Shown here piece by piece: positions 1 through 64,000 of a stretch of 64,000 nucleotides of DNA. Every line of letters starts with the position of its first letter. Within the stretch, counting starts at the first letter, position 1. The stretch is from contig NZ_JAMTCG010000006.1 in NCBI RefSeq assembly GCF_024171725.1, positions 310,001 to 374,000 on the forward strand, written 5' to 3'. Source of the DNA: Williamsia serinedens (GTDB lineage: Bacteria > Actinomycetota > Actinomycetes > Mycobacteriales > Mycobacteriaceae). The translations under genes and the position numbers were made by a program. Under the pieces are notes generated by a model. That model worked only from the letters and a program-made list of their open reading frames with translations. It was not told the origin of the DNA and searched no databases.

Positions 1-684
1 CATGTCGCCATCGCCGACATGGCCCGGCGCCTGGCCGCCGGCGGTCCGCGTGAGCTGTCCACCGTCCTCGACGACCTGGTCGCGGGCGCGGTGCACAACA
101 TCGACGGCGCCGAGGAGGCGAGCATCTCCATCGCCGGCCGCAAGCGGACGCTCGTCACCGAGGCCGCGACCGGCGAGCTCGCGCAGCTCCACTCCGAGAT
201 CCAGAACAGCAACGGGCAGGGCCCCTGCCTGTCGGCGATCTGGGACCAGCCGGTGGTGCGCATCGACGACCTGCGGGACGAGACGCGGTGGCCGCAGTAC
301 ACCCCCGACGCACGTGCGGCGATCCCGTTCCGGTCGATCCTGTCGCTGCGGTTGTTCACCGCTACGGACTCGTTCGGCTCTCTCACACTGTTCGCGACAC
401 CACCCGAGGCGTTCTCCCCCGACGTCGAGGAGATCGCGTCGATCTTCGCCGCGCACGCCACCGCGGCGTGGGCGTCGGCCGTCCGTGGGGCGCAGTACGC
501 GGACGCCCTGGCCAGCCGCGACATCATCGCCCAGGCGAAGGGCATGGTGATGGAGCGCTTCCACATCGACGCCCTGGCCGCGTTCGCTCTGCTCAGTCGG
601 CTCTCGCAGGACACCAACACGCGTGTCATCGACGTCGCCCGTCAGCTGATCGACGCCGAGACCGCGGATCCCGCTCCGGCCTGA
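1..684 (+). CDS. GAF-ANTAR domain transcription antiterminator-type regulator (5' end cut by window)
   Basis: The frame is already open at base 1, and the residues before the first ATG at 19 align with the N-terminus of the two other GAF-ANTAR proteins in this window, so the true start lies upstream. The visible 227 residues hold a GAF-like sensor domain (about 10-160, with the EGPC-like segment QGPCLSAIW). A C-terminal ANTAR domain follows (about 170-222), with the typical SRDIIAQAKGMVMERF helix. ANTAR domains bind paired hexaloop hairpins in nascent RNA and prevent termination; the GAF domain presumably senses a small ligand or redox state. No partner kinase is visible. The target RNAs are unknown. 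Family assignment is secure; the ligand and regulon are not known. Confidence 0.9.
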   Translation, partial: HVAIADMARRLAAGGPRELSTVLDDLVAGAVHNIDGAEEASISIAGRKRTLVTEAATGELAQLHSEIQNSNGQGPCLSAIWDQPVVRIDDLRDETRWPQYTPDARAAIPFRSILSLRLFTATDSFGSLTLFATPPEAFSPDVEEIASIFAAHATAAWASAVRGAQYADALASRDIIAQAKGMVMERFHIDALAAFALLSRLSQDTNTRVIDVARQLIDAETADPAPA

Positions 685-716
685 ACCGCCAGGCTTTCGG
701 TCGCTCTGATCCGAAC

Positions 717-730
717 CCCACTTCGGTGGG
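717..730 (+). terminator. Short hairpin, candidate terminator
   Basis: A 5-bp GC-rich stem (CCCAC / GTGGG) closes a UUCG tetraloop 33 nt after the GAF-ANTAR stop codon. No T-run follows, as is common for actinobacterial terminators. It could instead be a leader element of cysD. Confidence 0.4.
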
Positions 731-793
731 ACTCGCCGCGGCGGCACGGTGTTGGCTTGATCGGACACCCGGTCCCGACGCCGAGGAGAGCCC

Positions 794-1717
794 ATGACCG
801 CCGCGGCGCCACCTGATCGCCACGTCGACGAACTGCGGATCCTGGAGGCCGAGGCCGTCCACATCATCCGCGAGGTCGTCGCGGAGCTCGAGCGACCGGT
901 GCTGTTGTTCTCGGCCGGCAAGGACTCGATCGTCCTGCTGCGACTGGCCGAGAAGGCGTTCCGTCCCGCACCGATGCCGTTCCCGGTGCTGCACGTCGAC
1001 ACCGGCCACAACTTCGACGAGGTCGTCGAGTTCCGGGATCGGCGGGTGTCCGGCGCCGGGCACCAGCTCATCGTGGCGTCGGTGCAGGACTCCATCGACG
1101 CGGGCCGTGTGACGGAGGTCGGCGGACCCTCCGGGTCCCGCAACCGGCTGCAGACGCGAACACTGTTGGACGCGTTGGAGTCCGGACGGTTCGACGCGGC
1201 GTTCGGCGGCGCACGTCGCGACGAGGAGCGCGCCCGCGCGAAGGAACGTGTGCTCAGCTTCCGCGACGAGTTCGGGCAGTGGGACCCCCGTGCCCAACGT
1301 CCGGAACCGTGGGCGCTCTACAACGGCCGCATCCGGCGCGGCGAGCAGGTGCGGGTGTTCCCCCTCAGCAACTGGACCGAGGTCGACGTGTGGCGCTACA
1401 TCGCGCTCGAGGGACTCGAACTGCCGTCGATCTACTTCGCTCACCGACGGGAGGTCTTCGAGCGCGACGGCATCCTGCTCGCCACGTCCCGGTTCACCGC
1501 GCCCCGCGACGGCGAGACCGCACGCGTCGAGACGGTCCGCTACCGGACCGTCGGCGACCTGACGATCACCGGCGCGGTGCGCTCGGACGCCGCCGACATC
1601 GATGCGGTGATCTCCGAGATCTCCGCCGCGACCGTGTCCGAGCGCGGCGAGACCCGCGCGGACGATCGGACGTCGGTCGCGGCGATGGAGGATCGCAAGC
1701 GGGAGGGGTACTTCTGA
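794..1717 (+). CDS. cysD: Sulfate adenylyltransferase subunit 2 (CysD)
   Basis: This is the small catalytic subunit of ATP sulfurylase, which makes adenosine 5'-phosphosulfate from sulfate and ATP in the cytoplasm as the first step of sulfate assimilation. It has 307 residues, the family length. The PP-loop FSAGKDS lies near residues 39-45 and the conserved C-terminal end RKREGYF is present. The start ATG follows GAGGAG by 5 nt. The stop codon overlaps the next start (TGATG), so translation is coupled to cysNC, which supplies the GTPase subunit. No cysH or sulfate transporter gene is in the window. Confidence 0.96.
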   Translation: MTAAAPPDRHVDELRILEAEAVHIIREVVAELERPVLLFSAGKDSIVLLRLAEKAFRPAPMPFPVLHVDTGHNFDEVVEFRDRRVSGAGHQLIVASVQDSIDAGRVTEVGGPSGSRNRLQTRTLLDALESGRFDAAFGGARRDEERARAKERVLSFRDEFGQWDPRAQRPEPWALYNGRIRRGEQVRVFPLSNWTEVDVWRYIALEGLELPSIYFAHRREVFERDGILLATSRFTAPRDGETARVETVRYRTVGDLTITGAVRSDAADIDAVISEISAATVSERGETRADDRTSVAAMEDRKREGYF

Positions 1718-3603
1718 TGGCAGCACGACGCGAACTGCTCCGTCTGGCCACGGCCGGCTCGGTCGACGACGGCAAGAGCACCCTCATCGGTCGTCTCATG
1801 TACGACACCGACAGCCTGCCGCTGGACCATCTCGAGGCGGTCCGACGCGACGGCGTCCCCGATCTCGCCGCGCTCTCCGACGGACTGCGCGCCGAGCAGG
1901 AGCAGGGCATCACGATCGATGTGGCGTACCGGTTCTTCTCGACCGAGGCGCGCAGCTACATCCTCGCCGACACGCCCGGACACGAGCGGTACACGCGCAA
2001 CATGTTCACCGGCGCGTCGACGGCCGACGTCGCGGTGCTGCTCGTCGACGCGAGCGCGGGCGTACTGCGTCAGACACGGCGTCACGCACGTATCGCGACC
2101 CTTCTCGGTGTGCCACACCTGGTCGCCGCGGTGAACAAGATCGACCTCGTCGACTTCGACGCCGCACGTTTCGCCGAGGTGGAGAGCGAACTCCGTACCC
2201 TCGCAGAACGTCTCGGCGGCGTCGAGGTCACCGTCATCCCGATGGTCGCGCGCGACGGTGACAACGTGGTGCACCGCTCGGACCGCACGCCCTGGTACGA
2301 CGGGCCCTCGCTGCTCGAGCGACTCGAGTCCATCGACCTGTCGGCACCCGCGGCGCGCAGCGATCATCTGCGCCTGCCGATCCAGTGGGTGTCGCGTCCC
2401 GTGCCCGGTGAACGACGTCGCTACACCGGTCGGCTCTCGACCGGGACCCTTCAGGCGGGCGACGACGTCGTCGTACTGCCCTCCGGTTCGCGCAGCACGG
2501 TGACCGCCGTCGACACCCTGGACCCCGACCGGTCGGTGGCCGTCGCACCCCTGTCGGTGTCGGTGGAACTGGCCGACGACATCGACGTGGGTCGTGGCGA
2601 CGTGCTCGTCTCCGACGGCTCGGGCGCGCACCGACCGGTGTCGGCCCGTGAGCTCGAGGCGACCGTCTGTTGGTTCGGCGAGACACCGCTGCGCGCCGGC
2701 GATCGGCTCGCACTCAAGCACTCCACGTCGACCGTGCGCGCCACGGTGCAGACCATCGCCGACCGTCTCGATCCCGAGACCCTGGAGACCCAGGACTCCC
2801 CGGTCGAGTTGGCGCTCAACGACATCGGCTCGGTGACCATCCGCACCAGCTCCGTGGTCGTCGCCGATCCCTACACCACCGACCGGGAGGCGGGCGCGTT
2901 CATCCTCATCGACGAGTCGACCAACGACACCGTCGGCGCCGGGGTGATCGACGTGGCACGCGAGGTGGTGCCCGGTGCGCAGACGCGCAACGACATCGTG
3001 TGGCACCCGTCGGCGCTCGACCGCGGACACCGGTGGGCCAGCACGGGCCAGCGTGGCGCCACGATCTGGCTGACCGGCCTGCCCGCCTCCGGGAAGTCGA
3101 CGGTGGCCGTCGCGCTGGAACGGGCGCTCGTCGAGTCGGGCCGCACCGCCTACCTCCTCGACGGCGACAACGTGCGACACGGGCTGTCCGACGACCTCGG
3201 CTTCTCGGCGGGTGACCGCGCGGAGAACATCCGCCGGGTCGGCCACCTCACCCGGCTGCTCGCCGACGCGGGCGTCGTCGCGATCGCCTCGTTGGTCTCG
3301 CCGCTGCGGTCGGACCGCGCGGTCGCCCGCGCCCTCAACGATGCGGCGGGCCTGCCGTTCGTGGAGGTCGCGGTGACGACCCCGCTCGCCGAGTGTGAGC
3401 GCCGGGACCCGAAGGGCCTCTATGCCCGCGCCCGGGCGGGCGAATTGACGGGGCTCACCGGCGTCGACGCACCGTACGAGCCGCCGGAGAACCCGGAGGT
3501 GTCGGTGGACACCACCGGTGTCGACACCGACGAGATCGTCGCCACCGTGCTCGACCAGCTGGCGCGGGTGGAGGCGGCGAAGGGCGTCCTGGCCGCGCAC
3601 TGA
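1717..3603 (+). CDS. cysNC: Sulfate adenylyltransferase subunit 1 / adenylylsulfate kinase fusion (CysNC)
   Basis: This is a bifunctional 628-residue protein. The N-terminal part is the GTPase subunit of ATP sulfurylase: P-loop GSVDDGKST near residue 14, G3 motif DTPGHERYTRNM, and G4 motif NKIDLVDF. The C-terminal part, from about residue 445, is APS kinase with the P-loop GLPASGKST; it phosphorylates APS to PAPS. The fusion is usual in actinobacteria. The frame is open much further upstream, but the ATG at 1717 sits inside the cysD stop (TGATG) and begins directly with the family N-terminus. A palindrome follows 1 nt after the stop codon. Confidence 0.96.
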   Translation: MAARRELLRLATAGSVDDGKSTLIGRLMYDTDSLPLDHLEAVRRDGVPDLAALSDGLRAEQEQGITIDVAYRFFSTEARSYILADTPGHERYTRNMFTGASTADVAVLLVDASAGVLRQTRRHARIATLLGVPHLVAAVNKIDLVDFDAARFAEVESELRTLAERLGGVEVTVIPMVARDGDNVVHRSDRTPWYDGPSLLERLESIDLSAPAARSDHLRLPIQWVSRPVPGERRRYTGRLSTGTLQAGDDVVVLPSGSRSTVTAVDTLDPDRSVAVAPLSVSVELADDIDVGRGDVLVSDGSGAHRPVSARELEATVCWFGETPLRAGDRLALKHSTSTVRATVQTIADRLDPETLETQDSPVELALNDIGSVTIRTSSVVVADPYTTDREAGAFILIDESTNDTVGAGVIDVAREVVPGAQTRNDIVWHPSALDRGHRWASTGQRGATIWLTGLPASGKSTVAVALERALVESGRTAYLLDGDNVRHGLSDDLGFSAGDRAENIRRVGHLTRLLADAGVVAIASLVSPLRSDRAVARALNDAAGLPFVEVAVTTPLAECERRDPKGLYARARAGELTGLTGVDAPYEPPENPEVSVDTTGVDTDEIVATVLDQLARVEAAKGVLAAH

Positions 3604-3604
3604 G

Positions 3605-3624
3605 AACGAGAACACGTTCTCGTT
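3605..3624. promoter_or_regulatory. Perfect inverted repeat, candidate operator
   Basis: Two 9-bp arms (AACGAGAAC / GTTCTCGTT) are separated by 2 nt, directly after the cysNC stop and 9 nt before the -10 box of the next gene. The core AAC-N2-GTT resembles KstR-type TetR sites. It could bind a repressor of the downstream gene or act as a hairpin terminator of cysNC; the sequence alone does not decide. Confidence 0.5.
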
Positions 3625-3632
3625 GCCGGTGC

Positions 3633-3638
3633 TAGCGT
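3633..3638 (+). promoter_or_regulatory. -10 box TAGCGT of a leaderless transcript
   Basis: TAGCGT ends 6 nt before the ATG at 3645, so transcription would begin at or next to the start codon. No ribosome binding site is present there, which fits a leaderless mRNA. Confidence 0.5.
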
Positions 3639-3644
3639 GCGGAC

Positions 3645-4127
3645 ATGGCACGGATCGGCGACTTCGCACCCGACGACCTGATCGGGTGGATGGGCCTGTC
3701 ACCGACGATCGGCGGGGCCCTCGGTGGATACGCCGACGCCGTGTACCGGCACGGCGGGCTGGCTCCGCGGGTGCGGGAGATCGCCCGCATGGTGATCGCT
3801 CTCGACAACGAGTGCGAGGTCTGCCGGAACACTCGCACGACGGACGGTGAGGCCGCCGGCCTCGACGAGTCGTTCTACGACCATGTCGACGACTGGCGGA
3901 CGTGGGACGGATACACCGACGTCGAGCGGGTGGCCGCGGAGTTCGCCGAGCGGTTCGCGCGCGACCACGTCGGCCTCCGCGAGGACGACGACTTCTGGGG
4001 TCGGGTGCACGCGCTGCTCACCGACGAGGAGATCACCGACCTGACGCTGTCGTGCGCACTGTGGCTGGGGCAGGGACGAGCCCTCCGCGTCCTCGACGTC
4101 GGTCAGGCCTGCCGACTCACCCTGTGA
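3645..4127 (+). CDS. Carboxymuconolactone decarboxylase / AhpD-like family protein
   Basis: The 160-residue protein is all-helical and has the AhpD-type cysteine pair C57-x-x-C60, preceded by glutamate (ECEVC). The proton-relay histidine normally found three residues after the second cysteine is replaced: the sequence reads CRNTR. Family members reduce peroxides or alkylhydroperoxidase, or decarboxylate lactones, and the substrate cannot be read here. Translation is probably leaderless, with the palindrome at 3605-3624 just upstream. Its 3' end overlaps the convergent HNH gene by 11 nt. The family call is firm and the function open. Confidence 0.8.
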   Translation: MARIGDFAPDDLIGWMGLSPTIGGALGGYADAVYRHGGLAPRVREIARMVIALDNECEVCRNTRTTDGEAAGLDESFYDHVDDWRTWDGYTDVERVAAEFAERFARDHVGLREDDDFWGRVHALLTDEEITDLTLSCALWLGQGRALRVLDVGQACRLTL

Positions 4128-5643
4128 TCGGTGACCGGTAGTCGATGACGCGGATGATCCACGGCTCGCGCGGCTCGGGTGGTCGTGCTTCCGAATGGTG
4201 GTCGGCGAGGATCAGTTCGAGTCGGTGTTCGATGTCGGACCAGTCGGGGTCGGGTGGTGCGGTGTCGTCGAGGATCCGGTCGGGCCGGTGCAGGTGGTTG
4301 GTTCTCGGCGGGTCGGAGGTGCCGTTGGCGACCCATCCGTATTTCCCGCGGTCGGAGCCGTCGGTGATTTTGACGGTTTTCCAGCCTCCGGGTCCGTGGT
4401 GGACGGCCCGGTTGTGCGGTCCGCAGGCGGGGGCGAGGTCGGTGATGTCGGTGTTTCCGCCGTTAGCCCAGTCTTGTTCGGCGTGGTGGGCTTCGGTGTG
4501 GGAGAACGGGCGCGGGCAGCCGGGTTTCGAGCAGCCGCCGTACTCGGCGAAGGTGGCGAACCGCTGCGACTCCGACGCGAGACGCTTGGCCCGCCCGAAA
4601 TAGAGCGGTTCGCCGGTGTGGTCGTCGAACACCGCCAGATACATCTGCGCCTGCGCGGCCAGTCGCACGATCTCGCTCATGGGTAGATCGGTGCCAGTCG
4701 TGGTGTGCCCGATCCCCGCGCGCTCCCGCAGTTGGGCTTCGCTGATGGAGACGACGATGTGCGGTGGCAGACCTCGGTGTGAGGCGCCGTACAGTCCGCC
4801 ATCTGCGGCTGCGCGGAGTAATGCGTTCAGGGCGTCGTGGTTGCGCTGCGCCTGGGTCCGGCAGTCCCGTGACGCGGCGTCGCGCAGCTGATCCTGGTCA
4901 ATCCCGTCGCCGTCGGCGCCGCCCTTGGGTGACAGCTCGTCGTCCGGGTTGTTCATGCCCGGCTTGGCCCACGCCGCGAGGAGCACCTCGAACAGCGCGC
5001 GCGTAGTCGGGTCGAGCGTGGCGGACAGTTTCGACATGCCCAGCGTGTCCTGCGCACCCAGCGACAGCGACCGGTTGCGGGCCCGGTCCCGCTCGTCGGG
5101 CAGATCGCCGTCGGGGTCGAGGTGCGACAGGATCCGGGCGCCGGCGCGGGTGATCTCCCGCGGCGAGTGGTGGCGGGCGATCTCCGCGAGCTGCTCCTCG
5201 GCCAGGTCCCGCATCTCTGGTGGTGTCGCCGCCGGCACCTTCGCCATCACGTCCAGCACGGCGTCGACGTGTTCGTGGTTCAGCGCGCCGTCGGCCATCG
5301 CGTCCGCGGTCTCAGGACACCTTGGTGGAAGCTTCTCCCCGGTCATGGCGTGCATCTCGGTCAACTGCGTGACCTGCCGCAACCGCCTGCGCGGGTTCTG
5401 GATACGCAGACGCTGGCCCACGAATTCGTCGAGCTTCGTGCACTGCACCGACCGGAACGCTTCCCGATCACTCACGTCCAGGATTCGCTGCAGCCCAATC
5501 GAACCCATCTTCCGGACGGCGTGCTCGTGGGTGATCGCCAACTCCGCGACCTCGAGCTCGCTACACGCGTCGGAGGTGCGTTTTACGATTCGATCCAGCA
5601 GGACGTGCAACGCGGCGTAGTCGTCGATCAGACTGTCGCTCAC
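4117..5643 (-). CDS. DUF222 / HNH endonuclease-signature protein (REP13E12 type)
   Basis: The protein has 508 residues from the GTG at 5643. That start is preferred because GGGGGAGG lies 6 nt upstream of it; an ATG at 5661 would add six residues and lie before that site. An N-terminal helical DUF222 region is followed near residue 400 by an HNH-like zinc finger (C-x4-C ... EAHH ... C-x2-H). Such proteins are repeated in mycobacterial and related genomes (REP13E12 family) and are suspected mobile or nuclease-like elements, but no biochemical role is established. A second, diverged member lies at 33838-35127. Confidence 0.85.
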   Translation of the reverse strand: MSDSLIDDYAALHVLLDRIVKRTSDACSELEVAELAITHEHAVRKMGSIGLQRILDVSDREAFRSVQCTKLDEFVGQRLRIQNPRRRLRQVTQLTEMHAMTGEKLPPRCPETADAMADGALNHEHVDAVLDVMAKVPAATPPEMRDLAEEQLAEIARHHSPREITRAGARILSHLDPDGDLPDERDRARNRSLSLGAQDTLGMSKLSATLDPTTRALFEVLLAAWAKPGMNNPDDELSPKGGADGDGIDQDQLRDAASRDCRTQAQRNHDALNALLRAAADGGLYGASHRGLPPHIVVSISEAQLRERAGIGHTTTGTDLPMSEIVRLAAQAQMYLAVFDDHTGEPLYFGRAKRLASESQRFATFAEYGGCSKPGCPRPFSHTEAHHAEQDWANGGNTDITDLAPACGPHNRAVHHGPGGWKTVKITDGSDRGKYGWVANGTSDPPRTNHLHRPDRILDDTAPPDPDWSDIEHRLELILADHHSEARPPEPREPWIIRVIDYRSPITG

Positions 5644-5902
5644 GACGCACCTCCCCCGCATTGAAACTGTACAGACATCATAGAACGTGTGTTCGAGGTG
5701 CGCCGTAGTCTGAACAGGTGATCTCTCGGCGAGAGGCTCGCCGGCTCAATCCCATTCGCCGAGTCAGCACACCTGTCAACACTGAGGACGCCTGGTCCTC
5801 CGCCGATGCTGTGGTCACGAACCATCACCGGTCTGTTGTCGAGTGACAGGTGGCTGCGGACCACGCTGTTTGAATGCCGTCTCGCGGGGAAATCCCTGCG
5901 CC

Positions 5903-6925
5903 GTGACCGCTGACCCGGATGATCCGCGCAAGCCCGACTCGCCCACGGAGCTGACGAAGCCCTCGATGGTCTTCACCCTCCGCAAGACAGCGCGCGAGTT
6001 CTCGCGGGACCAATGCACCGACATCGCAGCGGGTCTCACGTACTACTCCGTCTTGTCGCTGTTCCCGGCCCTGGTGGCGCTCGTGTCCCTGCTCGGTGTG
6101 TTCGGGCAGGGACAGCGGACGATGGACGCGGTCCTCGACGTGATCGGTGACCTCGGGTCGGCGTCGGTGGTCGACACCCTTCGGGACCCGGTGCAGCAGT
6201 TGGTCGACGCACCCAGCGCAGGATTCGCCCTCGTGATCGGCGTCCTCGGCGCGCTGTGGTCGGCGTCGGGGTACGTCGGGGCGTTCGGACGGGCGCTGAA
6301 CCGGATGTACGAGATCGAGGAGGGCCGGCCGATCTGGAAGCTGCGGCCCGCGATGCTCCTCGTCACCCTGGTGGCGGTGCTGATGACGGCGGCGGTGGCC
6401 TTCATGCTCGCGGTCAGCGGGCCGATCGCCCGGTCCGTCGGCGACCGTATCGGCCTCGGCGACACCGGTCTGCTGGTCTGGAACATCGCCCGGTGGCCGG
6501 TGATCCTCGTGTTCGTCGTGACCGTGGTCGCGATCCTCTACTGGGCGACGCCGAACGTGCGGCAGCCGAAGTTCCGGTGGATCAGCGCGGGAGCCCTGCT
6601 CGCCATCGTCGTGTGGATCGTCGCGTCGGCGCTGTTCGCCGTCTACGTCGCGAACTTCGCGAGCTACAACAAGACCTACGGCGCGCTCGCCGGTGTCGTC
6701 GTCTTCCTGCTCTGGCTGTGGATCACCAACCTGGCGTTGCTGTTCGGCGCCGAGTTCGACTCCGAACTCGAACGCGCGCGGGAGCTGCAGGCCGGGCTGC
6801 CCGCGGAGGAACACGTGCAACTGCCGCCGCGGGACACCGCCGCCGCGGAGAAGAACCACGCGAAGGACGAACAGTTCGTCGAGCGCGCGCGTCTGCTGCG
6901 CCAGTCCCGCGGCCGCGAGGAGTGA
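5903..6925 (+). CDS. YihY/virulence factor BrkB family membrane protein
   Basis: An integral membrane protein of about 340 residues with roughly six hydrophobic segments. Family marks include GLTYYSVLSLFPALVAL near the first membrane segment, and the stretch beginning SYNKTYGALAGVVVFLLWLW near the fifth. E. coli YihY was once called RNase BN in error; the actual function is unknown. The charged C-terminal tail (about 60 residues) is cytoplasmic by inference. The frame is open from a GTG at 5843, but the GTG at 5903 follows GGGGA by 12 nt and gives a family-like N-terminus. The start is uncertain. It ends 1 nt before the convergent eutC stop. Confidence 0.85.
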   Translation: MTADPDDPRKPDSPTELTKPSMVFTLRKTAREFSRDQCTDIAAGLTYYSVLSLFPALVALVSLLGVFGQGQRTMDAVLDVIGDLGSASVVDTLRDPVQQLVDAPSAGFALVIGVLGALWSASGYVGAFGRALNRMYEIEEGRPIWKLRPAMLLVTLVAVLMTAAVAFMLAVSGPIARSVGDRIGLGDTGLLVWNIARWPVILVFVVTVVAILYWATPNVRQPKFRWISAGALLAIVVWIVASALFAVYVANFASYNKTYGALAGVVVFLLWLWITNLALLFGAEFDSELERARELQAGLPAEEHVQLPPRDTAAAEKNHAKDEQFVERARLLRQSRGREE

Positions 6926-7711
6926 TCAGGCGGACTCGATGACCGGCGCTGTCGCGGCGGTGATCTCGGCGCGCGAGGTGTCCTTCAGCGACACACCCGA
7001 CCGCCCCAGTCGGCGGGCGCCGTCCACCAGCGACGCGGTGATGCGCGCCGCCGTGGCATAGCTCTGGCCGTCCGGCGGGTGGATGTTCGAGATGCAGTTG
7101 CGGTCGGCGTCGCTGCACCCCGGGCGAGCCCGATGGGTGAGGTAGATGCCGAGGCTGTCGGCGACGGACAATCCCGGACGCTCGCCGATCGCCACGACGA
7201 GGGTCTGCACGCCCAACGCCTCGGCGACGTGGTCGCCGAGTGCGACCCGCGCCTGCGTGGCGATCACGGGTGGCGCGATCGAGAACCGTTCGGACAACGC
7301 TTCCTTCAGGGCGAGGACGAGACCCTCGGCGTGGTCGACCAGTGCGCGCGGCGAGAGCCCGTCGGCGAGGACGATCCCGATGTCGGCGTTCGTCGACGGC
7401 ACCGACGAGAGGTCGTCGGGGAGCCGTCCGAGGTCGGGCCTGCGCAGGTACTCACCCCGCGAGGACGCCTTGCTGGTGACCACCACGGGATCACCGAGCC
7501 CGCACCCGGCGATCGTCGCGACGAACGATTCGACGTCGAGCGGGTCGTGCACGGCGTCGCGAGCGGCCGCGTGCGCCGCCCGGAACTCCAGGACCCGGTG
7601 CGACGGCAGCGAGTTGCCGGCCCGACCGAGACCGATCCGGGCCTGGGTGGTGAGACGCAGGTCCGCCCAGGCGTCGGTGGTGTCCGGCCGGCTCACCCCT
7701 GAGTCGCTCAT
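6926..7711 (-). CDS. eutC: Ethanolamine ammonia-lyase small subunit (EutC)
   Basis: This is the beta subunit of the adenosylcobalamin-dependent enzyme that splits ethanolamine into acetaldehyde and ammonia. The 261 residues match the family length, with conserved segments such as RPGLSVADSLGIYLTH and the cysteine-containing C-terminal GCSDADRNCISNI. The ATG overlaps the eutB stop by 4 nt (ATGA), so the subunits are translationally coupled. It is the last gene of a permease-eutB-eutC operon. No microcompartment shell, reactivase (EutA) or acetaldehyde dehydrogenase gene is nearby. Confidence 0.95.
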   Translation of the reverse strand: MSDSGVSRPDTTDAWADLRLTTQARIGLGRAGNSLPSHRVLEFRAAHAAARDAVHDPLDVESFVATIAGCGLGDPVVVTSKASSRGEYLRRPDLGRLPDDLSSVPSTNADIGIVLADGLSPRALVDHAEGLVLALKEALSERFSIAPPVIATQARVALGDHVAEALGVQTLVVAIGERPGLSVADSLGIYLTHRARPGCSDADRNCISNIHPPDGQSYATAARITASLVDGARRLGRSGVSLKDTSRAEITAATAPVIESA

Positions 7712-9117
7712 CGCGCGACCGTCAGCGATCGCAGCGGCGACGTCCCGACGTCGACGGGCAGGATCCGACCGTCCTTGTCGGCCATGCCGAGACCGGCCAA
7801 CCACGCCTCGAACTCCGGCGCCGGACGCAGGTCGAGCGCCTGCCGGACGTAGAGCGCGTCGTGGAACGACAGGCTCTGGTAACCCAGCATGATGTCGTCG
7901 GCACCCGGGACCGCGATGACGAACGCCGCACCCGCGACCCCGAGCAGGGTGAGGAGCGTGTCCATGTCGTCCTGGTCGGCCTCGGCGTGGTTGGTGTAGC
8001 AGACGTCGACACCCATCGGCAGGCCCAGCAGCTTGCCGCAGAAGTGGTCCTCGAGGCCGGCGCGGATGATCTGTTTGCCGTCGTAGAGGTACTCGGGCCC
8101 GATGAACCCGACGACGGTGTTGATCAGCAGCGGGTCGAGTGCCCGGGCGACGGCGTAGGCACGGGTCTCGAGCGTCTGCTGGTCGACAGGCTTGCCGCCG
8201 GTGCCGATGTGCGCGTTCGCCGAGAGCGCCGATCCCTGGCCCGTCTCGAGATACATGACGTTGTCGCCGACGGTGCCGCGATGCAGGGATCGCCCGGCCT
8301 CGTTGGCCTCCAGCAGGATCGACAAGTCGACACCGAAACCCTTGTTCGCGCCCTCGGTCCCGGCGATCGACTGGAACACCAGGTCGACGGGCACACCCTT
8401 CTCGATGAGTTCGACGGTGGTGGTGACGTGCGAGAGCACGCAGGACTGCATGGGGATCGCGAACCGCTGCCGGATGTCGTCGAGGAGGTACAGCAGATCC
8501 GATGTGGCCTCGGGTGAGTCGGTGGCCGGGTTGATCCCGATGACCGCGTCGCCGCACCCCATCAGCAGGCCGTCCAGGGTGGCGGCCGCGATCCCCCGGG
8601 GGTCGTCGGTCGGGTGGTTCGGCTGCAGGCGGGTCGCGATGCGGCCCGGCAGCCCGATGGTGGTGCGGAACGCCGACACCACCGAGCACGCCTTCGCGAC
8701 GAGGACGAGGTCCTGGTTGCGCATGATCTTCGACGTCGCCGCCACCATCTCCGGGGTCAGACCGGGGGCGATGGCGGCGAGGCGCTCGGATGCGTCTGCC
8801 CGCGTGGAGGTCTCGAGCAGCCAGTCCCGGAAGCCACCGACGGTGAGGTGCGAGACGGTCTCGAACGCGGCACGGTCGTGACCGTCGACGATGAGCCGGG
8901 TGACCTCGTCGGTCTCGTACGGGACGACGACCTCGGAGAGGAACGTCGACAGCTCGACGTCGGCGAGTTGCCACGCCGCGGCGGCGCGTTCGGCGTCCGA
9001 CTCGGCCGCGCACCCGGCGAGTTCGTCGCCGGACCGCTTCGGCGTCGCCTTCGCCATGAGGTCGACGAGACCGTCGAACTCGTAGGTCGTACCCGACAGG
9101 GTCTGGGAGAACCTCAC
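7708..9117 (-). CDS. eutB: Ethanolamine ammonia-lyase large subunit (EutB)
   Basis: The catalytic TIM-barrel subunit, 469 residues, binds ethanolamine and adenosylcobalamin. Family segments seen include QSCVLSHVTTT, the GTEGANKGFGVD stretch, and the C-terminal stretch starting PGADDIMLGYQS. The GTG start overlaps the permease stop (GTGA) and the stop overlaps the eutC start, so the three genes form one tightly coupled operon. Together they allow uptake of ethanolamine and its use as a nitrogen and carbon source. Confidence 0.96.
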   Translation of the reverse strand: MRFSQTLSGTTYEFDGLVDLMAKATPKRSGDELAGCAAESDAERAAAAWQLADVELSTFLSEVVVPYETDEVTRLIVDGHDRAAFETVSHLTVGGFRDWLLETSTRADASERLAAIAPGLTPEMVAATSKIMRNQDLVLVAKACSVVSAFRTTIGLPGRIATRLQPNHPTDDPRGIAAATLDGLLMGCGDAVIGINPATDSPEATSDLLYLLDDIRQRFAIPMQSCVLSHVTTTVELIEKGVPVDLVFQSIAGTEGANKGFGVDLSILLEANEAGRSLHRGTVGDNVMYLETGQGSALSANAHIGTGGKPVDQQTLETRAYAVARALDPLLINTVVGFIGPEYLYDGKQIIRAGLEDHFCGKLLGLPMGVDVCYTNHAEADQDDMDTLLTLLGVAGAAFVIAVPGADDIMLGYQSLSFHDALYVRQALDLRPAPEFEAWLAGLGMADKDGRILPVDVGTSPLRSLTVAR

Positions 9118-10547
9118 CGCAGGTCCTCCTCCGCCCGGGCCAGAGCGGCGAACTCCTCGTCGGGCGACGCGGCGACGAGACGGTGGCGGCTGTAGAGGGC
9201 GAAGTACGCCATGAACACGGCGAACACCCCGAGGCAGCAGAGCGCCGCGACGGTGTCGACGAGGAACGTGGCGATGACCGCGATGACGGCGACGACCAAC
9301 GCGAAGCCCGTCGTGACGACACCGCCCGGCGTCCGGTACGGCCGCGGCATGTCGGGCTCGCGGCGACGCAGGACGATGTGACTCACCATGATCAACACAT
9401 AGCTGAGCGCGGCACCGAACACGGCCATGTTCAGCAGGAGCGCACCCTCACCGGTGAGCGAGAGCAGGAACCCGATGACGCCGGGGACGATCAGCGCCAG
9501 CGTCGGCGTCTTGCGGGAGTTGGTGACCGACAGCGCCGTCGGGAGGTAGCCCGCCCGCGACAACGCGAACAGCTGCCGCGAGTAGGCGTAGATGATCGAG
9601 AAGAAGCTGGCGACGAGGCCGGCGAGCCCGATGTAGTTGACCACCGTCGCCATCGACGAGCCCCCGAGCGCCTCGACGAGCGGGTTGCCCGACGCCGACA
9701 TCGCATCCGCCCCACCGGCCCCGGTCGTCAGGATGAGCACGGCCACGCAGGTGACGACGAGAACGCCCATCGCCGCGATGATCCCGCGCGGCACGTTGCG
9801 TTCGGGGTTCGCGGTCTCCTCGGCCGCGAGCGGCACACCCTCGATGGCGAGGAAGAACCAGATCGCGAACGGGATGGCCGCCCAGATGCCGATGTAGCCG
9901 AACGGGAGGAGGTCCGACGCACCGGCGGCGTCCGTCGGCACGATGTTCGTCAGGTTGCCGAGATCGAACTCGCCGACGGCGCTGACAGCGAAGACGATCA
10001 GACCGACCAGGGCGATGCCGGTGATCACGAACATCACCTTCAGCGCCTCGCCCGCGCCGGACAGGTGGATGGCGATGAAGATCGCGTACACGACCAGGTA
10101 CACCCACCACCCGTCGGTGATGCCGAAGAGGTTCAACGACTCCACGTACGCACCGATGAAGGTCGCGATCGCCGCCGGTGCGATCGAGTACTCGATGAGG
10201 ATCGCGGTCCCGGTGGCGAAACCACCCCAGGGTCCGAGTGCCCGTCGGGCGAACGTGTAGCCGCCACCGGCCGCCGGGAGTGCCGACGACAGCTCGGCCA
10301 TGCCGAGCACCAGGCAGACGTACATCGCGGCGATGATCACGGCCGCGATGGCCAGTCCGCCGAAACCGCCCTCGGCGAGGCCGAAGTTCCACCCCGAGTA
10401 GTCGCCGGAGACGACGTAGCTGACACCGAGCCCCGCGAGCAGCAACCACCCGGCCGTCCCGCCCTTGAGTTGTCGCTTCTCCAGATAGTCGGAGTCGGGG
10501 GCGGCCGCGGCCGTCGGTTGCGTACGGATCGGTTCGTCGACGGACAC
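9114..10547 (-). CDS. eat: Ethanolamine permease (APC superfamily)
   Basis: A 12-segment amino acid-polyamine-organocation transporter of 477 residues. It has the family glycine-rich first helix (YVVSGDYSGWNFGLAEGG) and the PAAGGGYTFARRALGP motif. The substrate is assigned from its place as first gene of the eutB-eutC operon and from similarity to the ethanolamine permease subfamily. The open frame extends to 10649, but the GTG at 10547 follows AGGAGT by 6 nt and removes a non-conserved arginine-rich extension. Confidence 0.9.
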   Translation of the reverse strand: MSVDEPIRTQPTAAAAPDSDYLEKRQLKGGTAGWLLLAGLGVSYVVSGDYSGWNFGLAEGGFGGLAIAAVIIAAMYVCLVLGMAELSSALPAAGGGYTFARRALGPWGGFATGTAILIEYSIAPAAIATFIGAYVESLNLFGITDGWWVYLVVYAIFIAIHLSGAGEALKVMFVITGIALVGLIVFAVSAVGEFDLGNLTNIVPTDAAGASDLLPFGYIGIWAAIPFAIWFFLAIEGVPLAAEETANPERNVPRGIIAAMGVLVVTCVAVLILTTGAGGADAMSASGNPLVEALGGSSMATVVNYIGLAGLVASFFSIIYAYSRQLFALSRAGYLPTALSVTNSRKTPTLALIVPGVIGFLLSLTGEGALLLNMAVFGAALSYVLIMVSHIVLRRREPDMPRPYRTPGGVVTTGFALVVAVIAVIATFLVDTVAALCCLGVFAVFMAYFALYSRHRLVAASPDEEFAALARAEEDLR

Positions 10548-10623
10548 CGTGTCACTCCTGTGCTCGGGCGACCCGCGTCGGATGTGCGCGGTATGTCGTG
10601 TGTCCAGGGACAGTAGGACCACC

Positions 10624-10641
10624 ACGTTGCAGTGACGTTGC
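10624..10641. promoter_or_regulatory. Tandem ACGTTGC boxes upstream of the ethanolamine operon
   Basis: ACGTTGC occurs at 10624-10630 and again at 10635-10641, exactly one helical turn apart. The boxes lie in the divergent region between the permease and the GGDEF gene. This spacing suits a regulator binding one face of the DNA. The bound protein is unknown. Confidence 0.3.
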
Positions 10642-10773
10642 GACAACACGTCGATCGCCCACCTGGCACTGTGACCCGTACAGGGGTGCGGGGCGACGAC
10701 GCCCGGCTACCGGCGAGTAATCTCCCTCACACCGAACGCGGCGGAGCCCGAGGGGCGAGAGCGGACCGACAGC

Positions 10774-12078
10774 ATGGACCACGACAGCACGGCGACACCG
10801 GACGCCGCGTTCCGTCGTCTCGTGGAGTCGTCGCCGGACGCGATCTGTGTCCACGACGGAGAGGTGGTCCAGTACGCCAATCCCGCGGCGGCCGCCATCC
10901 TCGGTGCGGTGTCTCCGGCCGAGATCATCGGCCAACGCATCGACGGCTTCATCCACGTCGACTCCCGCCGGGTCCTGTACGACCGGATCGAGGACCTGTT
11001 GGACGGCACTCCCACGACATCGACGGTTCTGGCGCAGGTCGTCCGCCCCGGAGGACGGGTCCGCACGGTCGAGGCCCGATCGGCGCCGACGACCTGGGAC
11101 GGCGGTCCCGCGATCATGTCCTCGGTGAGGGACCTGACCGGCCAGTCGACCGCAGAGGAGTCCGCGCGGGTCGCGGAACGGCGCCTCGCCGAGATCGTCG
11201 ACAGCCTCGTCGACGGGGTGGTGGTGCAGGACCGTCGCGGTTACGTGCGATCGATGAACCCGGCCGCCGCGCGTCTCCTCGGTGTCGAGGCCGACGAGGC
11301 GATCGGCACCGACTTCCCGGCGCTGCTGTGGGAACGCGGTCTGGTCCGCCGCACCGACGGCAAGATGATCACCCCCGCCGAGCTCCCCCACCGCAGGGCG
11401 CAGCAGACCGGCGAGCCCGCGAGCTTCGATCTCGAGATCACCCGGCGCGACCGGACGGTCGTGATCATCCGGGGGACGACCACGCTCGTGGGTGTCGACC
11501 ACACGCGGCTGGTCATCTCGTCCTTCGCCGACGTGACCGCCGACCGCGAGGCGGAGGCGCGCCTGCGCTACCAGGCACGGCACGACTCGCTCACCGGCCT
11601 GCCGAACCGGCAGCACGTCGTCGAGGAGCTCGCCGAGGCCGTGCGTGACCCGGCACGCGACTGCGACCTCGGCGTCCTGTACCTCGATCTCGACGCCCTC
11701 AAGGCCGTCAACGACACCCTCGGACACAGCGTCGGCGACGACCTGCTCACCCGCGTCTCGGCGCGGCTGGCATCGGTCATCCCGAGCGGCGGCGTCCTCG
11801 GGCGCGTGGGTGGCGACGAGTTCGTCGCCGTCCTCCGGGGTTCCGCCGACGACGTCGAGGACGTCGCCCGGGCGTTGCACGGCGCGCTGCGCGGCACCAT
11901 CGGCCTCGAGGGCCGCGCCGTCCGCATCACCGCGAGCATCGGCGCGGTCGCCGTCCCGGTCGACGACCACCGCTCCATCGACGACGTGCTCCGCGACGCC
12001 GACTACGCGATGTACGAGGCCAAGGGCTCCGGCGGCGACCGCACCGCCTGGCACCGCCGACCCGGACGCCCCGACTGA
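10774..12078 (+). CDS. PAS-PAS-GGDEF diguanylate cyclase
   Basis: A soluble 434-residue protein with two PAS domains (about 8-125 and 132-265) and a GGDEF domain (about 272-430). The active-site motif GGDEF is intact at residues 346-350, so synthesis of cyclic di-GMP from two GTP is expected. The RxxD inhibitory site that usually lies five residues before the motif is absent (SGGV there), so product inhibition should be weak. No membrane segment is present, and the PAS domains would sense a cytoplasmic signal. It is divergent from the ethanolamine operon, with a TAATCT -10-like box at 10718. Confidence 0.93.
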   Translation: MDHDSTATPDAAFRRLVESSPDAICVHDGEVVQYANPAAAAILGAVSPAEIIGQRIDGFIHVDSRRVLYDRIEDLLDGTPTTSTVLAQVVRPGGRVRTVEARSAPTTWDGGPAIMSSVRDLTGQSTAEESARVAERRLAEIVDSLVDGVVVQDRRGYVRSMNPAAARLLGVEADEAIGTDFPALLWERGLVRRTDGKMITPAELPHRRAQQTGEPASFDLEITRRDRTVVIIRGTTTLVGVDHTRLVISSFADVTADREAEARLRYQARHDSLTGLPNRQHVVEELAEAVRDPARDCDLGVLYLDLDALKAVNDTLGHSVGDDLLTRVSARLASVIPSGGVLGRVGGDEFVAVLRGSADDVEDVARALHGALRGTIGLEGRAVRITASIGAVAVPVDDHRSIDDVLRDADYAMYEAKGSGGDRTAWHRRPGRPD

Positions 12079-12121
12079 CCCTGGAGGACGCGCAGCGGCG
12101 GGGACTGTCGGAGGCTCGGGG

Positions 12122-12127
12122 TACAAC
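12122..12127 (+). promoter_or_regulatory. -10 box TACAAC of a leaderless transcript
   Basis: TACAAC lies 6 nt before the ATG at 12134 and no ribosome binding site intervenes, so the radical SAM gene may be translated from a leaderless mRNA. Confidence 0.4.
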
Positions 12128-12133
12128 GGGCGG

Positions 12134-13225
12134 ATGCCCGGCACACCCGCGACCACCCGCCCCGTGGTCTCCGATCTCCTCGACGTCCGCACCCTCTGGG
12201 CCGAACCTGGCGCGCTCGAGAGCCCGCGGGGGCAGCAGGTGCGGGCGCGCTTCCCGGACGCCGACGTCGTCGAGGTCGCGTCGCACTGGAACATCCCCGA
12301 GCTGCACGGCAACGCCGGCAGCGTCGACCGCTGGGTCCGCACGAAGGTCGAGAACCTGGTCGTCGGGGAGAAGAAGTCGCTCTCGGCCCGACCGAACGGG
12401 CGATCGACCGACTTCGTCGCGCCGTCCACCGCGAACGGCTGCGCGTTGGCGTGCGCCTACTGCTACGTGCCGCGGCGGAAGGGCTACGCGAACCCGATCA
12501 CCGTGTTCACCAACATCGACCGCATCGTCGGGTACCTGCGGCGCCACGTCGTCCGGCAGGGGACGAAGCCGGAACCGAACCAGTGCGACCCGCAGGCCTG
12601 GGTCTACGACATCGGCGAGAACAACGACTGCTCGGTCGACGCACTCGTCAGCGACAACGTCGCCGACCTGATCCGGGCGTTCTCCGAGATGCCCGCGGCG
12701 AAGGCGTCGTTCGCCACCAAGTTCGTCAACCGGTCTCTGCTCGACCTCGAGCCGTGCGGGCGCACCAGGGTGCGGTTCTCGCTCATGCCCGACCGCGACT
12801 CCCGCCTGCTCGACATCCGGACCACCCCCGTCGCCGACCGCATCGCCGCGATCGACGACTTCGTCGCCGCCGGCTACGAGGTGCACCTGAACCTGTCCCC
12901 GGTCGTCATCCGCGACGGGTGGCTCGAGGACTGGCGGGAGCTGCTGCTCCAGGTCGCCGACGGCACCGGCGCGGCGTTCCGGGCGCAGGCCGCCGCCGAG
13001 GTCATCTTCCTCACCCACAACGAGCAGCTGCACGAGGTCAACCTCGGTTGGCACCCGAAGGCCGAGGACGTGCTGTGGCGACCGGACATCCAGCAGCCCA
13101 AGCGATCCCAGAACGGCATGACCAACGTCCGCTACCGCAACGACGTGAAGCGTCGCGGCGTCGACGCCCTCTGCGACCTCGTGGCCACGACGACACCCTG
13201 GCTGCGCGTGCGCTACGCGTTCTGA
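12134..13225 (+). CDS. Spore photoproduct lyase family radical SAM protein
   Basis: A 363-residue protein with the radical SAM cluster motif C103-x3-C107-x2-C110 (CALACAYC). The spacing is that of true radical SAM enzymes, and the overall sequence follows the actinobacterial spore-photoproduct-lyase-like family. Bacillus SPL repairs the thymine dimer of UV-irradiated spores. This organism group does not sporulate, so the substrate here is unknown; DNA photoproduct repair is a reasonable guess. The gene overlaps the convergent TetR gene by 13 nt. Confidence 0.85.
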   Translation: MPGTPATTRPVVSDLLDVRTLWAEPGALESPRGQQVRARFPDADVVEVASHWNIPELHGNAGSVDRWVRTKVENLVVGEKKSLSARPNGRSTDFVAPSTANGCALACAYCYVPRRKGYANPITVFTNIDRIVGYLRRHVVRQGTKPEPNQCDPQAWVYDIGENNDCSVDALVSDNVADLIRAFSEMPAAKASFATKFVNRSLLDLEPCGRTRVRFSLMPDRDSRLLDIRTTPVADRIAAIDDFVAAGYEVHLNLSPVVIRDGWLEDWRELLLQVADGTGAAFRAQAAAEVIFLTHNEQLHEVNLGWHPKAEDVLWRPDIQQPKRSQNGMTNVRYRNDVKRRGVDALCDLVATTTPWLRVRYAF

Positions 13226-13878
13226 CCGATCTCCAGTCCGGTCACCTGCACCGTCGCCGTGGGCAGCGGCAGCGCGATCAACGCGGCGACGTTCTTCTCG
13301 GGGACGCCGAGGGCGCGCAGCACGTGCCCGGTGACGGTGTCCGTCGCCTCGGCGTCGTCACGATCGGGTTCGTCGAGCAGCAGCTTGGCCAGCGCGAGGG
13401 TGGCGCCCGAGACGACCGTCAGCGCGAGGTCGAGGTCGGTGACGACGAACCTGCCGGCCTCGACGGCCGCCCCCACATCGCGGCGGGCGCGCGGGAGCAG
13501 GCCCTCGTCCGCGGTGAGCATGCCCAGGCCGCGGTTCACGATCACCCTGCTCAGTTCGGGGAACTGTCGGTGGAGTCGTCCGGTCAGTCGGAAGCTCTGG
13601 GTGAACGCCACGGCAGGGTCGTCGATGTCGGCGGTCAGGCCGTCCATCATCGCGCCGTGGACGTCGACGACGGCCATCACCGCGGTGTCGAACAGTTCCT
13701 CTTTCGTCGCGAAGTGGTTGTAGAACGACCCCGTCCCCACGTCGGCGACGGTGGTGATGTCGAGGACCGACACCGCGGTCCGCCCCTCGGCGAGGAACTG
13801 CTGCGCCGCCCGGATGAGCGCCTGGCGGGTCTGCTGCTTACGACGCTCGGAACGACTCGCCGCACCGTCGCCGCTCAC
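13213..13878 (-). CDS. TetR family transcriptional regulator
   Basis: 221 residues. The N-terminal helix-turn-helix occupies about residues 15-62 (VLDITTVADVGTGSFYNHFATKEELF). The rest is a helical ligand domain with no family I can name. The GTG start follows AGGAGT by 5 nt. It lies 83 nt downstream of the acyl-CoA dehydrogenase gene on the same strand, so it may be co-transcribed with it and control it. Confidence 0.9.
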   Translation of the reverse strand: MSGDGAASRSERRKQQTRQALIRAAQQFLAEGRTAVSVLDITTVADVGTGSFYNHFATKEELFDTAVMAVVDVHGAMMDGLTADIDDPAVAFTQSFRLTGRLHRQFPELSRVIVNRGLGMLTADEGLLPRARRDVGAAVEAGRFVVTDLDLALTVVSGATLALAKLLLDEPDRDDAEATDTVTGHVLRALGVPEKNVAALIALPLPTATVQVTGLEIGQNA

Positions 13879-13961
13879 CGGTCACTCCTGGTCATCGGGT
13901 CATCATCGCACGATCCCAACTGTGACGATGTCGTCAGATCGCCTGGCGTCACCGCTGCTCG

Positions 13962-15212
13962 TCAGCGGTGCTTGGCCAGTTCGAGGCGCGCGACCATGCC
14001 GAGGTGCACCTCGTCGGGGCCGTCGGCCAGGCGGATCGCCCGCGCCGCGGTCCATGCAGCCGCCAGCGGGGTGTCGCTGCTCAGCCCGCCCCCACCGTGG
14101 ATCTGCATCGCCATGTCGATCACCTGCTGGGCCATCGTCGGCACCGCGACCTTGATCTGCGACACCTCCGAGAGAGCGTTCGTCGGGCCGCCCTCGTCGA
14201 GCTTCCACGCGGCGTTCAGCACCAGCAGTCGGGCGGAGTCGATCTGGATGCGCGCCCACGCGATCCGCTCCCGGTTGCCGCCGAGGTCGATCAACCGCTT
14301 CCCGAAGGCCGTCCGGTCCATCCCCCGACGGATCGCGCGCTCGAGCGAGGCCTCCGCGAGTCCGATCAGACGCATGCAGTGGTGCACGCGTCCCGGACCG
14401 AGCCGGCCCTGGGCGATCTCGAACGCCTTCCCCGCGCCGGCGATCACGTTCTCGGCCGGCACCTGCACGTCGGTGAAGCTCACCTCGCCGTGGCCGTAGG
14501 GCTCGTCCCGGAAACCCATGGTGTCGAGCAGTCTCTCGACGACGACGCCGGGCGCGTCCCGGGGGACGAGGATCATCGAATGACGGTGGTGGCGGTCGGC
14601 GTCGGGGTCGGTGACCGCCATGACGATGAGGATGCGGCAGTCGGGGTGACCGACACCGGTGGACCACCACTTGCGACCGTTGAGCACCCAGTCACCACCG
14701 TCGCGGACGGCGGTCAGCTCCATGTTCGTCGCGTCCGAGGACGCCACCGCGGGCTCGGTCATGCAGAACGCGCTGCGGATGTCGCCGGCGAGAAGCGGTG
14801 CGAGCCACCGCTCCTGCTGCTCGACGGATCCGTACTTGAGCAGCACCTCGGCGTTGCCCGTGTCGGGCGCGTTGCAGTTGAACGCGTACGGCGCCATCGC
14901 CGATCGGCCCATCACCTCGGCCACGGGTGCGTAGTCGACGTTGCTCAGCCCGGCGCCCCCACGGGTCCCGTAGCGCTGCGCCCATGGACCCTCATGACCC
15001 GCCGGGAGAAAGAGGTTCCACAGACCCTCGGCGCGGGCCTTCTCCCGCAGCTCGGCGAGGACCGGCAGCGGGGTCCACGGATCACCGCCGTTCGCGCGCA
15101 CCCCCGCGAGCTCACGGTGGTAGCCGTCCTCGATCGGGTCGATCTCGCGGGCGACGAACTCGGAGACGGCGTCGACGAGGTCGGCGGCGCGTGGCGACGG
15201 GGCGAAGTCCAT
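13962..15212 (-). CDS. Acyl-CoA dehydrogenase family protein
   Basis: A flavoenzyme of 416 residues, full family length, that removes hydrogen across the alpha-beta bond of an acyl-CoA. Marks are CMTEPAVASSDATN (flavin-binding strand), WWSTGVGHPDCRI, and the C-terminal MQIHGGGGLSSDTPLA. Substrate chain length cannot be read. It begins 20 nt after the EAL-DICT gene on the same strand but also has its own leaderless -10 box (TAGCCT). A TetR gene follows it. Confidence 0.93.
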   Translation of the reverse strand: MDFAPSPRAADLVDAVSEFVAREIDPIEDGYHRELAGVRANGGDPWTPLPVLAELREKARAEGLWNLFLPAGHEGPWAQRYGTRGGAGLSNVDYAPVAEVMGRSAMAPYAFNCNAPDTGNAEVLLKYGSVEQQERWLAPLLAGDIRSAFCMTEPAVASSDATNMELTAVRDGGDWVLNGRKWWSTGVGHPDCRILIVMAVTDPDADRHHRHSMILVPRDAPGVVVERLLDTMGFRDEPYGHGEVSFTDVQVPAENVIAGAGKAFEIAQGRLGPGRVHHCMRLIGLAEASLERAIRRGMDRTAFGKRLIDLGGNRERIAWARIQIDSARLLVLNAAWKLDEGGPTNALSEVSQIKVAVPTMAQQVIDMAMQIHGGGGLSSDTPLAAAWTAARAIRLADGPDEVHLGMVARLELAKHR

Positions 15213-15218
15213 CCCCCG

Positions 15219-15224
15219 AGGCTA
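15219..15224 (-). promoter_or_regulatory. -10 box TAGCCT of a leaderless transcript
   Basis: On the minus strand TAGCCT lies 6 nt before the ATG at 15212, in the gap after the EAL-DICT gene. It would give the acyl-CoA dehydrogenase its own leaderless mRNA. Confidence 0.45.
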
Positions 15225-15232
15225 TCGACCGC

Positions 15233-16543
15233 TCAGTTCTCCAGGAATCGGTCGAGGATGGCGTGGACGGCGCGGATGACGGTCGCGCGGTCGTAGGTCT
15301 GCACGAAGTCGAAGGTGCGGTCGAGGTCGCTGCCGTCGTCGTGGCGGTCACGGGCGGCGAGCAGCGCCGAGAAGTGCGGCGCCAGAACCGCCACGTTCCA
15401 CTCGTCGGCGAGCGGGTCGTCGGGGTCGAGCGCGGCGTGGACGACGGCACCGTCGGCCATCGGCTGCACCCCGACGCCGTAGACACCGGCCAGAGCGGTG
15501 GTCTGCGCGAGACGATCCCACCGCAGCGCCGTGGCGACGGTGAAATGGCGGGCGTGCTGGAACGTGCCGAGGACGACGACGGCCCCGCCGCTCGCCGCGG
15601 CCTGCGCCTCGAGCGCCTTGCTCATCTCGATCAGCAGACGCTTGCTCCCTCGCCGCGCCCGGTGCGACCCGGCGCAGAGGGAGTACGGCGTGGTCGGTTC
15701 CGCCGGCTCCGCGTGGGCGCGCGTCGTGATCGTCAGCGGCGCGCGAGAACCGGTGACCGTCCTCGGATGCTCGACCGCGGGGAACATCGCCCCCATGCCG
15801 TGGGTCGCGCCCAGGGTCTGTGCGACCTGCCGGTGGCGGGGTGAGTCCACGCCGTCGGCGATGACGACGGTCGGCGTCTGTTGCACGTGCGCGGAGAGCG
15901 CGTGAACGAAGGCGCCGAGGCGTTGCGACGACCCGATCTGCATGACCTGTCGGTCCACGACCACGACGTCGGGTTCGATGAGCGCCAGCAACGTCATGGC
16001 GCTGTCGTCGACACCCAGTCCGTCGACCCAGACGGCCCGCCCGGCACCACGCGCGGCGTGTACGGCGGCGATGGTGCGGTGCGGGTGGTGCAGCAGATCC
16101 TGCGGTCGCACGGACACGGCCGCCGTGTCGACGGAGTCGTCGTGGGTGGCCGCGGTGGTCGACAGCAGGTCGATCGTCACCAGCAGCGGGACGTCGCCCG
16201 CACCCGCGACCGGGGTGATGGTCCGGGCGACCGCGAGCCGGGTCGCGTCGACAACACGCTCCAGACCCATCTGGCGTGCGGCGTGCACCAGGGCGTGGGG
16301 TTCTGCGATCGCGGTGCCGGGTGGCCCGGAGACCTGGACGGACACGGCCGCGACGGCCCCGTCGGACAGTCGGTGGATCGGGGCGAACCGGGGGTGGAGC
16401 AGGTCGGCCCAGGTGCTCATCTGGTCGTCGGCCTCGATCTGCCGCCGACGGGTGTCGTCGGCGGTCACGGTCGCGACCGAGCAGGGCCGTGCGCCGGGAT
16501 CGACCGGTGACGAGGTGGTCGCATCCCGGTCCCCCTTCCTCAC
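15233..16543 (-). CDS. Degenerate EAL domain fused to a DICT sensory domain
   Basis: 436 residues. The first 270 or so follow the EAL phosphodiesterase fold: FAPIHRLSDG for the usual opening, WVDGLGVDDSAM for DDFGTGYSSL, EPDVVVVD for the KiD strand, and VVIADGVDSPRH for AEGVE. The EAL motif itself is replaced (SVQV) and the catalytic DD is lost, so cyclic di-GMP hydrolysis is not expected. The last 150 residues resemble the DICT domain of diguanylate cyclases and two-component systems (VVVLGTFQHARHF, then RWDRLAQTTALAGVYGVGV). It may bind rather than cut a nucleotide. The GTG start has GGAGGAG only 2 nt upstream; a downstream ATG at 16420 (MSTWADLL) is the alternative. Confidence 0.7.
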   Translation of the reverse strand: MRKGDRDATTSSPVDPGARPCSVATVTADDTRRRQIEADDQMSTWADLLHPRFAPIHRLSDGAVAAVSVQVSGPPGTAIAEPHALVHAARQMGLERVVDATRLAVARTITPVAGAGDVPLLVTIDLLSTTAATHDDSVDTAAVSVRPQDLLHHPHRTIAAVHAARGAGRAVWVDGLGVDDSAMTLLALIEPDVVVVDRQVMQIGSSQRLGAFVHALSAHVQQTPTVVIADGVDSPRHRQVAQTLGATHGMGAMFPAVEHPRTVTGSRAPLTITTRAHAEPAEPTTPYSLCAGSHRARRGSKRLLIEMSKALEAQAAASGGAVVVLGTFQHARHFTVATALRWDRLAQTTALAGVYGVGVQPMADGAVVHAALDPDDPLADEWNVAVLAPHFSALLAARDRHDDGSDLDRTFDFVQTYDRATVIRAVHAILDRFLEN

Positions 16544-16553
16544 GACTCCTCCG

Positions 16554-16577
16554 AGTATATGGTTTCCACGGAAACCA
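16554..16577. promoter_or_regulatory. Divergent promoter region with perfect 8-bp inverted repeat
   Basis: The repeat TGGTTTCC / GGAAACCA (16560-16577, 2-nt spacer) abuts a minus-strand -10 box TATACT (16554-16559) that serves the EAL-DICT gene. The MarR gene begins 77 nt to the right in the other direction. This is the usual place for an autoregulating MarR operator. Confidence 0.55.
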
Positions 16578-16653
16578 AATCCGTCGATGAGGAGAATTCC
16601 TCACGCAGGCTTCTTCGGACTCACCGACCGTCCAGACGGCCACCGGAGGTGTG

Positions 16654-17115
16654 ATGTACGACGGGACGGTCGCGGCCGAACTCTTCGACCACCTCGTGCG
16701 CGCGCAGATCCTGCTGTGGAACGCCGTCGACGGGCGGTTGCGGGACGTCCACGACCTGCCCCTGAGCTGGTTCGAACCGATGCGGGTCGTGGCCGGTCGC
16801 GACCACGCACGGGTCCACGACATCGCCACCACCCTGCTCATCACCGACGGCGGGGCGAGCAAGCTCGTCGATCGCATCGCCGCGGCCGGGTACCTCGACC
16901 GCCACCGCCATCCCGACGACGGCCGCGCGACATGGCTCGAACTCACCGGTTCCGGCCGGGCCGTCCTCACCGCCGCCGAGAAGACGTTCCACGACGAACT
17001 GGCCCACCGGCTGGGGTCGACGATGTCGGTCGAGCGCCTGCGCGAGATGACCGACGCGCTCGCGTCCGTGCGCCGACAGGCGGCGGATCCGGAGTCCGTC
17101 GGGCCCCGTCCTTGA
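16654..17115 (+). CDS. MarR family transcriptional regulator
   Basis: 153 residues with the winged helix in the centre (VHDIATTLLITDGGASKLVD recognition region, then the wing RHRHPDDGRATWLELT). MarR proteins are dimeric repressors released by phenolic or lipophilic ligands or oxidation. The ATG at 16654 is preferred over the GTG at 16651, because GGAGG at 16645 is better spaced from it. It is divergent from the EAL-DICT gene with a perfect palindrome between them, so self-control and control of that gene are likely. Confidence 0.9.
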   Translation: MYDGTVAAELFDHLVRAQILLWNAVDGRLRDVHDLPLSWFEPMRVVAGRDHARVHDIATTLLITDGGASKLVDRIAAAGYLDRHRHPDDGRATWLELTGSGRAVLTAAEKTFHDELAHRLGSTMSVERLREMTDALASVRRQAADPESVGPRP

Positions 17116-17121
17116 GGCGGA

Positions 17122-18690
17122 TCAGCCCCGGCGACGACGCCGACGAGCGGTCTTCGTCAGTTCCTCTGTGCTGGTGAGCTTCACGCGCGGACGACCGGCT
17201 CCGGCGCCCCGCTCCCGCTCGACGCGGTCGATGGTGCGGATGCCGCGCCGTCGGATCGGGGTGACGCCGCGCTTGCGGAGGAATGCCTCGAGCTCGTCGG
17301 CGTCCCGGTTGGGCGACGGGACCAGTCCGTCGGCGATGTCGTCGACGACGGCGGTCACCGTGTCCTCCGCGCACGCACGGTTGGCCCCGATACCGCCGGA
17401 CGGCCCTCGCTTGGCCCACCCGACGACGTAGGAGCCGCGCACCACGTCGTCGCCGTCGACGACGCGACCGTCGTGGCTGGGGATGAGGCCGGCGTCGGGG
17501 TCGAACGGCAGGCCCGCGATGGGCCTGGTCCGGTAGCCGATGGAGCTGATGAGGTTGTCGGCGGCGATGTCGTACTCGCGCTCGCCGGACCGGACACGCA
17601 CTGCCGTCATGGAGCCGGCATCGCCGATCACCTCGACGGGACGGGTGCCGAACACGAACACCACACGGCGTCGGCCGGCCTGCGGGGGTCCGGAGAACTC
17701 CGACGGGTCGACCTCGTCGGCATCGAGGGTGACCACCTCGACGTCGGGCATGGCTGCGAGCGCGGCGAACTCGGCCTTCGTGTAGGCCGCGGTCTCGGGT
17801 CCGCGGCGGCCGAGCAGGACGATCTCCGACGTCGCGTTGTCGTCGAAGAACGGCAGCGACCGGTCCGCGATGTCGGTGCGACGCAGCGCATCCGACGAGG
17901 TGTGGAACAGCCGGGCGATGTCGAGCGCGACGTTGCCGGTACCGACGAGCACGGTGCGGCCGACGACGCCGGGCCGCAGCGGGTTCTCCACGTCGGGGAT
18001 GCCGTTGTACCAGGCGACGGTCTCGGTGGCCGACGTGCTGCCGTGCAGGTCCTCACCGGCGATGCCGAGGCGACGCGGTTCGGACGCACCGACCGCGTAG
18101 ACGACGGCGTCGAAGTGGTCGGCGAGGTCCTGGGGAGTGATGTCGACGCCGACCTCCACCCCACCGAGCACGGTGACCCTCGGGTCGCGCAGGTGCAGGT
18201 CGAAGCCGTGCATGATGTTCTTCGTCGCCGGGTGGTCGGGCGCGACGCCCGAGCGGATCAGACCGCCGGGGGTCGGGAGCTTGTCGATCACGGTGACCGA
18301 CGCCGTCGTGCGGTTCAGCAGGGTGCGCAGCGCGTAGCCCGCCGACGGACCCGTGCCCACGAGAGCCACGTGCAACCCCTCGGGCAGCCGGGGGATACGC
18401 GCGTACTGGGTCTGCGTGGGTCCGGCATCGACCTCGGTGTCGCGGTAGTACGCGGCGTTGACCTCGGCGAAGTGTGCGTCCTTGGGACCCAGCCGGTCGA
18501 TCGGGAAGATCGCGTCGACGGGGCACGCATCGGCGCACGCGCCGCAGTCGATGCACTTCTCGGGGTCGATGTGCAGGATGTCGGCGGTACCGAACCCCGG
18601 CTCACCCGGTGCCGGGTGGATGCAGCCGACCGGACAGACGGCCACACACCCGGCGTCGCTGCAACACGACTGGGTGATCGCGAAAGCCAC
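17122..18690 (-). CDS. Ferredoxin / ferredoxin-NADP+ reductase fusion (FprB type)
   Basis: 522 residues. The first 70 form a bacterial-type ferredoxin with two cysteine groups (CCSDAGCVAVCPVGC and CIDCGACADACPVDAI). From about residue 105 comes an adrenodoxin-reductase-like FAD/NADPH domain (VALVGTGPSAGYA, VLVGTGNVALDIARL, VGWAKRGPSGGIGANR). It would pass electrons from NADPH through FAD to iron-sulfur clusters. It lies 12 nt after the AurF-like oxygenase gene on the same strand and is its natural redox partner. The basic C-terminal tail (TARRRRRRG) is unusual. Confidence 0.92.
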   Translation of the reverse strand: MAFAITQSCCSDAGCVAVCPVGCIHPAPGEPGFGTADILHIDPEKCIDCGACADACPVDAIFPIDRLGPKDAHFAEVNAAYYRDTEVDAGPTQTQYARIPRLPEGLHVALVGTGPSAGYALRTLLNRTTASVTVIDKLPTPGGLIRSGVAPDHPATKNIMHGFDLHLRDPRVTVLGGVEVGVDITPQDLADHFDAVVYAVGASEPRRLGIAGEDLHGSTSATETVAWYNGIPDVENPLRPGVVGRTVLVGTGNVALDIARLFHTSSDALRRTDIADRSLPFFDDNATSEIVLLGRRGPETAAYTKAEFAALAAMPDVEVVTLDADEVDPSEFSGPPQAGRRRVVFVFGTRPVEVIGDAGSMTAVRVRSGEREYDIAADNLISSIGYRTRPIAGLPFDPDAGLIPSHDGRVVDGDDVVRGSYVVGWAKRGPSGGIGANRACAEDTVTAVVDDIADGLVPSPNRDADELEAFLRKRGVTPIRRRGIRTIDRVERERGAGAGRPRVKLTSTEELTKTARRRRRRG

Positions 18691-18702
18691 TGCGCGCCGC
18701 GA

Positions 18703-19656
18703 TCAGAGGATGTGCGCGCGGCGGTACCAGTACGCCGCGGGGCGGGTCAGCAACCCGACGCTGTCGAGGAACTCCATGAGGTGCTGGCAGCTGCCACGCA
18801 TCATCGAGTGGAAGTGCGCGTTCTTCTGGCGCGCCGCCATGGCCTGCTTGCGGTCGAGACCGGCGTTCACGTACGCCTGCGGCGAGTGCAGGCTGCCGAC
18901 GATCACGAAGCCGGCGATCGCGATGATGAGCGCGCTGATCTGACGACGCAGCCAGCCCACACCCTTGAGCGACTCACGCACCTCCTCGCGCGCGAACTTC
19001 ATGTGGCGCGACTCCTCGAGGACGTGGATCTCGTTGATCGTCCGGACGAAGGGCAGGACGCGGTCGTCGTTCATGCAGCCGCGCTGCAGGACGTCGAGGA
19101 CCTCCTCGGCGACGAGGATGCCGGCGTAGGCGACCTCCTTGCGGGCGAGGAGCTTGAAGCCCTGACCCAGGAAGCCGACCAGCTTCGACGGCCGGTAGGA
19201 GGTGCCGACGAGCTTCTCGGAGCCCTTGGCGAACATCAGCGAGTGGCGGCACTCGTCGGCGATCTCGATGAGCGACCACTGGAACTCGGGGCTGTGGTAC
19301 TCGCCGAGGTACTGATCGCGCAGCACCATCTCCTGCAGGATCATCTCGAACCAGATGCCGTTGGAGGCGACCGACGCGGTCTCGTGCTTGGTCAGCTCGA
19401 TCTGCTGCTTCTCGTCGAGGCTGTTCCACAGGTCGGTGCCGTAGAGGGTGCACCACTCGGGGCTGCACCCGTACTTCGTCGGGTCGAGCGGCTCGTCCCA
19501 GTCCACCTCGGTCATCGCGTTGCGGGAGAGCCGTGCGGCGGAGGCGATGAGGCGGTCGGAGACCTCCTGCGGTCCCTGGTCCAGCCGGGAGTCGGCGACC
19601 GCGCCCTGCGGCTGCGTTCCGTCCTGCGCGACCGTGTTGTCCGCGATGACCGTCAT
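18703..19656 (-). CDS. AurF-like diiron oxygenase
   Basis: 317 residues of the p-aminobenzoate N-oxygenase (AurF) superfamily. Paired diiron-binding helices are visible: FEMILQEMVLRDQYL, EIADECRHSLMF, VAEEVLDVLQRG and HVLEESRHMKFAREEV, which supply the Glu/His ligands. Characterised relatives oxidise aromatic amines; the substrate here is unknown. The start ATG at 19656 follows GGAGGTG by 4 nt; the frame is open to 19719 but that extension would cross the promoter. It forms an operon with the FprB-type reductase downstream. A promoter and a 10-bp inverted repeat lie directly upstream. Confidence 0.85.
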   Translation of the reverse strand: MTVIADNTVAQDGTQPQGAVADSRLDQGPQEVSDRLIASAARLSRNAMTEVDWDEPLDPTKYGCSPEWCTLYGTDLWNSLDEKQQIELTKHETASVASNGIWFEMILQEMVLRDQYLGEYHSPEFQWSLIEIADECRHSLMFAKGSEKLVGTSYRPSKLVGFLGQGFKLLARKEVAYAGILVAEEVLDVLQRGCMNDDRVLPFVRTINEIHVLEESRHMKFAREEVRESLKGVGWLRRQISALIIAIAGFVIVGSLHSPQAYVNAGLDRKQAMAARQKNAHFHSMMRGSCQHLMEFLDSVGLLTRPAAYWYRRAHIL

Positions 19657-19693
19657 CGTGCACCTCCGTTGTGGGACGACCTCGTCGTCGTCG

Positions 19694-19759
19694 ATCGTGA
19701 CAATTTCTGTTGTCGTCAACGCTCGTTGTCACGATACGACGGTGGTGCACATGTGTAAA
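19694..19759 (-). promoter_or_regulatory. Promoter and operator of the AurF-like oxygenase operon
   Basis: On the minus strand, -35 TTTACA (19754-19759) and -10 TATCGT (19731-19736) are 17 nt apart. A perfect 10-bp inverted repeat (ATCGTGACAA at 19694-19703, TTGTCACGAT at 19726-19735) covers the -10 box with one arm and the early transcribed region with the other. This is the geometry of repressor control. Confidence 0.6.
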
Positions 19760-19803
19760 CCCACTGCGAGGCGGTCACCCGACAGCACCCGCAGTGAACT
19801 ACG

Positions 19804-20604
19804 TCACAGGGTGTCGGTGTGTTCCCGATCGCGCGACAACGGCGGGTGATCGGCGTGGACCAGCCGTTCCGCGACCTCCGACAGGCGCGTGTTGGTGTTC
19901 TGCGAGAGCTTCCGGATGAGGTCGAAGGCGCGGACCGCGTCGATGTCGAACCGCTCCATCAACATCCCCTTGGCCTGTCCGATGATGTCGCGCGACGCGA
20001 GCGCGCTGCGGAATTGTGACGACCGTCGGGCGCCGGAGATGGCGACGGCGGCGTGGGTGGCGAGGATGTGCGCGAGGTCGCGCGTCTCGTCGTCTAAGGC
20101 GTGCGAGCGCTCGGAGTAGAGGTTCAGCGCACCCATGTCCAGGTCGGACACGTAGAGCTGGATCGACAGCGACGACCGGACCGGCAACTCGCCGAGGATC
20201 GCCGCGGTCAACGACGGCCAGCGGCGTTCGGCGTCCATGTCCGGGACCTCGATGGTCTCGTGTTCCCAGACCGCCTCGTAGCACGGGCCCTCGTCGTGGG
20301 TGTGCTGCAGCGCGTCGAGACGCTCGGGCACCGGGCCGGTCGGGGCCGTCGACTCCAGGTAGGGCTTCTTGACGCCGCGACGCCGGCTGACGAGCGTGAT
20401 GCCGGAGTGGTCGACCGCGGGCAGCAAGGTCACCGCCGCGTGCGTCACCTCGGCCAGGACGGCCGACGGGTCGATCCCGCGCGCCTCGATGCCGTGCAGT
20501 TGGCGCGCGAGCCGCGCGATGGCGGTGTGCACCTCGAGATGGTCGTCGTACAGGTCCGGCGCGGTGTCCCGCCGGTCCGACTCGTCGTCCACGGTGTGCA
20601 CCAT
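19804..20604 (-). CDS. GAF-ANTAR domain regulator
   Basis: 266 residues from the ATG at 20604, which follows GGGGAG by 5 nt; the open frame runs on to 21063 without family similarity. A GAF domain (about 40-190, with DEGPCYEAVWEHETIEV) precedes an ANTAR domain (about 200-260, SRDIIGQAKGMLMERFDIDA). Expected role is RNA-binding antitermination in response to a GAF signal. This is the second of three such proteins in the window. A weak SigF-like promoter lies upstream. Confidence 0.92.
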   Translation of the reverse strand: MVHTVDDESDRRDTAPDLYDDHLEVHTAIARLARQLHGIEARGIDPSAVLAEVTHAAVTLLPAVDHSGITLVSRRRGVKKPYLESTAPTGPVPERLDALQHTHDEGPCYEAVWEHETIEVPDMDAERRWPSLTAAILGELPVRSSLSIQLYVSDLDMGALNLYSERSHALDDETRDLAHILATHAAVAISGARRSSQFRSALASRDIIGQAKGMLMERFDIDAVRAFDLIRKLSQNTNTRLSEVAERLVHADHPPLSRDREHTDTL

Positions 20605-20645
20605 CGCCGCTCCCCACGTTCTCGGGTTCCTGGTCGGGACGCGGT

Positions 20646-20671
20646 CTACCCACTGCGACGGCGTCCTAATC
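20646..20671 (-). promoter_or_regulatory. Weak SigF-like promoter of the GAF-ANTAR gene
   Basis: On the minus strand GATT, 16 nt, GGGTAG, ending about 40 nt before the start at 20604. One mismatch to GTTT in the -35 element makes it weaker than the others listed. Confidence 0.35.
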
Positions 20672-20693
20672 CACGTGACGACGGCGGGCGGGC

Positions 20694-22136
20694 TCAGGCA
20701 TGCAGGTAGTCCGAGGGTCGGAGACGGCCCGCCCGACGACGGTAGGACCGCATCGACCACTGCCAGTTGTGCGTGTCGTGTCCGTCGCGGTCGTGGTACC
20801 AGTTCCGACACCCGGCCCAGACCGTGCGGTGCTCCGCTGCGCGGACGTTCCGTCGGAAGCGCTCGTGGACCTCGGGACGCACCTCGAGCGCCGCACCCGA
20901 TCGTCGGATCTCGTCGACCGCGTCGAGGATGTGGGCGGTCTGGGTCTCGAGCATGAAGACGATCGACCCGGCACCGAGATTCGTGTTCGGGCCGTAGACG
21001 AGGAACATGTTGGGGAAGCCCGGCACGGACAGGCCCAGGTGGGCCGACGCCCCGTCGCGCCACGCGTCGGCGAGCGTCGACCCGTCACGGCCGGTGACCG
21101 ACACCCCCGTCAGGAACTCGGTGGTCGCGAAACCCGTTGCGAGGACGACGACGTCGCAGGGATGGACGACACCGCCGACGACGAGCCCGTCGGCCGTGAG
21201 TCCCTCGACCGCGCCGCTCACGACCTCGGCGTGTCGACGTTGCAGCGCGGGGTACCAGTCGCTGGACACCGTGATCCTCTTGCAGCCGATCTCGTGGTCG
21301 GGTGTCAGTCGCGCCCGCAGGACCGGATCGGGCACGGCAGATCGCAACTGGCGCAGGAACAATCGGCGCATCAGGCGCATCGCCTGCGGGAACCGCCAGA
21401 ACGCGAGCGTGAACGCCTCGAACGCCGTCCAGATGCCCACGCGAGCGACCGCTGCGTACCCCGGGATCGCGCGGTGCGGCGACCCGTAGTCGGCGTCGGG
21501 TCGGGCGAGCACGTACGGCGCGCTCCGCTGGACCACCGTCAGATGGGCTGTCTCGTCGACGATCTCCGGGACGACCTGGACCGCGCTCGCGCCGGTCCCG
21601 ACCACGGCGACGTCCCTCCCCCGCAGGTCGACGTCGTGGCGCCAGCGGGCGGTGTGGAACACCGGACCCGGGAACCCCGCCGCCGCGACGGCCTCGGGGG
21701 TCGCCCAGCCCGGGACGGACGGCACCGACAGCTGGCCGACCGCCGGGACGAGGACGTCGGCGACATGGACGGTCCCGTCGTCGAGGTCGAGATGCCAGGC
21801 GCCGTCACGCCACGCCGCGGCGACGACTGTCGTCGACAGCCGGATCCGGTCGCCGATGCCGGCATCGGCGACACACCGACGCAGGTAGGCGTGGATCTCG
21901 GGGCCGGGCGCGAACCGGCGTGACCAGGCGACGGTGCGGGCGAACGAGTAGCTGTAGATGTGTGACGGTGCGTCACACGCCGCGCCCGGGTAGGTGTTGG
22001 CCTGCCACGTGCCGCCGACGTCGTCGGCCTGCTCGAACACGACGAACGACCGGTGTCCACGGGCGGCGAGACGCAGCGCGACGCAGAGTCCACCGAACCC
22101 GGCCCCGATGACCGCGACCCGCGGCTCCGACGACAT
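20694..22136 (-). CDS. Flavin-containing monooxygenase (Baeyer-Villiger type)
   Basis: 480 residues with an FAD Rossmann motif GAGFGG (11-16), a second nucleotide motif (VGTGASAVQVV) for NADPH, and the class B monooxygenase signature FPGPVFHTARW (FxGxxxHxxxW). Such enzymes insert oxygen into ketones or oxidise heteroatoms. The substrate is not readable. A related but distinct enzyme lies at 41518-42966. The start has no clear ribosome binding site, and a promoter places the transcript start close to the ATG. Confidence 0.92.
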   Translation of the reverse strand: MSSEPRVAVIGAGFGGLCVALRLAARGHRSFVVFEQADDVGGTWQANTYPGAACDAPSHIYSYSFARTVAWSRRFAPGPEIHAYLRRCVADAGIGDRIRLSTTVVAAAWRDGAWHLDLDDGTVHVADVLVPAVGQLSVPSVPGWATPEAVAAAGFPGPVFHTARWRHDVDLRGRDVAVVGTGASAVQVVPEIVDETAHLTVVQRSAPYVLARPDADYGSPHRAIPGYAAVARVGIWTAFEAFTLAFWRFPQAMRLMRRLFLRQLRSAVPDPVLRARLTPDHEIGCKRITVSSDWYPALQRRHAEVVSGAVEGLTADGLVVGGVVHPCDVVVLATGFATTEFLTGVSVTGRDGSTLADAWRDGASAHLGLSVPGFPNMFLVYGPNTNLGAGSIVFMLETQTAHILDAVDEIRRSGAALEVRPEVHERFRRNVRAAEHRTVWAGCRNWYHDRDGHDTHNWQWSMRSYRRRAGRLRPSDYLHA

Positions 22137-22141
22137 GGTCG

Positions 22142-22171
22142 ATGATGGACACCCATCTGGACAGGTGTCAA
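22142..22171 (-). promoter_or_regulatory. Promoter with inverted repeat upstream of the flavin monooxygenase
   Basis: On the minus strand -35 TTGACA (22166-22171) and -10 CATCAT (22142-22147) are 18 nt apart, and the ATG at 22136 follows 5 nt later. Arms GACACC (22148-22153) and GGTGTC (22164-22169) form an inverted repeat between and over the boxes, a possible operator. Confidence 0.45.
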
Positions 22172-22187
22172 CGGCGGGCGGCGTGGG

Positions 22188-22415
22188 TCAGCGCGAGGGC
22201 GACAACACCAGCGAGGCGATGACCCGCTCGACGCCCTTCTCCTGGTCGATCTCCCGGGAGTGCGTGATCCGGGACATCGGCGCGGCGATCCTGGCGCCGC
22301 CACCGATCGGCTGGAGTTCGACGAAATCGACCGGGCTGTGTCGCACGGCGACGACGGTGCACACGCACCGCCGCCCGTCGGGCAGAGCCACCGACACGAG
22401 ATTCCCCTTGAGCAT
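22188..22415 (-). CDS. Small conserved-type hypothetical protein (75 residues)
   Basis: I do not recognise this protein. It is a compact 75-residue frame rich in valine and beta-prone stretches (GNLVSVALPDGRRCVCTVVAV), suggesting a small barrel-like fold. GGAG precedes the ATG by 6 nt, and a good SigF-type promoter lies 85 nt upstream, which supports it as a real, stress-related gene. Confidence 0.55.
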   Translation of the reverse strand: MLKGNLVSVALPDGRRCVCTVVAVRHSPVDFVELQPIGGGARIAAPMSRITHSREIDQEKGVERVIASLVLSPSR

Positions 22416-22499
22416 GAACCGCTCCTCACCCGCCTCGCGGCGCGGTCGGGTACCGACAGTGCCGACGCCCGGTGATCTCGTCAGCGTCGTCGCCGTGAC

Positions 22500-22524
22500 A
22501 TACCCGTCCCGTCGGCGACGAAAC
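22500..22524 (-). promoter_or_regulatory. SigF-type promoter (small protein gene)
   Basis: On the minus strand GTTT, 15 nt, GGGTAT. It lies just after the lipoprotein gene and upstream of the 75-residue protein gene. Confidence 0.5.
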
Positions 22525-22539
22525 GTCGCGGACCGGCCA

Positions 22540-23490
22540 CTACTGATAGCTGATGTAGTCCGGCGACGGCGCGAGCGCGAGCACCTGCGCGGGGTTCATC
22601 ACCCCGATGTCCTGGCGGTAGAAGACCTTGAAGCCGGGGTGCATCCGCGGGTCGGCGAGCTCGGCGTACTTGCGGACCTTGGTCCCCGTGGTGCCGAACC
22701 CGTCCGTGTGGGCGATGAGCGCCAGCTCCGGCGGGGTGAGGACGCCGCCGCGGCCGGTGATCATGTCCGGGGTGAACTGGTGCAGCACCAGGGGCTTCTG
22801 CGGCAGGGCGCCGCGACGGGTCAGGTCGGCGAGCCACGTCACGACCCCGTTCACCTCGCCCCCCGACACCGTTCCGATCTGCGTCCCGGGCACGACGCCC
22901 GACGGCATCCGCCACTCGGCGTCGAGGGCCAACCCAACGTCGGGTTGCGTCAGGAACCGCGTCCACCGCTGCACCTGGGGCAGGAACGGGCACTGGCCGG
23001 GCTGCACGTCGAGGACGAGCATCTGCCGGTGCGCACGGGCGGCGGCGAGGTAGCGGTCCACGTCCGCGTCGGCGATCGGGTGCGAGTAGCAGCCGCCGGG
23101 TCCCGGCGTCGGGTCGGCGACGGTCACGATCATCTCCATGACGGGCAGCACCGGCCGGCCGGGCCGCGCGTACGCCGCCGCCTGCTGTTCGAGCCGGACG
23201 GCGGCCTGATCCGGCGTGCCGACACCCAGGGCGCCCAGACCACCACCGTCATCGGTGCCGTACAGCGCGACGAGCCGCTGCCCCGGGAACAGGACGCGTC
23301 CCCCGCGCGGCAGTTCGGGTGGCGTCGGCGCGGCCGCGCTCGATGCGGACTCGACGCGTGGAGACGAGTCCGCGGGAGGCGCCGGCGTCGACGCACCGCA
23401 CGCCGCGGTGCCGAGGAGAAGGGCCGCCGCGGCGGCGGCGACGGCACCACGGATCGCTCGTGTCCCACCCACGGTCGGCGATGGTGCCAC
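22540..23490 (-). CDS. Putative secreted lipoprotein of unknown function
   Basis: 316 residues from a GTG at 23490. An alanine-rich signal region ends in LLLGTAAC, a near-lipobox with threonine at -3, followed by a low-complexity Ser/Pro/Ala linker. The folded part (about 75-316) alternates hydrophobic strands and helices (MLVLDVQPGQC, VGLALDAEWRM, PLVLHQFTPDMI), suggesting a TIM-barrel-like or glycosidase-like fold, but no catalytic motif is certain. It starts 41 nt after the idi stop on the same strand and may be co-transcribed. The open frame runs much further upstream over idi, which is a shadow. Confidence 0.7.
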   Translation of the reverse strand: MAPSPTVGGTRAIRGAVAAAAAALLLGTAACGASTPAPPADSSPRVESASSAAAPTPPELPRGGRVLFPGQRLVALYGTDDGGGLGALGVGTPDQAAVRLEQQAAAYARPGRPVLPVMEMIVTVADPTPGPGGCYSHPIADADVDRYLAAARAHRQMLVLDVQPGQCPFLPQVQRWTRFLTQPDVGLALDAEWRMPSGVVPGTQIGTVSGGEVNGVVTWLADLTRRGALPQKPLVLHQFTPDMITGRGGVLTPPELALIAHTDGFGTTGTKVRKYAELADPRMHPGFKVFYRQDIGVMNPAQVLALAPSPDYISYQ

Positions 23491-23531
23491 GCCGCGGGAC
23501 CGTCCCGGGGTGGTGGGGCGGGTGCGGCGGG

Positions 23532-24083
23532 TCAGACCCCGGCGACGCCCGCCGGGCGGAGGAGGTCGTCCGGCGTCAGCTGCGACACCTGGTCGACGAA
23601 CCACGGGCTGAACGCCCACGGCGTCCGTTCGACGGCCGCCCAGACGTCGACGACCGGCGACCACGTGTGTTCGGCCACCTCGTCCGCGGCGGGACGCACC
23701 TCGCCGACCGGACGCGCCGTGAAGACGGGGCAGATCTCGTTCTCGACCACGCCGCTGGCGTCGACGGCGCGGTAGCGGAAGCCGGGCAGGACGCAGCGCA
23801 GGTCGGCGACCCCGAACCCGAGCTCTCGCGGGGCGTAGCGATGGATCGCGTCCGGGACCGCCTCCTCGGGTCGCGGATGCCCACAGAAGGAGTTGGTCCA
23901 CACGCCGGGCCATGTCCGCTTGCTCAGTGCGCGGCGGGTCATCAGGATCCGGCCGGCGTCGTCCACCACGTGGCAGGAGAAGGCGAGGTGCAGGGGCGTG
24001 TCCGCGGTGTGGACCGTCGTGCGGTCGGCGACGCCCGTCGGTGCGCCCGATTCGTCGGTGAGGACCACCAGATCTGCGTTCAT
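23532..24083 (-). CDS. idi: Isopentenyl-diphosphate delta-isomerase, type 1
   Basis: 183 residues of the Nudix fold. The enzyme interconverts isopentenyl and dimethylallyl diphosphate for isoprenoid synthesis. The active-site cysteine lies in NSFCGHP (C67) and the acidic catalytic segment in VENEICPVF. The ATG at 24083 follows GGGAG by 2-3 nt; an upstream ATG at 24155 lacks one. It probably forms an operon with the lipoprotein gene downstream. Confidence 0.94.
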   Translation of the reverse strand: MNADLVVLTDESGAPTGVADRTTVHTADTPLHLAFSCHVVDDAGRILMTRRALSKRTWPGVWTNSFCGHPRPEEAVPDAIHRYAPRELGFGVADLRCVLPGFRYRAVDASGVVENEICPVFTARPVGEVRPAADEVAEHTWSPVVDVWAAVERTPWAFSPWFVDQVSQLTPDDLLRPAGVAGV

Positions 24084-24265
24084 GTCTCCCGACCGGTGTC
24101 GTGCGTGATGTTTCTGGACTGATCGTACAGAGACTGCGCGGGACGCACCGTGCACGCGTGCGACGTCCGCGACCGAACCGAGACCTCCCCGGTGCTGTCG
24201 TCACCGTTCGGCCGCACCTTCGCGCCCGGGCCGTCCGCGCCTCGTCAGGCCCCCCGGGTCGCTCG

Positions 24266-24271
24266 TAGCGT
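24266..24271 (+). promoter_or_regulatory. -10 box TAGCGT of a leaderless transcript
   Basis: TAGCGT lies 7 nt before the GTG at 24279, the same box and nearly the same spacing as at 3633. No ribosome binding site is present. Confidence 0.45.
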
Positions 24272-24278
24272 GGCGATC

Positions 24279-24515
24279 GTGACCGAGCCCGAGAATGTCC
24301 CCGACCTCGAACCCGGCGGCGGTGTCGCACCCGGATCGACCCCTCCCGCAGCGGAATCCACGACCTGGGTCCGCGACGACGCGGACCCGGACGTGACACG
24401 ACGGTTCCCCCCGGGCGGCCGCACCGGCAAGATCCTCGCGGCCGCCCTGGTGCTGGTGCTGCTCGCGTTTCTCGTCGCCGCGGCGATCGGGGTGGGATTC
24501 AACTACGCGACCTGA
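24279..24515 (+). CDS. DUF6480-like small membrane protein
   Basis: 78 residues from the GTG at 24279. The N-terminal signature TEPENVPDLEPGGGVAPG is followed by a charged stretch and one C-terminal membrane helix (ILAAALVLVLLAFLVAAAIG). It is a paralogue of the protein at 25757-25981, which shares the signature. Function unknown. The two flank a membrane GGDEF gene. Confidence 0.75.
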   Translation: MTEPENVPDLEPGGGVAPGSTPPAAESTTWVRDDADPDVTRRFPPGGRTGKILAAALVLVLLAFLVAAAIGVGFNYAT

Positions 24516-24689
24516 CAGCACCGTCCCGGACGAACCGGTCATCCGACCGATTGACCGCGGCGCCCCCGCGTGACCTTTGTTACCGTTAACAGGTTCGCGA
24601 TCGCGGATTGTGATCAAGCATGCGCAGCACCGCAGGTGCGCGCTCGTCCGGGGGAGATGCCAGCGTCTGGGTGGGGAGTGATCCGGCGG

Positions 24690-25709
24690 ATGCCCGCGCC
24701 GGTCACGTGGGTTCCGACTCGCGACAGTGCGATCGACGGGCCGGTACGGGTCACCACCACGATGGCGTGTGTCAGCTTCGCCGGGTGGGCGGCCCTGGCA
24801 GCAGGATCGGGACTCGCGGCGACGGCCACGAACACCCGCCTGCTGTGGTCGCTGGTGGCCCTCGCCCTGTGCCTAGCCACGACGTCGGCCGCCACGCCGT
24901 CGACGTTCGAGGGCCGCGGGGCCGTGGCGTTCGTCGTCGCGGCGGACGTCGGCATCGCGCTGGGCGTGACGGCCGTCGCGGACGAGACGCTCGCGATGAT
25001 GGGGTGTTCCCTCTTCCTCTTCGTCGGTGCGTTCGCCGGCCTGCTGGTCGGGCGACTGGCGTTCCTCGCACACATCGCCATCTCGGTGGGGTGTCTGGTG
25101 GCGGTCGCGAGCTCGGCGACGCCGAGTGGGCGCACCACGATCCTGCTGAGCCTCGCGACGTGGCTCGCGCTGGGCGTCCCGTTGACCGTCCGTGCACTGT
25201 GGGGTGACCTGCGCCCCCGTGCACAGCTGGCGTACACCGACTCCCTGACCGGCGCGGCGAACCGTGCCGGACTCGAGCGCAACTTCGCGTCGCTGCAACC
25301 GATGGCGCACCGCCGTGGTCTCGCGGTGGCCGTCGTCATCGCCGACATCGACCGGTTCAAGACGGTGAACGACGTCCACGGGCACGCCATCGGCGACGCG
25401 GTCATCGGCGAGGCTGCGCGGCACCTGTTCGAGCATTTCGGGGCCGGTGCGACCGTGGCCCGGCACGGCGGCGAGGAGTTCACCGTGCTCGTCGCCGGGG
25501 TGCCCGGGGAGGTCCGGTATCGCGTCGGCGCGTTGCCCACCGTCACCCCGGGCGAGCGCGGTCCGCAGGTCACCATGAGCGTCGGTGCGGCGTGGTGCTC
25601 CGTCGAACCGGGATCGACCGACTCGTTGTGGCGTGCTGTCGGGGTCGCCGACGCCGCGATGTACGAGGCGAAAGCCGGCGGCGGCAACGCCTGCGTGCAC
25701 CGGCTCTGA
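24690..25709 (+). CDS. Membrane-bound GGDEF diguanylate cyclase
   Basis: About 339 residues. Five or six membrane segments fill the first 175 residues, then a GGDEF domain with the active variant GGEEF at 260-264 (HGGEEFTVLVAG). Synthesis of cyclic di-GMP is expected. The loop after the motif is short (APGEVRYR-like region), so the domain is slightly compact. The frame is open from 24570, but a possible promoter (-35 TTAACA at 24586, -10 TGTGAT at 24609) lies inside that extension, so a start at 24690 or 24657 is likelier. The start is uncertain. DUF6480 genes flank it on both sides. Confidence 0.82.
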   Translation: MPAPVTWVPTRDSAIDGPVRVTTTMACVSFAGWAALAAGSGLAATATNTRLLWSLVALALCLATTSAATPSTFEGRGAVAFVVAADVGIALGVTAVADETLAMMGCSLFLFVGAFAGLLVGRLAFLAHIAISVGCLVAVASSATPSGRTTILLSLATWLALGVPLTVRALWGDLRPRAQLAYTDSLTGAANRAGLERNFASLQPMAHRRGLAVAVVIADIDRFKTVNDVHGHAIGDAVIGEAARHLFEHFGAGATVARHGGEEFTVLVAGVPGEVRYRVGALPTVTPGERGPQVTMSVGAAWCSVEPGSTDSLWRAVGVADAAMYEAKAGGGNACVHRL

Positions 25710-25719
25710 CCCGGTCCGC

Positions 25720-25746
25720 GGTTTCCGCCCCGGTGCGGGCGGGTAA
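25720..25746 (+). promoter_or_regulatory. SigF-type promoter (second DUF6480 gene)
   Basis: GGTTT (25720-25724), 16 nt, GGGTAA (25741-25746), with the ATG 10 nt further on at 25757. Confidence 0.65.
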
Positions 25747-25756
25747 CCGCCTGCGC

Positions 25757-25981
25757 ATGACCGAACCCGAACAGACACCCGATCTCGAGGTTGGCGGCGG
25801 CGTCACCCCCGGCGACACACCGCCCGCAGAGGCCACCACCTCGGGACTGTCCGAGCCCGAACCCGATGCACGTCACCGCTTCTCGACGACCGGCGTCGCC
25901 ACCATCGTCGCCGTGGCCCTGCTCGTCATCGTCTTCGGTGCGGCCGTCGTCGCGATCATCTACGAGATCGCGGGCGGCTGA
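25757..25981 (+). CDS. DUF6480-like small membrane protein
   Basis: 74 residues: signature TEPEQTPDLEVGGGVTPGDT, then a single C-terminal membrane helix (IVAVALLVIVFGAAVVAIIY). Paralogue of the protein at 24279-24515. A well-formed SigF-type promoter lies 10 nt before the start, so expression under general stress is likely. It ends 7 nt before the convergent RsbW-like gene. Function unknown. Confidence 0.78.
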   Translation: MTEPEQTPDLEVGGGVTPGDTPPAEATTSGLSEPEPDARHRFSTTGVATIVAVALLVIVFGAAVVAIIYEIAGG

Positions 25982-25988
25982 GCGCGTC

Positions 25989-26387
25989 TCACGCCGGTTC
26001 GCGCAGCTTGCTGAACGACACCACGACGTCGCGGCCGTCGGGACGATCCGCACTCGTGACGTCGACGTGGTCGACGGACGCGTTCACCAGCTGCCACCCG
26101 ACACCCACCCCGAGTCGACGACGGCCCGTCTGGACCACGCCGCGGATCTCGCCGTCCGCGGCGTGCGGTCCGGTCACCACCGAACACGTCAGGGGGTGAC
26201 GGTGGTCGGACCGCTCGACGATCTGCTCGCAGATCTCCGTCACCGCCAGCACCAGGTCCGACGTGGTCTCGACGCTGAAGTCGACGCGCAACAGCAGCGT
26301 CTCGAGCATCGCCCGGATGAGTCCGACCCGGTGCGGCGCGACCGTCACCGTCACCATCGCCGACGACCGCGTCCAGTCGTCGTCCAC
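25989..26387 (-). CDS. RsbW-like ATP-binding (anti-sigma type) protein, degenerate
   Basis: 132 residues with the size and order of a serine-kinase anti-sigma factor (GHKL fold). An N-box-like helix (DLVLAVTEICEQIVERS) and a glycine box (GVGVGWQLVNASVDHVDV) are visible. The metal-binding Asn of the N-box and the DxGxG aspartate are not evident, so ATP binding or kinase activity may be lost. GTG at 26387 follows GGGAGGAG by 5 nt. A SigF-type promoter drives it, and the sigma-factor gene lies 1.7 kb away rather than next to it. It could be an anti-sigma factor or an anti-anti-sigma kinase relic. Confidence 0.7.
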   Translation of the reverse strand: MDDDWTRSSAMVTVTVAPHRVGLIRAMLETLLLRVDFSVETTSDLVLAVTEICEQIVERSDHRHPLTCSVVTGPHAADGEIRGVVQTGRRRLGVGVGWQLVNASVDHVDVTSADRPDGRDVVVSFSKLREPA

Positions 26388-26457
26388 GTGGACTCCTCCC
26401 GTCGCGGGCTCCGTCCCACCGCTGCCTGGCGGTGGTCGATCGTCGGTCCGTCCGGCG

Positions 26458-26483
26458 ATACCCGACCCCCGCCGGGGCGAAAC
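26458..26483 (-). promoter_or_regulatory. SigF-type promoter (RsbW-like gene)
   Basis: On the minus strand GTTT, 16 nt, GGGTAT, about 70 nt before the GTG at 26387. It is divergent from the similar promoter at 26499-26526; the two -35 elements are only 15 nt apart. Confidence 0.65.
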
Positions 26484-26498
26484 GTCGCCGGGTGGGCC

Positions 26499-26526
26499 GT
26501 GTTTGTCACCCCTGAATGGGGGGTAA
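26499..26526 (+). promoter_or_regulatory. SigF-type promoter (FAD-Rieske oxidoreductase gene)
   Basis: GTGTTT (26499-26504), 16 nt, GGGTAA (26521-26526), 33 nt before the ATG at 26560. Confidence 0.7.
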
Positions 26527-26559
26527 CCCAACGGCGCCCGTGACGACGTGAGGGAGACG

Positions 26560-28089
26560 ATGACTTCGCTGTGGCTCGAGAACCGTTCCCGCCCTGCCAC
26601 TCCTGTGCAGGTCGCCGATCTGGACGGGTCCCGCTTCGACCATGTCGTGGTCGGGGCCGGGATCACCGGCATGGTGACGGCCGTCCTGCTGGCCCGCGCC
26701 GGCGCGAGCGTCGCGGTGCTCGAGGCGCGCCACCTCGGGGCGGTGACCACCGGGCACACCACCGGCAAGGTCAGCCTGCTGCAGGGCACGCGCCTCTCGA
26801 CCATCGCCCGTCGCCACGACCGCGACGTCGTCGCGGCCTACGTCGACGCCAACCGTGAGGGCATGGAGTGGCTGCTGCGGTTCTGCGCCGACCGCGACCT
26901 CTCCGTCGACCGCGAGACCGCCCTGACCTATGCCACGGACGAGGACTCCGCCGACACCATCGTCGCCGAGCATCGCGCCGCCCGGGCCGCCGGGCTCGCC
27001 ACCGAGATCGTCGCCGACACCGACCTCCCGTTCGACGTCGCCGCGGCCGTCGCGTTGCCGGACCAGGCCCAGTTCGACCCGATGCCGGTGCTCGATGCCC
27101 TCGCCGACGACCTCCGTGAGCACGGCGGAGTGCTGATGGAGGGGGTTCGCGTGCGAGGGACCGGGTCGCCGCTGCCCGGCCTGCCCGGCGTGCTCCCCCG
27201 CGGCGACGTCACGATCCGCACCGATCACGGCCGGGTGCGCGCCGCGACGATGACACTGGCCACCGGCATGCCGACACTCGACCGCGGCGCCCACTTCGCC
27301 CGCCTCACCGCACAGCGGTCCTACGGCGCGGTCTTCTCCCTCGACGAGGAGCGCATCCCCCGCTCGATGTCCCTGGCCGCGGGATCTCCGTCGGTGTCAC
27401 TGCGGTATGCGTGGCGCCCGTCGCCGCACGGCTCGGAGCGGGTGCTCCTCGTCGGCGGGTTCGGACACGAGACGGGTCGGGCGTCGTCGGAGCGATCGCA
27501 CACCGACGAGCTGATCCGCTGGACCCGGGCCACCTTCCCCGGCGCCGAGATGCAGAACCTCTGGTCGGCCCAGGACTACTCGTCGGTCGACGAGCTGCCC
27601 GTCGTCGGACCGGTCGTCCCCGGCGACGACCGCATCCTGGTCGCGACCGGGTTCGCCAAGTGGGGCATGACGAACGGGGTGGCCGCGGCGCTGGCGTGCA
27701 GCGGTCGGATCCTCGGGGGCAACCACCCATGGGCGCGGGTGTACCGCGCGTGGCGGCCGTCGCAAGTGACCTCGGTCGCCTCGGCGGCACAGATGAACGC
27801 ACAGGTCGCCCGACACATGGTCACGGGCTGGGCGACCGCGGTCACCCGCAGCGCCGACCGGACCCCGTCGGCCGACGGTGACGCCACGGTCGGGCGCTCC
27901 GGCGTGCGTCCCGTGGGTCGGTGCCGCGTCGACGGCGCCGAGAAGAGCGTCACGCCGGTCTGCACGCACCTCGGCGGGATCCTGCACTGGAACGACAGTG
28001 AGCAGTCCTGGGACTGCCCGTTGCACGGTTCGCGCTTCGCCCCCGACGGCGAGGTGCTCGAGGGACCGGCCACGCGCCACCTGCCGTGA
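26560..28089 (+). CDS. FAD-dependent oxidoreductase with C-terminal Rieske domain
   Basis: 509 residues. A DAO-type FAD domain with the Rossmann motif GAGITG (32-37) spans about 1-390. A Rieske [2Fe-2S] domain covers the last 80 residues with C468-T-H and C486-P-L-H489 as ligands. The same architecture is known in YhfW-like proteins of stress-induced gene sets; electron donor and substrate are unknown. ATG 26560 follows AGGGAG by 3 nt. A SigF-type promoter upstream places it in the general-stress set. It is convergent with the sigma-factor gene. Confidence 0.92.
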   Translation: MTSLWLENRSRPATPVQVADLDGSRFDHVVVGAGITGMVTAVLLARAGASVAVLEARHLGAVTTGHTTGKVSLLQGTRLSTIARRHDRDVVAAYVDANREGMEWLLRFCADRDLSVDRETALTYATDEDSADTIVAEHRAARAAGLATEIVADTDLPFDVAAAVALPDQAQFDPMPVLDALADDLREHGGVLMEGVRVRGTGSPLPGLPGVLPRGDVTIRTDHGRVRAATMTLATGMPTLDRGAHFARLTAQRSYGAVFSLDEERIPRSMSLAAGSPSVSLRYAWRPSPHGSERVLLVGGFGHETGRASSERSHTDELIRWTRATFPGAEMQNLWSAQDYSSVDELPVVGPVVPGDDRILVATGFAKWGMTNGVAAALACSGRILGGNHPWARVYRAWRPSQVTSVASAAQMNAQVARHMVTGWATAVTRSADRTPSADGDATVGRSGVRPVGRCRVDGAEKSVTPVCTHLGGILHWNDSEQSWDCPLHGSRFAPDGEVLEGPATRHLP

Positions 28090-28097
28090 GGTGACCG

Positions 28098-28109
28098 GCC
28101 GGGCCCGGC
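28098..28109. terminator. GC palindrome between convergent genes
   Basis: The perfect 12-bp palindrome GCCGGGCCCGGC fills the 21-nt gap between the convergent FAD-Rieske and sigma-factor genes and can act as a terminator for both. Confidence 0.4.
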
Positions 28110-28110
28110 G

Positions 28111-28956
28111 TCAGGCCGCCCCGGCCGTCCAGTCCTCGTCGACGGACCGGTCGCGGACGCCCGCCCGCAGCCGGTCGAGTGTGGCCGACAGGATCCGCGA
28201 TACGTGCATCTGCGAGATCCCGATCTCGCGGGCGATCTGCGACTGCGACATCGAGTCGAAGTACCGCAGCACCAGGATGCGGCGCTCGCGGGGCGGCAGG
28301 GCGTCGATGGCCGGACGCACCGACACCAGCTCGTCTATCTGTCCGATCCGCTCGTCGCGGCTCCCGAGGGTCTCCCGGATGCTGGGGGTCGCCGAGTCAC
28401 CGCCGAACTCCGCGTCGATCGAGGTCGTGTGGTACGACGCGCCGGCAACGAGCCCGTCGATGACGTCGTCGATGGCGAGGCCGGTCTCGGCCGCGATCTC
28501 CGACGGCTTCGGTGACCGACCGAGGCGCTGCGACAACGCGTCCGAGACGCGCGTGATCTGGAGGTAGTTCTCCTTGGTGCGGCGCGGGACCCGCATGCAC
28601 CACGCCGCATCCCGGAAGTACCGGCGCACCTCGCCCATCACCGTGGGCACGGCGAACGACAGGAAGTCACTGCCCCGTTCGGGGTCGTACCGGTCGATGG
28701 CGTTCACCAGGCCCACGCGAGCGACCTGGACCAGGTCGTCGTAGGGCTCGCCCCGCCCGCCGAACCGGCGGGCGACGTGATCCGCCAGAGGGAGGCACCG
28801 CGCGATGACACTGTCGCGCAGGCGTTCTCGATCTCGACCGCGTGCGGCAGCCACCTGCGAGAGAACGTCCGGCACATCGGAGTAGTCGTCGTCGTGACTG
28901 CGCGAACGCGCGGAGGTCGGTGCGACGGAGCGATCGGGAGAATCGTTGGAAATCAT
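28111..28956 (-). CDS. sigF: RNA polymerase sigma factor, SigB/SigF/SigG subfamily
   Basis: 281 residues of an alternative sigma-70 factor. Region 2 (EPYDDLVQVARVGLVNAIDRYDPERGSDF, with core-binding and -10 recognition), region 3 (about 130-190) and region 4 (LPPRERRILVLRYFDSMSQSQIAREIGISQMHVSRIL, -35 recognition) are all present. The subfamily directs general stress responses and recognises GTTT / GGGTA promoters, several of which occur within 20 kb. GGGTGA precedes the ATG by 4 nt. An rsbW gene is usually immediately upstream in mycobacteria; here an RsbW-like gene is nearby but unlinked. The symbol is by subfamily, not proven orthology. Confidence 0.9.
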   Translation of the reverse strand: MISNDSPDRSVAPTSARSRSHDDDYSDVPDVLSQVAAARGRDRERLRDSVIARCLPLADHVARRFGGRGEPYDDLVQVARVGLVNAIDRYDPERGSDFLSFAVPTVMGEVRRYFRDAAWCMRVPRRTKENYLQITRVSDALSQRLGRSPKPSEIAAETGLAIDDVIDGLVAGASYHTTSIDAEFGGDSATPSIRETLGSRDERIGQIDELVSVRPAIDALPPRERRILVLRYFDSMSQSQIAREIGISQMHVSRILSATLDRLRAGVRDRSVDEDWTAGAA

Positions 28957-29344
28957 GAATCACCCTGTTTCTGGGTTGATCTCGGATTCGGCGCAGAGTC
29001 CGTCGACGACCTGTCCGCGTCCCGTGGGAACGCGGACACAGCCGACAGGATGGGGGTGTGCGCATTTCTCGCGCCGACGACCGGTGAGATGCAGGGCTTC
29101 CAACTGAACCGTGCGTCCGATCTCTTCTCGATAGTGGCACGTTCGGGCCGAGATGAACACCCTCGACCCCGCCGAATCGGGTCACGAACGGTCACCGAAA
29201 CGCTCCGACCACCGCGGATCGGGTAACGATCGCGAAACAGATCGCGCATGCGGCATACGTTGACCGCGCACGACGACGGGCTGCGTGGCTCATCGCATGC
29301 GTGCGTCGTCGGCGCACGCGGGCGCGACGACGCGCGCCGCGGGT
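28957..29344. other. Intergenic region upstream of the sigma-factor gene with a strong hairpin
   Basis: No convincing gene. On the leader side of the sigma-factor gene, arms TGTCCGCGT (29012-29020) and ACGCGGACA (29030-29038) form a 9-bp stem, which can continue by three C-G pairs past one bulged base. The region is locally richer in A/T than its surroundings. No clear promoter was found. Confidence 0.5.
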
Positions 29345-30193
29345 TCAGCCGGGCAGGGTCTCGCCGCCGATCGGCGCGAGCACCTCGCCGGAGTAGTACG
29401 AGGACATCGTCCGCGCGGCGAAGAAGACGAACGACGGCGCGATCTCGTCGGCATGCGCCGCTCGCCCGTACGGGACCTGGGCGCCGAACTCCGTGACCTG
29501 CTCCGCGGGCATGGTCGCCGGGATGAGAGGTGTCCAGACAGGGCCGGGCGCAACGCAGTTGACGCGGATGTCCCGCTCGAGCAGCGACTGCGCGAGCGAG
29601 TAGGTCAGGGCCGTCACCGCACCCTTCGCGGCCGAGTAGTCGATGAGCGTCTTGTTGCCCCGCAGCCCGTTGATCGACCCGGTGTTGATGATCGCGCCAC
29701 CGCCCGTCAGATGCTCCACCGCCGCGCGGGTGACGTGGAAGAAGCTGTGGATGTTCACGTCGAACGTGCGATACCACTGCTCGGGGGTGAGCTCGAGGAA
29801 GTCGTCGACCGGGTTCTGGAACGCCACGTTGTTGACCAGGATGTCGAGGCCGCCGAGGGTGTCGACCGTCTGGGTGACGAGGTCCCGGCAATGCTGCGGA
29901 TCAGCGAGGTCACCCTCGATCGCATGCGCCTGCCGGCCCTGCGCGGTGATGAGATCACAGGTACGAGAGGCGTCTGCGGGCTCGGCGAGGTGGGCGATGA
30001 CGACGTCTGCCCCCTCCTTGGCGAACGCGACCGCCACTGCCCGGCCGATACCGGAATCACCACCGGTCACCAGAGCCCGCTTGCCCGCGAGCAATCCGCG
30101 TCCCTCGTAGTCGCGCATCTCGTCACGGGGCTTCTCCGACATGTCCTCGGTGTGACCGGGGTAGTCGATGGTCTCCTCGGGGTGCTCGCTCAT
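29345..30193 (-). CDS. Short-chain dehydrogenase/reductase (YghA / general stress protein 39 type)
   Basis: 282 residues. An N-terminal extension of about 35 residues (rich in Glu/Pro, as in the stress-related SDRs) precedes the NAD(P) motif TGGDSGIG. NNVAFQ, a catalytic serine in NTGSINGLRG and the YSAAK dyad are intact. It probably reduces a small aldehyde or ketone; the substrate is unknown. A weak SigF-like motif on the minus strand (GTTT, 15 nt, GGGGCA at 30205-30229) ends 11 nt before the ATG, the spacing seen at the better sites. Confidence 0.92.
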   Translation of the reverse strand: MSEHPEETIDYPGHTEDMSEKPRDEMRDYEGRGLLAGKRALVTGGDSGIGRAVAVAFAKEGADVVIAHLAEPADASRTCDLITAQGRQAHAIEGDLADPQHCRDLVTQTVDTLGGLDILVNNVAFQNPVDDFLELTPEQWYRTFDVNIHSFFHVTRAAVEHLTGGGAIINTGSINGLRGNKTLIDYSAAKGAVTALTYSLAQSLLERDIRVNCVAPGPVWTPLIPATMPAEQVTEFGAQVPYGRAAHADEIAPSFVFFAARTMSSYYSGEVLAPIGGETLPG

Positions 30194-30374
30194 ACCGGCA
30201 CGGCTGCCCCGTCGGGCCGTCGTCGAAACCTGCTGCGCCGACGGGTGTCAACCGTGACCAGGTTTCGTACACGACCGTGCGGGAAGCCTGCCGGGTGTCC
30301 GCGGCCGAGGCCGACGCTGCGGCGGTCAGCGGTGTCGGATGACACCGAACCACCGTTCCTGCTGGAGGACGATC

Positions 30375-30875
30375 GTGACCACACATCCGGGCGCAGCCCA
30401 TCCGGGTGCCGGCGTGACCCCCGACCTGCGCCGGTCTCCCCTCCGACTCGCCTCCGCGGCGGTCGGTGCCGTTTTCCTGGTGGTCGGGATCCTCGGCTTC
30501 ATCCCCGGGATCACGACGGACTACGACATGCTCAGCTTCGCGGGGCACCACTCCGGTGCGAAGTTGTTGGGCGTCTTCGCCGTGTCCGTCCTGCACAACA
30601 TCGTGCACCTGCTGTTCGGCGTCGCCGGGCTGGCGCTGTCGCGCACCGCGGCCACGTCGCGTGCGTTCCTCGTCGGCGGCGGCGTCATCTACGCCGTCCT
30701 GTGGATCTACGGGCTGGTGGTCGACGAGACGAGCTCGGCGAACTTCGTGCCGCTCAACACCGCCGACAACTGGCTGCACTTCGCATTGGCCGTCGGGATG
30801 ATCGCGCTGGGACTGCTCCTCCCCGCCGCCCTCACCCCGGGCACCCGGACCGTGGACCGTCGCACGACCCGCTGA
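30375..30875 (+). CDS. DUF4383 family membrane protein
   Basis: 166 residues with four membrane helices (ASAAVGAVFLVVGILGF; a second in the stretch ending VLHNIVHLLFGVAGLAL; then GGVIYAVLWIYGLVV and FALAVGMIALGLLLPAAL) and the family motif HNIVHLLFG. Function unknown; the family often sits with stress genes in actinobacteria. GTG 30375 follows GGAGG by 6 nt. A possible SigF-type promoter (GGTTT 30261, 15 nt, GGGAAG 30281) lies upstream. The catalase frame begins 58 nt downstream and may be co-transcribed. Confidence 0.85.
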   Translation: MTTHPGAAHPGAGVTPDLRRSPLRLASAAVGAVFLVVGILGFIPGITTDYDMLSFAGHHSGAKLLGVFAVSVLHNIVHLLFGVAGLALSRTAATSRAFLVGGGVIYAVLWIYGLVVDETSSANFVPLNTADNWLHFALAVGMIALGLLLPAALTPGTRTVDRRTTR

Positions 30876-30933
30876 CATCCACCCTCACGCGCCACGACGA
30901 CACCGCGGAAACCTCTGCGGCGAAGGGACTCCC

Positions 30934-31839
30934 ATGTTCACCCACACCGACCACCTGTAGTTCGACGTCGCCCCCGAGAAGCCGGACCCCGTCTACGCGC
31001 GGAAGCTCCAGGAACTGCTCGGCGGCACCTACGGCGAGATGACCGTGACGATGCAGTACCTCATGCAGGGCTGGAACTGTCGCATGAAGGGCAAAAACAA
31101 GGACCTCATCATGGACGTGGCCACCGAGGAGATCGGCCACGTCGAGATGATCGCCACCATGATCGCGCGACTGCTGGAGGGCGCGCCCGCCACCGAGTCG
31201 ACCATGAACGCGGCCGCGGACCCCGTCGTCGCCGCCGTGCTCGGCGGGATGGATCCGCAGCAGGCGATCGTCAACGGCGGTGGGGCCATGCTGGCGAACA
31301 GCAACGGTGTCCCGTGGCAGGGCAGCTTCGTGGTTGCGAGTGGGAACCTGTTGACGGACTTCCGATCCAACGTGTCGGCGGAGTCGCAGGGCCGCATGCA
31401 GACCGCCCGGCTCTATCACATGACCGATGACCCCGGCGTCAAGGACATGTTGAAGTTCAACCTCGCCCGCGACACGTACCACCAGAACATGTGGCTCGCG
31501 GCCATCGAGGAACTCCGCGCCGACGGGTACGAGGACGTCGTCGCACCCAACGCCCTGCTCGACGAGGAGCACGCCGAACACGCCACCTCCCTGTGGCACC
31601 TGTCCGACGGTGCCGACGCCGACAAGGGTCGATGGGCCCGCGGGACGGCACCGGACGGTCGGCACGAACTGGGCTTCCTCGCCGACCCGCGCCCGCTGGG
31701 GAACAAGCAGGCGGGTCCGCCGCCGGACCCGAAGCTCTACGCCACCTACGACGGTGCGATGGGCGAGCCACAGTCGGCGCAGCTCGGCACCGAGAAGGGC
31801 GTGATGGGCAAGCTGAAGGACGCGGTCGACCCGACCTGA
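30934..31839 (+). pseudogene. Manganese catalase with in-frame amber codon at codon 9
   Basis: From the ATG at 30934, preceded by AGGGA, the translation matches manganese catalases (MFTHTDHL, stop, FDVAPEKPDPVYARKLQELL). Codon 9, normally Gln, is TAG (30958-30960) instead of CAG; the frame is otherwise intact to the end (301 codons). Metal ligands in the family numbering are present: E35, E66 and H69 (ATEEIGH). The next ATG (31039) would start translation at residue 36, just after ligand E35, so a restarted protein would lack one of the two-manganese ligands. Either the gene is inactivated, the TAG is suppressed, or it is a sequencing error. The frame would encode a non-haem, hydrogen-peroxide-dismutating enzyme. 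Confidence 0.85.
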
Positions 31840-31852
31840 CGCGGATCACCCC

Positions 31853-31891
31853 AGACGCTGTGTGCCACTCGAGGAGTGGCGCACCGCGTCT
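31853..31891. terminator. Two-part hairpin terminator between convergent genes
   Basis: An inner 7-bp stem GCCACTC / GAGTGGC with a 3-nt loop is enclosed by a 6-bp outer stem AGACGC / GCGTCT. It lies 13 nt after the catalase stop and 10 nt from the stop of the facing membrane-protein gene. Confidence 0.7.
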
Positions 31892-31900
31892 GTCGTCGTG

Positions 31901-32179
31901 TCAGCGGGGCAGCGCGCCGAATGCGACCGTGAGCAAAACGATCGCCAGCAGCAGCAGCCCGGCGATCACGAGCACCCCACCGTGGTCGCCCAGGAGCAGG
32001 CGTTCGGGGTCGAACGCCTCGACGAGGTCGGTGTCGGTCGCGGGCGTGGTCGTACCGGTCGGCGCCGCAGCGGGGATCGCTGCCGCCGTCGGCGCGGGCG
32101 CGGGGGCGGCCATCGCGGCGTCGAGGGTGGTCATGCCCTCGTCTCCGGGATCCGGCGGCGAATCGGTGAGCGGGTGCAT
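31901..32179 (-). CDS. Small single-pass membrane protein
   Basis: 92 residues: an acidic N-terminus, a Pro/Ala/Thr low-complexity stretch, and one C-terminal membrane helix (GVLVIAGLLLLAIVLLTVAF). No family recognised. GGAGGGA precedes the ATG by 6 nt. A SigF-like motif (32251-32276) lies upstream, so it may belong to the same stress set as the DUF6480 proteins, which have a similar layout. Confidence 0.65.
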   Translation of the reverse strand: MHPLTDSPPDPGDEGMTTLDAAMAAPAPAPTAAAIPAAAPTGTTTPATDTDLVEAFDPERLLLGDHGGVLVIAGLLLLAIVLLTVAFGALPR

Positions 32180-32250
32180 CGGGAGTCCCTCCAGCGGATG
32201 GGGCGGCCGGACTCCGGTGTCTGCATCCGACGGAACGAGTTCGAGCCTAG

Positions 32251-32276
32251 ATACCCGATGGTTTCGCGAACGAATC
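32251..32276 (-). promoter_or_regulatory. SigF-like promoter (small membrane protein gene)
   Basis: On the minus strand GATT, 16 nt, GGGTAT, about 70 nt before the start at 32179. The -35 element has one mismatch. Confidence 0.45.
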
Positions 32277-32554
32277 CTGAGCAGGTCCGGTTCCGGATCG
32301 ATACGGGCACGATCGCAGATAACGGAGCGGTAACGGGGTGCCCGCGCGACACGGTGCTCTCACCAACGTGACGCGACCGAATCGGGGTTCGGGGGTTCCC
32401 CGTTGGAACAAGACCCAAACATGACGCATCGTCGCCGGTCGTTGACCGAACCCCCTCGCAAAACCCCCATGATCGTGAGCACAGCTTCCTACCGTCTGTG
32501 AGCGTCGACCGGGCACACCGGCCGGCGATCACCCACAGACAACCGGGGAGTCCC
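32277..32554 (+). other. Leader region of the secreted lipase gene
   Basis: No gene seen. A -10-like box TACCGT lies about 60 nt before the ATG but no matching -35 box was found. The stretch before it is relatively rich in A/T. Confidence 0.35.
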
Positions 32555-33688
32555 ATGACCATCACGAACAGCCGCCTGCGGCGGGCCGCCGTGGCCTGTA
32601 TGTCGGTGGCCGCGGCCGTCGGCATCACCGTCGGTGCCACCGGACCCGCCACCGCCGCGCCGTCGGTGCAGCAGCTGGCCGACGTCATCAAGACCGGCCT
32701 CAAGTCACCGAAGACGTCCAGCAACCTGCAGGCGCGTCAGCAGAACGTCACCACCGCCGCCGCACCGACCGTCATCCCGACGGGCACCGACAGCACCTCC
32801 AGCGAGACCGTCGGCGTCGGCCCGCGCCAGACCCGGTTCATCCCGGCGTTCGCGTACTCGGCGTTCCACCCCGACGCCGCACCCCCCGGGGCCAACAACT
32901 ACAGCTGCAAGCCGAAGTCGGGCCAGCGACCGGTGGTCCTCGTGCACGGCACGTGGGAGAGCGCGTACGACAACTTCGCGATGATGTCGCCCGACCTCAC
33001 GACGGCCGGCTTCTGCGTCTACACCTTCAACTACGGCAAGCTGAACATCACCAACGGTGGCGGGGTCATCTCGCTCATCCCGGGTGCCAACGGCACGGGG
33101 GACATCCCGACGTCGGCCGGCCAGCTCGCCGCGTTCGTCGACAAGGTCCTCGCCCGCACCGGCGCGTCCAAGGTCGACATCGTCGGCCACTCGCAGGGCG
33201 GCGTGATGGCCCGGCAGTACCTGAAGTTCAACGGTGGCCAGGCCAAGGTGCAGAAGCTCATCACCCTGGGTGCGACCAACCACGGCACGACGCTCGACGG
33301 GATCGGCGCCCTGGGCCGGACCATCAACAACCTCGGCATCGACGTCCTCGGACTCGCCTCGCTCCCCGTGGGTGTCGCGGGCATCCAACAGGTCGTGGGG
33401 TCGGACTTCATCAACAACGTCAACGCCGGCGGCGACACACTGCCCGGCATCGACTACACGATCATCCGGACGAAGTACGACGAGGTCACCACGCCGTCGG
33501 AGTCGACGTTCCTCACCGCGGGCCCCGGCGCGACGGTCAAGAACATCACCCTCCAGGACGGATGCCCCATCGACTTCTCCGATCACGTGTCGATGTCCTA
33601 CTCGCCGCGGGCGATCACCCTCGTGCAGCAGGCCCTCGACCCGACCACGAAGCTCGTCTGCACGGTGAACGGGTTCATCACCGGCTGA
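32555..33688 (+). CDS. Secreted esterase/triacylglycerol lipase
   Basis: 377 residues. A signal peptide (basic start, hydrophobic core ACMSVAAAVGITVGA, cleavage likely after ATAA) leads to an alpha/beta hydrolase domain with the oxyanion stretch VVLVHGTW and nucleophile motif GHSQGG (Ser213). It would hydrolyse lipid esters outside the membrane. ATG 32555 follows GGGGAG by 4 nt. A weaker relative is at 44148-45089; both share the closing pattern ending in VQDGCP and the C-terminal cysteine. A hairpin follows the gene. Confidence 0.9.
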   Translation: MTITNSRLRRAAVACMSVAAAVGITVGATGPATAAPSVQQLADVIKTGLKSPKTSSNLQARQQNVTTAAAPTVIPTGTDSTSSETVGVGPRQTRFIPAFAYSAFHPDAAPPGANNYSCKPKSGQRPVVLVHGTWESAYDNFAMMSPDLTTAGFCVYTFNYGKLNITNGGGVISLIPGANGTGDIPTSAGQLAAFVDKVLARTGASKVDIVGHSQGGVMARQYLKFNGGQAKVQKLITLGATNHGTTLDGIGALGRTINNLGIDVLGLASLPVGVAGIQQVVGSDFINNVNAGGDTLPGIDYTIIRTKYDEVTTPSESTFLTAGPGATVKNITLQDGCPIDFSDHVSMSYSPRAITLVQQALDPTTKLVCTVNGFITG

Positions 33689-33711
33689 CGATCCCCCACT
33701 CGACCCACTGC

Positions 33712-33739
33712 GCCCGGCCGTCTCCCCCGACGACCGGGC
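33712..33739 (+). terminator. Hairpin terminator after the lipase gene
   Basis: Arms GCCCGG and CCGGGC with an inner CGTC / GACG extension, 23 nt after the lipase stop codon. No T-run. Confidence 0.5.
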
Positions 33740-33837
33740 GTGGTGCGTCTTGCGCCACACACTGTGTAGTTGTCATGGTCCTGATGCGGTCCTGACCGGT
33801 GGTCAGGTGCGGGAAATGTGCTGTCGCTGAGTCGTTG

Positions 33838-35127
33838 TCAGGCGGCCATGGTGTCGAGGCGCAGTGTTCGTCGGTTGTAGGCGGGTTGTGGTTCGCGGTG
33901 TGGGTCGACGGTGGCGGGTGGCCGGATCCAGGGGTGGCGGTCGGGTCCCATGACGATCTCCCAGCCGTGCTGGTGGACCGCGACGTGGCAGGTGCGGCAC
34001 AGCAGACACCCGTTGTCACACGTCGTGGGCCCGCCCTGGGAGTGGAAGACGATGTGGTGGACATCGGTCCACGAGGCGGGGTTGCCGCACATCACGCACG
34101 ACTGGTCACGCGCGACGATGGCTTTGCGGGTGCGGCCGGTGAACAACCTGGCGGTGGGTGAGGTGTCGATCGGCGCGGCGTCGACATCCACGGCGATGCG
34201 GGTGACCGAGGCGTCGCATGACAGCAACGACACCGCCTCGTCGGAGACGCTGCCCATCCACTGCAGATGCGCCGGCCCGGCCGGAGTGATCCCGCAACAC
34301 TCATCGTGGGTGGCGGGTACGGTCAGCAGGATCTCGGTCTTCGCCGATCCGACGAGCCCATCTATCCCGAGCGCTCGGGACGCGGCCTCGAGCACTTGCA
34401 CGAACGCATCCGCCCGCCGCTGCGGCGCCGACCGCGGATCCGGTGTGCCATCGGGTAGCGGTCTAGGCCGTGACGCGGTGTCAAGACACGAGATGAGCCG
34501 TTCGCCGGCGACGACGTCGAGGTCGAACGACCCGGCCAACCGGCCGTCGTCGCGTTGCGCCCACGACACCTCGTTCAACGTCGTGTCCTCGGCGACGGGC
34601 GTGCCCGCCTCGTCGCCGGCATCCACCGCTGACCCGTGCTCCAGCGCGATAGCCCGCGCCCGGTCGTCGATCTCGACCGGGGACCTGCCCGCCAACGCGT
34701 GCCCGATCAACACCGCCTCGGTCTCGACCGCCAACTCCGACCCCAACGGGGACCGTGTGCGCATGCAGACGTGCCGAACTCCGCGGGCGACGGCATCGGC
34801 ATACTCGCCCGACAACGATCCGTCCCGCAAATGCCTTGCCAGCGCCGGCAGGTGCGCGATCGCCCGCCCGAGCCGGATGGCCCGCGCCGCCACGACCGGC
34901 ACACAGCCGTGACGGCGCAGCAACTCCCGCACCGACATCCCCACCCGCTTCGCGGTACCCCGGCACTCGACCTCTCCGGTCACCCGGGCCAGCAACCCGT
35001 CCGCGGCGTTCCGCGCAGTAACCGCCGCACGCACCCCCGCCAACAACGCCTCGTCGTCGGTGGGCATCTCGCACTCGCGGACGGCATCGGCGAGGCGGTC
35101 CGCCGCCTCGAGCACTTCGTCGAACAT
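33838..35127 (-). CDS. DUF222 / HNH endonuclease-signature protein (REP13E12 type)
   Basis: 429 residues from the ATG at 35127. An N-terminal helical DUF222 domain (RNAADGLLARVTGEVECR and ELLRRHGCVPVVAARAIRLG) is followed by a C-terminal HNH finger (CVMCGN, WTDVHHIVFHSQGG, CLLCRTCH). Possible DNA nicking or homing role, unproven. The start is chosen because a -10 box TAGTGT lies 7 nt before it, giving a leaderless mRNA; an ATG at 35157 lies upstream of that box. Part of its 5' region is duplicated further upstream (35288-35369). Only distantly similar to the HNH gene at 4117. Confidence 0.88.
   Translation of the reverse strand: MFDEVLEAADRLADAVRECEMPTDDEALLAGVRAAVTARNAADGLLARVTGEVECRGTAKRVGMSVRELLRRHGCVPVVAARAIRLGRAIAHLPALARHLRDGSLSGEYADAVARGVRHVCMRTRSPLGSELAVETEAVLIGHALAGRSPVEIDDRARAIALEHGSAVDAGDEAGTPVAEDTTLNEVSWAQRDDGRLAGSFDLDVVAGERLISCLDTASRPRPLPDGTPDPRSAPQRRADAFVQVLEAASRALGIDGLVGSAKTEILLTVPATHDECCGITPAGPAHLQWMGSVSDEAVSLLSCDASVTRIAVDVDAAPIDTSPTARLFTGRTRKAIVARDQSCVMCGNPASWTDVHHIVFHSQGGPTTCDNGCLLCRTCHVAVHQHGWEIVMGPDRHPWIRPPATVDPHREPQPAYNRRTLRLDTMAA
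34961..35042. repeat. 82-bp direct repeat, copy inside the HNH gene
   Basis: This stretch of the HNH gene (coding for about 27 residues around RNAADGLLARVTGEVECR) recurs about 245 bp upstream of the intact gene with four mismatches in 82 bases. Confidence 0.8.
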
Positions 35128-35529
35128 GTGTGCGACACTATCTGCGCTGACAGACATCAGCAGCCCCGATCAGGCTGGATCTCCGCAATCTGGGGAACCA
35201 GCGGGATCTGTGGACAACCCCCTCCGCGAATGCCGCCGCGTCCGCGATCGGCCTGTGGGAGGCGGGACCGTGGCCGGGCAGGATTCCGGCACTCGACCTC
35301 CCCGGTCACCCGGGCCAGCAACCCGTCCGCGGCGTTTCGCGCAGCGACCGCCGCACGCACCCCCGCCACCGGCCGCGACACCGCAGCGGCCCCACGATCT
35401 GTGGAGGCACATCGATCTGCGGAGTCCATTCGGTAACGCACGCGTGCCCCGTGGCGATGGATGGTCGGACACCTGCCGCGTCAGGGGGTGCGGCAGGTGT
35501 CCGTCACACGCGATGCCCGCCGGCGCGGC
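35128..35529. other. Region upstream of the HNH gene with a relic of its own coding sequence
   Basis: No intact gene. It holds the leaderless -10 box TAGTGT (minus strand, 35135-35140) and, further out, an HNH-gene fragment. A short minus-strand frame over the fragment (35157-35441) keeps part of the DUF222 sequence and then runs into unrelated residues. Confidence 0.6.
35288..35369. repeat. 82-bp direct repeat, relic copy
   Basis: Copy of 34961-35042 in the same orientation (about 95 percent identical by eye). On the minus strand it still reads AARNAADGLLARVTGEVECR. It looks like the remnant of a tandem duplication or an older inserted HNH element. The right boundary is uncertain by 1-2 nt. 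Confidence 0.8.
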
Positions 35530-36315
35530 TCAGGCGAAGACCGCCACGGTCTGGGTCGCCACGAGCACGGCGCGACGGTCGGCGTCGTACACCCGCATGG
35601 TCTGGTGGGAGTAGCCGCCGGCGGCATGGTCGCCGTCGGAGTCGATGAGGAACCATCCGGACCCGTCGACGAGGTCGTCGCGGCAGACGTGGACGTCCCA
35701 GGTGATGGTGCTGACCGGCGCCCAGTCCTCGAAGACCGCGGTGGCCGCGGGAGGCAACGCGTCGCCCAGTGCTATCAGCGCGACGTATGGGTCGACGCCC
35801 GCCGCGTCGCGATGGCGCACCCAGGCGAGGTACCGCGGCGCACCCGCGGGATCCAACGGCCCGCCACCGCCGGCGCGGCGCATGTCGAAGTTGACCGCGA
35901 ACGCGGGACGCGGGGCGTCCGCGTCGGCGAAGGGCGGGCAGGAGTCCGCATCGGGGACATCCGGGGCGTGCAGCAGGTCGTGGACCACCGCGCTCGGTCG
36001 CGGCCGGGCGAACACCACCGTCGACTGCGCGGCGACCTGCCCCTGGCTGACGGCCTGCACCGACACGCTCGACACCGAACGCCCCTGACGCAGAACGGTT
36101 CCCGTCAGAGCCACACTGTCCGTGGCGGGTGCCGTGAAGGCGAAGTGCCCGGACCGCAACGGCGTTGGGTCGTCACCGATCGCCTGACGTGCGGCCGTCA
36201 CCGACAGCGCCGCGGTGAGGCCTCCGTAGGCCGTGCGGCCCTGCGTCCAGGTGTCGGGCACGGCTACGGGGGTGGTCGCGTCGACGCGGGACACGATCTC
36301 GGCGAGTGACGTCAT
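35530..36315 (-). CDS. Acyl-CoA thioesterase family protein (double hotdog)
   Basis: 261 residues with two hotdog halves, as in TesB-like and PaaI-related thioesterases: QGRTAYGGLTAALSV with GHFAFTAPATDSVALTGTVL in the first half, and WAPVSTITWDVHVCRDDL with SHQTMRVYDADRRAVLVATQ in the second. It probably hydrolyses acyl-CoA in the cytoplasm. ATG 36315 follows GGTGG by 6 nt. It lies downstream of the desaturase gene on the same strand, but a strong terminator separates them. Confidence 0.85.
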   Translation of the reverse strand: MTSLAEIVSRVDATTPVAVPDTWTQGRTAYGGLTAALSVTAARQAIGDDPTPLRSGHFAFTAPATDSVALTGTVLRQGRSVSSVSVQAVSQGQVAAQSTVVFARPRPSAVVHDLLHAPDVPDADSCPPFADADAPRPAFAVNFDMRRAGGGGPLDPAGAPRYLAWVRHRDAAGVDPYVALIALGDALPPAATAVFEDWAPVSTITWDVHVCRDDLVDGSGWFLIDSDGDHAAGGYSHQTMRVYDADRRAVLVATQTVAVFA

Positions 36316-36335
36316 GGTGAACCACCCGATCACAC

Positions 36336-36366
36336 CGATGGGCCGGCCATCACGGCCGGCCCATCG
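36336..36366. terminator. Strong 13-bp hairpin terminator
   Basis: Perfect 13-bp arms (CGATGGGCCGGCC / GGCCGGCCCATCG) close a 5-nt loop, 21 nt after the desaturase stop (minus strand) and just before the thioesterase start. It should end the reductase-desaturase transcript. Confidence 0.75.
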
Positions 36367-36387
36367 ATGGGGGTGATGCGGTGCTGC

Positions 36388-37788
36388 TCAGTCGCGCGAG
36401 GGCATGTCGAACATCACGCCGTCGTTGCCGTCGCTCTCCGGCCCCGCGGCAGGGTGGCTCGCGGGCATCCGGCCCCGGTAGGCCGCGGCCTCGCTGACCC
36501 GACCGTCGGCCCCGGAGTGCTCGGGACGACGGAACGGGCCCGGCTTCGGCCGCACCTTGCCGCCCGGGAACGCGAGACGCAGGATGGTGCGCTGCACGCT
36601 GCCCCACTGCTTGAAGAACGGACCCGTGTTGTACGGCAGGTCGTAGCGCTCGCAGATGTCCTTCACCTTCGGGGCGATCTGCGAGTACCGGCTGCTGGGC
36701 ATGTCCGGGTAGAGGTGGTGCTCCACCTGGTAGCTCAGGTTGCCGCTGGCGATGTGGAACAGCGGGCTGCCGTCGATGTTCGCCGCACCCACGAGCTGCC
36801 GGACGTACCAGGCACCACGGCTCTCGTCCTTCGCCTCCTCCTTGCTGAAGGTGTAGGCCTGGTCCGGGAAGTGCCCGCAGAAGATGATCCAGTTCGACCA
36901 GAAGTTGCGGATGATGTTCGCGGTGAAGTCGGCCCAGAACGTCGCGACGAAGGTCTGCTCCGCGGCGACGAGATTGTCGTCGGCGAGGCGCGCGAGGGCG
37001 CGGGTGGGCTTGCTGTCGACGCGGCGGAGCAGCTTGCCGAACTTCGAGGTGCCCCGCTGCGGCACGCGACCGGCGGTGAGACCGTGCGCGAGCACCACCG
37101 CGCCGGCGCTGATGAGCGGCCAGCCGATGTAGTCCTTGACGACCTGCCGACGCATCTTGTAGCCGATGCCGCTCAGGTCCTTGAGCATCTCCTTCGCGGA
37201 CTTGTCACCGCGTCGGAACGCCTCGAGGTCGAGATCGTGCAGGGCGACGCCCCACTCGAAGAAGGCCATCAGCAGCACGTTGTAGAACGGCTGGAAGAGG
37301 TAGACCGGATGCCACTTCTGGTGCGGGTCGATCCGCATGATCTCGTAGCCGAGGTCCTTGTCGAGCCCGCGGATGTTCGTGAACGTGTGGTGCACGTAGT
37401 TGTGCGAGTGCTTCCAGGCCTCGGCCGTCGACGCCGTGTCCCAGTCCCACACCGACGAGTGGATGGACGGGTCGTTCATCCAGTCCCACTGGCCGTGCAT
37501 GACGTTGTGGCCGATCTCCATGTTCTCGAGGATCTTCGCCGCACCCAGGGCGACGGTCCCCACAGCCCACGCCGGCTTCGACCGGGAGTTCAGCAGGACC
37601 ACGCGACCGAGCGCGGCGAGCTGACGCTGCGCGGCGATCACCGACTTGATGTACGCCCGGTCCTTGTCGCCGAGGTCGGCGTAGACCTCGTCGTGGATGG
37701 CGTCGAACTCCTTGCCGAGTCGTTCGATGGTGTCGGCGTCGAGATGAGCCAGTGGGCTGATCGGCTCAGATCGCTCGGTGGTGGTCAT
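36388..37788 (-). CDS. Membrane fatty acyl-CoA desaturase (DesA3-like)
   Basis: 466 residues. The three histidine boxes of membrane desaturases are intact: HNVMH (94-98), HSHNYVHH (127-134) and VEHHLYPDMPSSRY near 385, which bind the diiron centre. Such enzymes introduce a double bond, typically delta-9, into long acyl-CoA. ATG 37788 follows GGAGGGA by 5 nt. The reductase gene ends 109 nt upstream on the same strand. The pair corresponds to the desA3 / Rv3230c arrangement of M. tuberculosis, in which the reductase feeds electrons to the desaturase. Confidence 0.93.
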   Translation of the reverse strand: MTTTERSEPISPLAHLDADTIERLGKEFDAIHDEVYADLGDKDRAYIKSVIAAQRQLAALGRVVLLNSRSKPAWAVGTVALGAAKILENMEIGHNVMHGQWDWMNDPSIHSSVWDWDTASTAEAWKHSHNYVHHTFTNIRGLDKDLGYEIMRIDPHQKWHPVYLFQPFYNVLLMAFFEWGVALHDLDLEAFRRGDKSAKEMLKDLSGIGYKMRRQVVKDYIGWPLISAGAVVLAHGLTAGRVPQRGTSKFGKLLRRVDSKPTRALARLADDNLVAAEQTFVATFWADFTANIIRNFWSNWIIFCGHFPDQAYTFSKEEAKDESRGAWYVRQLVGAANIDGSPLFHIASGNLSYQVEHHLYPDMPSSRYSQIAPKVKDICERYDLPYNTGPFFKQWGSVQRTILRLAFPGGKVRPKPGPFRRPEHSGADGRVSEAAAYRGRMPASHPAAGPESDGNDGVMFDMPSRD

Positions 37789-37897
37789 GGTGGTCCCTCC
37801 GTGGTGTGGTGCGCCGGTGGTGGCGCGGTCGTTCGGGGCTGGCCCGGGACGGGTGGCGTGTCGAACCTGTCGGCAGGGGTCTGGTCGCCGGGGCGAC

Positions 37898-38995
37898 CTA
37901 CAGGTCGATCTCCACGTCGCCTTCGGCACTGTTGACGCAGATCCGGATGGACTGTCCCTCGGGCGAACTGACGTCGCCCGTGCGCAGATCCCGGATCTGA
38001 CCCTTCTTCAACACTCCGGTGCAGGTGTGGCAGATGCCGATCCTGCATCCGTACTTGAGCTGCAGGCCGGCTTCTTCACCTGCGGCGAGAATGGGAACAC
38101 CTGGCTCGACGTCGAATTCCTCGTCCGACTTGAGCATGGCGACGTGACCGCCTTCGCCCTCGCCGGGTGTGGCCGAGAACGTCGGCTGGAACCGCTCGAG
38201 GTGGATGTGGTCCTTGACCCCGTTCTCCTCGTAGAAGTCGACGAGGTCGTCGAGGAGCTCGCCCGGCCCGGACGCCATCGTCTCGCGCTCACGCCAGTCC
38301 GGGCACAGGTCGTCGAGGTCCGCGGGCTTCATCCGCCCCTCGTCGCCGGTGACCCGCAGGTGGAGCTGGAAGCCGTCGTGCTCGCGGTCGAACCTCTCGA
38401 GCTCCTTGCTGAACATGGTCTGTTCGCGCGCGTGGATCGAGTGGATCGCGACGATGTCCTTCATCTGGTCGAGCCGGTCGAGCTCACGCATCATGCTCAT
38501 GATCGGCGTGATGCCGCTGCCCGCGCTGATGAAGAGCATCTTGTCCGGCAGGGGGTCGGGCAGGAGGAACGTTCCCTCGACGTCGCTCAGTCGGACGATC
38601 TCGCCCGGCTTGATCCGCTCGACCAGATACGGCGAGACCGTCCCGGACTCGACGAGCTTCGGCGAGACGCTGATGAGTCCGTCGCGCGGCTCCGGGTCGG
38701 AGGTGAGCGAGTAGGCGCGCCAGTGGAACTTGCCGTCGATGACGAGCCCGAGGCGGACGTACTGTCCGGGCTTGTGTCCCTGCCACTCGTAGCCGGGACG
38801 GATCCAGACGGTGGCCGCGTCCGTACCCTCCGGCCGGATCTCCTCGACCCGACCGCGCAACTCCTTGGTCGTCCACAGCGGGTTGATGAGCTCGATGTAG
38901 TCGTCCGGCTCGAGAGGGCTGAACAGGGCACGGATGCCCTTGAGGAAGAGTCGACGCGCAGGGGACACCTGTGGTGTCGCTCCCCGTTCAGCCAT
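37898..38995 (-). CDS. Flavin/2Fe-2S oxidoreductase, electron donor to the desaturase
   Basis: 365 residues. An FAD-binding ferredoxin-reductase domain (RAYSLTSDPEP for FAD; ISAGSGITPIMSMMREL for NADPH) is followed by a C-terminal plant-type [2Fe-2S] ferredoxin domain with CRIGICHTC and a final cysteine in IRICVNS. It passes electrons from NADPH to the desaturase encoded just downstream. ATG 38995 has GGGG 6 nt upstream. A palindrome lies in the upstream region. Confidence 0.93.
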   Translation of the reverse strand: MAERGATPQVSPARRLFLKGIRALFSPLEPDDYIELINPLWTTKELRGRVEEIRPEGTDAATVWIRPGYEWQGHKPGQYVRLGLVIDGKFHWRAYSLTSDPEPRDGLISVSPKLVESGTVSPYLVERIKPGEIVRLSDVEGTFLLPDPLPDKMLFISAGSGITPIMSMMRELDRLDQMKDIVAIHSIHAREQTMFSKELERFDREHDGFQLHLRVTGDEGRMKPADLDDLCPDWRERETMASGPGELLDDLVDFYEENGVKDHIHLERFQPTFSATPGEGEGGHVAMLKSDEEFDVEPGVPILAAGEEAGLQLKYGCRIGICHTCTGVLKKGQIRDLRTGDVSSPEGQSIRICVNSAEGDVEIDL

Positions 38996-39074
38996 GCTGC
39001 ACCCCTTCGGACTTCGGTCCGTCTTCGTCAACGCGCTGTGGGCGCGGCGGTCGGCTGAGCACGTTCACCCCCTC

Positions 39075-39088
39075 CACAACTCGTTGTG
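39075..39088. promoter_or_regulatory. Inverted repeat upstream of the reductase-desaturase operon
   Basis: CACAAC and GTTGTG arms with a 2-nt spacer, 80 nt before the reductase start. The core AAC-N2-GTT is shared with the palindrome at 3605-3624. Candidate TetR-type operator. Confidence 0.45.
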
Positions 39089-39232
39089 ACGCTCGTCTCT
39101 TCCCGAGAGTACAAGTGTTCACGGGTGCCTGCCGCGCCTTGACGGCATCGAGGGCAGAATCGGACAGGCGGTCGAGTGCCGCCGGCGTGGGTCGACCACC
39201 GCACGCCGACCGCCACCGACGAAGGGCCACGC

Positions 39233-40723
39233 GTGCGCAACCGATTTCGGGTCCGACGGCGGCGGACGCGCCTCGCGTCGTGGGCGTCACGGATGGACCG
39301 CGCCGTGTTCCTGGCGGTCGCCCGGACCGACTCCCCCGTCCTCGACGTGACGATGCGGCGGCTGACGATCGCCGCCAACTTCTCGCGACTGTGGTTCGGC
39401 ATCGCCGCGCTCCTCGGCATCTCCCGGGTGGGGTCCGCGCAGCGCGCTGCGGCGCGCGGCGTCGCGAGCGTGGCGGTGAGCAGCCTCGTCACCAACCAGA
39501 TCGCGAAACGCATCTGGGGTCGACGCCGTCCCGTCACCGACGCGGTGCCGCTCGCCCGCCTCGTCCCCACCCCGACGTCGGGGTCCATGCCGTCCGGGCA
39601 CTCGGCCAGCGCCGCGGCGTTCACCGTCGCCGTCGCGGTGGAGAACCGGGCGCTCGGCGTCGCGCTGGCCCCGCTGGCCGGGGCCGTGGGTCTGTCCCGC
39701 GTGGCCACCGGCGCGCACTATCCCGGCGACGTGGTCGTGGGCCTCGCGACCGGCGCGGGGATCGCCTGGGGACTCGCCCGGGCGTTCCCGCCGCTGTCGG
39801 TGCACCGTGAGCGCGCGCCCGAGCCCACCTGGATCGACGTCCCGCCCCGACCGGACGGCGACGGCGTGGTGATGGTGGTCAACCCCGCGTCCGGAGGGGG
39901 TACCGGAGCCCGGGTGGCCGATGTCGTCGCGCGTCGACTCCCCGCCGCACGGATCGTCACCCTCGACGAGGGCGACGACCTCTCCACCGTCCTCGCGGAC
40001 GCGGCCCGCGACGCACGGGTCCTCGCCATCGGCGGGGGCGACGGCAGCGTCGGTGCCGCCGCGGCCGCCGCGAGGTCGGCCGGTATCCCGCTCGCCGTCG
40101 TCCCGGCGGGGACCTTCAACCACTTCGCCAAGGACATCGGGTGTCCGACCGTCCACGACACCGTGGTCACCATCCGCGAAGGACGTGCTGCCGCAGTCGA
40201 TCTCGCCGTCCTCAACGACGACACCGCGTTCGTCAACAACGCGAACATCGGCACCTACCCGCAGTTCGTGCGGTACCGCGAACGGTACGAGCGCCGGGTC
40301 GGCAAGCCGGTCGCCTCGCTGATCGCGCTGCTGCACGTGCTGCGCCGGGAGCGACCCGTGCGGCTGCGGCTCGACGACCGCGAGGTCGCCACGTCGATGT
40401 TCTTCATCGGGGCCTCGACCTACGAGACGCCCGGGTTCGCCCCGGCCCACCGCCCGCACATGGACGACGGGGTGCTCGACGTCCGCGTGCTCGACGTCGG
40501 CATGCGGTGGGCGATCCCCCGGATCATGCTCGCCGCGGCCATCGGTCGCCTCGACCGGTCGCCGCTGTACCGGGAGGCCCGGGTCTCCGAGCTCGACGTC
40601 GTCTCGCTCGACGGCCCGACCGCGGTCGCGCTCGACGGCGAGGTCCGCACCCGCTGCGAGACCGCGCGGTTCCGGGTCGACCACCGTGCGTTGACCGTCT
40701 ACGGCACGTTCGACCGCGACTGA
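39233..40723 (+). CDS. PAP2-type phosphatase fused to a diacylglycerol kinase domain
   Basis: 496 residues. The first half is a PAP2 lipid phosphatase with its three motifs (KRIWGRRRP, SMPSGHS, SRVATGAHYPGD) and membrane segments. The second half, from about residue 210, is a diacylglycerol/sphingosine kinase-like domain (VVNPASGGG, GGGDGS, PAGTFNHFAKDIG). One polypeptide could thus both remove and add a phosphate on lipids, or act on linked substrates. GTG 39233 has GGG 7 nt upstream; GTG 39176 and ATG 39293 are alternatives. Confidence 0.9.
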   Translation: MRNRFRVRRRRTRLASWASRMDRAVFLAVARTDSPVLDVTMRRLTIAANFSRLWFGIAALLGISRVGSAQRAAARGVASVAVSSLVTNQIAKRIWGRRRPVTDAVPLARLVPTPTSGSMPSGHSASAAAFTVAVAVENRALGVALAPLAGAVGLSRVATGAHYPGDVVVGLATGAGIAWGLARAFPPLSVHRERAPEPTWIDVPPRPDGDGVVMVVNPASGGGTGARVADVVARRLPAARIVTLDEGDDLSTVLADAARDARVLAIGGGDGSVGAAAAAARSAGIPLAVVPAGTFNHFAKDIGCPTVHDTVVTIREGRAAAVDLAVLNDDTAFVNNANIGTYPQFVRYRERYERRVGKPVASLIALLHVLRRERPVRLRLDDREVATSMFFIGASTYETPGFAPAHRPHMDDGVLDVRVLDVGMRWAIPRIMLAAAIGRLDRSPLYREARVSELDVVSLDGPTAVALDGEVRTRCETARFRVDHRALTVYGTFDRD

Positions 40724-40751
40724 GCCGCGCCCGACCGGCCGGACCGCCCGG

Positions 40752-40779
40752 GTGTTTCACCCGTTGCGGCACCGGGTAT
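40752..40779 (+). promoter_or_regulatory. SigF-type promoter (third GAF-ANTAR gene)
   Basis: GTGTTT (40752-40757), 16 nt, GGGTAT (40774-40779). It decides the start of the next gene: the ATG at 40778 lies inside the -10 box, so the GTG at 40790, 10 nt beyond it, must be used. Confidence 0.65.
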
Positions 40780-40789
40780 GCCAGGGCGC

Positions 40790-41533
40790 GTGGACATCCA
40801 TCGGCGTATGGCCGAGCTCGCGCGAGAACTGCACGCGGTGCCCGAGTCCGCGCCGGACGCGCTGGAGACGGTGCTCGTCGCGGTGACCGCCGGCGCCCTC
40901 GACAACGTGGCCGGCACCGACCACGCCGGGGTGCTCCTCGTCGACGCCACGCGGCGCACGCTGACCACGGTCGCCCCCACCGACGACATCATGGTCACCC
41001 TGGACCGTCTCCAACAGGAGACCGGCGAGGGACCATGTCTGGCCGCGGCGTCCGAGACCACCGCCTCCGACGACACCGTGGTCTGGGTCGACGACATCGC
41101 GAACGACCCGCGGTGGCCCCGCCTCTCGCGGCGGATCGTCGACGAGACGCCGGCCCGGTCGAGCATGTCCTTCCGGCTCTTCACCCACCAGGGCACGCTG
41201 GGTGCCCTGAACCTGTTCTCCGACACCGCGAACGCCTTCGACGAGGACAGCCGGGAGATCGGCCGGGTGTTCGCGACGCACGCCGCGCTGGCGATGTTCC
41301 GCACCCGTCAGCAGGGCGAGTTCCGCAGCGCTCTCGCCAGCCGCGACACCATCGGTCAGGCGAAGGGGATGATCATGGAGCGCTTCGGTGTCGACGCCAT
41401 GCAGGCATTCGCCCTGCTGCGCAAGCTGTCCCAGGACGGCAACGCACCGCTGGCCGAGGTCGCGCGACGGCTCGTCGACGCGGGCTCGGAGTCAGCCGGG
41501 GACCAGCGGCCCGGGGGTCACGCGACCCGGTGA
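40790..41533 (+). CDS. GAF-ANTAR domain regulator
   Basis: 247 residues: GAF domain (about 15-170, with GEGPCLAAASETTASD) and ANTAR domain (about 182-240, SRDTIGQAKGMIMERFGVDAMQAF). Expected to bind RNA hairpins and antiterminate when the GAF domain is signalled. A SigF-type promoter directly upstream links it to the stress response. The last 16 nt overlap the convergent monooxygenase gene. Third such protein in the window. Confidence 0.92.
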   Translation: MDIHRRMAELARELHAVPESAPDALETVLVAVTAGALDNVAGTDHAGVLLVDATRRTLTTVAPTDDIMVTLDRLQQETGEGPCLAAASETTASDDTVVWVDDIANDPRWPRLSRRIVDETPARSSMSFRLFTHQGTLGALNLFSDTANAFDEDSREIGRVFATHAALAMFRTRQQGEFRSALASRDTIGQAKGMIMERFGVDAMQAFALLRKLSQDGNAPLAEVARRLVDAGSESAGDQRPGGHATR

Positions 41534-42966
41534 TCCTCCGGGCGGAAGTCCCGGGCCAGTCGACGGAACGTGAAGCTGAAGCCCGGGTACGTCACCACCA
41601 CGTGACCGTCGGCGGACTTGTACCAGGAGTTGCACCCGCCGGCCTCCCACACGGTGCCCTTCATCTCCCGGTGGATCATCTCGGTGTAGCGCCGCTCGGC
41701 GTCCTCGGTGACGTCGATGGTCCGCGCTCTGCGCGACCGCACCTCGTCGATGGCCGTCATGATGTAGTCCATCTGCGCCTCGATGAGGAAGATGGCCGAC
41801 GTGTGACCGATGCCGGTGTTCGGGCCGGTGACGACGAACAGGTTGGGGAACGACGGGATCGTCGTGCCCAGGTAGGCCCGCGGGAACGGTGACCACGCGT
41901 CGGCGAGCATGCGCCCGTCGACGCCCTTGACCGGATACGAGACCAGGCCGTCGGCGAAGTCGTACCCGGTCGACCAGACGATGACGTCGACGTCGACGTG
42001 CTCGCCCTGCGTCGTGACGATGCCCGTCGGGGTGACCTCGGCGATGCCGTCGGTCTTGTCGTGCAGGGTGACGCTGTCGCGCGCCAGAGCCGGGTAGAGG
42101 GTGCTCGAGAGGATGACCCGCTTGCAGCCCAGCGTGTAGTCGGGGGTGAGCTTCGCGCGCAGCTCCGGATCCCGGATCGTCCTGCGCAGCAGCCGTTTCG
42201 CCGCCGTCTCGTAGACGAGGTGGATCGCCTGACGCGAGTACTTGAAGCCGATGATGCGCGTCTCGAGGTTCCAGTAGATCGCCGAGCGGAGGATGTTGTT
42301 GACCCACGGCCGGGCGAGGAACCGCGCGAGCCGCGGACCGAACGAGACGTCGTGGCGGCGCAGCACCCAGTGCGGGGTCCGCTGGAACACGTGGAGGTGC
42401 TCGACGTCGTCGACGATCGCCGGGATGACCTGTGCCGCACTGGCACCGCTGCCGACGATCGCGACACGCTTGCCGGCCAGGTCGACGTCGTGGTCCCAGT
42501 CGTTGGTGTGGAACGCGGGGCCCGCGAACGTGTCCCGGCCCGGGAAGTCGGGCACGACAGGGGTGCTCAGCGGGCCGGAGGCGTTGACGACGAACTGCCC
42601 ACGGAAGTCGCCTGCGGACGTGCGCACCGTCCACGCGTCGTCCTCCCACTCGATGCCGGTCACCTCGGCACCGAGGACGATGTGGCGGTCGAGGCCGTGT
42701 CGTGCGACGACGTCGCGGGTGTAGTCGGCGAGCTGGTGTTGCTTCGCGAACAGCCGGTCCCAGGGGTAGGGCTCGCCGGCGATCGAGTACAGCGGTGACG
42801 GGACGTCGACGGCGGCACCCGGGTAGGTGTTCTGCGTCCACGTGCCGCCGACGAAGTCGCGGCGTTCGAGGATGACGAAGTCGTCGATGCCCCGGTCGAG
42901 CAGGCGCATGGCGGCGCACTGCCCGCCGAACCCGCTCCCGACGATCACCACGGTGTGTTCGCGCAT
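41518..42966 (-). CDS. Flavin-containing monooxygenase (Baeyer-Villiger type)
   Basis: 482 residues from the ATG at 42966, which follows GGAGAGG by 3 nt. FAD motif GSGFGG (10-15), class B signature FAGPAFHTNDW (FxGxxxHxxxW) and NADPH motif VGSGASAAQVI. Likely a ketone or heteroatom monooxygenase. It is divergent from a TetR gene (101-nt gap), which probably controls it. Related to the enzyme at 20694-22136, but not a recent duplicate. Confidence 0.93.
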   Translation of the reverse strand: MREHTVVIVGSGFGGQCAAMRLLDRGIDDFVILERRDFVGGTWTQNTYPGAAVDVPSPLYSIAGEPYPWDRLFAKQHQLADYTRDVVARHGLDRHIVLGAEVTGIEWEDDAWTVRTSAGDFRGQFVVNASGPLSTPVVPDFPGRDTFAGPAFHTNDWDHDVDLAGKRVAIVGSGASAAQVIPAIVDDVEHLHVFQRTPHWVLRRHDVSFGPRLARFLARPWVNNILRSAIYWNLETRIIGFKYSRQAIHLVYETAAKRLLRRTIRDPELRAKLTPDYTLGCKRVILSSTLYPALARDSVTLHDKTDGIAEVTPTGIVTTQGEHVDVDVIVWSTGYDFADGLVSYPVKGVDGRMLADAWSPFPRAYLGTTIPSFPNLFVVTGPNTGIGHTSAIFLIEAQMDYIMTAIDEVRSRRARTIDVTEDAERRYTEMIHREMKGTVWEAGGCNSWYKSADGHVVVTYPGFSFTFRRLARDFRPEDHRVA

Positions 42967-43053
42967 CGACCTCTCCCGGTTCGCCCGCCCCGAGGGCAGG
43001 GTATCTGACACGCCCGCGTTCCCGACGCGCATCCCGTGACGTCCCCCGGGCGG

Positions 43054-43059
43054 TAGCAT
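43054..43059 (+). promoter_or_regulatory. -10 box TAGCAT of a leaderless transcript
   Basis: TAGCAT lies 8 nt before the GTG at 43068 with no ribosome binding site between, so the TetR mRNA is probably leaderless. Confidence 0.45.
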
Positions 43060-43067
43060 CGGCGCCC

Positions 43068-43724
43068 GTGGGTGACGCGCCGACAGCTGTGGACCGACGT
43101 ACCGGTGGCCGCCGGTACGGGGGCCGGTCGACCGCTGCGCGCGTCGCCGAGCGCCGGGCCGCGTTGCTCGAGGCAGGCCTCGACCTCTTCGGCACCGAGG
43201 GCTATCAGCGGGTGTCGGTGAAGCAGGTCTGCGATCGCGCCGGACTCACGCAGCGCTACTTCTACGAGTCGTTCGACGAGCGCGAGGCGTTGCTGCTCGC
43301 CGTCTACGACGAGATCGTCGACGACGTGGGCCGTCGCACCGTCGACGCGATCGACAAGACGCTGCCGACGATCGCCGAGCTGGCGCACGTCGCGCTGGCC
43401 GAGTTCATCGGGTACCTCACCGCGGACCGTCGTCGTGCACGCGTGATGCTGCTCGAGGTCGTCGGCGTGAGCCCCGCACTGGATGCGCGCCGACGACGCG
43501 TCATCGGGGACTTCGCCGAGATCATCGTCACCGCGGGGATGGCGCACGCGGGGCTGTCGGAGACCACCGACGAGTTCCGGCTCAGCGCGATCGGGCTCGT
43601 CGGGGCGGTGAACCAGCTCCTCGTCGACTGGGTGCTGGGTGAGGCCACGGCGGACCCGGCCGCCATCGAGCACGTCTGCACGCGACTGTTCTCCGCGGCG
43701 TTCGCCGAGCTGTTGCCGCGCTGA
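43068..43724 (+). CDS. TetR family transcriptional regulator
   Basis: 218 residues with the helix-turn-helix at about 35-80 (VSVKQVCDRAGLTQRYFYESFDEREALL) after an arginine-rich tail, and a helical ligand domain. Divergent from the flavin monooxygenase gene, its likely target. Confidence 0.9.
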   Translation: MGDAPTAVDRRTGGRRYGGRSTAARVAERRAALLEAGLDLFGTEGYQRVSVKQVCDRAGLTQRYFYESFDEREALLLAVYDEIVDDVGRRTVDAIDKTLPTIAELAHVALAEFIGYLTADRRRARVMLLEVVGVSPALDARRRRVIGDFAEIIVTAGMAHAGLSETTDEFRLSAIGLVGAVNQLLVDWVLGEATADPAAIEHVCTRLFSAAFAELLPR

Positions 43725-43738
43725 CCGCCGTCGCGATC

Positions 43739-43978
43739 TCAGAGGTCGTCGAGCTGCACCAGGCCGTCCTGCAGCGCCCGGGCGAGCAGCTGCGCCTTGG
43801 TCCGCGCCGGGCGCCCCACGTCGGCGTACTTGCTCCGGATCCGGGCGATGTGGGTCATGACCGTCGCCGGCGCGATGGTGAGTGCGGAGCCCACCTCGTC
43901 CTTGCTCTCCGACTGGATCCACAGGCGGAGGACCTCCGCCTCGCGCGGACTCAACACAGGCCGCGGCATGTCCCTCAT
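43739..43978 (-). CDS. LuxR-type helix-turn-helix solo protein
   Basis: 79 residues, almost entirely a GerE/LuxR DNA-binding domain (LSPREAEVLRLWIQSESKDE, then a variant of the usual IA..L.ItpaTVktHv helix: LTIAPATVMTHIARIRSKYA). There is no receiver or sensor domain. ATG 43978 follows GGGGGG by 4 nt; the frame is open further but with cysteine-rich non-family sequence. The upstream region holds a 12-bp palindrome and a cluster of TGCA boxes. Confidence 0.82.
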   Translation of the reverse strand: MRDMPRPVLSPREAEVLRLWIQSESKDEVGSALTIAPATVMTHIARIRSKYADVGRPARTKAQLLARALQDGLVQLDDL

Positions 43979-43994
43979 GACGCCCCCCTCACGA

Positions 43995-44101
43995 CGAGAA
44001 TTCTCGGTTCCCGGTGTCGAAAATACACGCCGTCGGAGACACGTTTCCGCAGGCAGACGGCCTGATTGCGTGCAACTGCACGGTTTGCAGAAAAATTGCA
44101 C
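43995..44101 (-). promoter_or_regulatory. Upstream region of the LuxR-type gene with palindromes and TGCA boxes
   Basis: CGAGAATTCTCG (43995-44006) is a perfect palindrome next to a -10-like box (minus strand TGTATT, 44022-44027). Further up, GTGCAACTGCAC (44070-44081) and TTGCAC (44096-44101), with TTTGCAG between, give repeated TGCA cores and GTGCAA / TTGCAC arms 20 nt apart. Candidate binding sites of the LuxR-type protein itself. Confidence 0.4.
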
Positions 44102-44147
44102 CCACGCCCTACAGTGCACCCCGCGGGGGTGTGCAGATCGCGTCAGG

Positions 44148-45089
44148 TCAGAACCGACTGCCGGTGAACGGGGCGGCTCGCTCGCACACCGCGGGACGCG
44201 GGTGGACCGGGTCGAGGGCGTTCAGGACGAAGGTCGCGGCCCGGCGCGAACCCGCCAGTCCCGCATGCTCCGTCAGGTCCTGCGGACACCCGTCCTGGAC
44301 GACGATGTTCGTCACGTTCGCCCCGCCGGGCACCAGACCGGAGGTGTACGGGACGACGGCCTCGTCGTGGATCGTCGCGATGTTGGTGTAGGTGATGCCG
44401 GGGTCGTACAGGCCACCGGCGTGCAGGCCCCGGATGGTCGGCGAGTTCGGGTCGAACTCGCCGCACGCCGCGCAGACGGGCAGCGGCCCGGTCAGGAGTC
44501 CGCGCTGCCGCGCGAGGTCGAGCATCGACCCCGCACCCGCGGGCGACGTCCCGTCCCACAGGGCGGCCAGGGACACGTACCTGCCGATCTTCCCGGCGCC
44601 GGCCCCGCTCTTCACCCACAGCGCGGGGATGAGCGTGCCCTGGGAGTGGCCGACGACGTCGACGCGTGCGGCACCGGTCGCCGCGAGCACACGTTCGGCG
44701 AACAGCCCGAACTGTCGGGCGCTCTCGCGCATCGGGCCCATCCCGCCGATCGCAGTGATCGGCCAGGGACCCGGCAGCGCGCCGTAGGTCAGCGCGAAGA
44801 CGCAGTATCCGGCGTTCTTCAGCAGCGGGACGTAGGTGCCCCAGTTGGTCTGCCGCGACCCGCCGGTGCCGTGCACCAGGATCACGGGGTCCGGGTGCTC
44901 GGGGCTCGGGCGGCAGGCGAAGTCGTTCGAGCCCGGCAGTGATCCGCCGGGATGGGCTAGCTCGGGACCCACGCCCGAGAAGAAGTCGTAGGCGACCGGC
45001 AGCGGGGCCGCCTGTGCGCCGACGGTGGGGCCGGCGACGACGGCGACCGCCACCGTCACCGCGAGCACGACTCGGCGGAGGATGACCAT
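44148..45089 (-). CDS. Secreted esterase/lipase
   Basis: 313 residues: signal peptide (VVLAVTVAVAVVAGPTVGA, cleavage after AQA), alpha/beta hydrolase fold with oxyanion stretch VILVHGTGG and nucleophile motif GHSQGT. Cysteines in CAACGEF and VQDGCP suggest disulfides outside the cell. Related to the lipase at 32555-33688. A -10 box TAGGTT lies 6 nt before the ATG, so the mRNA is probably leaderless. Confidence 0.88.
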   Translation of the reverse strand: MVILRRVVLAVTVAVAVVAGPTVGAQAAPLPVAYDFFSGVGPELAHPGGSLPGSNDFACRPSPEHPDPVILVHGTGGSRQTNWGTYVPLLKNAGYCVFALTYGALPGPWPITAIGGMGPMRESARQFGLFAERVLAATGAARVDVVGHSQGTLIPALWVKSGAGAGKIGRYVSLAALWDGTSPAGAGSMLDLARQRGLLTGPLPVCAACGEFDPNSPTIRGLHAGGLYDPGITYTNIATIHDEAVVPYTSGLVPGGANVTNIVVQDGCPQDLTEHAGLAGSRRAATFVLNALDPVHPRPAVCERAAPFTGSRF

Positions 45090-45095
45090 CGACCG

Positions 45096-45101
45096 AACCT
45101 A
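45096..45101 (-). promoter_or_regulatory. -10 box TAGGTT of a leaderless transcript
   Basis: On the minus strand TAGGTT lies 6 nt before the ATG of the lipase gene at 45089. Confidence 0.45.
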
Positions 45102-45138
45102 GCAAGTGCTTGGTCGGCGTACCCGGCGTTCGGTGGGC

Positions 45139-45798
45139 TCAGCCGGCGGCGTCGGCGGGATCGCCGAACCGCAGGTCGACCGGACGGTCGGGGCCGTCCC
45201 AGAGGTGCAGACGCTCGTACTCCGCGGCGATGGTGTCCGGGTCGTAGGCGGTGCCGGGTGCCACGGGTCCACACACCGTGACCGTGGAGGACCGGACGGC
45301 CGGGCCGAACTCGGTGTCGAGGAGTCTGGCGAGTGCACGCAGCGCGGCCTTGCCCAGCGACAGACTGGTCAGCTGCGGCAGCGGCTCGGGCATCCCGGCC
45401 GTCAGCAGGTAGCTGCCGCCGTCGGCCGCGGCCATGCGGGGCAGCAGCGACGACGCGGTGGTGACCGCCCCGCCGACGTTCACGGCGAGGGTGTCGCGCA
45501 GCGAGTCGGCGTCGAGATCGGCCACGGTGTCCTGACGGATCACGCCCGCGTTGTAGACGACCAGCTCGGGCACGCCGAGCCGGTCGACGAGATCGTCCAG
45601 CGCGCCGCGCAGTGCGCTCTCGTCGGCGACGTCGGCCGTCACACCCGCCGCGGACGTCGGCAGCCCCTCGAGCAGGGTGTCGATCGTCGACGACGACCGC
45701 GCGAGGACACCGACGCGGTGACCCCGGTCGGCGAACCGTCGCGCCACCGACCGTCCGATACCGGGGCCTGCGCCGACGACGAACACCGCTGCGGGCAT
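45139..45798 (-). CDS. Short-chain dehydrogenase/reductase with altered active site
   Basis: 219 residues from the ATG at 45798, which follows AGGAG by 6 nt. The Rossmann motif GAGPGIG and YNAG are present, but in the YxxxK dyad the tyrosine is leucine (LSLGK). Catalysis of the usual SDR kind is therefore doubtful. Substrate unknown. Confidence 0.82.
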   Translation of the reverse strand: MPAAVFVVGAGPGIGRSVARRFADRGHRVGVLARSSSTIDTLLEGLPTSAAGVTADVADESALRGALDDLVDRLGVPELVVYNAGVIRQDTVADLDADSLRDTLAVNVGGAVTTASSLLPRMAAADGGSYLLTAGMPEPLPQLTSLSLGKAALRALARLLDTEFGPAVRSSTVTVCGPVAPGTAYDPDTIAAEYERLHLWDGPDRPVDLRFGDPADAAG

Positions 45799-45863
45799 GG
45801 AGATCTCCTGACGTCGCGCCGACGCCACCACGCTACCGACGGCGCAGGAGACCTCCCGATCGC

Positions 45864-46085
45864 TCAGCCGCGGGCGTCGACGGCTGCTTGCACCGCGTGC
45901 TCGTCGGCACCGCCGGGGACCTCGATGGCCCGTTCGCCGTCCAGCGACCCGTTCACCCAGCCGTCGCCATCGGATTCACGCCAGTCCATGAGCTTGCCGT
46001 CGGCGTCGAAGGCGAGCGCCGCGCGGTCCGGGTACTGCTCGGTGATCTGCGCGATGCGCTGCGCCAGCGTGCTCTCGACGGCCAT
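45864..46085 (-). CDS. Hypothetical protein (73 residues)
   Basis: Not recognised. A soluble acidic protein of 73 residues with an opening helix (ESTLAQRIAQITEQYPDRAA) and a WRESDGDGWVNGSLDGE segment. A SigF-type promoter ends 10 nt before its ATG, which supports it as a real gene. Confidence 0.65.
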   Translation of the reverse strand: MAVESTLAQRIAQITEQYPDRAALAFDADGKLMDWRESDGDGWVNGSLDGERAIEVPGGADEHAVQAAVDARG

Positions 46086-46095
46086 GGCCGACGGG

Positions 46096-46121
46096 GTACC
46101 CCCGTACCCCGCAGTCGAAAC
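46096..46121 (-). promoter_or_regulatory. SigF-type promoter (73-residue protein gene)
   Basis: On the minus strand GTTT (46118-46121), 16 nt, GGGTAC (46096-46101), with the ATG 10 nt further on. A second GGGTAC at 46104-46109 is too close to the -35 element to serve. Confidence 0.6.
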
Positions 46122-46128
46122 CCGCTGA

Positions 46129-46587
46129 TCAGGCCTCGTCGGCGTCGGCGGACAGGTCGTCGACCGTCACACGCGGCATCGTGGTCACCGCGTACAGCGT
46201 CCGGACGAGGTGGACGACCGTCAGGATCCCGAACACCGCGGTCGCGACGCCGCAGAGGATGAGCAGCACCAGCGATCCGAGCCCGTCACCCTGTGCCGCC
46301 ACCACGGTGCCGGCGGCGCCGAGCACCGCACCCACCGACGCCCATGCCGCCGCGACGAGACGCGGTCCGACGGTGCCGGCCGAGAACAACCGCTGATAGA
46401 TCCGGACCTCGAACTCGTCGACCGCGGCCCGGTGCACCGGGTCCGTGCCGGCCAGTGATCGCAACCGCTCGACCACCGCCGCCTGGTCCTCCAGGCGACG
46501 GGCGTCGCCACGGCGGTGGGCGACGAACGCGCCTGCGGCCACGACGGTGACCACGACCAGGACCACGGCGGCTGTTGTGCTGCTCAC
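46129..46587 (-). CDS. Two-to-four-helix membrane protein of unknown function
   Basis: 152 residues from the GTG at 46587. One helix at the start (AAVVLVVVTVVAAGAFVA), a charged cytoplasmic stretch (RRGDARRLEDQAAVVERLR), then two hydrophobic segments (LVAAAWASVGAVLGAAG and the stretch SLVLLILCGVATAVFGIL). No family recognised. A -10 box TACGGT lies 7 nt before the GTG, so a leaderless mRNA is likely; longer forms of the frame would cross that box. Confidence 0.65.
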   Translation of the reverse strand: MSSTTAAVVLVVVTVVAAGAFVAHRRGDARRLEDQAAVVERLRSLAGTDPVHRAAVDEFEVRIYQRLFSAGTVGPRLVAAAWASVGAVLGAAGTVVAAQGDGLGSLVLLILCGVATAVFGILTVVHLVRTLYAVTTMPRVTVDDLSADADEA

Positions 46588-46594
46588 GCAGGTC

Positions 46595-46600
46595 ACCGTA
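46595..46600 (-). promoter_or_regulatory. -10 box TACGGT of a leaderless transcript
   Basis: On the minus strand TACGGT lies 7 nt before the GTG at 46587 and decides that start. Confidence 0.45.
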
Positions 46601-46690
46601 CAAGCCGGGAGACCGAGCGCTCGGCCGGTGCGTCGCGGGCGGCGTCGATACGATCCGGCTGGAGGATGTGACGGGCGATCGGAGGACGGC

Positions 46691-48130
46691 GTGGGCCGAC
46701 CGGAGGCGACGCGACGGGCGGTGCTGCGTGGGCTCGCCGCCGCCGGCCTGCTGGGCGCGGTCCGGCCCGTCGCGGCCTGGGCGGACACCGGATCCGCGTC
46801 AGGGCTCGGACCGTTGGCCGCGGTCAGCGGAGGCGGCCTCACCACCCCGCTCGACCCGGGATGGACCGCGGCCACACGGATCTTCAACAGCCGGTTCGAC
46901 GACGCCGCGCCGCTCGCCGTCGTCGCCCCGACCACGGTGCAGGAGGTGGTCGCGACCCTCGGTGTCGCGCGCGACCTCGGGCTGCGGGTCGCGGTGCGCA
47001 GTGGGGGCCACTCCTACATCGGCGCGTCGGCGGCCGGTGGTGCGGTCGTGCTCGACCTCCGGCGGCTGACGGGCGGGATCGTCGTCGACCCCGAGACCGT
47101 CACCGTCACACCGGGTTCCCAGCTCGGCCCCCTGCAGCGGACTCTCGCGCAGACGGGCCGTTCGGTGCCCGTGGGGACGTGTCCGACGGTGGGTGTCGGC
47201 GGATCGACGCTCGGCGGCGGGATCGGGATCGATTCCCGGACAGACGGTCTCACCTGCGACCGCCTGGTCTCCGTCGACGTCGTGCTGCCGTCCGGTGAGG
47301 TGGTCACCGCCACAACGACGGAGAACCCGGACCTGTTCTGGGCATCCCGCGGGGGCGGCGGCGCCGTGGGTGTCGTCGTCGCCATGACGTTGCGGACCGC
47401 GAGCGCCCGCGACAGGGATGTGGTCGCGATGACCTTCGCCGACGCCGACGCACCCGCCGCAGTCGCCTCGGCTGTGCGCTGGACGGCGAGGCAGCAGCGC
47501 GACGTGTGGGCGACGGTGACCATCGCCTCGACCGGGGTGGACGACGTCAGCGCGACGGTCCTGATGATCACCGCGAAAGGCCAGGGCACCTCCGCCGCAG
47601 CAGATCTCGTGCGTCTGGTCGGTGCCGACCCTCGTGCGGCGCAGACGACCAGCCTCGACCCGACGGGCACACTCGACTTGTTCGCGCGGTACTCGTCGCA
47701 GACGCCGCATCCCTTCGTCGGCGGGTCCGACATCCTGCGGACGGTCGACGAGACGACCGCGATCGCCGTGGTCGACGCCGTCCGTGCCCGGCGCGCGACG
47801 GGCCACGCCGCGTCGGCCATCGTCGATCCGCTCGACGGTGCGGTGACGGATCTCGGTGCGGCCGACACTGCGTTCCCGTGGCGTGGCCACACGGCGGTCG
47901 TGCAGTGGATCGTCGACCCCCTCGCCGCCGACGACACCGAGACCGACGCCCTCGCCTGGCTCACCGACTGCCACGCGAGGGTGGCCGATCGCTCCGACGG
48001 CGGATACGCCAACTACGCCGAGGCGGGGGCGCCGGCGGACCGGTGGTTCGGGGCCAACACGGCCCGCCTGGCCGACACACGACGGCGACACGACCCGGAC
48101 GGCCGGATCGTGTCGCCGTGGTTCGACTGA
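46691..48130 (+). CDS. FAD-linked oxidase, berberine-bridge-enzyme type, Tat-exported
   Basis: 479 residues. A twin-arginine signal (RRAVLRGLAAAGLLGAV) is followed by an FAD-binding type 4 domain. His107 (SGGHSY) and Cys164 (GTCPTVG) occupy the two positions used for bicovalent FAD attachment, and the C-terminal BBE motif (YANYAEAG, WFGANTARL) is present. Such enzymes oxidise sugars, alcohols or secondary metabolites, releasing hydrogen peroxide. GTG 46691 follows GGAGGA by 5 nt. Confidence 0.92.
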   Translation: MGRPEATRRAVLRGLAAAGLLGAVRPVAAWADTGSASGLGPLAAVSGGGLTTPLDPGWTAATRIFNSRFDDAAPLAVVAPTTVQEVVATLGVARDLGLRVAVRSGGHSYIGASAAGGAVVLDLRRLTGGIVVDPETVTVTPGSQLGPLQRTLAQTGRSVPVGTCPTVGVGGSTLGGGIGIDSRTDGLTCDRLVSVDVVLPSGEVVTATTTENPDLFWASRGGGGAVGVVVAMTLRTASARDRDVVAMTFADADAPAAVASAVRWTARQQRDVWATVTIASTGVDDVSATVLMITAKGQGTSAAADLVRLVGADPRAAQTTSLDPTGTLDLFARYSSQTPHPFVGGSDILRTVDETTAIAVVDAVRARRATGHAASAIVDPLDGAVTDLGAADTAFPWRGHTAVVQWIVDPLAADDTETDALAWLTDCHARVADRSDGGYANYAEAGAPADRWFGANTARLADTRRRHDPDGRIVSPWFD

Positions 48131-48157
48131 GCGCCGGCGGTCACCGGCGCGGACAGG

Positions 48158-48589
48158 TCAGACGTGCGCGTGGACGGTCTGCTCGATGTTGCCCTTGGTG
48201 GCCTTCGAGTACGGGCAGAAGGCGTGCGCGCCCTGCGCGAGCTTGTCGGCCGTCTCCTGGTCGAGACCGGGGAGGGTGACGTCGATGGTGGCGGTGAGCC
48301 CGAAACCGCCGTCGGCCGGGTCCTTGCCGATCCCGATGGTGACGTTCACGGTGCTGTCGTCCGGAGCCGGGGTGCCCGCCTGCTTCGAGGTGGCGTGCAG
48401 GGCGCCGAGGAAGCACGCGGCGTAGCCGGCTGAGAAGAGCTCCTCGGGGTTGCTGCCCTCGCCGCTGCCGCCGAGCTCCTTCGGCGGACGGAGGTCGAGG
48501 TCGATGTTGCCCGTCGCGGAGTACACCTGGCCGTCGCGTCCACCGCCGGTGGCCTTGGAGGAGATGGTGTAAGCCGGATCGATGCTCAT
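48158..48589 (-). CDS. ohr: Organic hydroperoxide resistance protein (Ohr)
   Basis: 143 residues of the OsmC/Ohr fold. Both reactive cysteines are present: Cys59 (YAACFLGAL) and Cys125 (FCPYSKATKGN). Ohr reduces organic and fatty-acid hydroperoxides with dihydrolipoamide as electron donor. AAAGGA precedes the ATG by 6 nt. No OhrR gene adjoins it. Confidence 0.95.
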   Translation of the reverse strand: MSIDPAYTISSKATGGGRDGQVYSATGNIDLDLRPPKELGGSGEGSNPEELFSAGYAACFLGALHATSKQAGTPAPDDSTVNVTIGIGKDPADGGFGLTATIDVTLPGLDQETADKLAQGAHAFCPYSKATKGNIEQTVHAHV

Positions 48590-48691
48590 CTGCAGTCCTT
48601 TCGGTCGTCGGTGCCGCGCGGGACACGCGGCTCACCGCCATGAGCCAACGCTGGGTCACGCATGGGGCATTCCCTGCAGGTGAGGGTGACC

Positions 48692-49342
48692 TCAGTAGCC
48701 GGTCGTCCGACCGGGACGCAGACGCATCGGCGCGGGCAGCCAGAGGTTGACGTCACGCCGGAAGGTGAACAGGGCCGACAGCACCAGCAGGCCGAACTGG
48801 ACCCACGCGATGACGGTCAGCACCGTCGGGACCTGCGGGTAGTCGAAGAGCAGGTCGACGCCGACGGGGATCGCGAGCAGCGTCACCACGACGACGGTGA
48901 CGTAGAAGTTCCGACAGTTGCGGCTGTGGTGGCGGGCGATCGCGACGAGCAGCGGGTACTGCACGGCCAGCGCCACGAGGATCCCGACCAGCAGGACCGG
49001 CGGGACCGTCGACGACAGGGAGTCGATGTTCGACGCGGGCGCGGCGTTGCGGGGGTCACGGACGACGCCGTCGGCGAGGCGGGCCCGCAGGGCGTCGCCG
49101 ATCGTCCCGAGCGCGACGAAGCCGTAGACGGCGGAGACGAGCCCGAGGGCCGCCTGCGCGTACCAGACGGTCAGCGCATGACGCAGTGAGGCCGGCGGCG
49201 GACCGGGGTCCTCGTCACGCAGGTGCTTGTCGGCCGACGTGCGACCCGCCGCGATCTCGGCCATGTCCATCGCGTCGAGCTCGGCCATGCTCGGCACCCG
49301 GTCGGGCGCGCCGTCCGGGTCGGGTTCTCGTGCCGTGCTCAT
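48692..49342 (-). CDS. Four-helix membrane protein of unknown function
   Basis: 216 residues. An acidic, proline-rich cytoplasmic N-terminus (about 60) leads to four membrane helices (LTVWYAQAALGLVSAVYGFV, PVLLVGILVALAVQYPLLVA, FYVTVVVVTLLAIPVGVDLL, VIAWVQFGLLVLSALF). Not assigned to a family. It precedes asd on the same side, 37 nt downstream of it in the transcription direction. Confidence 0.75.
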   Translation of the reverse strand: MSTAREPDPDGAPDRVPSMAELDAMDMAEIAAGRTSADKHLRDEDPGPPPASLRHALTVWYAQAALGLVSAVYGFVALGTIGDALRARLADGVVRDPRNAAPASNIDSLSSTVPPVLLVGILVALAVQYPLLVAIARHHSRNCRNFYVTVVVVTLLAIPVGVDLLFDYPQVPTVLTVIAWVQFGLLVLSALFTFRRDVNLWLPAPMRLRPGRTTGY

Positions 49343-49379
49343 GACCCCAGTGTGGCACCCGTCGCAGGAGCCACCGCCG

Positions 49380-51680
<2,301 letters not shown>

Positions 51681-51837
51681 GCCGGCGTACCTCCACGCGA
51701 TTCGTTCCTCGGGTCGCCGATGCGCGCCACGATGCGCGTCGTCTCGGCGATGACGCGCCACACACTACCGACCGGCCGAGAAGGGCAGATCGGGCGCTGC
51801 GCCTCGTCGCCGGAGCGGCGTCCGTGCCGGATCGGCT

Positions 51838-51843
51838 TACGAT
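51838..51843 (+). promoter_or_regulatory. -10 box TACGAT of a leaderless transcript
   Basis: TACGAT lies 7 nt before the GTG at 51851 and decides that start. Confidence 0.5.
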
Positions 51844-51850
51844 CTCTGCC

Positions 51851-53146
51851 GTGGCGACCACAACCACCGCGACCGTCGACGACGCGGGCGAGACGACGAC
51901 GCGGCCCGGCGGCGCCGTCGCCTGGCTCGCGGGCCGGGACTGGGTGCTCCCGGTGGTCCTCTTCCTCGCCGTGCGGGCGATCGGGGTCGCGACGCTCGCG
52001 CGGTTCACCGACCTGCGCGGCGGGTCGCTGAGCGCCTCGCTCTCGGCGTGGGACGGCAAGTGGATGCTGGCGATCGCCGAGTACGGCTACGACGGCGTCC
52101 CGTACACGCAGGCCGACGCCCACGGGTACCGCGACGCGAACACGCCGTACGCGTTCTTCCCGGGCTACCCCTACCTCGTCGGCCTGGTGGCCGACATCCC
52201 CGGCGTGTCGGTGCTCGGCGCCGCGATCGCGGTGAACATCGTGCTCGGCGCGGTCGCGGCGGTCGGTGTGGCGCGGCTCGGCGCGCTGTGCGCCCGACGG
52301 ATGTCGGAGCGGCCGAGCGGTCGCGGGTGGTTCACCGACAACCTGCGCGCCCGCACGCGGGTGTCGATGCTGTGGAACGAGAACCCCTCGCCGACCGGCG
52401 ATCCCGACCCGACCCGCGTCGGGCTCATCTTCGTCGTGCTGTTCGCCGCCGCGCCGATGGGCATCGTGCTGTCGATGGCGTACACCGAGGCGCTCTTCTG
52501 CGCGTTGGCCGTGTGGGCGCTCCTCGGGGTGCTCGAGCACCGCTGGATCCTGGCCGGGCTCATGACGCTCGGGGCCGGCCTCACCCGGCCCACGGCCGTC
52601 GTGCTGATCGGCGTCGTCATGCTCGCGGCGCTGCTGGCGCGTCGTGACGGACCGTCGACGTGGATCGCGTTCGTGCTCGCCCCGCTGGGTTACATCGGCT
52701 ATCTCGCCGTCGTGTGGCACCAGACCGGCAGTCCGACAGGGTGGTTCACCATCCAGACGCAGGGCTGGGGGACGGAGATCGACTGGGGCCGCAGCACCTG
52801 GGACTTCGTCAACTACTCGCTGGTGAACTCGTCGGAGGTCGCGCTGGTCGCGACGGCGTGGATCACCGTCGCGACAGTCGCACTCGTGGCGGTGGCCGTG
52901 TGGGAGCGCCTCCCCTGGCCCGTGCTCGTCTACGGGACGCTGGTCGTGGTGTCGATCGGCGCGTCGAGCGGGCTGATGATGAGCCGACCGAGACTGCTCC
53001 TGCCCGCGTTCGTGCTGCTGGTGCCGGCCGCGATCGCGTTGGCCCGCAGTCGACCGTTCACCCAGGCGTGGGTGCTGGTCGCGGTGGTGGCGCTGAGCTC
53101 CTGGTTCGGTGCGCACATGCTCACGGTCTACCCGCACGCCATCTGA
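51851..53146 (+). CDS. PIG-V-like membrane mannosyltransferase
   Basis: 431 residues with about ten membrane helices. The loop after the first helix carries AWDGKWMLAIAEYGY and then YAFFPGYPYLVGLV, the pattern of PIG-V/GT-C glycosyltransferases (DxxWY, AFFPLYP). It would add a sugar from a polyprenyl-phosphate donor on the outer face of the membrane. The acceptor is unknown; lipoarabinomannan or protein mannosylation are possible in this group. Leaderless start with the -10 box at 51838. Divergent from ask-asd. Confidence 0.8.
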   Translation: MATTTTATVDDAGETTTRPGGAVAWLAGRDWVLPVVLFLAVRAIGVATLARFTDLRGGSLSASLSAWDGKWMLAIAEYGYDGVPYTQADAHGYRDANTPYAFFPGYPYLVGLVADIPGVSVLGAAIAVNIVLGAVAAVGVARLGALCARRMSERPSGRGWFTDNLRARTRVSMLWNENPSPTGDPDPTRVGLIFVVLFAAAPMGIVLSMAYTEALFCALAVWALLGVLEHRWILAGLMTLGAGLTRPTAVVLIGVVMLAALLARRDGPSTWIAFVLAPLGYIGYLAVVWHQTGSPTGWFTIQTQGWGTEIDWGRSTWDFVNYSLVNSSEVALVATAWITVATVALVAVAVWERLPWPVLVYGTLVVVSIGASSGLMMSRPRLLLPAFVLLVPAAIALARSRPFTQAWVLVAVVALSSWFGAHMLTVYPHAI

Positions 53147-53157
53147 GCCGTCGGACC

Positions 53158-53397
53158 TCACCGCACCCCGATCCACCCCGGGCCGGGGAAGCCGTGCCGC
53201 TCGGCGGCGGGCTGTTCGTGCGCGGCGATGCCCCGGACCTCCTCCCGGATGCGATCGGTGTCGGGGCCGAGGTCGGTGATGTGACCCGGGTACGAGTCGA
53301 GAGTGGGCAGGCCCTGGGCCCGGCGGCTGCGGCGGTCGGTCAGGGCGAGGACCACGACGAACAGGACGGTGACGATCAGGAAGGCGAGAAATGTCAT
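53158..53397 (-). CDS. Small membrane-anchored protein (79 residues)
   Basis: An N-terminal membrane helix (MTFLAFLIVTVLFVVVLALT) and a soluble charged tail. No family recognised. AGGA precedes the ATG by 8 nt. Tail-to-tail with the PIG-V gene and divergent from the AraC-type regulator. Confidence 0.6.
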   Translation of the reverse strand: MTFLAFLIVTVLFVVVLALTDRRSRRAQGLPTLDSYPGHITDLGPDTDRIREEVRGIAAHEQPAAERHGFPGPGWIGVR

Positions 53398-53425
53398 GGC
53401 AGTTATCCTGCGACCGCCGATTTCG

Positions 53426-53461
53426 TGCCACCAGTGGCAGCGATGACACCCCCGGTAAATT
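53426..53461. promoter_or_regulatory. Promoter region of the GlxA-type regulator with inverted repeat
   Basis: TGCCAC / GTGGCA (53426-53439) is a 6-bp inverted repeat, 17 nt before a plus-strand -10 box TAAATT (53456-53461). A related imperfect half-palindrome (CCATCATGG) follows at about 53467. Possible operator. Confidence 0.4.
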
Positions 53462-53479
53462 TTCTGCCATCATGGTGAC

Positions 53480-54445
53480 GTGCTGAAGACCGTCGCGGTG
53501 ATCGTCCAGGAACCCGTCGCGCTGTTCGAGTACGGCGTGATCCACGAGGTGTTCGGGCTCGACCGCACCGACGACGGTGTCCCGCCGTTCGAGCTGCGGA
53601 TCTGCTCCCCGACTCCCGGCGTCCCGCTGAGCAGCGGCAACGGGGCGTCGGTGATCGCGCCGCACCCGCTGTCGGCTGCGCTCGACGCCGACCTCGTCGC
53701 GATCCCCGGCGGGAGAACCGACGTCGATCCACCCGTCGAGGTGCTCGAGACGTTGCGGGAGGTCGTCGCCCGCGGAGGTCGGTTGTTGTCGGTGTGCTCG
53801 GGGGCGTTCGCCATCGCCGCGACCGGCCTGCTCGACGGAAAGCGATGCACCACGCACTGGCGACACGGCGAGCTGCTGGCCGAACGGTTCCCCGCCGTCC
53901 GCGTCGACACCGACGTGCTGTTCGCCGACGAGTACCCGATCATCACCAGCGCCGGCACCGCGGCCGGGATCGACGCCTGCCTGTACGTGGTGCGCGAGGA
54001 ACACGGACCGGTCGTCGCCAACGCCATCGCCCGACGCATGGTGGTGCCGCCGCACCGCGACGGAGGCCAGCGGCAATTCGTCGCCGCGCCGGTCCCCCGC
54101 TGCTCGGACGACGGGTTCGGCGCCATTCTCGCGTGGATGGTCGAGAACCTCGACGCCGACATCGCCGTCGAGGATCTCGCCCGCCGGGCCCACATGTCGT
54201 CCCGCACCTTCGCCCGCCGATTCGTCGACGAGGTCGGGACCACCCCGCACAAGTGGCTCACCGAACAGCGCGTCGGCCATGCCCGGACGCTGCTGGAGTC
54301 GACCGACATCGCCGTCGAACAGGTCGCCACCCAGGTCGGATTCGGCTCGGCGACACTGCTGCGGCACCACTTCACGTCATCGGTCGGGTTGTCCCCGACC
54401 GCCTACCGCCGCCGCTTCGGCTGCGGAGTCGCCGACGCGAGCTGA
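53480..54445 (+). CDS. GlxA family transcriptional regulator (DJ-1/PfpI-AraC)
   Basis: 321 residues. A DJ-1/PfpI-like sensor domain (about 1-170, with the nucleophile-elbow region LLSVCSGAFAIAATGLL) is joined to two AraC helix-turn-helix motifs (DLARRAHMSSRTFARRF and VATQVGFGSATLLRHHF). Activators of this type respond to small metabolites. Targets unknown. Confidence 0.92.
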   Translation: MLKTVAVIVQEPVALFEYGVIHEVFGLDRTDDGVPPFELRICSPTPGVPLSSGNGASVIAPHPLSAALDADLVAIPGGRTDVDPPVEVLETLREVVARGGRLLSVCSGAFAIAATGLLDGKRCTTHWRHGELLAERFPAVRVDTDVLFADEYPIITSAGTAAGIDACLYVVREEHGPVVANAIARRMVVPPHRDGGQRQFVAAPVPRCSDDGFGAILAWMVENLDADIAVEDLARRAHMSSRTFARRFVDEVGTTPHKWLTEQRVGHARTLLESTDIAVEQVATQVGFGSATLLRHHFTSSVGLSPTAYRRRFGCGVADAS

Positions 54446-54906
54446 ACCGGGTCTCGCCCGCGGATTTCTGGTTCCGCCACCCGACTGCGGCTTCGCCCGC
54501 GTGATCTCTCGGGCGAACCGACACTGTGGTTGCGAAAACCCGGCTGGGGACGGGGAGTGGGTGGCCAGTTTGCATGCCGGCCTGCCGTTCGCACTGTCCG
54601 ATGACGTTCGCACGCCGCATGCATCGTGCGAACGACGCAAGGCCGTGCGAACGCACGCCGGCCATCGGGCTCGCGCCGAGTTGGCGAACACTCCGCCACA
54701 GCCACGGTCGTCGTTCGACGGCGTGATCGGATCTGGTCCAAGGACTGAGCAAATGTTCGGATTGCCCGGGAAATCCGGCGAACGTGTGATCGACTCGAAT
54801 GCGGTGACGGCGAGGTGGCACGGTGAACGGCGAGCCCGTCCGGCGCACGTCAGCGTGGTGACCCGCCGCGCCGATGAGATGTGATCAGCACTCGACAGGG
54901 GCCGAC
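54446..54906. other. Non-coding region with inverted repeats
   Basis: No convincing gene. It contains an inverted repeat TTCGCCCG / CGGGCGAA around 54492-54517 and an 80-bp repeat element (54581-54660). Base composition is lower in GC than in the neighbouring genes. The last 60 nt form the leader of the next gene. Confidence 0.55.
54581..54660. repeat. 80-bp direct repeat, left copy
   Basis: About 87 percent identical, without gaps, to 56472-56551 in the same orientation; the last 59 bases differ at only five sites. It contains the inverted repeat GTTCGCAC (54606-54613) and GTGCGAAC (54626-54633) around a 12-nt loop, so each copy is a REP-like hairpin element. Confidence 0.8.
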
Positions 54907-55521
54907 ATGGCGACACCCGGGGACAACTACGGACGTCCGTACGATCAAGGCCCGCCGACTGAAGGCTTCCCCCCGCCGACCGGGGCATATGCAGCCCCCG
55001 CCTATTCGGCTCCGCCTCCGCCTCATCGGGGCGGCCCCCCTGCCGCCCTCGTGGTGCTCCTGACCTTGTTGGTGGTCGTGATCCTGGGGCTCGTCGGCGC
55101 CGGGGTCTGGCTTCTCGTGTCGAACCGTTCATCAGGGCCAGCCCAGACGGCCGCATCGACCTCGACTGCGACCGTGACCGCGTCAGCCCCCGCAGCGAAC
55201 GCTCCCGACACCGTTCAGGCGCCCGCACCGGTTCCGGCCCCGGCCCCTGTAGCCGGCCCTCCCGCCGGGAGTTCCGCATGCGGCTCGACCTACGGCAATC
55301 TCAACGGCTACACGCGTTCTGCGGTCGGGTCGTCGGTCACTTCGTGCCCCTTCGCGGAGGAAGTGCGCTACGCGTATGCGGTCAGCGGCCCGCGCGGCAG
55401 CAACAGAGTGGTGACGGCGGTGAGCCCGGTGAACGGGACCGCCTACGACATGAACTGCGTCGCAAACTATGCAGTCGTGACCTGTGCCGGCGGGAACAAC
55501 GCGATCGTCTACATCTATTGA
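54907..55521 (+). CDS. Membrane-anchored extracellular protein, function unknown
   Basis: 204 residues: a Pro/Tyr/Gly-rich cytoplasmic N-terminus (40), one membrane helix (ALVVLLTLLVVVILGLVGAG), an Ala/Pro/Thr linker, and a small C-terminal domain with four cysteines (two probable disulfides). The domain is similar in plan to proteins found widely in Gordonia and related genera, but I cannot name a function. GGGG precedes the ATG by 5 nt. Its stop overlaps the next start (TGATG). Codon use has more A/T at third positions than the neighbours. Confidence 0.75.
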   Translation: MATPGDNYGRPYDQGPPTEGFPPPTGAYAAPAYSAPPPPHRGGPPAALVVLLTLLVVVILGLVGAGVWLLVSNRSSGPAQTAASTSTATVTASAPAANAPDTVQAPAPVPAPAPVAGPPAGSSACGSTYGNLNGYTRSAVGSSVTSCPFAEEVRYAYAVSGPRGSNRVVTAVSPVNGTAYDMNCVANYAVVTCAGGNNAIVYIY

Positions 55522-56417
55522 TGCGCCGCCTCGCCTCAACCGTCCTCCTCCTCGCTGCAGTCGCCCTCGGGGGATGTGCGACTAGGGATTCGACTCCAGC
55601 CCCGGTCACGGTCACGACCGTGACGGTGACACCGCCGTCTACGACTGTTGTGTCCGGCGCCACGTCGTCGTCCGTTCCAGCACGCGGGCCCGGCGTACCC
55701 AACTCGTCGTTGGCTTCGGCATTTGCGCAATGGGCTGAGGGAGCACCGGGGCGGGTCGCGGTCACCGTCGCAGCGGTGGGCGCCGACACGACCTCCACGT
55801 TGCTCCCCGCGACGGGCACCGACGTCGCATGGTCGACGATCAAGGTGCCCCTTGCGTTGGCCGTGGCGCGGGATGGCGACTCTGCGATGTCCACGAGTAT
55901 CGAGGCGGCGTTGACCCAGTCGGACAACTCCGCTGCAGAGGAGCTGTGGAGCAGTCTGGGTCCACCGTCCACAGCTGCCGGTCGCGTCGGCGAGATTCTC
56001 CGCGACGGCGGCGACTCCACGACCGTTGTCCAGAGCCAGCGTCTACGACCCGGTTTCACCGCATTCGGGCAAACATCCTGGTCGCTCCCTGCACAGGCGA
56101 GGTGGATGGCCGCACTGCCCTGCTTGGCTGACGCGAACGCTGTTCTCGACCCGATGAAACGGGTCATCCCATCTCAACAATGGGGCCTCGGCATCGCCGA
56201 CGGTGCGGCACTCAAAGGTGGCTGGGGGCCGGACCCGTCGGGAACATATCTTGTTCGACAGATGGGGATCCTGGCCACCGGTCGGGGCAGCACTGCGATC
56301 GCCATCTCTGCGCGGGCAGACGACGGGACTTTTGCCTCCGGGACTCAGCTCGTGACGTCCGTTGCGCGATGGCTGATCGCCAGACAGGGCCGGCTACCCA
56401 CGGGCAACTGCGGGTAG
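55521..56417 (+). CDS. Lipoprotein with beta-lactamase/PBP-like serine hydrolase fold
   Basis: 298 residues. A lipobox LGGC at residues 16-19 ends the signal peptide, and a Thr/Ser/Pro linker follows. The folded part has the order of motifs of class A beta-lactamase-like proteins: SxxK (STIK in AWSTIKVPLALAV), SDN (QSDNSAAEELW) and a KGG in place of KTG. Activity on beta-lactams or peptidoglycan is possible but unproven; M. tuberculosis has similar lipoproteins. Translationally coupled to the gene before it, so the two probably act together at the cell envelope. Confidence 0.75.
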   Translation: MRRLASTVLLLAAVALGGCATRDSTPAPVTVTTVTVTPPSTTVVSGATSSSVPARGPGVPNSSLASAFAQWAEGAPGRVAVTVAAVGADTTSTLLPATGTDVAWSTIKVPLALAVARDGDSAMSTSIEAALTQSDNSAAEELWSSLGPPSTAAGRVGEILRDGGDSTTVVQSQRLRPGFTAFGQTSWSLPAQARWMAALPCLADANAVLDPMKRVIPSQQWGLGIADGAALKGGWGPDPSGTYLVRQMGILATGRGSTAIAISARADDGTFASGTQLVTSVARWLIARQGRLPTGNCG

Positions 56418-56471
56418 GTCGTCTGGTTTCGGCGGCGAGTTCGGGGAATCGGTGGTGCGTTCGCACGCCTG

Positions 56472-56551
56472 CCTGCCGTTTGCATGCTCCGGTGACGTTC
56501 GCACGCCGCATGCACCGTGCGAACGACGTGAGGACATGCGAACGCACGCCG
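56472..56551. repeat. 80-bp direct repeat, right copy
   Basis: Partner of 54581-54660, 54 nt after the lipoprotein stop, with the same internal hairpin (GTTCGCAC 56497-56504, GTGCGAAC 56517-56524). The two copies enclose exactly the two-gene envelope module. A further hairpin (GTTCGCC / GGGCGAAC) lies at about 56639-56666. Confidence 0.8.
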
Positions 56552-56705
56552 ACCACGCGAACGTGCGACGCATTCCCCTGTCCTGGCTGGTTTTCGGTTC
56601 TTCGCCCGCCACCTCACCAACTCGCCACTACAGCACGGGTTCGCCACCGAAATCCCCCGGGCGAACCCGGGCCACGGTGGCGAACGCAGGAAAGTGCGGG
56701 CGAGA

Positions 56706-57437
56706 TCAGCCCCGAGCGCCGCGCGCGACCACCTCGAAACCGATGCAGAGCATCTCGACACCGCGGTCGAGACGTCGGCGCATGTCGGTGAGGCCGACGT
56801 CGCGGCCGGCTCCGACGAGGTCGGCGATACGCGGGGGCGGTTCGACGGGTGGGGTGCCGTCGAGCACCTCGTCGAGGCCACCGCGGGCGGGGTCCTGGTC
56901 GGGCCCGGTGGTGCGGACCAGATCGGCGCTGACCGCGGTGAGCGCGACGCCCTGGATGTAGCTCCACAGGGTCAGGGTCATCTCCGCGGCGCCGACGCGG
57001 TCGACGCCGAGCTGGGAGAACCCGGCCATCATCCAGTCGAGGCAGTGGAGGCTGGCCGCCCCCATGCTGTGTCGCGGCGACGAGTACGCGAGGACCACCC
57101 ACGGGTGGCGGGTGTAGAGGTCCCAGTCGGTGTCGGTGGCGACCTGCACGCACTCCCTCCAGGTGCGTCCCCCGACGGCCGCGCGGTCGTCGGACGGGTC
57201 GTCGGCGGCGTGCTCGCCGTAGGGGTAGGGGAACCGAGCGCCGATCTCCTCGGTCATCGCCATGAGGAGGGCGTCCTTGTCGGCGACGTGCCGGTACAGC
57301 GACATCGCGCCGACCCCGAGCCGGTCGGCGATCTTGCGCATGCTCAGCGCGTCGAACCCCTCGACGTCGGCGATGTCGATGGCCGACGAGACGATCGCCT
57401 CGCGGGTCAGTCGCCCGCCCGCGTCGCTGTCGCTCAC
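56706..57437 (-). CDS. TetR family transcriptional regulator (drug-efflux type)
   Basis: 243 residues. Helix-turn-helix at about 25-60 (LSMRKIADRLGVGAMSLYRHV) and a TetR_C-like ligand domain. GTG 57437 follows AAGGAG by 6 nt. Divergent from an MFS transporter gene with two palindromic sites between them, so it very probably represses that transporter and itself. Confidence 0.93.
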   Translation of the reverse strand: MSDSDAGGRLTREAIVSSAIDIADVEGFDALSMRKIADRLGVGAMSLYRHVADKDALLMAMTEEIGARFPYPYGEHAADDPSDDRAAVGGRTWRECVQVATDTDWDLYTRHPWVVLAYSSPRHSMGAASLHCLDWMMAGFSQLGVDRVGAAEMTLTLWSYIQGVALTAVSADLVRTTGPDQDPARGGLDEVLDGTPPVEPPPRIADLVGAGRDVGLTDMRRRLDRGVEMLCIGFEVVARGARG

Positions 57438-57477
57438 ACCTGGCTCCTTCCCGGAATGCAGGCCCCCGTGAACTCGT

Positions 57478-57539
57478 TTGCGTACACCGTACTCACTGGG
57501 TATGTTCGCACCGGTAAGAGTCCCGCGTACGCCGTACGC
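57478..57539. promoter_or_regulatory. TetR operators and promoter of the MFS transporter
   Basis: A plus-strand promoter has -35 TTGCGT (57478-57483) and -10 TATGTT (57501-57506), 17 nt apart. Site 1, GCGTAC-ACC-GTACTC (57480-57494), covers the -35 and spacer. Site 2, GCGTAC-GCC-GTACGC (57525-57539, perfect), lies downstream of the transcription start. Centres are 45 bp apart. Confidence 0.7.
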
Positions 57540-57574
57540 GCCTCGACCCCGACCACGAGAAGGAGGCGATCACG

Positions 57575-59086
57575 ATGAGCACCATCCACCACCCCGCGGA
57601 GGCCGACGTCCGTCGTGACGCCGCCGTCCCGACGATGCGCACCTGGATCGGCCTGGCCGTCATGTGCTTCCCGGTGCTTCTCGTCGCCATGGACTTCTCG
57701 GTCCTGTACCTCGCGATCCCGACCATCACCGACCAGCTCGCCCCGACGGCCGCACAGCAGCTGTGGATCGTCGACATCTACGGGTTCCTCATCGCCGGGC
57801 TCCTCATCACCATGGGCAACATCGGCGACCGCTTCGGTCGACGCCGCGTCCTGCTCAGCGGCGCGATGCTCTTCGGTGCCGCCTCGGCCGTCGCGGCGTT
57901 CGCGCCGAGTGCCGCCGTGCTGATCGGCGCCCGCGCCGTGATGGGCGTCGGCGGTGCGACGCTGCTGCCGTCGAGCCTGTCGCTGATCTCCAGCATGTTC
58001 CCCGACGCGCGGCGACGCTCGCTGGCCATCGGCATCTGGACGGCCTGCTTCGCCGGCGGGTCGGCGGTCGGTCCGGTGATCGGCGGGGTCATCCTGCACC
58101 ACTTCTGGTGGGGCTCGATCTTCCTGCTCAACGTCCCGGTCCTCGTCGCCCTGCTGGTCCTCGCGCCGAAGCTCGTCCCCGAATACCGTTCGGGCACAAG
58201 CGAACCGTTCGACATCCTTGGTGTCGTGCTGTCGCTGGCGGGCATCCTGCCCGTGGTCTACGCGGTGAAGCACATCGCCTCCGACGGCCTCGACACGACC
58301 GGCGTCGTCGTCGGTGTCGTGGGCGTGGCCGCGCTCGTCGCCTTCCTACGTCAGCAGCGTCGTGCCCGGCACCCGCTGCTGCAGATCGAGCTGTTCCGCC
58401 TGCCGCGGTTCTCCGCGGCGGTGACCTCCGCGCTGACCTGCATGATGACGCTGGGTGCGCTGTCCTACCTGACCGGCATCTACCTCCAGTCGGTGCTGGG
58501 CCGCGACGTGCTCGCCGCGGCGCTCGCAGGCCTGCCGATGGCCGTCGCGGTCGCGGTCTTCTCCCTCGGCGCCTCCACGGTCGATGCCGTGCTGGGCACC
58601 CGGGCCGCGTTCGTCCTCGCGCTGCTGGCGGCCGCCGTCGGCAACGCGGGACTCCTCCTCGTCGGCACCGGCACCCCGCTGTGGATGTACCTGGTGCCCA
58701 CGACAGTCGCCGGCGTCGGATACGGCATCGTGTTCAGCCTCGTCTCCGAGGTCGCCGTCGGCTCGGCCCCGCCGGAGCGGGCCGGTGCGGCGTCCGGCAT
58801 CAGCGAGACCAGCTTCGAGCTGGGCAGCGCGCTCGGCCTCGCGCTTCTCGGTTCCCTCGCCACCGCGGTGTTCCGCGCCGACGACGGCGGTCGCGGTTTC
58901 GCCGACACGCTCGGGCAGACGCTCGACCGTGCCCGGGCGATCGGCGACGGCTCGCTGGCGAGCGACGCCCGGGCGGCGTTCGTTGACGGACTTCACATTG
59001 CCGTCGGCGTCTCCACGGTGCTACTCGTGGTGCTGGCCGCGGTGATCGCGGTGGTGCTCCGTCGGCGCGACCCCCGCGGCGTCTGA
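57575..59086 (+). CDS. MFS transporter, DHA2 (14-helix) drug-efflux family
   Basis: 503 residues with about 14 membrane helices. Motif A appears as GNIGDRFGRRRVL, and the DHA2-type first-helix segment as VAMDFSVLYLAIPTIT. It would export drugs or toxic compounds by proton antiport. AGGAGG precedes the ATG by 8 nt. Controlled by the divergent TetR. Confidence 0.93.
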   Translation: MSTIHHPAEADVRRDAAVPTMRTWIGLAVMCFPVLLVAMDFSVLYLAIPTITDQLAPTAAQQLWIVDIYGFLIAGLLITMGNIGDRFGRRRVLLSGAMLFGAASAVAAFAPSAAVLIGARAVMGVGGATLLPSSLSLISSMFPDARRRSLAIGIWTACFAGGSAVGPVIGGVILHHFWWGSIFLLNVPVLVALLVLAPKLVPEYRSGTSEPFDILGVVLSLAGILPVVYAVKHIASDGLDTTGVVVGVVGVAALVAFLRQQRRARHPLLQIELFRLPRFSAAVTSALTCMMTLGALSYLTGIYLQSVLGRDVLAAALAGLPMAVAVAVFSLGASTVDAVLGTRAAFVLALLAAAVGNAGLLLVGTGTPLWMYLVPTTVAGVGYGIVFSLVSEVAVGSAPPERAGAASGISETSFELGSALGLALLGSLATAVFRADDGGRGFADTLGQTLDRARAIGDGSLASDARAAFVDGLHIAVGVSTVLLVVLAAVIAVVLRRRDPRGV

Positions 59087-59139
59087 GCACCGAGGTCGCC
59101 GGGTCTGCCCGACGGCGTCACGACGACGGGAGGGCACAC

Positions 59140-59703
59140 ATGCACGAACTGTTCGAGAAGCGGTGGAGCGCACGGGGACTGGACGCGTCGGCGACCATCT
59201 CCTCCGACGATCTGCGCGACATCCTCGAGGCCGGTCGCTGGGCGCCGACCTGGGGATCCACCCAGCCTGTCCGATTCGTCGTGGGTGTGCGCGGTGACGA
59301 GACGTTCGACGGTCTCGCGGAGACCCTCAATCGCGGGAACGCCTGGGCGACGGCGGCGTCGGCGTTGATCCTGGTGACCACGCGCAACGACGTCGAGGAC
59401 GAGAACGCCACCACCTACGGCGCCGTCGACCTCGGTCTCGCGGTGGGCCAGATGGTGATCCAGGCCGTCTCGAGCGGACACGTCGCCCACCCGATGGCCG
59501 GGTTCGAGGTCCCCGCGGTCATCGAGAAGTTCTCCATCCCTGCCGCAGAGCGGCCGCTGGTGCTCCTCGCCGTCGGCACCCTCGCCGCCGACACGTCGAC
59601 GCTCGACCCGAAGATCGTCGAGAAGGACGCGCGCGAGCGAACCCGCCGCCCGCTGGAGGAGATCGCCTTCGCCGGACAGTGGGGCCTGCCGTTCCGCGGC
59701 TGA
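59140..59703 (+). CDS. Nitroreductase family protein
   Basis: 187 residues. An FMN-dependent NAD(P)H nitroreductase-like fold: KRWSARGLDAS (FMN phosphate contact), AGRWAPTWGSTQPVRFVV, and VDLGLAVGQMVIQA. Reduces nitro or quinone compounds, or acts as an unknown dehydrogenase. It lies 53 nt after the MFS gene and 7 nt before the FUSC gene, suggesting one detoxification transcript. Confidence 0.88.
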   Translation: MHELFEKRWSARGLDASATISSDDLRDILEAGRWAPTWGSTQPVRFVVGVRGDETFDGLAETLNRGNAWATAASALILVTTRNDVEDENATTYGAVDLGLAVGQMVIQAVSSGHVAHPMAGFEVPAVIEKFSIPAAERPLVLLAVGTLAADTSTLDPKIVEKDARERTRRPLEEIAFAGQWGLPFRG

Positions 59704-59710
59704 TCCGCTC

Positions 59711-61375
59711 ATGACCTCCCCCGCAGCCGCCGACGTGCCCGCGCCACCCGCGCGGCCGTCGGTGCTGCGCACCTTCGTCACGGTCGACGGGATCGGCAGC
59801 AGATGGCCGGCGGCGGTCCGCGCCGCCGCGGCGTTCGCACTCCCCGCCTCGATCCTGCTCGGCGCGGGACTCGGTCGTACCGCGCTGCTCGCGGCGCTCG
59901 GCGGGTTCGCGGTGCTGTACGGCGAGAACCGCCCCTATCGGATCCGATGGCGGGTCATCCTCACGGCGGGTCTGGCGCTCGTTGTGTCGGCCGGATCGCT
60001 GGGCGCGCTCGCACACGTCGCCGGCGCGACTCCGTCGACCGCGGCGTCGCTCGGACTCGTGGCCGCGTCGGTCGTGCTCTCGGCGCTGGTGGTGTTCGTC
60101 GGCAACGCGCTGCGCATCGGCCCACCCGGCCCGTTCTTCCTCGTCCTGACCGGGGGCGTCGCCCTGTCTGTCGTGCAGCACGGCGTGAGCCCGCTCGAGG
60201 TCGTCGCGGTCACCGCGGCGGGTGTCGCCGGGTCACTCGTGGTCGGGATGGCGCCCGCGCTCGTCGGTCGCCGGGCGCCGGAGGCGGCCGCGGTCGCCGC
60301 CGCGACGACATCGGTGGAGGCGTATCTCGACGCCGGGGCATCCCGTTCGTCACACCTCCGCCAAGGTGCGGGCGGCGCCCTGTTGCAGGCGTGGAGTGTC
60401 CTGCACGACGGTGCGCAGGTCGACGGCCCGCTCGCCCGACGGCTGTGGGAGGCACACCACCGCGTGCACACCGGTACCGACCCGGACCCGGGCGACCCGG
60501 TGGCGATGGCGCCGCTGCCTCGTCCCTCGATCGCCCGTCGACTCCGATCGGCGATCCACGTCGACAGCCCCGCGGCGGTCGCCACCGTGCGGGTCACGGT
60601 CGCGGCGACCGTCGCAGGTGTGGTGTCGGTGCTGTGCGGGCTCAGCCGACCGGACTGGGCGATCGTCGCGGTCGTCCTGGTGCTGCAGCTCGGCCCCGAC
60701 CGCATCCGGGGCGCACTGCGCGGCGCCCACCGTCTCGTCGGCACCACCGCCGGCGTCGGCCTGTTCGCGCTGATCCATCACCTCGCGCCGGGTCCGGTCG
60801 TCCTCGTCGTGCTGCTCGCGGTTCTGACGTTCCTCATCGAGCTCGCCGTCGTCAGCAACTACGGACTCGCGGTCATGGCGATCACCCCGCTCGCGCTGTC
60901 GATGTCGGCGTCGGGTCCGGCGATCGCGACGCCGGCGCTCGACCGCATCCTCGAGACGGTCATCGGCGTCGCGGTAGGCATCGGTGCGCTGTGGGTCGTC
61001 GCGCCCCGCGCCCACCGTCGGACCACCCGCTTCACCCGTGCCCGAGCGCTCACCGCGATGGCCCGGCTGCTCGACGTCGTCTCCTGGGCACCCGTCACAT
61101 CCCCGACCGCGATGGAGCGTCGTCGAGACGTCCAGTGGTCGCTGATGGAGGCCGAACTCGCCGCGGGCGCGGCCGCCGTCGACGAGCCCGCCTTCGCCCG
61201 CGACGACTGGCCACGGCATGTCCGCCTCCGCGCGACCGTGCACGAGCTGCTGGGTCTCTGCTGGCGTCGAGGGACCGCTCCCTCGATCGACGACGACGAG
61301 ACCCGCGCCCTCCGTGACGCGGTCGCCGACCTGTCCGTCGACGCGGTGTTGTCCCCGTCGCGGGGGCGGGGGTAG
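59711..61375 (+). CDS. FUSC family membrane protein
   Basis: 554 residues. Two blocks of membrane helices (about 30-190 and 295-410) are separated by a cytoplasmic stretch, the pattern of fusaric-acid-resistance (FUSC/YccS) efflux proteins. The repeat-like segments RAAAAFALPASILLGAGLGR and TVRVTVAATVAGVVSVLCGL open the two halves. Likely efflux of aromatic acids, not proven. Its stop codon lies within the -10 box of the leuA leader. Confidence 0.85.
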   Translation: MTSPAAADVPAPPARPSVLRTFVTVDGIGSRWPAAVRAAAAFALPASILLGAGLGRTALLAALGGFAVLYGENRPYRIRWRVILTAGLALVVSAGSLGALAHVAGATPSTAASLGLVAASVVLSALVVFVGNALRIGPPGPFFLVLTGGVALSVVQHGVSPLEVVAVTAAGVAGSLVVGMAPALVGRRAPEAAAVAAATTSVEAYLDAGASRSSHLRQGAGGALLQAWSVLHDGAQVDGPLARRLWEAHHRVHTGTDPDPGDPVAMAPLPRPSIARRLRSAIHVDSPAAVATVRVTVAATVAGVVSVLCGLSRPDWAIVAVVLVLQLGPDRIRGALRGAHRLVGTTAGVGLFALIHHLAPGPVVLVVLLAVLTFLIELAVVSNYGLAVMAITPLALSMSASGPAIATPALDRILETVIGVAVGIGALWVVAPRAHRRTTRFTRARALTAMARLLDVVSWAPVTSPTAMERRRDVQWSLMEAELAAGAAAVDEPAFARDDWPRHVRLRATVHELLGLCWRRGTAPSIDDDETRALRDAVADLSVDAVLSPSRGRG

Positions 61376-61378
61376 GGT
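61349..61378 (+). promoter_or_regulatory. Promoter of the leuA leader
   Basis: -35 TTGTCC (61349-61354), 18 nt, -10 TAGGGT (61373-61378). The GTG of the leader peptide follows 8 nt later, so the leader peptide is at the very 5' end of the mRNA. Confidence 0.6.
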
Positions 61379-61386
61379 CTCCGCTC

Positions 61387-61412
61387 GTGCGGCGTGCTCT
61401 TCTCCTCGGCTG

Positions 61413-61428
<16 letters not shown>
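61387..61428 (+). CDS. leuL: leuA leader peptide with three consecutive leucine codons
   Basis: A GTG-initiated frame of 13 codons (MRRALLLGCRGGV) with CTT-CTC-CTC at codons 5-7 and a TGA stop, 84 nt before the leuA start. Ribosome stalling at the leucine codons when leucyl-tRNA is short would change the folding of the downstream RNA. Leader-peptide attenuation of leu genes is known in actinobacteria. Confidence 0.72.
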
Positions 61429-63357
<1,929 letters not shown>

Positions 63358-63366
63358 GCGGCCGGG

Positions 63367-64000
63367 TCACCCGGCCGACGACGGCCGGGTGACCCCGACT
63401 GCCTGCGTGGCCCGTTCGCGGAGCTCCACCTTGCGCACCTTGCCGGTGACGGTCATCGGGAACTCGTCGAGGATCTGGACGTACCGCGGGATCTTGTAGC
63501 GGGCCAACCCTTCTCGGCAGAACTCCCGCAGCGATTCCGCTGTGATCTCATCGGCGCCCGGTCGTAGTCGCAGACAGGCGACCAGTTCCTCGCCGTACTT
63601 GGCGTCGGGGATCCCGACCACCTGCGCGTCGAGGATGTCGGGGTGGCGGTAGAGGAACTCCTCGATCTCGCGGGGGTAGATGTTCTCGCCACCGCGGATG
63701 ACCATGTCCTTGATCCGGCCCGTCACCGCGACGTAGCCGTCGGTGTCCATCACCCCGATGTCGCCGGTATGCATCCAGCCGTCGGGATCGATCGCCTCCG
63801 CCGTCATCTCGGGGTTGTCCCAGTAGCCGAGCATCACCGAATACCCACGGGTGCACAGCTCCCCGGGCTCCCCGCGCGCGACGCGCTCGCCGGTCGCGGG
63901 GTCGACGATCGCGACCTCGAGGTGCGGCCCGACCCGCCCGACCGTCGAGACGCGCTTCTCGACGGGGTCGTCGACGCGGGTCTGCAGCGACACCGGCGAC
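63367..64000 (-). CDS. AMP-forming acyl-CoA synthetase, C-terminal part (5' end beyond window)
   Basis: The frame is open through the window edge. The visible 210 residues are the end of an adenylate-forming ligase: hinge region TGRIKDMVIRGGENIYPREI, GWMHTGDIG, and the catalytic lysine in MTVTGKVRK near the end. It activates a carboxylic acid, probably a fatty acid, as acyl-AMP and then acyl-CoA. Convergent with leuA, 9 nt gap. Confidence 0.93.
   Translation of the reverse strand, partial: SPVSLQTRVDDPVEKRVSTVGRVGPHLEVAIVDPATGERVARGEPGELCTRGYSVMLGYWDNPEMTAEAIDPDGWMHTGDIGVMDTDGYVAVTGRIKDMVIRGGENIYPREIEEFLYRHPDILDAQVVGIPDAKYGEELVACLRLRPGADEITAESLREFCREGLARYKIPRYVQILDEFPMTVTGKVRKVELRERATQAVGVTRPSSAG

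Follow-up and report, generated by a model that had tools for sequence, protein, structure and literature searches.

The window, by which we mean the whole 64,000-nt stretch of DNA analysed, carries a gene for an RNA polymerase sigma factor of the SigB/SigF/SigG type (sigF; minus strand, 28111–28956; 281 aa), as the initial annotation had claimed for the middle of a group of promoter-boxed genes. The protein contains Pfam sigma regions 2, 3 and 4 and scores 276.7 bits against TIGR02980, above the cut-off of 234.35, which places it in this sigma family. It falls 23 bits short of the cut-off of the SigF subfamily model NF005514 (349 vs 372 bits), which is still the best of the 82 models that it matches. 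No other SigB/F/G-type sigma gene was found in the genome, where the next matches share 30% and 26% identity. The six GTTT-N15/16-GGGTA sites reported around it are all present, at most 2 bases from where they had been placed, with a spacer of N16 in five and N15 in one. No box with at most one mismatch was found before sigF itself.

A comparison with shuffled sequence, proposed along with the sites, gave 7 matches to GTTTN{13,18}GGGTA in the window vs a mean of 0.17 in 100 shuffles (largest 2). All seven are intergenic, given a start at 25757 for the DUF6480 gene, although called genes cover 88% of the window. The seventh match (plus strand, 57476–57502), which has an N18 spacer and sits in the space between divergent TetR and MFS genes, next to a repeated GCGTAC-N-CCGTAC element, was excluded from the set; a like site is listed for the relatives G001 and G007. 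A GTTC-N16-GGGTA sequence before a TetR gene (42979–43003) was also rejected, being absent from G001 and G007, and is likely due to chance. Rfam gave no match on the window at the gathering threshold.

Predicted target genes

Two exact GTTT-N16-GGGTA matches are predicted SigF-type promoters of an RsbW-like gene (box at 26459–26483, minus strand) and of a gene for an FAD-dependent oxidoreductase with a C-terminal Rieske domain (box at 26501–26525, plus strand; gene at 26560–28089, plus strand). The first box is exact in G001 and G007 and has one mismatch (GGATA) in G002; the second is exact in all three. The gene caller had misplaced the starts of the FAD-Rieske and DUF6480 genes, and we reset both by eye, the former to the ATG at 26560 behind GAGGGAG; its Pfam scores (DAO 9e-35, Rieske 1.3e-5) refer to 26548–28089.

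Three further exact boxes stand close to a start codon, namely GTTT-N16-GGGTA at 25721–25745 (plus strand), before the ATG of a DUF6480 gene (25757–25981, plus strand; 74 aa; PF20088 8.8e-16; a hydrophobic C-terminal stretch by eye), at 40754–40778 (plus strand), before the GTG of a gene for a GAF-ANTAR protein, a predicted RNA-binding antiterminator (40790–41533, plus strand; PF03861 1e-19), and at 46097–46121 (minus strand), before the ATG of a gene for a 73-aa protein (45864–46085, minus strand). The gap from GGGTA to the start codon is 11 nt in each case, or 10 nt with the box taken as GGGTAN, and on that count the exact 10-nt gap claimed for three of the six genes is borne out. The DUF6480 box recurs exactly before the DUF6480 gene of G001 and is absent before the relative in G007 (39% identity). 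The GAF-ANTAR box is exact in G001 and G007; it was not seen outside the genus, where a relative in Gordonia namibiensis shows no more than GTCT-N14-GGGTA, 88 nt upstream. A further GAF-ANTAR gene of G007 has no box. A literature search for ANTAR proteins together with SigF found no relevant work.

The 73-aa protein, which has no Pfam or NCBIfam match, allows the widest comparison. Its box is exact in G001 and G007, and eight of nine genomes of another genus have it with one -35 mismatch, 10–11 nt upstream of the ATG. Relatives occur in 17 of 151 family genomes (21 matches, 20 with loci scanned for boxes); those compared, at 37–55% identity, may be paralogues. A near-start box precedes 11 of the 14 matches from sigF-bearing genomes (3 exact, 8 with one -35 mismatch), the remainder being those of G120 and G002 and a second copy in the window's own genome. 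None of the 6 from sigF-less genomes has a near-start box, although one carries a box with a single mismatch at a greater distance upstream; by eye, one of these six is without a clear Shine-Dalgarno sequence.

The sixth exact box, GTTT-N15-GGGTA at 22501–22524 (minus strand), precedes the gene for a 75-aa protein (22188–22415, minus strand), also with no Pfam or NCBIfam match. An orthologous exact box is found in G001, and G007 has no match to the gene. The box lies 85 nt before the ATG, with a Shine-Dalgarno sequence, in the window and 10 nt before it in G001. Three relatives in the sigF-less G023 are without a box; weak matches in G019 and G082 fell outside the scan, which left out matches that start after residue 40 or cover less than half of the query.

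The four weaker sites of the initial annotation were recovered as variants, three of which are kept in a relative. GTTT-N16-GGGCA (30205–30229, minus strand) lies 11 nt before the ATG of a gene for an SDR oxidoreductase (29345–30193, minus strand; PF13561 6.6e-54; NF005214 370 bits, cut-off 413), which shares the strand of sigF and precedes it across a 388-bp gap. The box is kept as GGGCA in G001 and G007, and reads GTTT-N16-GGGTA in Gordonia soli and GTTT-N16-GGGCA in G. namibiensis. GTTT-N15-GGGAA (30262–30285, plus strand) lies 89 nt before the gene for a DUF4383 membrane protein (30375–30875, plus strand; PF14325 9.6e-49). In G001 this box is GTTT-N16-GGGAA, and an exact GTTT-N16-GGGTA precedes DUF4383 in all nine examined Saccharothrix/Umezawaea loci with a DUF4383 match. 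The DUF4383 gene has a Mn-catalase neighbour, and a literature search for DUF4383 led to a study of the M. avium DosR regulon. GATT-N16-GGGTA (32252–32276, minus strand), a probable SigF-type promoter, lies 72 nt before the gene for a 92-aa protein (31901–32179, minus strand), probably a membrane protein by eye and with no Pfam or NCBIfam match; the GATT-N16-GGGTA box is the same in G001, and none precedes the membrane-protein gene of G007. A second GATT-N16-GGGTA (20647–20671, minus strand) lies 42 nt before a second GAF-ANTAR gene (19804–20604, minus strand; PF03861 2.4e-20) and is a possible SigF-type promoter. The compared stretches of G001, G007 and G002 hold no orthologue of this gene, and the box is possibly due to chance.

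Conservation of the boxes and their co-occurrence with sigF

Over its 4.64 Mb, the genome contains 20 exact matches vs 7 for the pattern read backwards, which served as a control. Six of the 20 fall within 23.6 kb around the sole SigF-type gene, a clustering that none of 20,000 uniform placements matched. Of the 13 found beyond the window, 8 precede a same-strand ORF. Thus, the regulon described at the outset as local is not purely so, and the boxed genes here are very probably the most densely packed portion of a SigF regulon with members elsewhere in the genome.

Selection on the boxes was examined in 82 orthologue pairs (identity of at least 55%, aligned from the N-terminus), a filter that left out the unboxed DUF6480 pair of G007 at 39% identity. 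An exact box precedes the window gene in 10 of the pairs, and in every one of these its relative has one too; the best of 79 permuted motifs reached 3 pairs and the best of 1000 random motifs 2. Across 16 orthologous site pairs, the -35 box is identical at 64/64 positions and the -10 box at 78/80, as against 64/160 for the spacer ends, 75/192 for the 12 nt upstream and 57/128 for the 8 nt downstream, but these pairs were located via their boxes, so that the box identity is partly by construction and the 82-pair test is the fairer one. The targets are not all common to the relatives: G007 lacks a match to the 75-aa protein and has no box at its DUF6480 relative or its membrane-protein gene. Could the matches be chance occurrences in a genome of 70% GC, with the gene associations picked by eye? 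The 7 genome matches of the backward control and the 5 of 20 exact matches that lie inside called genes speak for this, but the shuffle, permutation, random-motif, clustering and orthology controls refute a chance origin of the six exact sites and leave the idea a negligible probability.

The boxes also follow sigF from genome to genome. Within the genus, sigF is present in four of eight genomes, and box counts are 83 vs 32 for the control in these and 75 vs 77 in the other four; individual genomes depart from this, with the sigF-less G004 (18 vs 13) and G006 (26 vs 21) above the control and the sigF-bearing G002 at only 20 vs 14. The genus itself offers a natural comparison, in which four genomes lack sigF and, taken together, the box excess. 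Among 151 family genomes, the 108 with sigF have 4612 matches vs 2227 for the control and the 43 without it 763 vs 767. Boxes 9–12 nt before an ATG or GTG number 1093 vs 241 with sigF and 140 vs 103 without. Matches exceed the control in 103 of the 108 sigF-bearing and 28 of the 43 sigF-less genomes. In 80 sigF-like loci of named genomes, the stretch examined held at least two exact boxes in 17, one in 3 and none in 60. Overall, boxes are under selection and in excess with sigF, but a slight excess is left in some sigF-less genomes.

This residue bears on the possibility that the boxes are genuine sites of a different sigma factor, or of a regulator that binds them, whose presence only coincides with that of SigF. 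Once the small-genome genera g3 and g5 are set aside, 31 sigF-less genomes keep a slight excess (358 vs 281; near-start 60 vs 30), which speaks for it. Nevertheless, we consider such a factor very unlikely, since the genome has no second SigB/F/G-type sigma gene that we could find, the excess and the near-start placement track sigF in the 151 genomes, and the consensus is the published SigF consensus as given in the accessible parts of PMC4694148 and PMC7693655. Because box enrichment, clustering, orthologue conservation and the excess that follows sigF all point the same way, the SigF reading put forward initially is strongly supported, and we are highly confident in predicting that the boxes are -35 and -10 elements of promoters read by the sigma factor of 28111–28956.

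Proposed SigF control and related systems

RNA polymerase carrying SigF would initiate about 6–8 nt past GGGTA. The RsbW-like protein (minus strand, 25989–26387; 132 aa), a candidate anti-sigma factor, would keep SigF inactive in unstressed cells and, being encoded behind its own SigF box, may close a feedback loop; transcription running on from the SDR promoter may raise the expression of sigF itself. The HATPase_c_2 match of the RsbW-like protein (6.1e-6) is just under the Pfam cut-off (26.7 vs 27.4 bits), its best PDB hit is a weak one to the RsbW of 6m36 (E 0.05), and it shares 23–31% identity with RsbW-like proteins encoded near sigF in three Gordonia loci and Rhodococcus spelaei and 33% with that of G002. 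In the mycobacterial SigF regulon rsbW lies directly upstream of sigF and is cotranscribed with it. Here the rsbW-like gene instead starts 1.7 kb downstream of the sigF end; the two share a strand and are separated by the convergent FAD-Rieske gene.

This arrangement is reminiscent of M. smegmatis rsbW3 (MSMEG_1787), which in the part of PMC7693655 available to us lies apart from sigF with its own SigF promoter, and the RsbW-like protein could likewise be a booster instead of an anti-sigma factor. We regard this as a real possibility but lean away from it: the gene is the nearest of its kind to sigF, the genome's 10 other HATPase_c_2 matches (8 above the cut-off) all lying away from sigF, and its product aligns at 27% with the R. 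spelaei RsbW, whose gene overlaps sigF in one operon. Elsewhere the genome also has 2 STAS matches, possible anti-anti-sigma factors of a putative partner-switching control.

Gordonia, R. spelaei and Saccharothrix/Umezawaea have sigF with a boxed rsbW nearby, as in Williamsia; this box matches exactly at four Gordonia loci and in R. spelaei, and differs at one position in G. namibiensis, in one Saccharothrix and in Umezawaea. A boxed SDR gene is common to Williamsia and two Gordonia, and a boxed DUF4383 gene to Williamsia and Saccharothrix/Umezawaea. Unlike Williamsia, G. soli has a STAS-like gene (by eye) between rsbW and sigF. The Bacillus subtilis SigB general stress regulon uses a sigma factor of a related family, with partner-switching control and a similar consensus, but in a low-GC host and with sigB inside the rsb operon.

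The closest parallel is M. smegmatis, as far as the available parts of PMC4694148 and PMC7693655 describe it. The SigF consensus there, GTTT-N14-19-GGGTA with the variants GGGAA and GGGCA, is that of the Williamsia boxes, which precede member genes above chance. Genes with such boxes (assigned by eye in that work) fall in a sigF mutant by microarray (PMC4694148). Many members lie close to sigF in both (MSMEG_1758–1804 in M. smegmatis), and the kinds in common include RsbW, Mn-catalase, dehydrogenases, FAD and iron-sulfur oxidoreductases and hypothetical proteins. The M. smegmatis regulon is larger and has rsbW-sigF as one operon, whereas Williamsia adds predicted GAF-ANTAR, 73-aa and 75-aa members. 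Comparison with relatives gives good support to the promoter code common to the genes beside sigF, and the cluster would be the SigF stress system of mycobacteria, here found in a further genus and with a few newly predicted members: the 73-aa and 75-aa proteins, DUF6480 and GAF-ANTAR. We found no SigF work in Williamsia or Gordonia in a literature search; this well-studied regulon is here extended to Williamsia, with SigF control predicted for several unnamed small proteins and an ANTAR regulator. The initial proposal that these small proteins are stress proteins holds as far as predicted SigF dependence goes; a stress role is not something the sequence predicts. The FAD-Rieske, SDR and DUF4383 proteins, the Mn-catalase neighbour, the small proteins and GAF-ANTAR may together act in a general response to stress or stationary phase.

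Spacing to the start codon

Across the family, 852 of the 2385 excess exact boxes (about 36%) lie 9–12 nt before an ATG or GTG, counting any such triplet and not confirmed starts. The distance peaks at 10 nt, with no Shine-Dalgarno sequence in the genomes inspected, which gives SigF a family-wide preferred spacing from -10 box to start codon. For M. smegmatis (PMC4694148, PMC7693655), Table 1 has 16 genes (counted by eye) with the box 8–11 nt before the start codon. A box 9–12 nt before the start codon would give the mRNA a leader no longer than about 5 nt and translation without a Shine-Dalgarno sequence; therefore, such messages are expected to be leaderless or almost leaderless. The share of about 36% is higher than the 24% reported among all M. 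smegmatis transcripts (PMC6448022, as available in part), but is not exceptional. We tentatively suggest, while thinking it rather unlikely, that the family's SigF promoters are built for (near-)leaderless stress messages, sigF-less species keeping 73-aa homologues with a Shine-Dalgarno leader, such that SigF would select the mode of translation as well as the genes and reach RNA-level antitermination via GAF-ANTAR. Elsewhere in the window, a BrkB-family gene at 5903, with no orthologue in the relatives' stretches compared, has GTTT-N15-GGGAA 11 nt upstream.

Boxes around the sigma gene and across the genome

The initial annotation had described a local SigF-type stress regulon on the strength of six exact GTTT-N15/16-GGGTA sites. 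All six are present in the window sequence, and with spacers of 13-18 nt allowed, the window contains 7 exact boxes, compared with a mean of 0.17 in shuffled sequence. Across the genome (4.64 Mb, 33 contigs) there are 20 matches versus 7 for the same pattern read backwards, which served as our gauge of chance. Six of the 20 fall within 23.6 kb around the sigma gene, a concentration never reached when 20 sites were scattered uniformly 20,000 times. Boxes are similarly clustered near sigF at MSMEG_1758-1804 of M. smegmatis (PMC4694148). Thirteen exact sites lie outside the window, 5 inside called genes and 8 before a same-strand ORF: an SDR gene, a 61-aa ORF and a short DUF6480-like ORF (10 nt from box to start in each case), a zinc alcohol dehydrogenase (20 nt), ORFs of 95 aa (28 nt) and 53 aa (34 nt), an amine-oxidase-like gene (57 nt) and a methyltransferase (61 nt). 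The dense cluster around sigF stands, but given these 8 sites the regulon extends beyond it, and the region is the part where its sites lie most densely.

The sigma gene (28111-28956, minus strand) encodes sigma-70 regions 2, 3 and 4 by profile search. As had been proposed, it is of the SigB/SigF/SigG type, passing TIGR02980 with 276.7 bits (cut-off 234.35), though its 349 bits against the narrower SigF model NF005514 fall below the cut-off of 372. No second sigma of this type was found in the genome, where the next matches have 30% and 26% identity. The closest named relative, 92% identical over residues 1-281, comes from an uncultured Williamsia in which the neighbouring genes are for the most part colinear with those of the window.

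The rsbW-like gene (25989-26387, minus strand) has its own box, common to the sigF-bearing relatives G001 and G007. Its product is 33% identical to that of G002, a third such relative, and 23-31% identical to RsbW-like proteins from three loci in Gordonia and one in Rhodococcus spelaei. In R. spelaei, rsbW overlaps sigF and a SigF box lies ahead of both. Because the three RsbW proteins described for M. smegmatis differ in role, one of them being SigF-dependent (PMC7693655), the protein may be either the anti-sigma factor or a booster. Whereas sigF of Gordonia soli is preceded by an exact box, the 388-bp gap upstream of sigF in the window contains none at up to 1 mismatch; for autoregulation, transcription from the SDR promoter would have to run on into sigF.

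Conservation and covariation with sigF

We compared upstream regions of orthologues (identity of at least 55%, alignment beginning at the N-terminus) between the window and two genomes of the same genus, G001 (SigF 80% identical) and G007 (92%). Of 82 pairs, 10 have an exact box ahead of the window gene, and in every one of these the relative has an exact box too; 79 permuted motifs reached 3 pairs at best, and 1000 random motifs matched in composition reached 2. The DUF6480 relative in G007 (39% identity) fell under the filter and has no box; either of the two DUF6480 genes of the window may be the orthologue of the single one in G001. Over 16 orthologous site pairs, counting the weaker sites and those of G002, identity is 64/64 for the -35 letters and 78/80 for the -10 letters, partly by construction since the pairs were picked via their boxes, versus 64/160 in the adjoining spacer ends, 75/192 in the 12 nt upstream and 57/128 in the 8 nt downstream. 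At several sites the spacer has switched between N15 and N16 with both boxes unchanged.

The box excess also follows sigF itself. Four of 8 genomes sampled in the genus have the gene (E <= 1e-40), with box/control counts of 20/7, 25/5, 20/14 and 18/6, versus 14/20, 18/13, 17/23 and 26/21 in those without. In a family sample of 151 genomes (sigF called at E <= 1e-50), totals were 4612 versus 2227 in the 108 with sigF and 763 versus 767 in the 43 without; matches exceeded the control in 103/108 and 28/43, respectively (Mann-Whitney on log ratios, p = 3.6e-7, relatedness not corrected for). When two small-genome genera (g3 and g5) are left out, a slight excess persists in the remaining 31 genomes without sigF (358 versus 281), which may carry more distant SigF-like sigmas under the threshold. 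Strong support for the boxes as predicted SigF-type promoters comes from sequence, correlation and precedent. The system is a known one in a further genus; the analysis adds a list of members it predicts, a comparison with relatives that lack sigF, and the spacing between box and start codon.

Start-codon spacing

GGGTA followed after 9-12 nt by ATG or GTG occurs 1093 times versus 241 for the control in the 108 sigF-bearing genomes, and 140 versus 103 in the 43 others. We also searched GTTT-N15/16-GGGTA-N2-30-ATG in 19 genomes, mostly chosen for high box excess. Among 148 matches from the six of these with complete match lists (some boxes counting twice, with two ATGs), 82 gaps are 9-12 nt, peaking at 10 (37), with 16 at 5-8 and 8 at 13-16. 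A Shine-Dalgarno-like string separates box and ATG in 0/85 cases at gaps of 8-12 and in 7/33 at gaps of at least 18, where a longer stretch was examined. By our own count, Table 1 of PMC4694148 lists 16 SigF-dependent M. smegmatis genes with a box 8-11 nt from the start. If transcription begins 6-8 nt downstream of the box, the leader would be about 5 nt long at most, a length counted as leaderless (PMC6448022). Streptomyces coelicolor sspA is one SigF-dependent leaderless message (PMC4282423); the portions of the literature consulted did not describe leaderlessness as a general property of SigF promoters.

A 73-aa protein has relatives in 17/151 genomes; the near-start box of its gene is exact in the window, G001 and G007 and has one -35 mismatch in 8/9 genomes of another genus, all with sigF. 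Relatives in sigF-less genomes have no near-start box in 6/6 rows and, by eye, a Shine-Dalgarno-like string in 5/6. For a 75-aa protein (5/151 genomes), the gap is 10 nt in G001 and 85 nt, with a Shine-Dalgarno sequence, in the window.

Weaker sites and neighbouring genes

Weaker sites had also been proposed, and those of the SDR, DUF4383 and membrane-protein genes are each kept in at least one relative. The SDR gene (29345-30193, minus strand) has GTTT-N16-GGGCA 11 nt ahead of its ATG, conserved in G001 and G007 with the same GGGCA in all three genomes; its counterpart has GTTT-N16-GGGTA in Gordonia soli and GTTT-N16-GGGCA in G. namibiensis. The DUF4383 site (gene 30375-30875, plus strand) is GTTT-N15-GGGAA in the window and GTTT-N16-GGGAA in G001, and an exact GTTT-N16-GGGTA lies 39-45 nt ahead of the extrapolated start in 9/9 Saccharothrix/Umezawaea loci with a DUF4383 match. 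The membrane-protein site (31901-32179), with its GATT variant, is shared with G001 but absent in G007. For the site of the second GAF-ANTAR gene, the relatives offered no orthologue for comparison. In M. smegmatis, GGGCA and GGGAA are both found ahead of genes that depend on SigF (Table 1 of PMC4694148). Among 80 named sigF-like loci of up to 21 kb each, 17 have at least two exact boxes (Gordonia, Rhodococcus spelaei, Saccharothrix, Umezawaea, Williamsia and one Pseudonocardia), 3 have one, and 60, mostly with more distant sigmas, have none.

The site GTTT-N18-GGGTA at the start of 57476-57580 (plus strand), with like sites in G001 and G007, was rejected as a SigF promoter; the stretch carries repeated GCGTAC-N-CCGTAC elements between divergent TetR and MFS transporter genes and is probably a TetR operator. 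Behind DUF4383, the Mn-catalase gene (30934-31839, plus strand) has an in-frame stop at 30958-30960 after ATG 30934 and is open from 31039 only; in G001 and G002 the corresponding stretch is free of stops, and either gene damage, a downstream translation start or an assembly error could account for it. Two DUF6480-like genes (24150-24515 and 25757-25981) flank a GGDEF gene, the second alone having an exact box; the short ORF on contig C11 (L117), with its box 10 nt ahead of the ATG, is a third. The window holds three GAF-ANTAR genes (1-684, 19804-20604 and 40790-41533), at least one with a conserved SigF box. At 5868-5891 (plus strand), GTTT-N15-GGGAA lies 11 nt ahead of a BrkB-family membrane protein gene (5903-6925), possibly a further near-leaderless SigF target.
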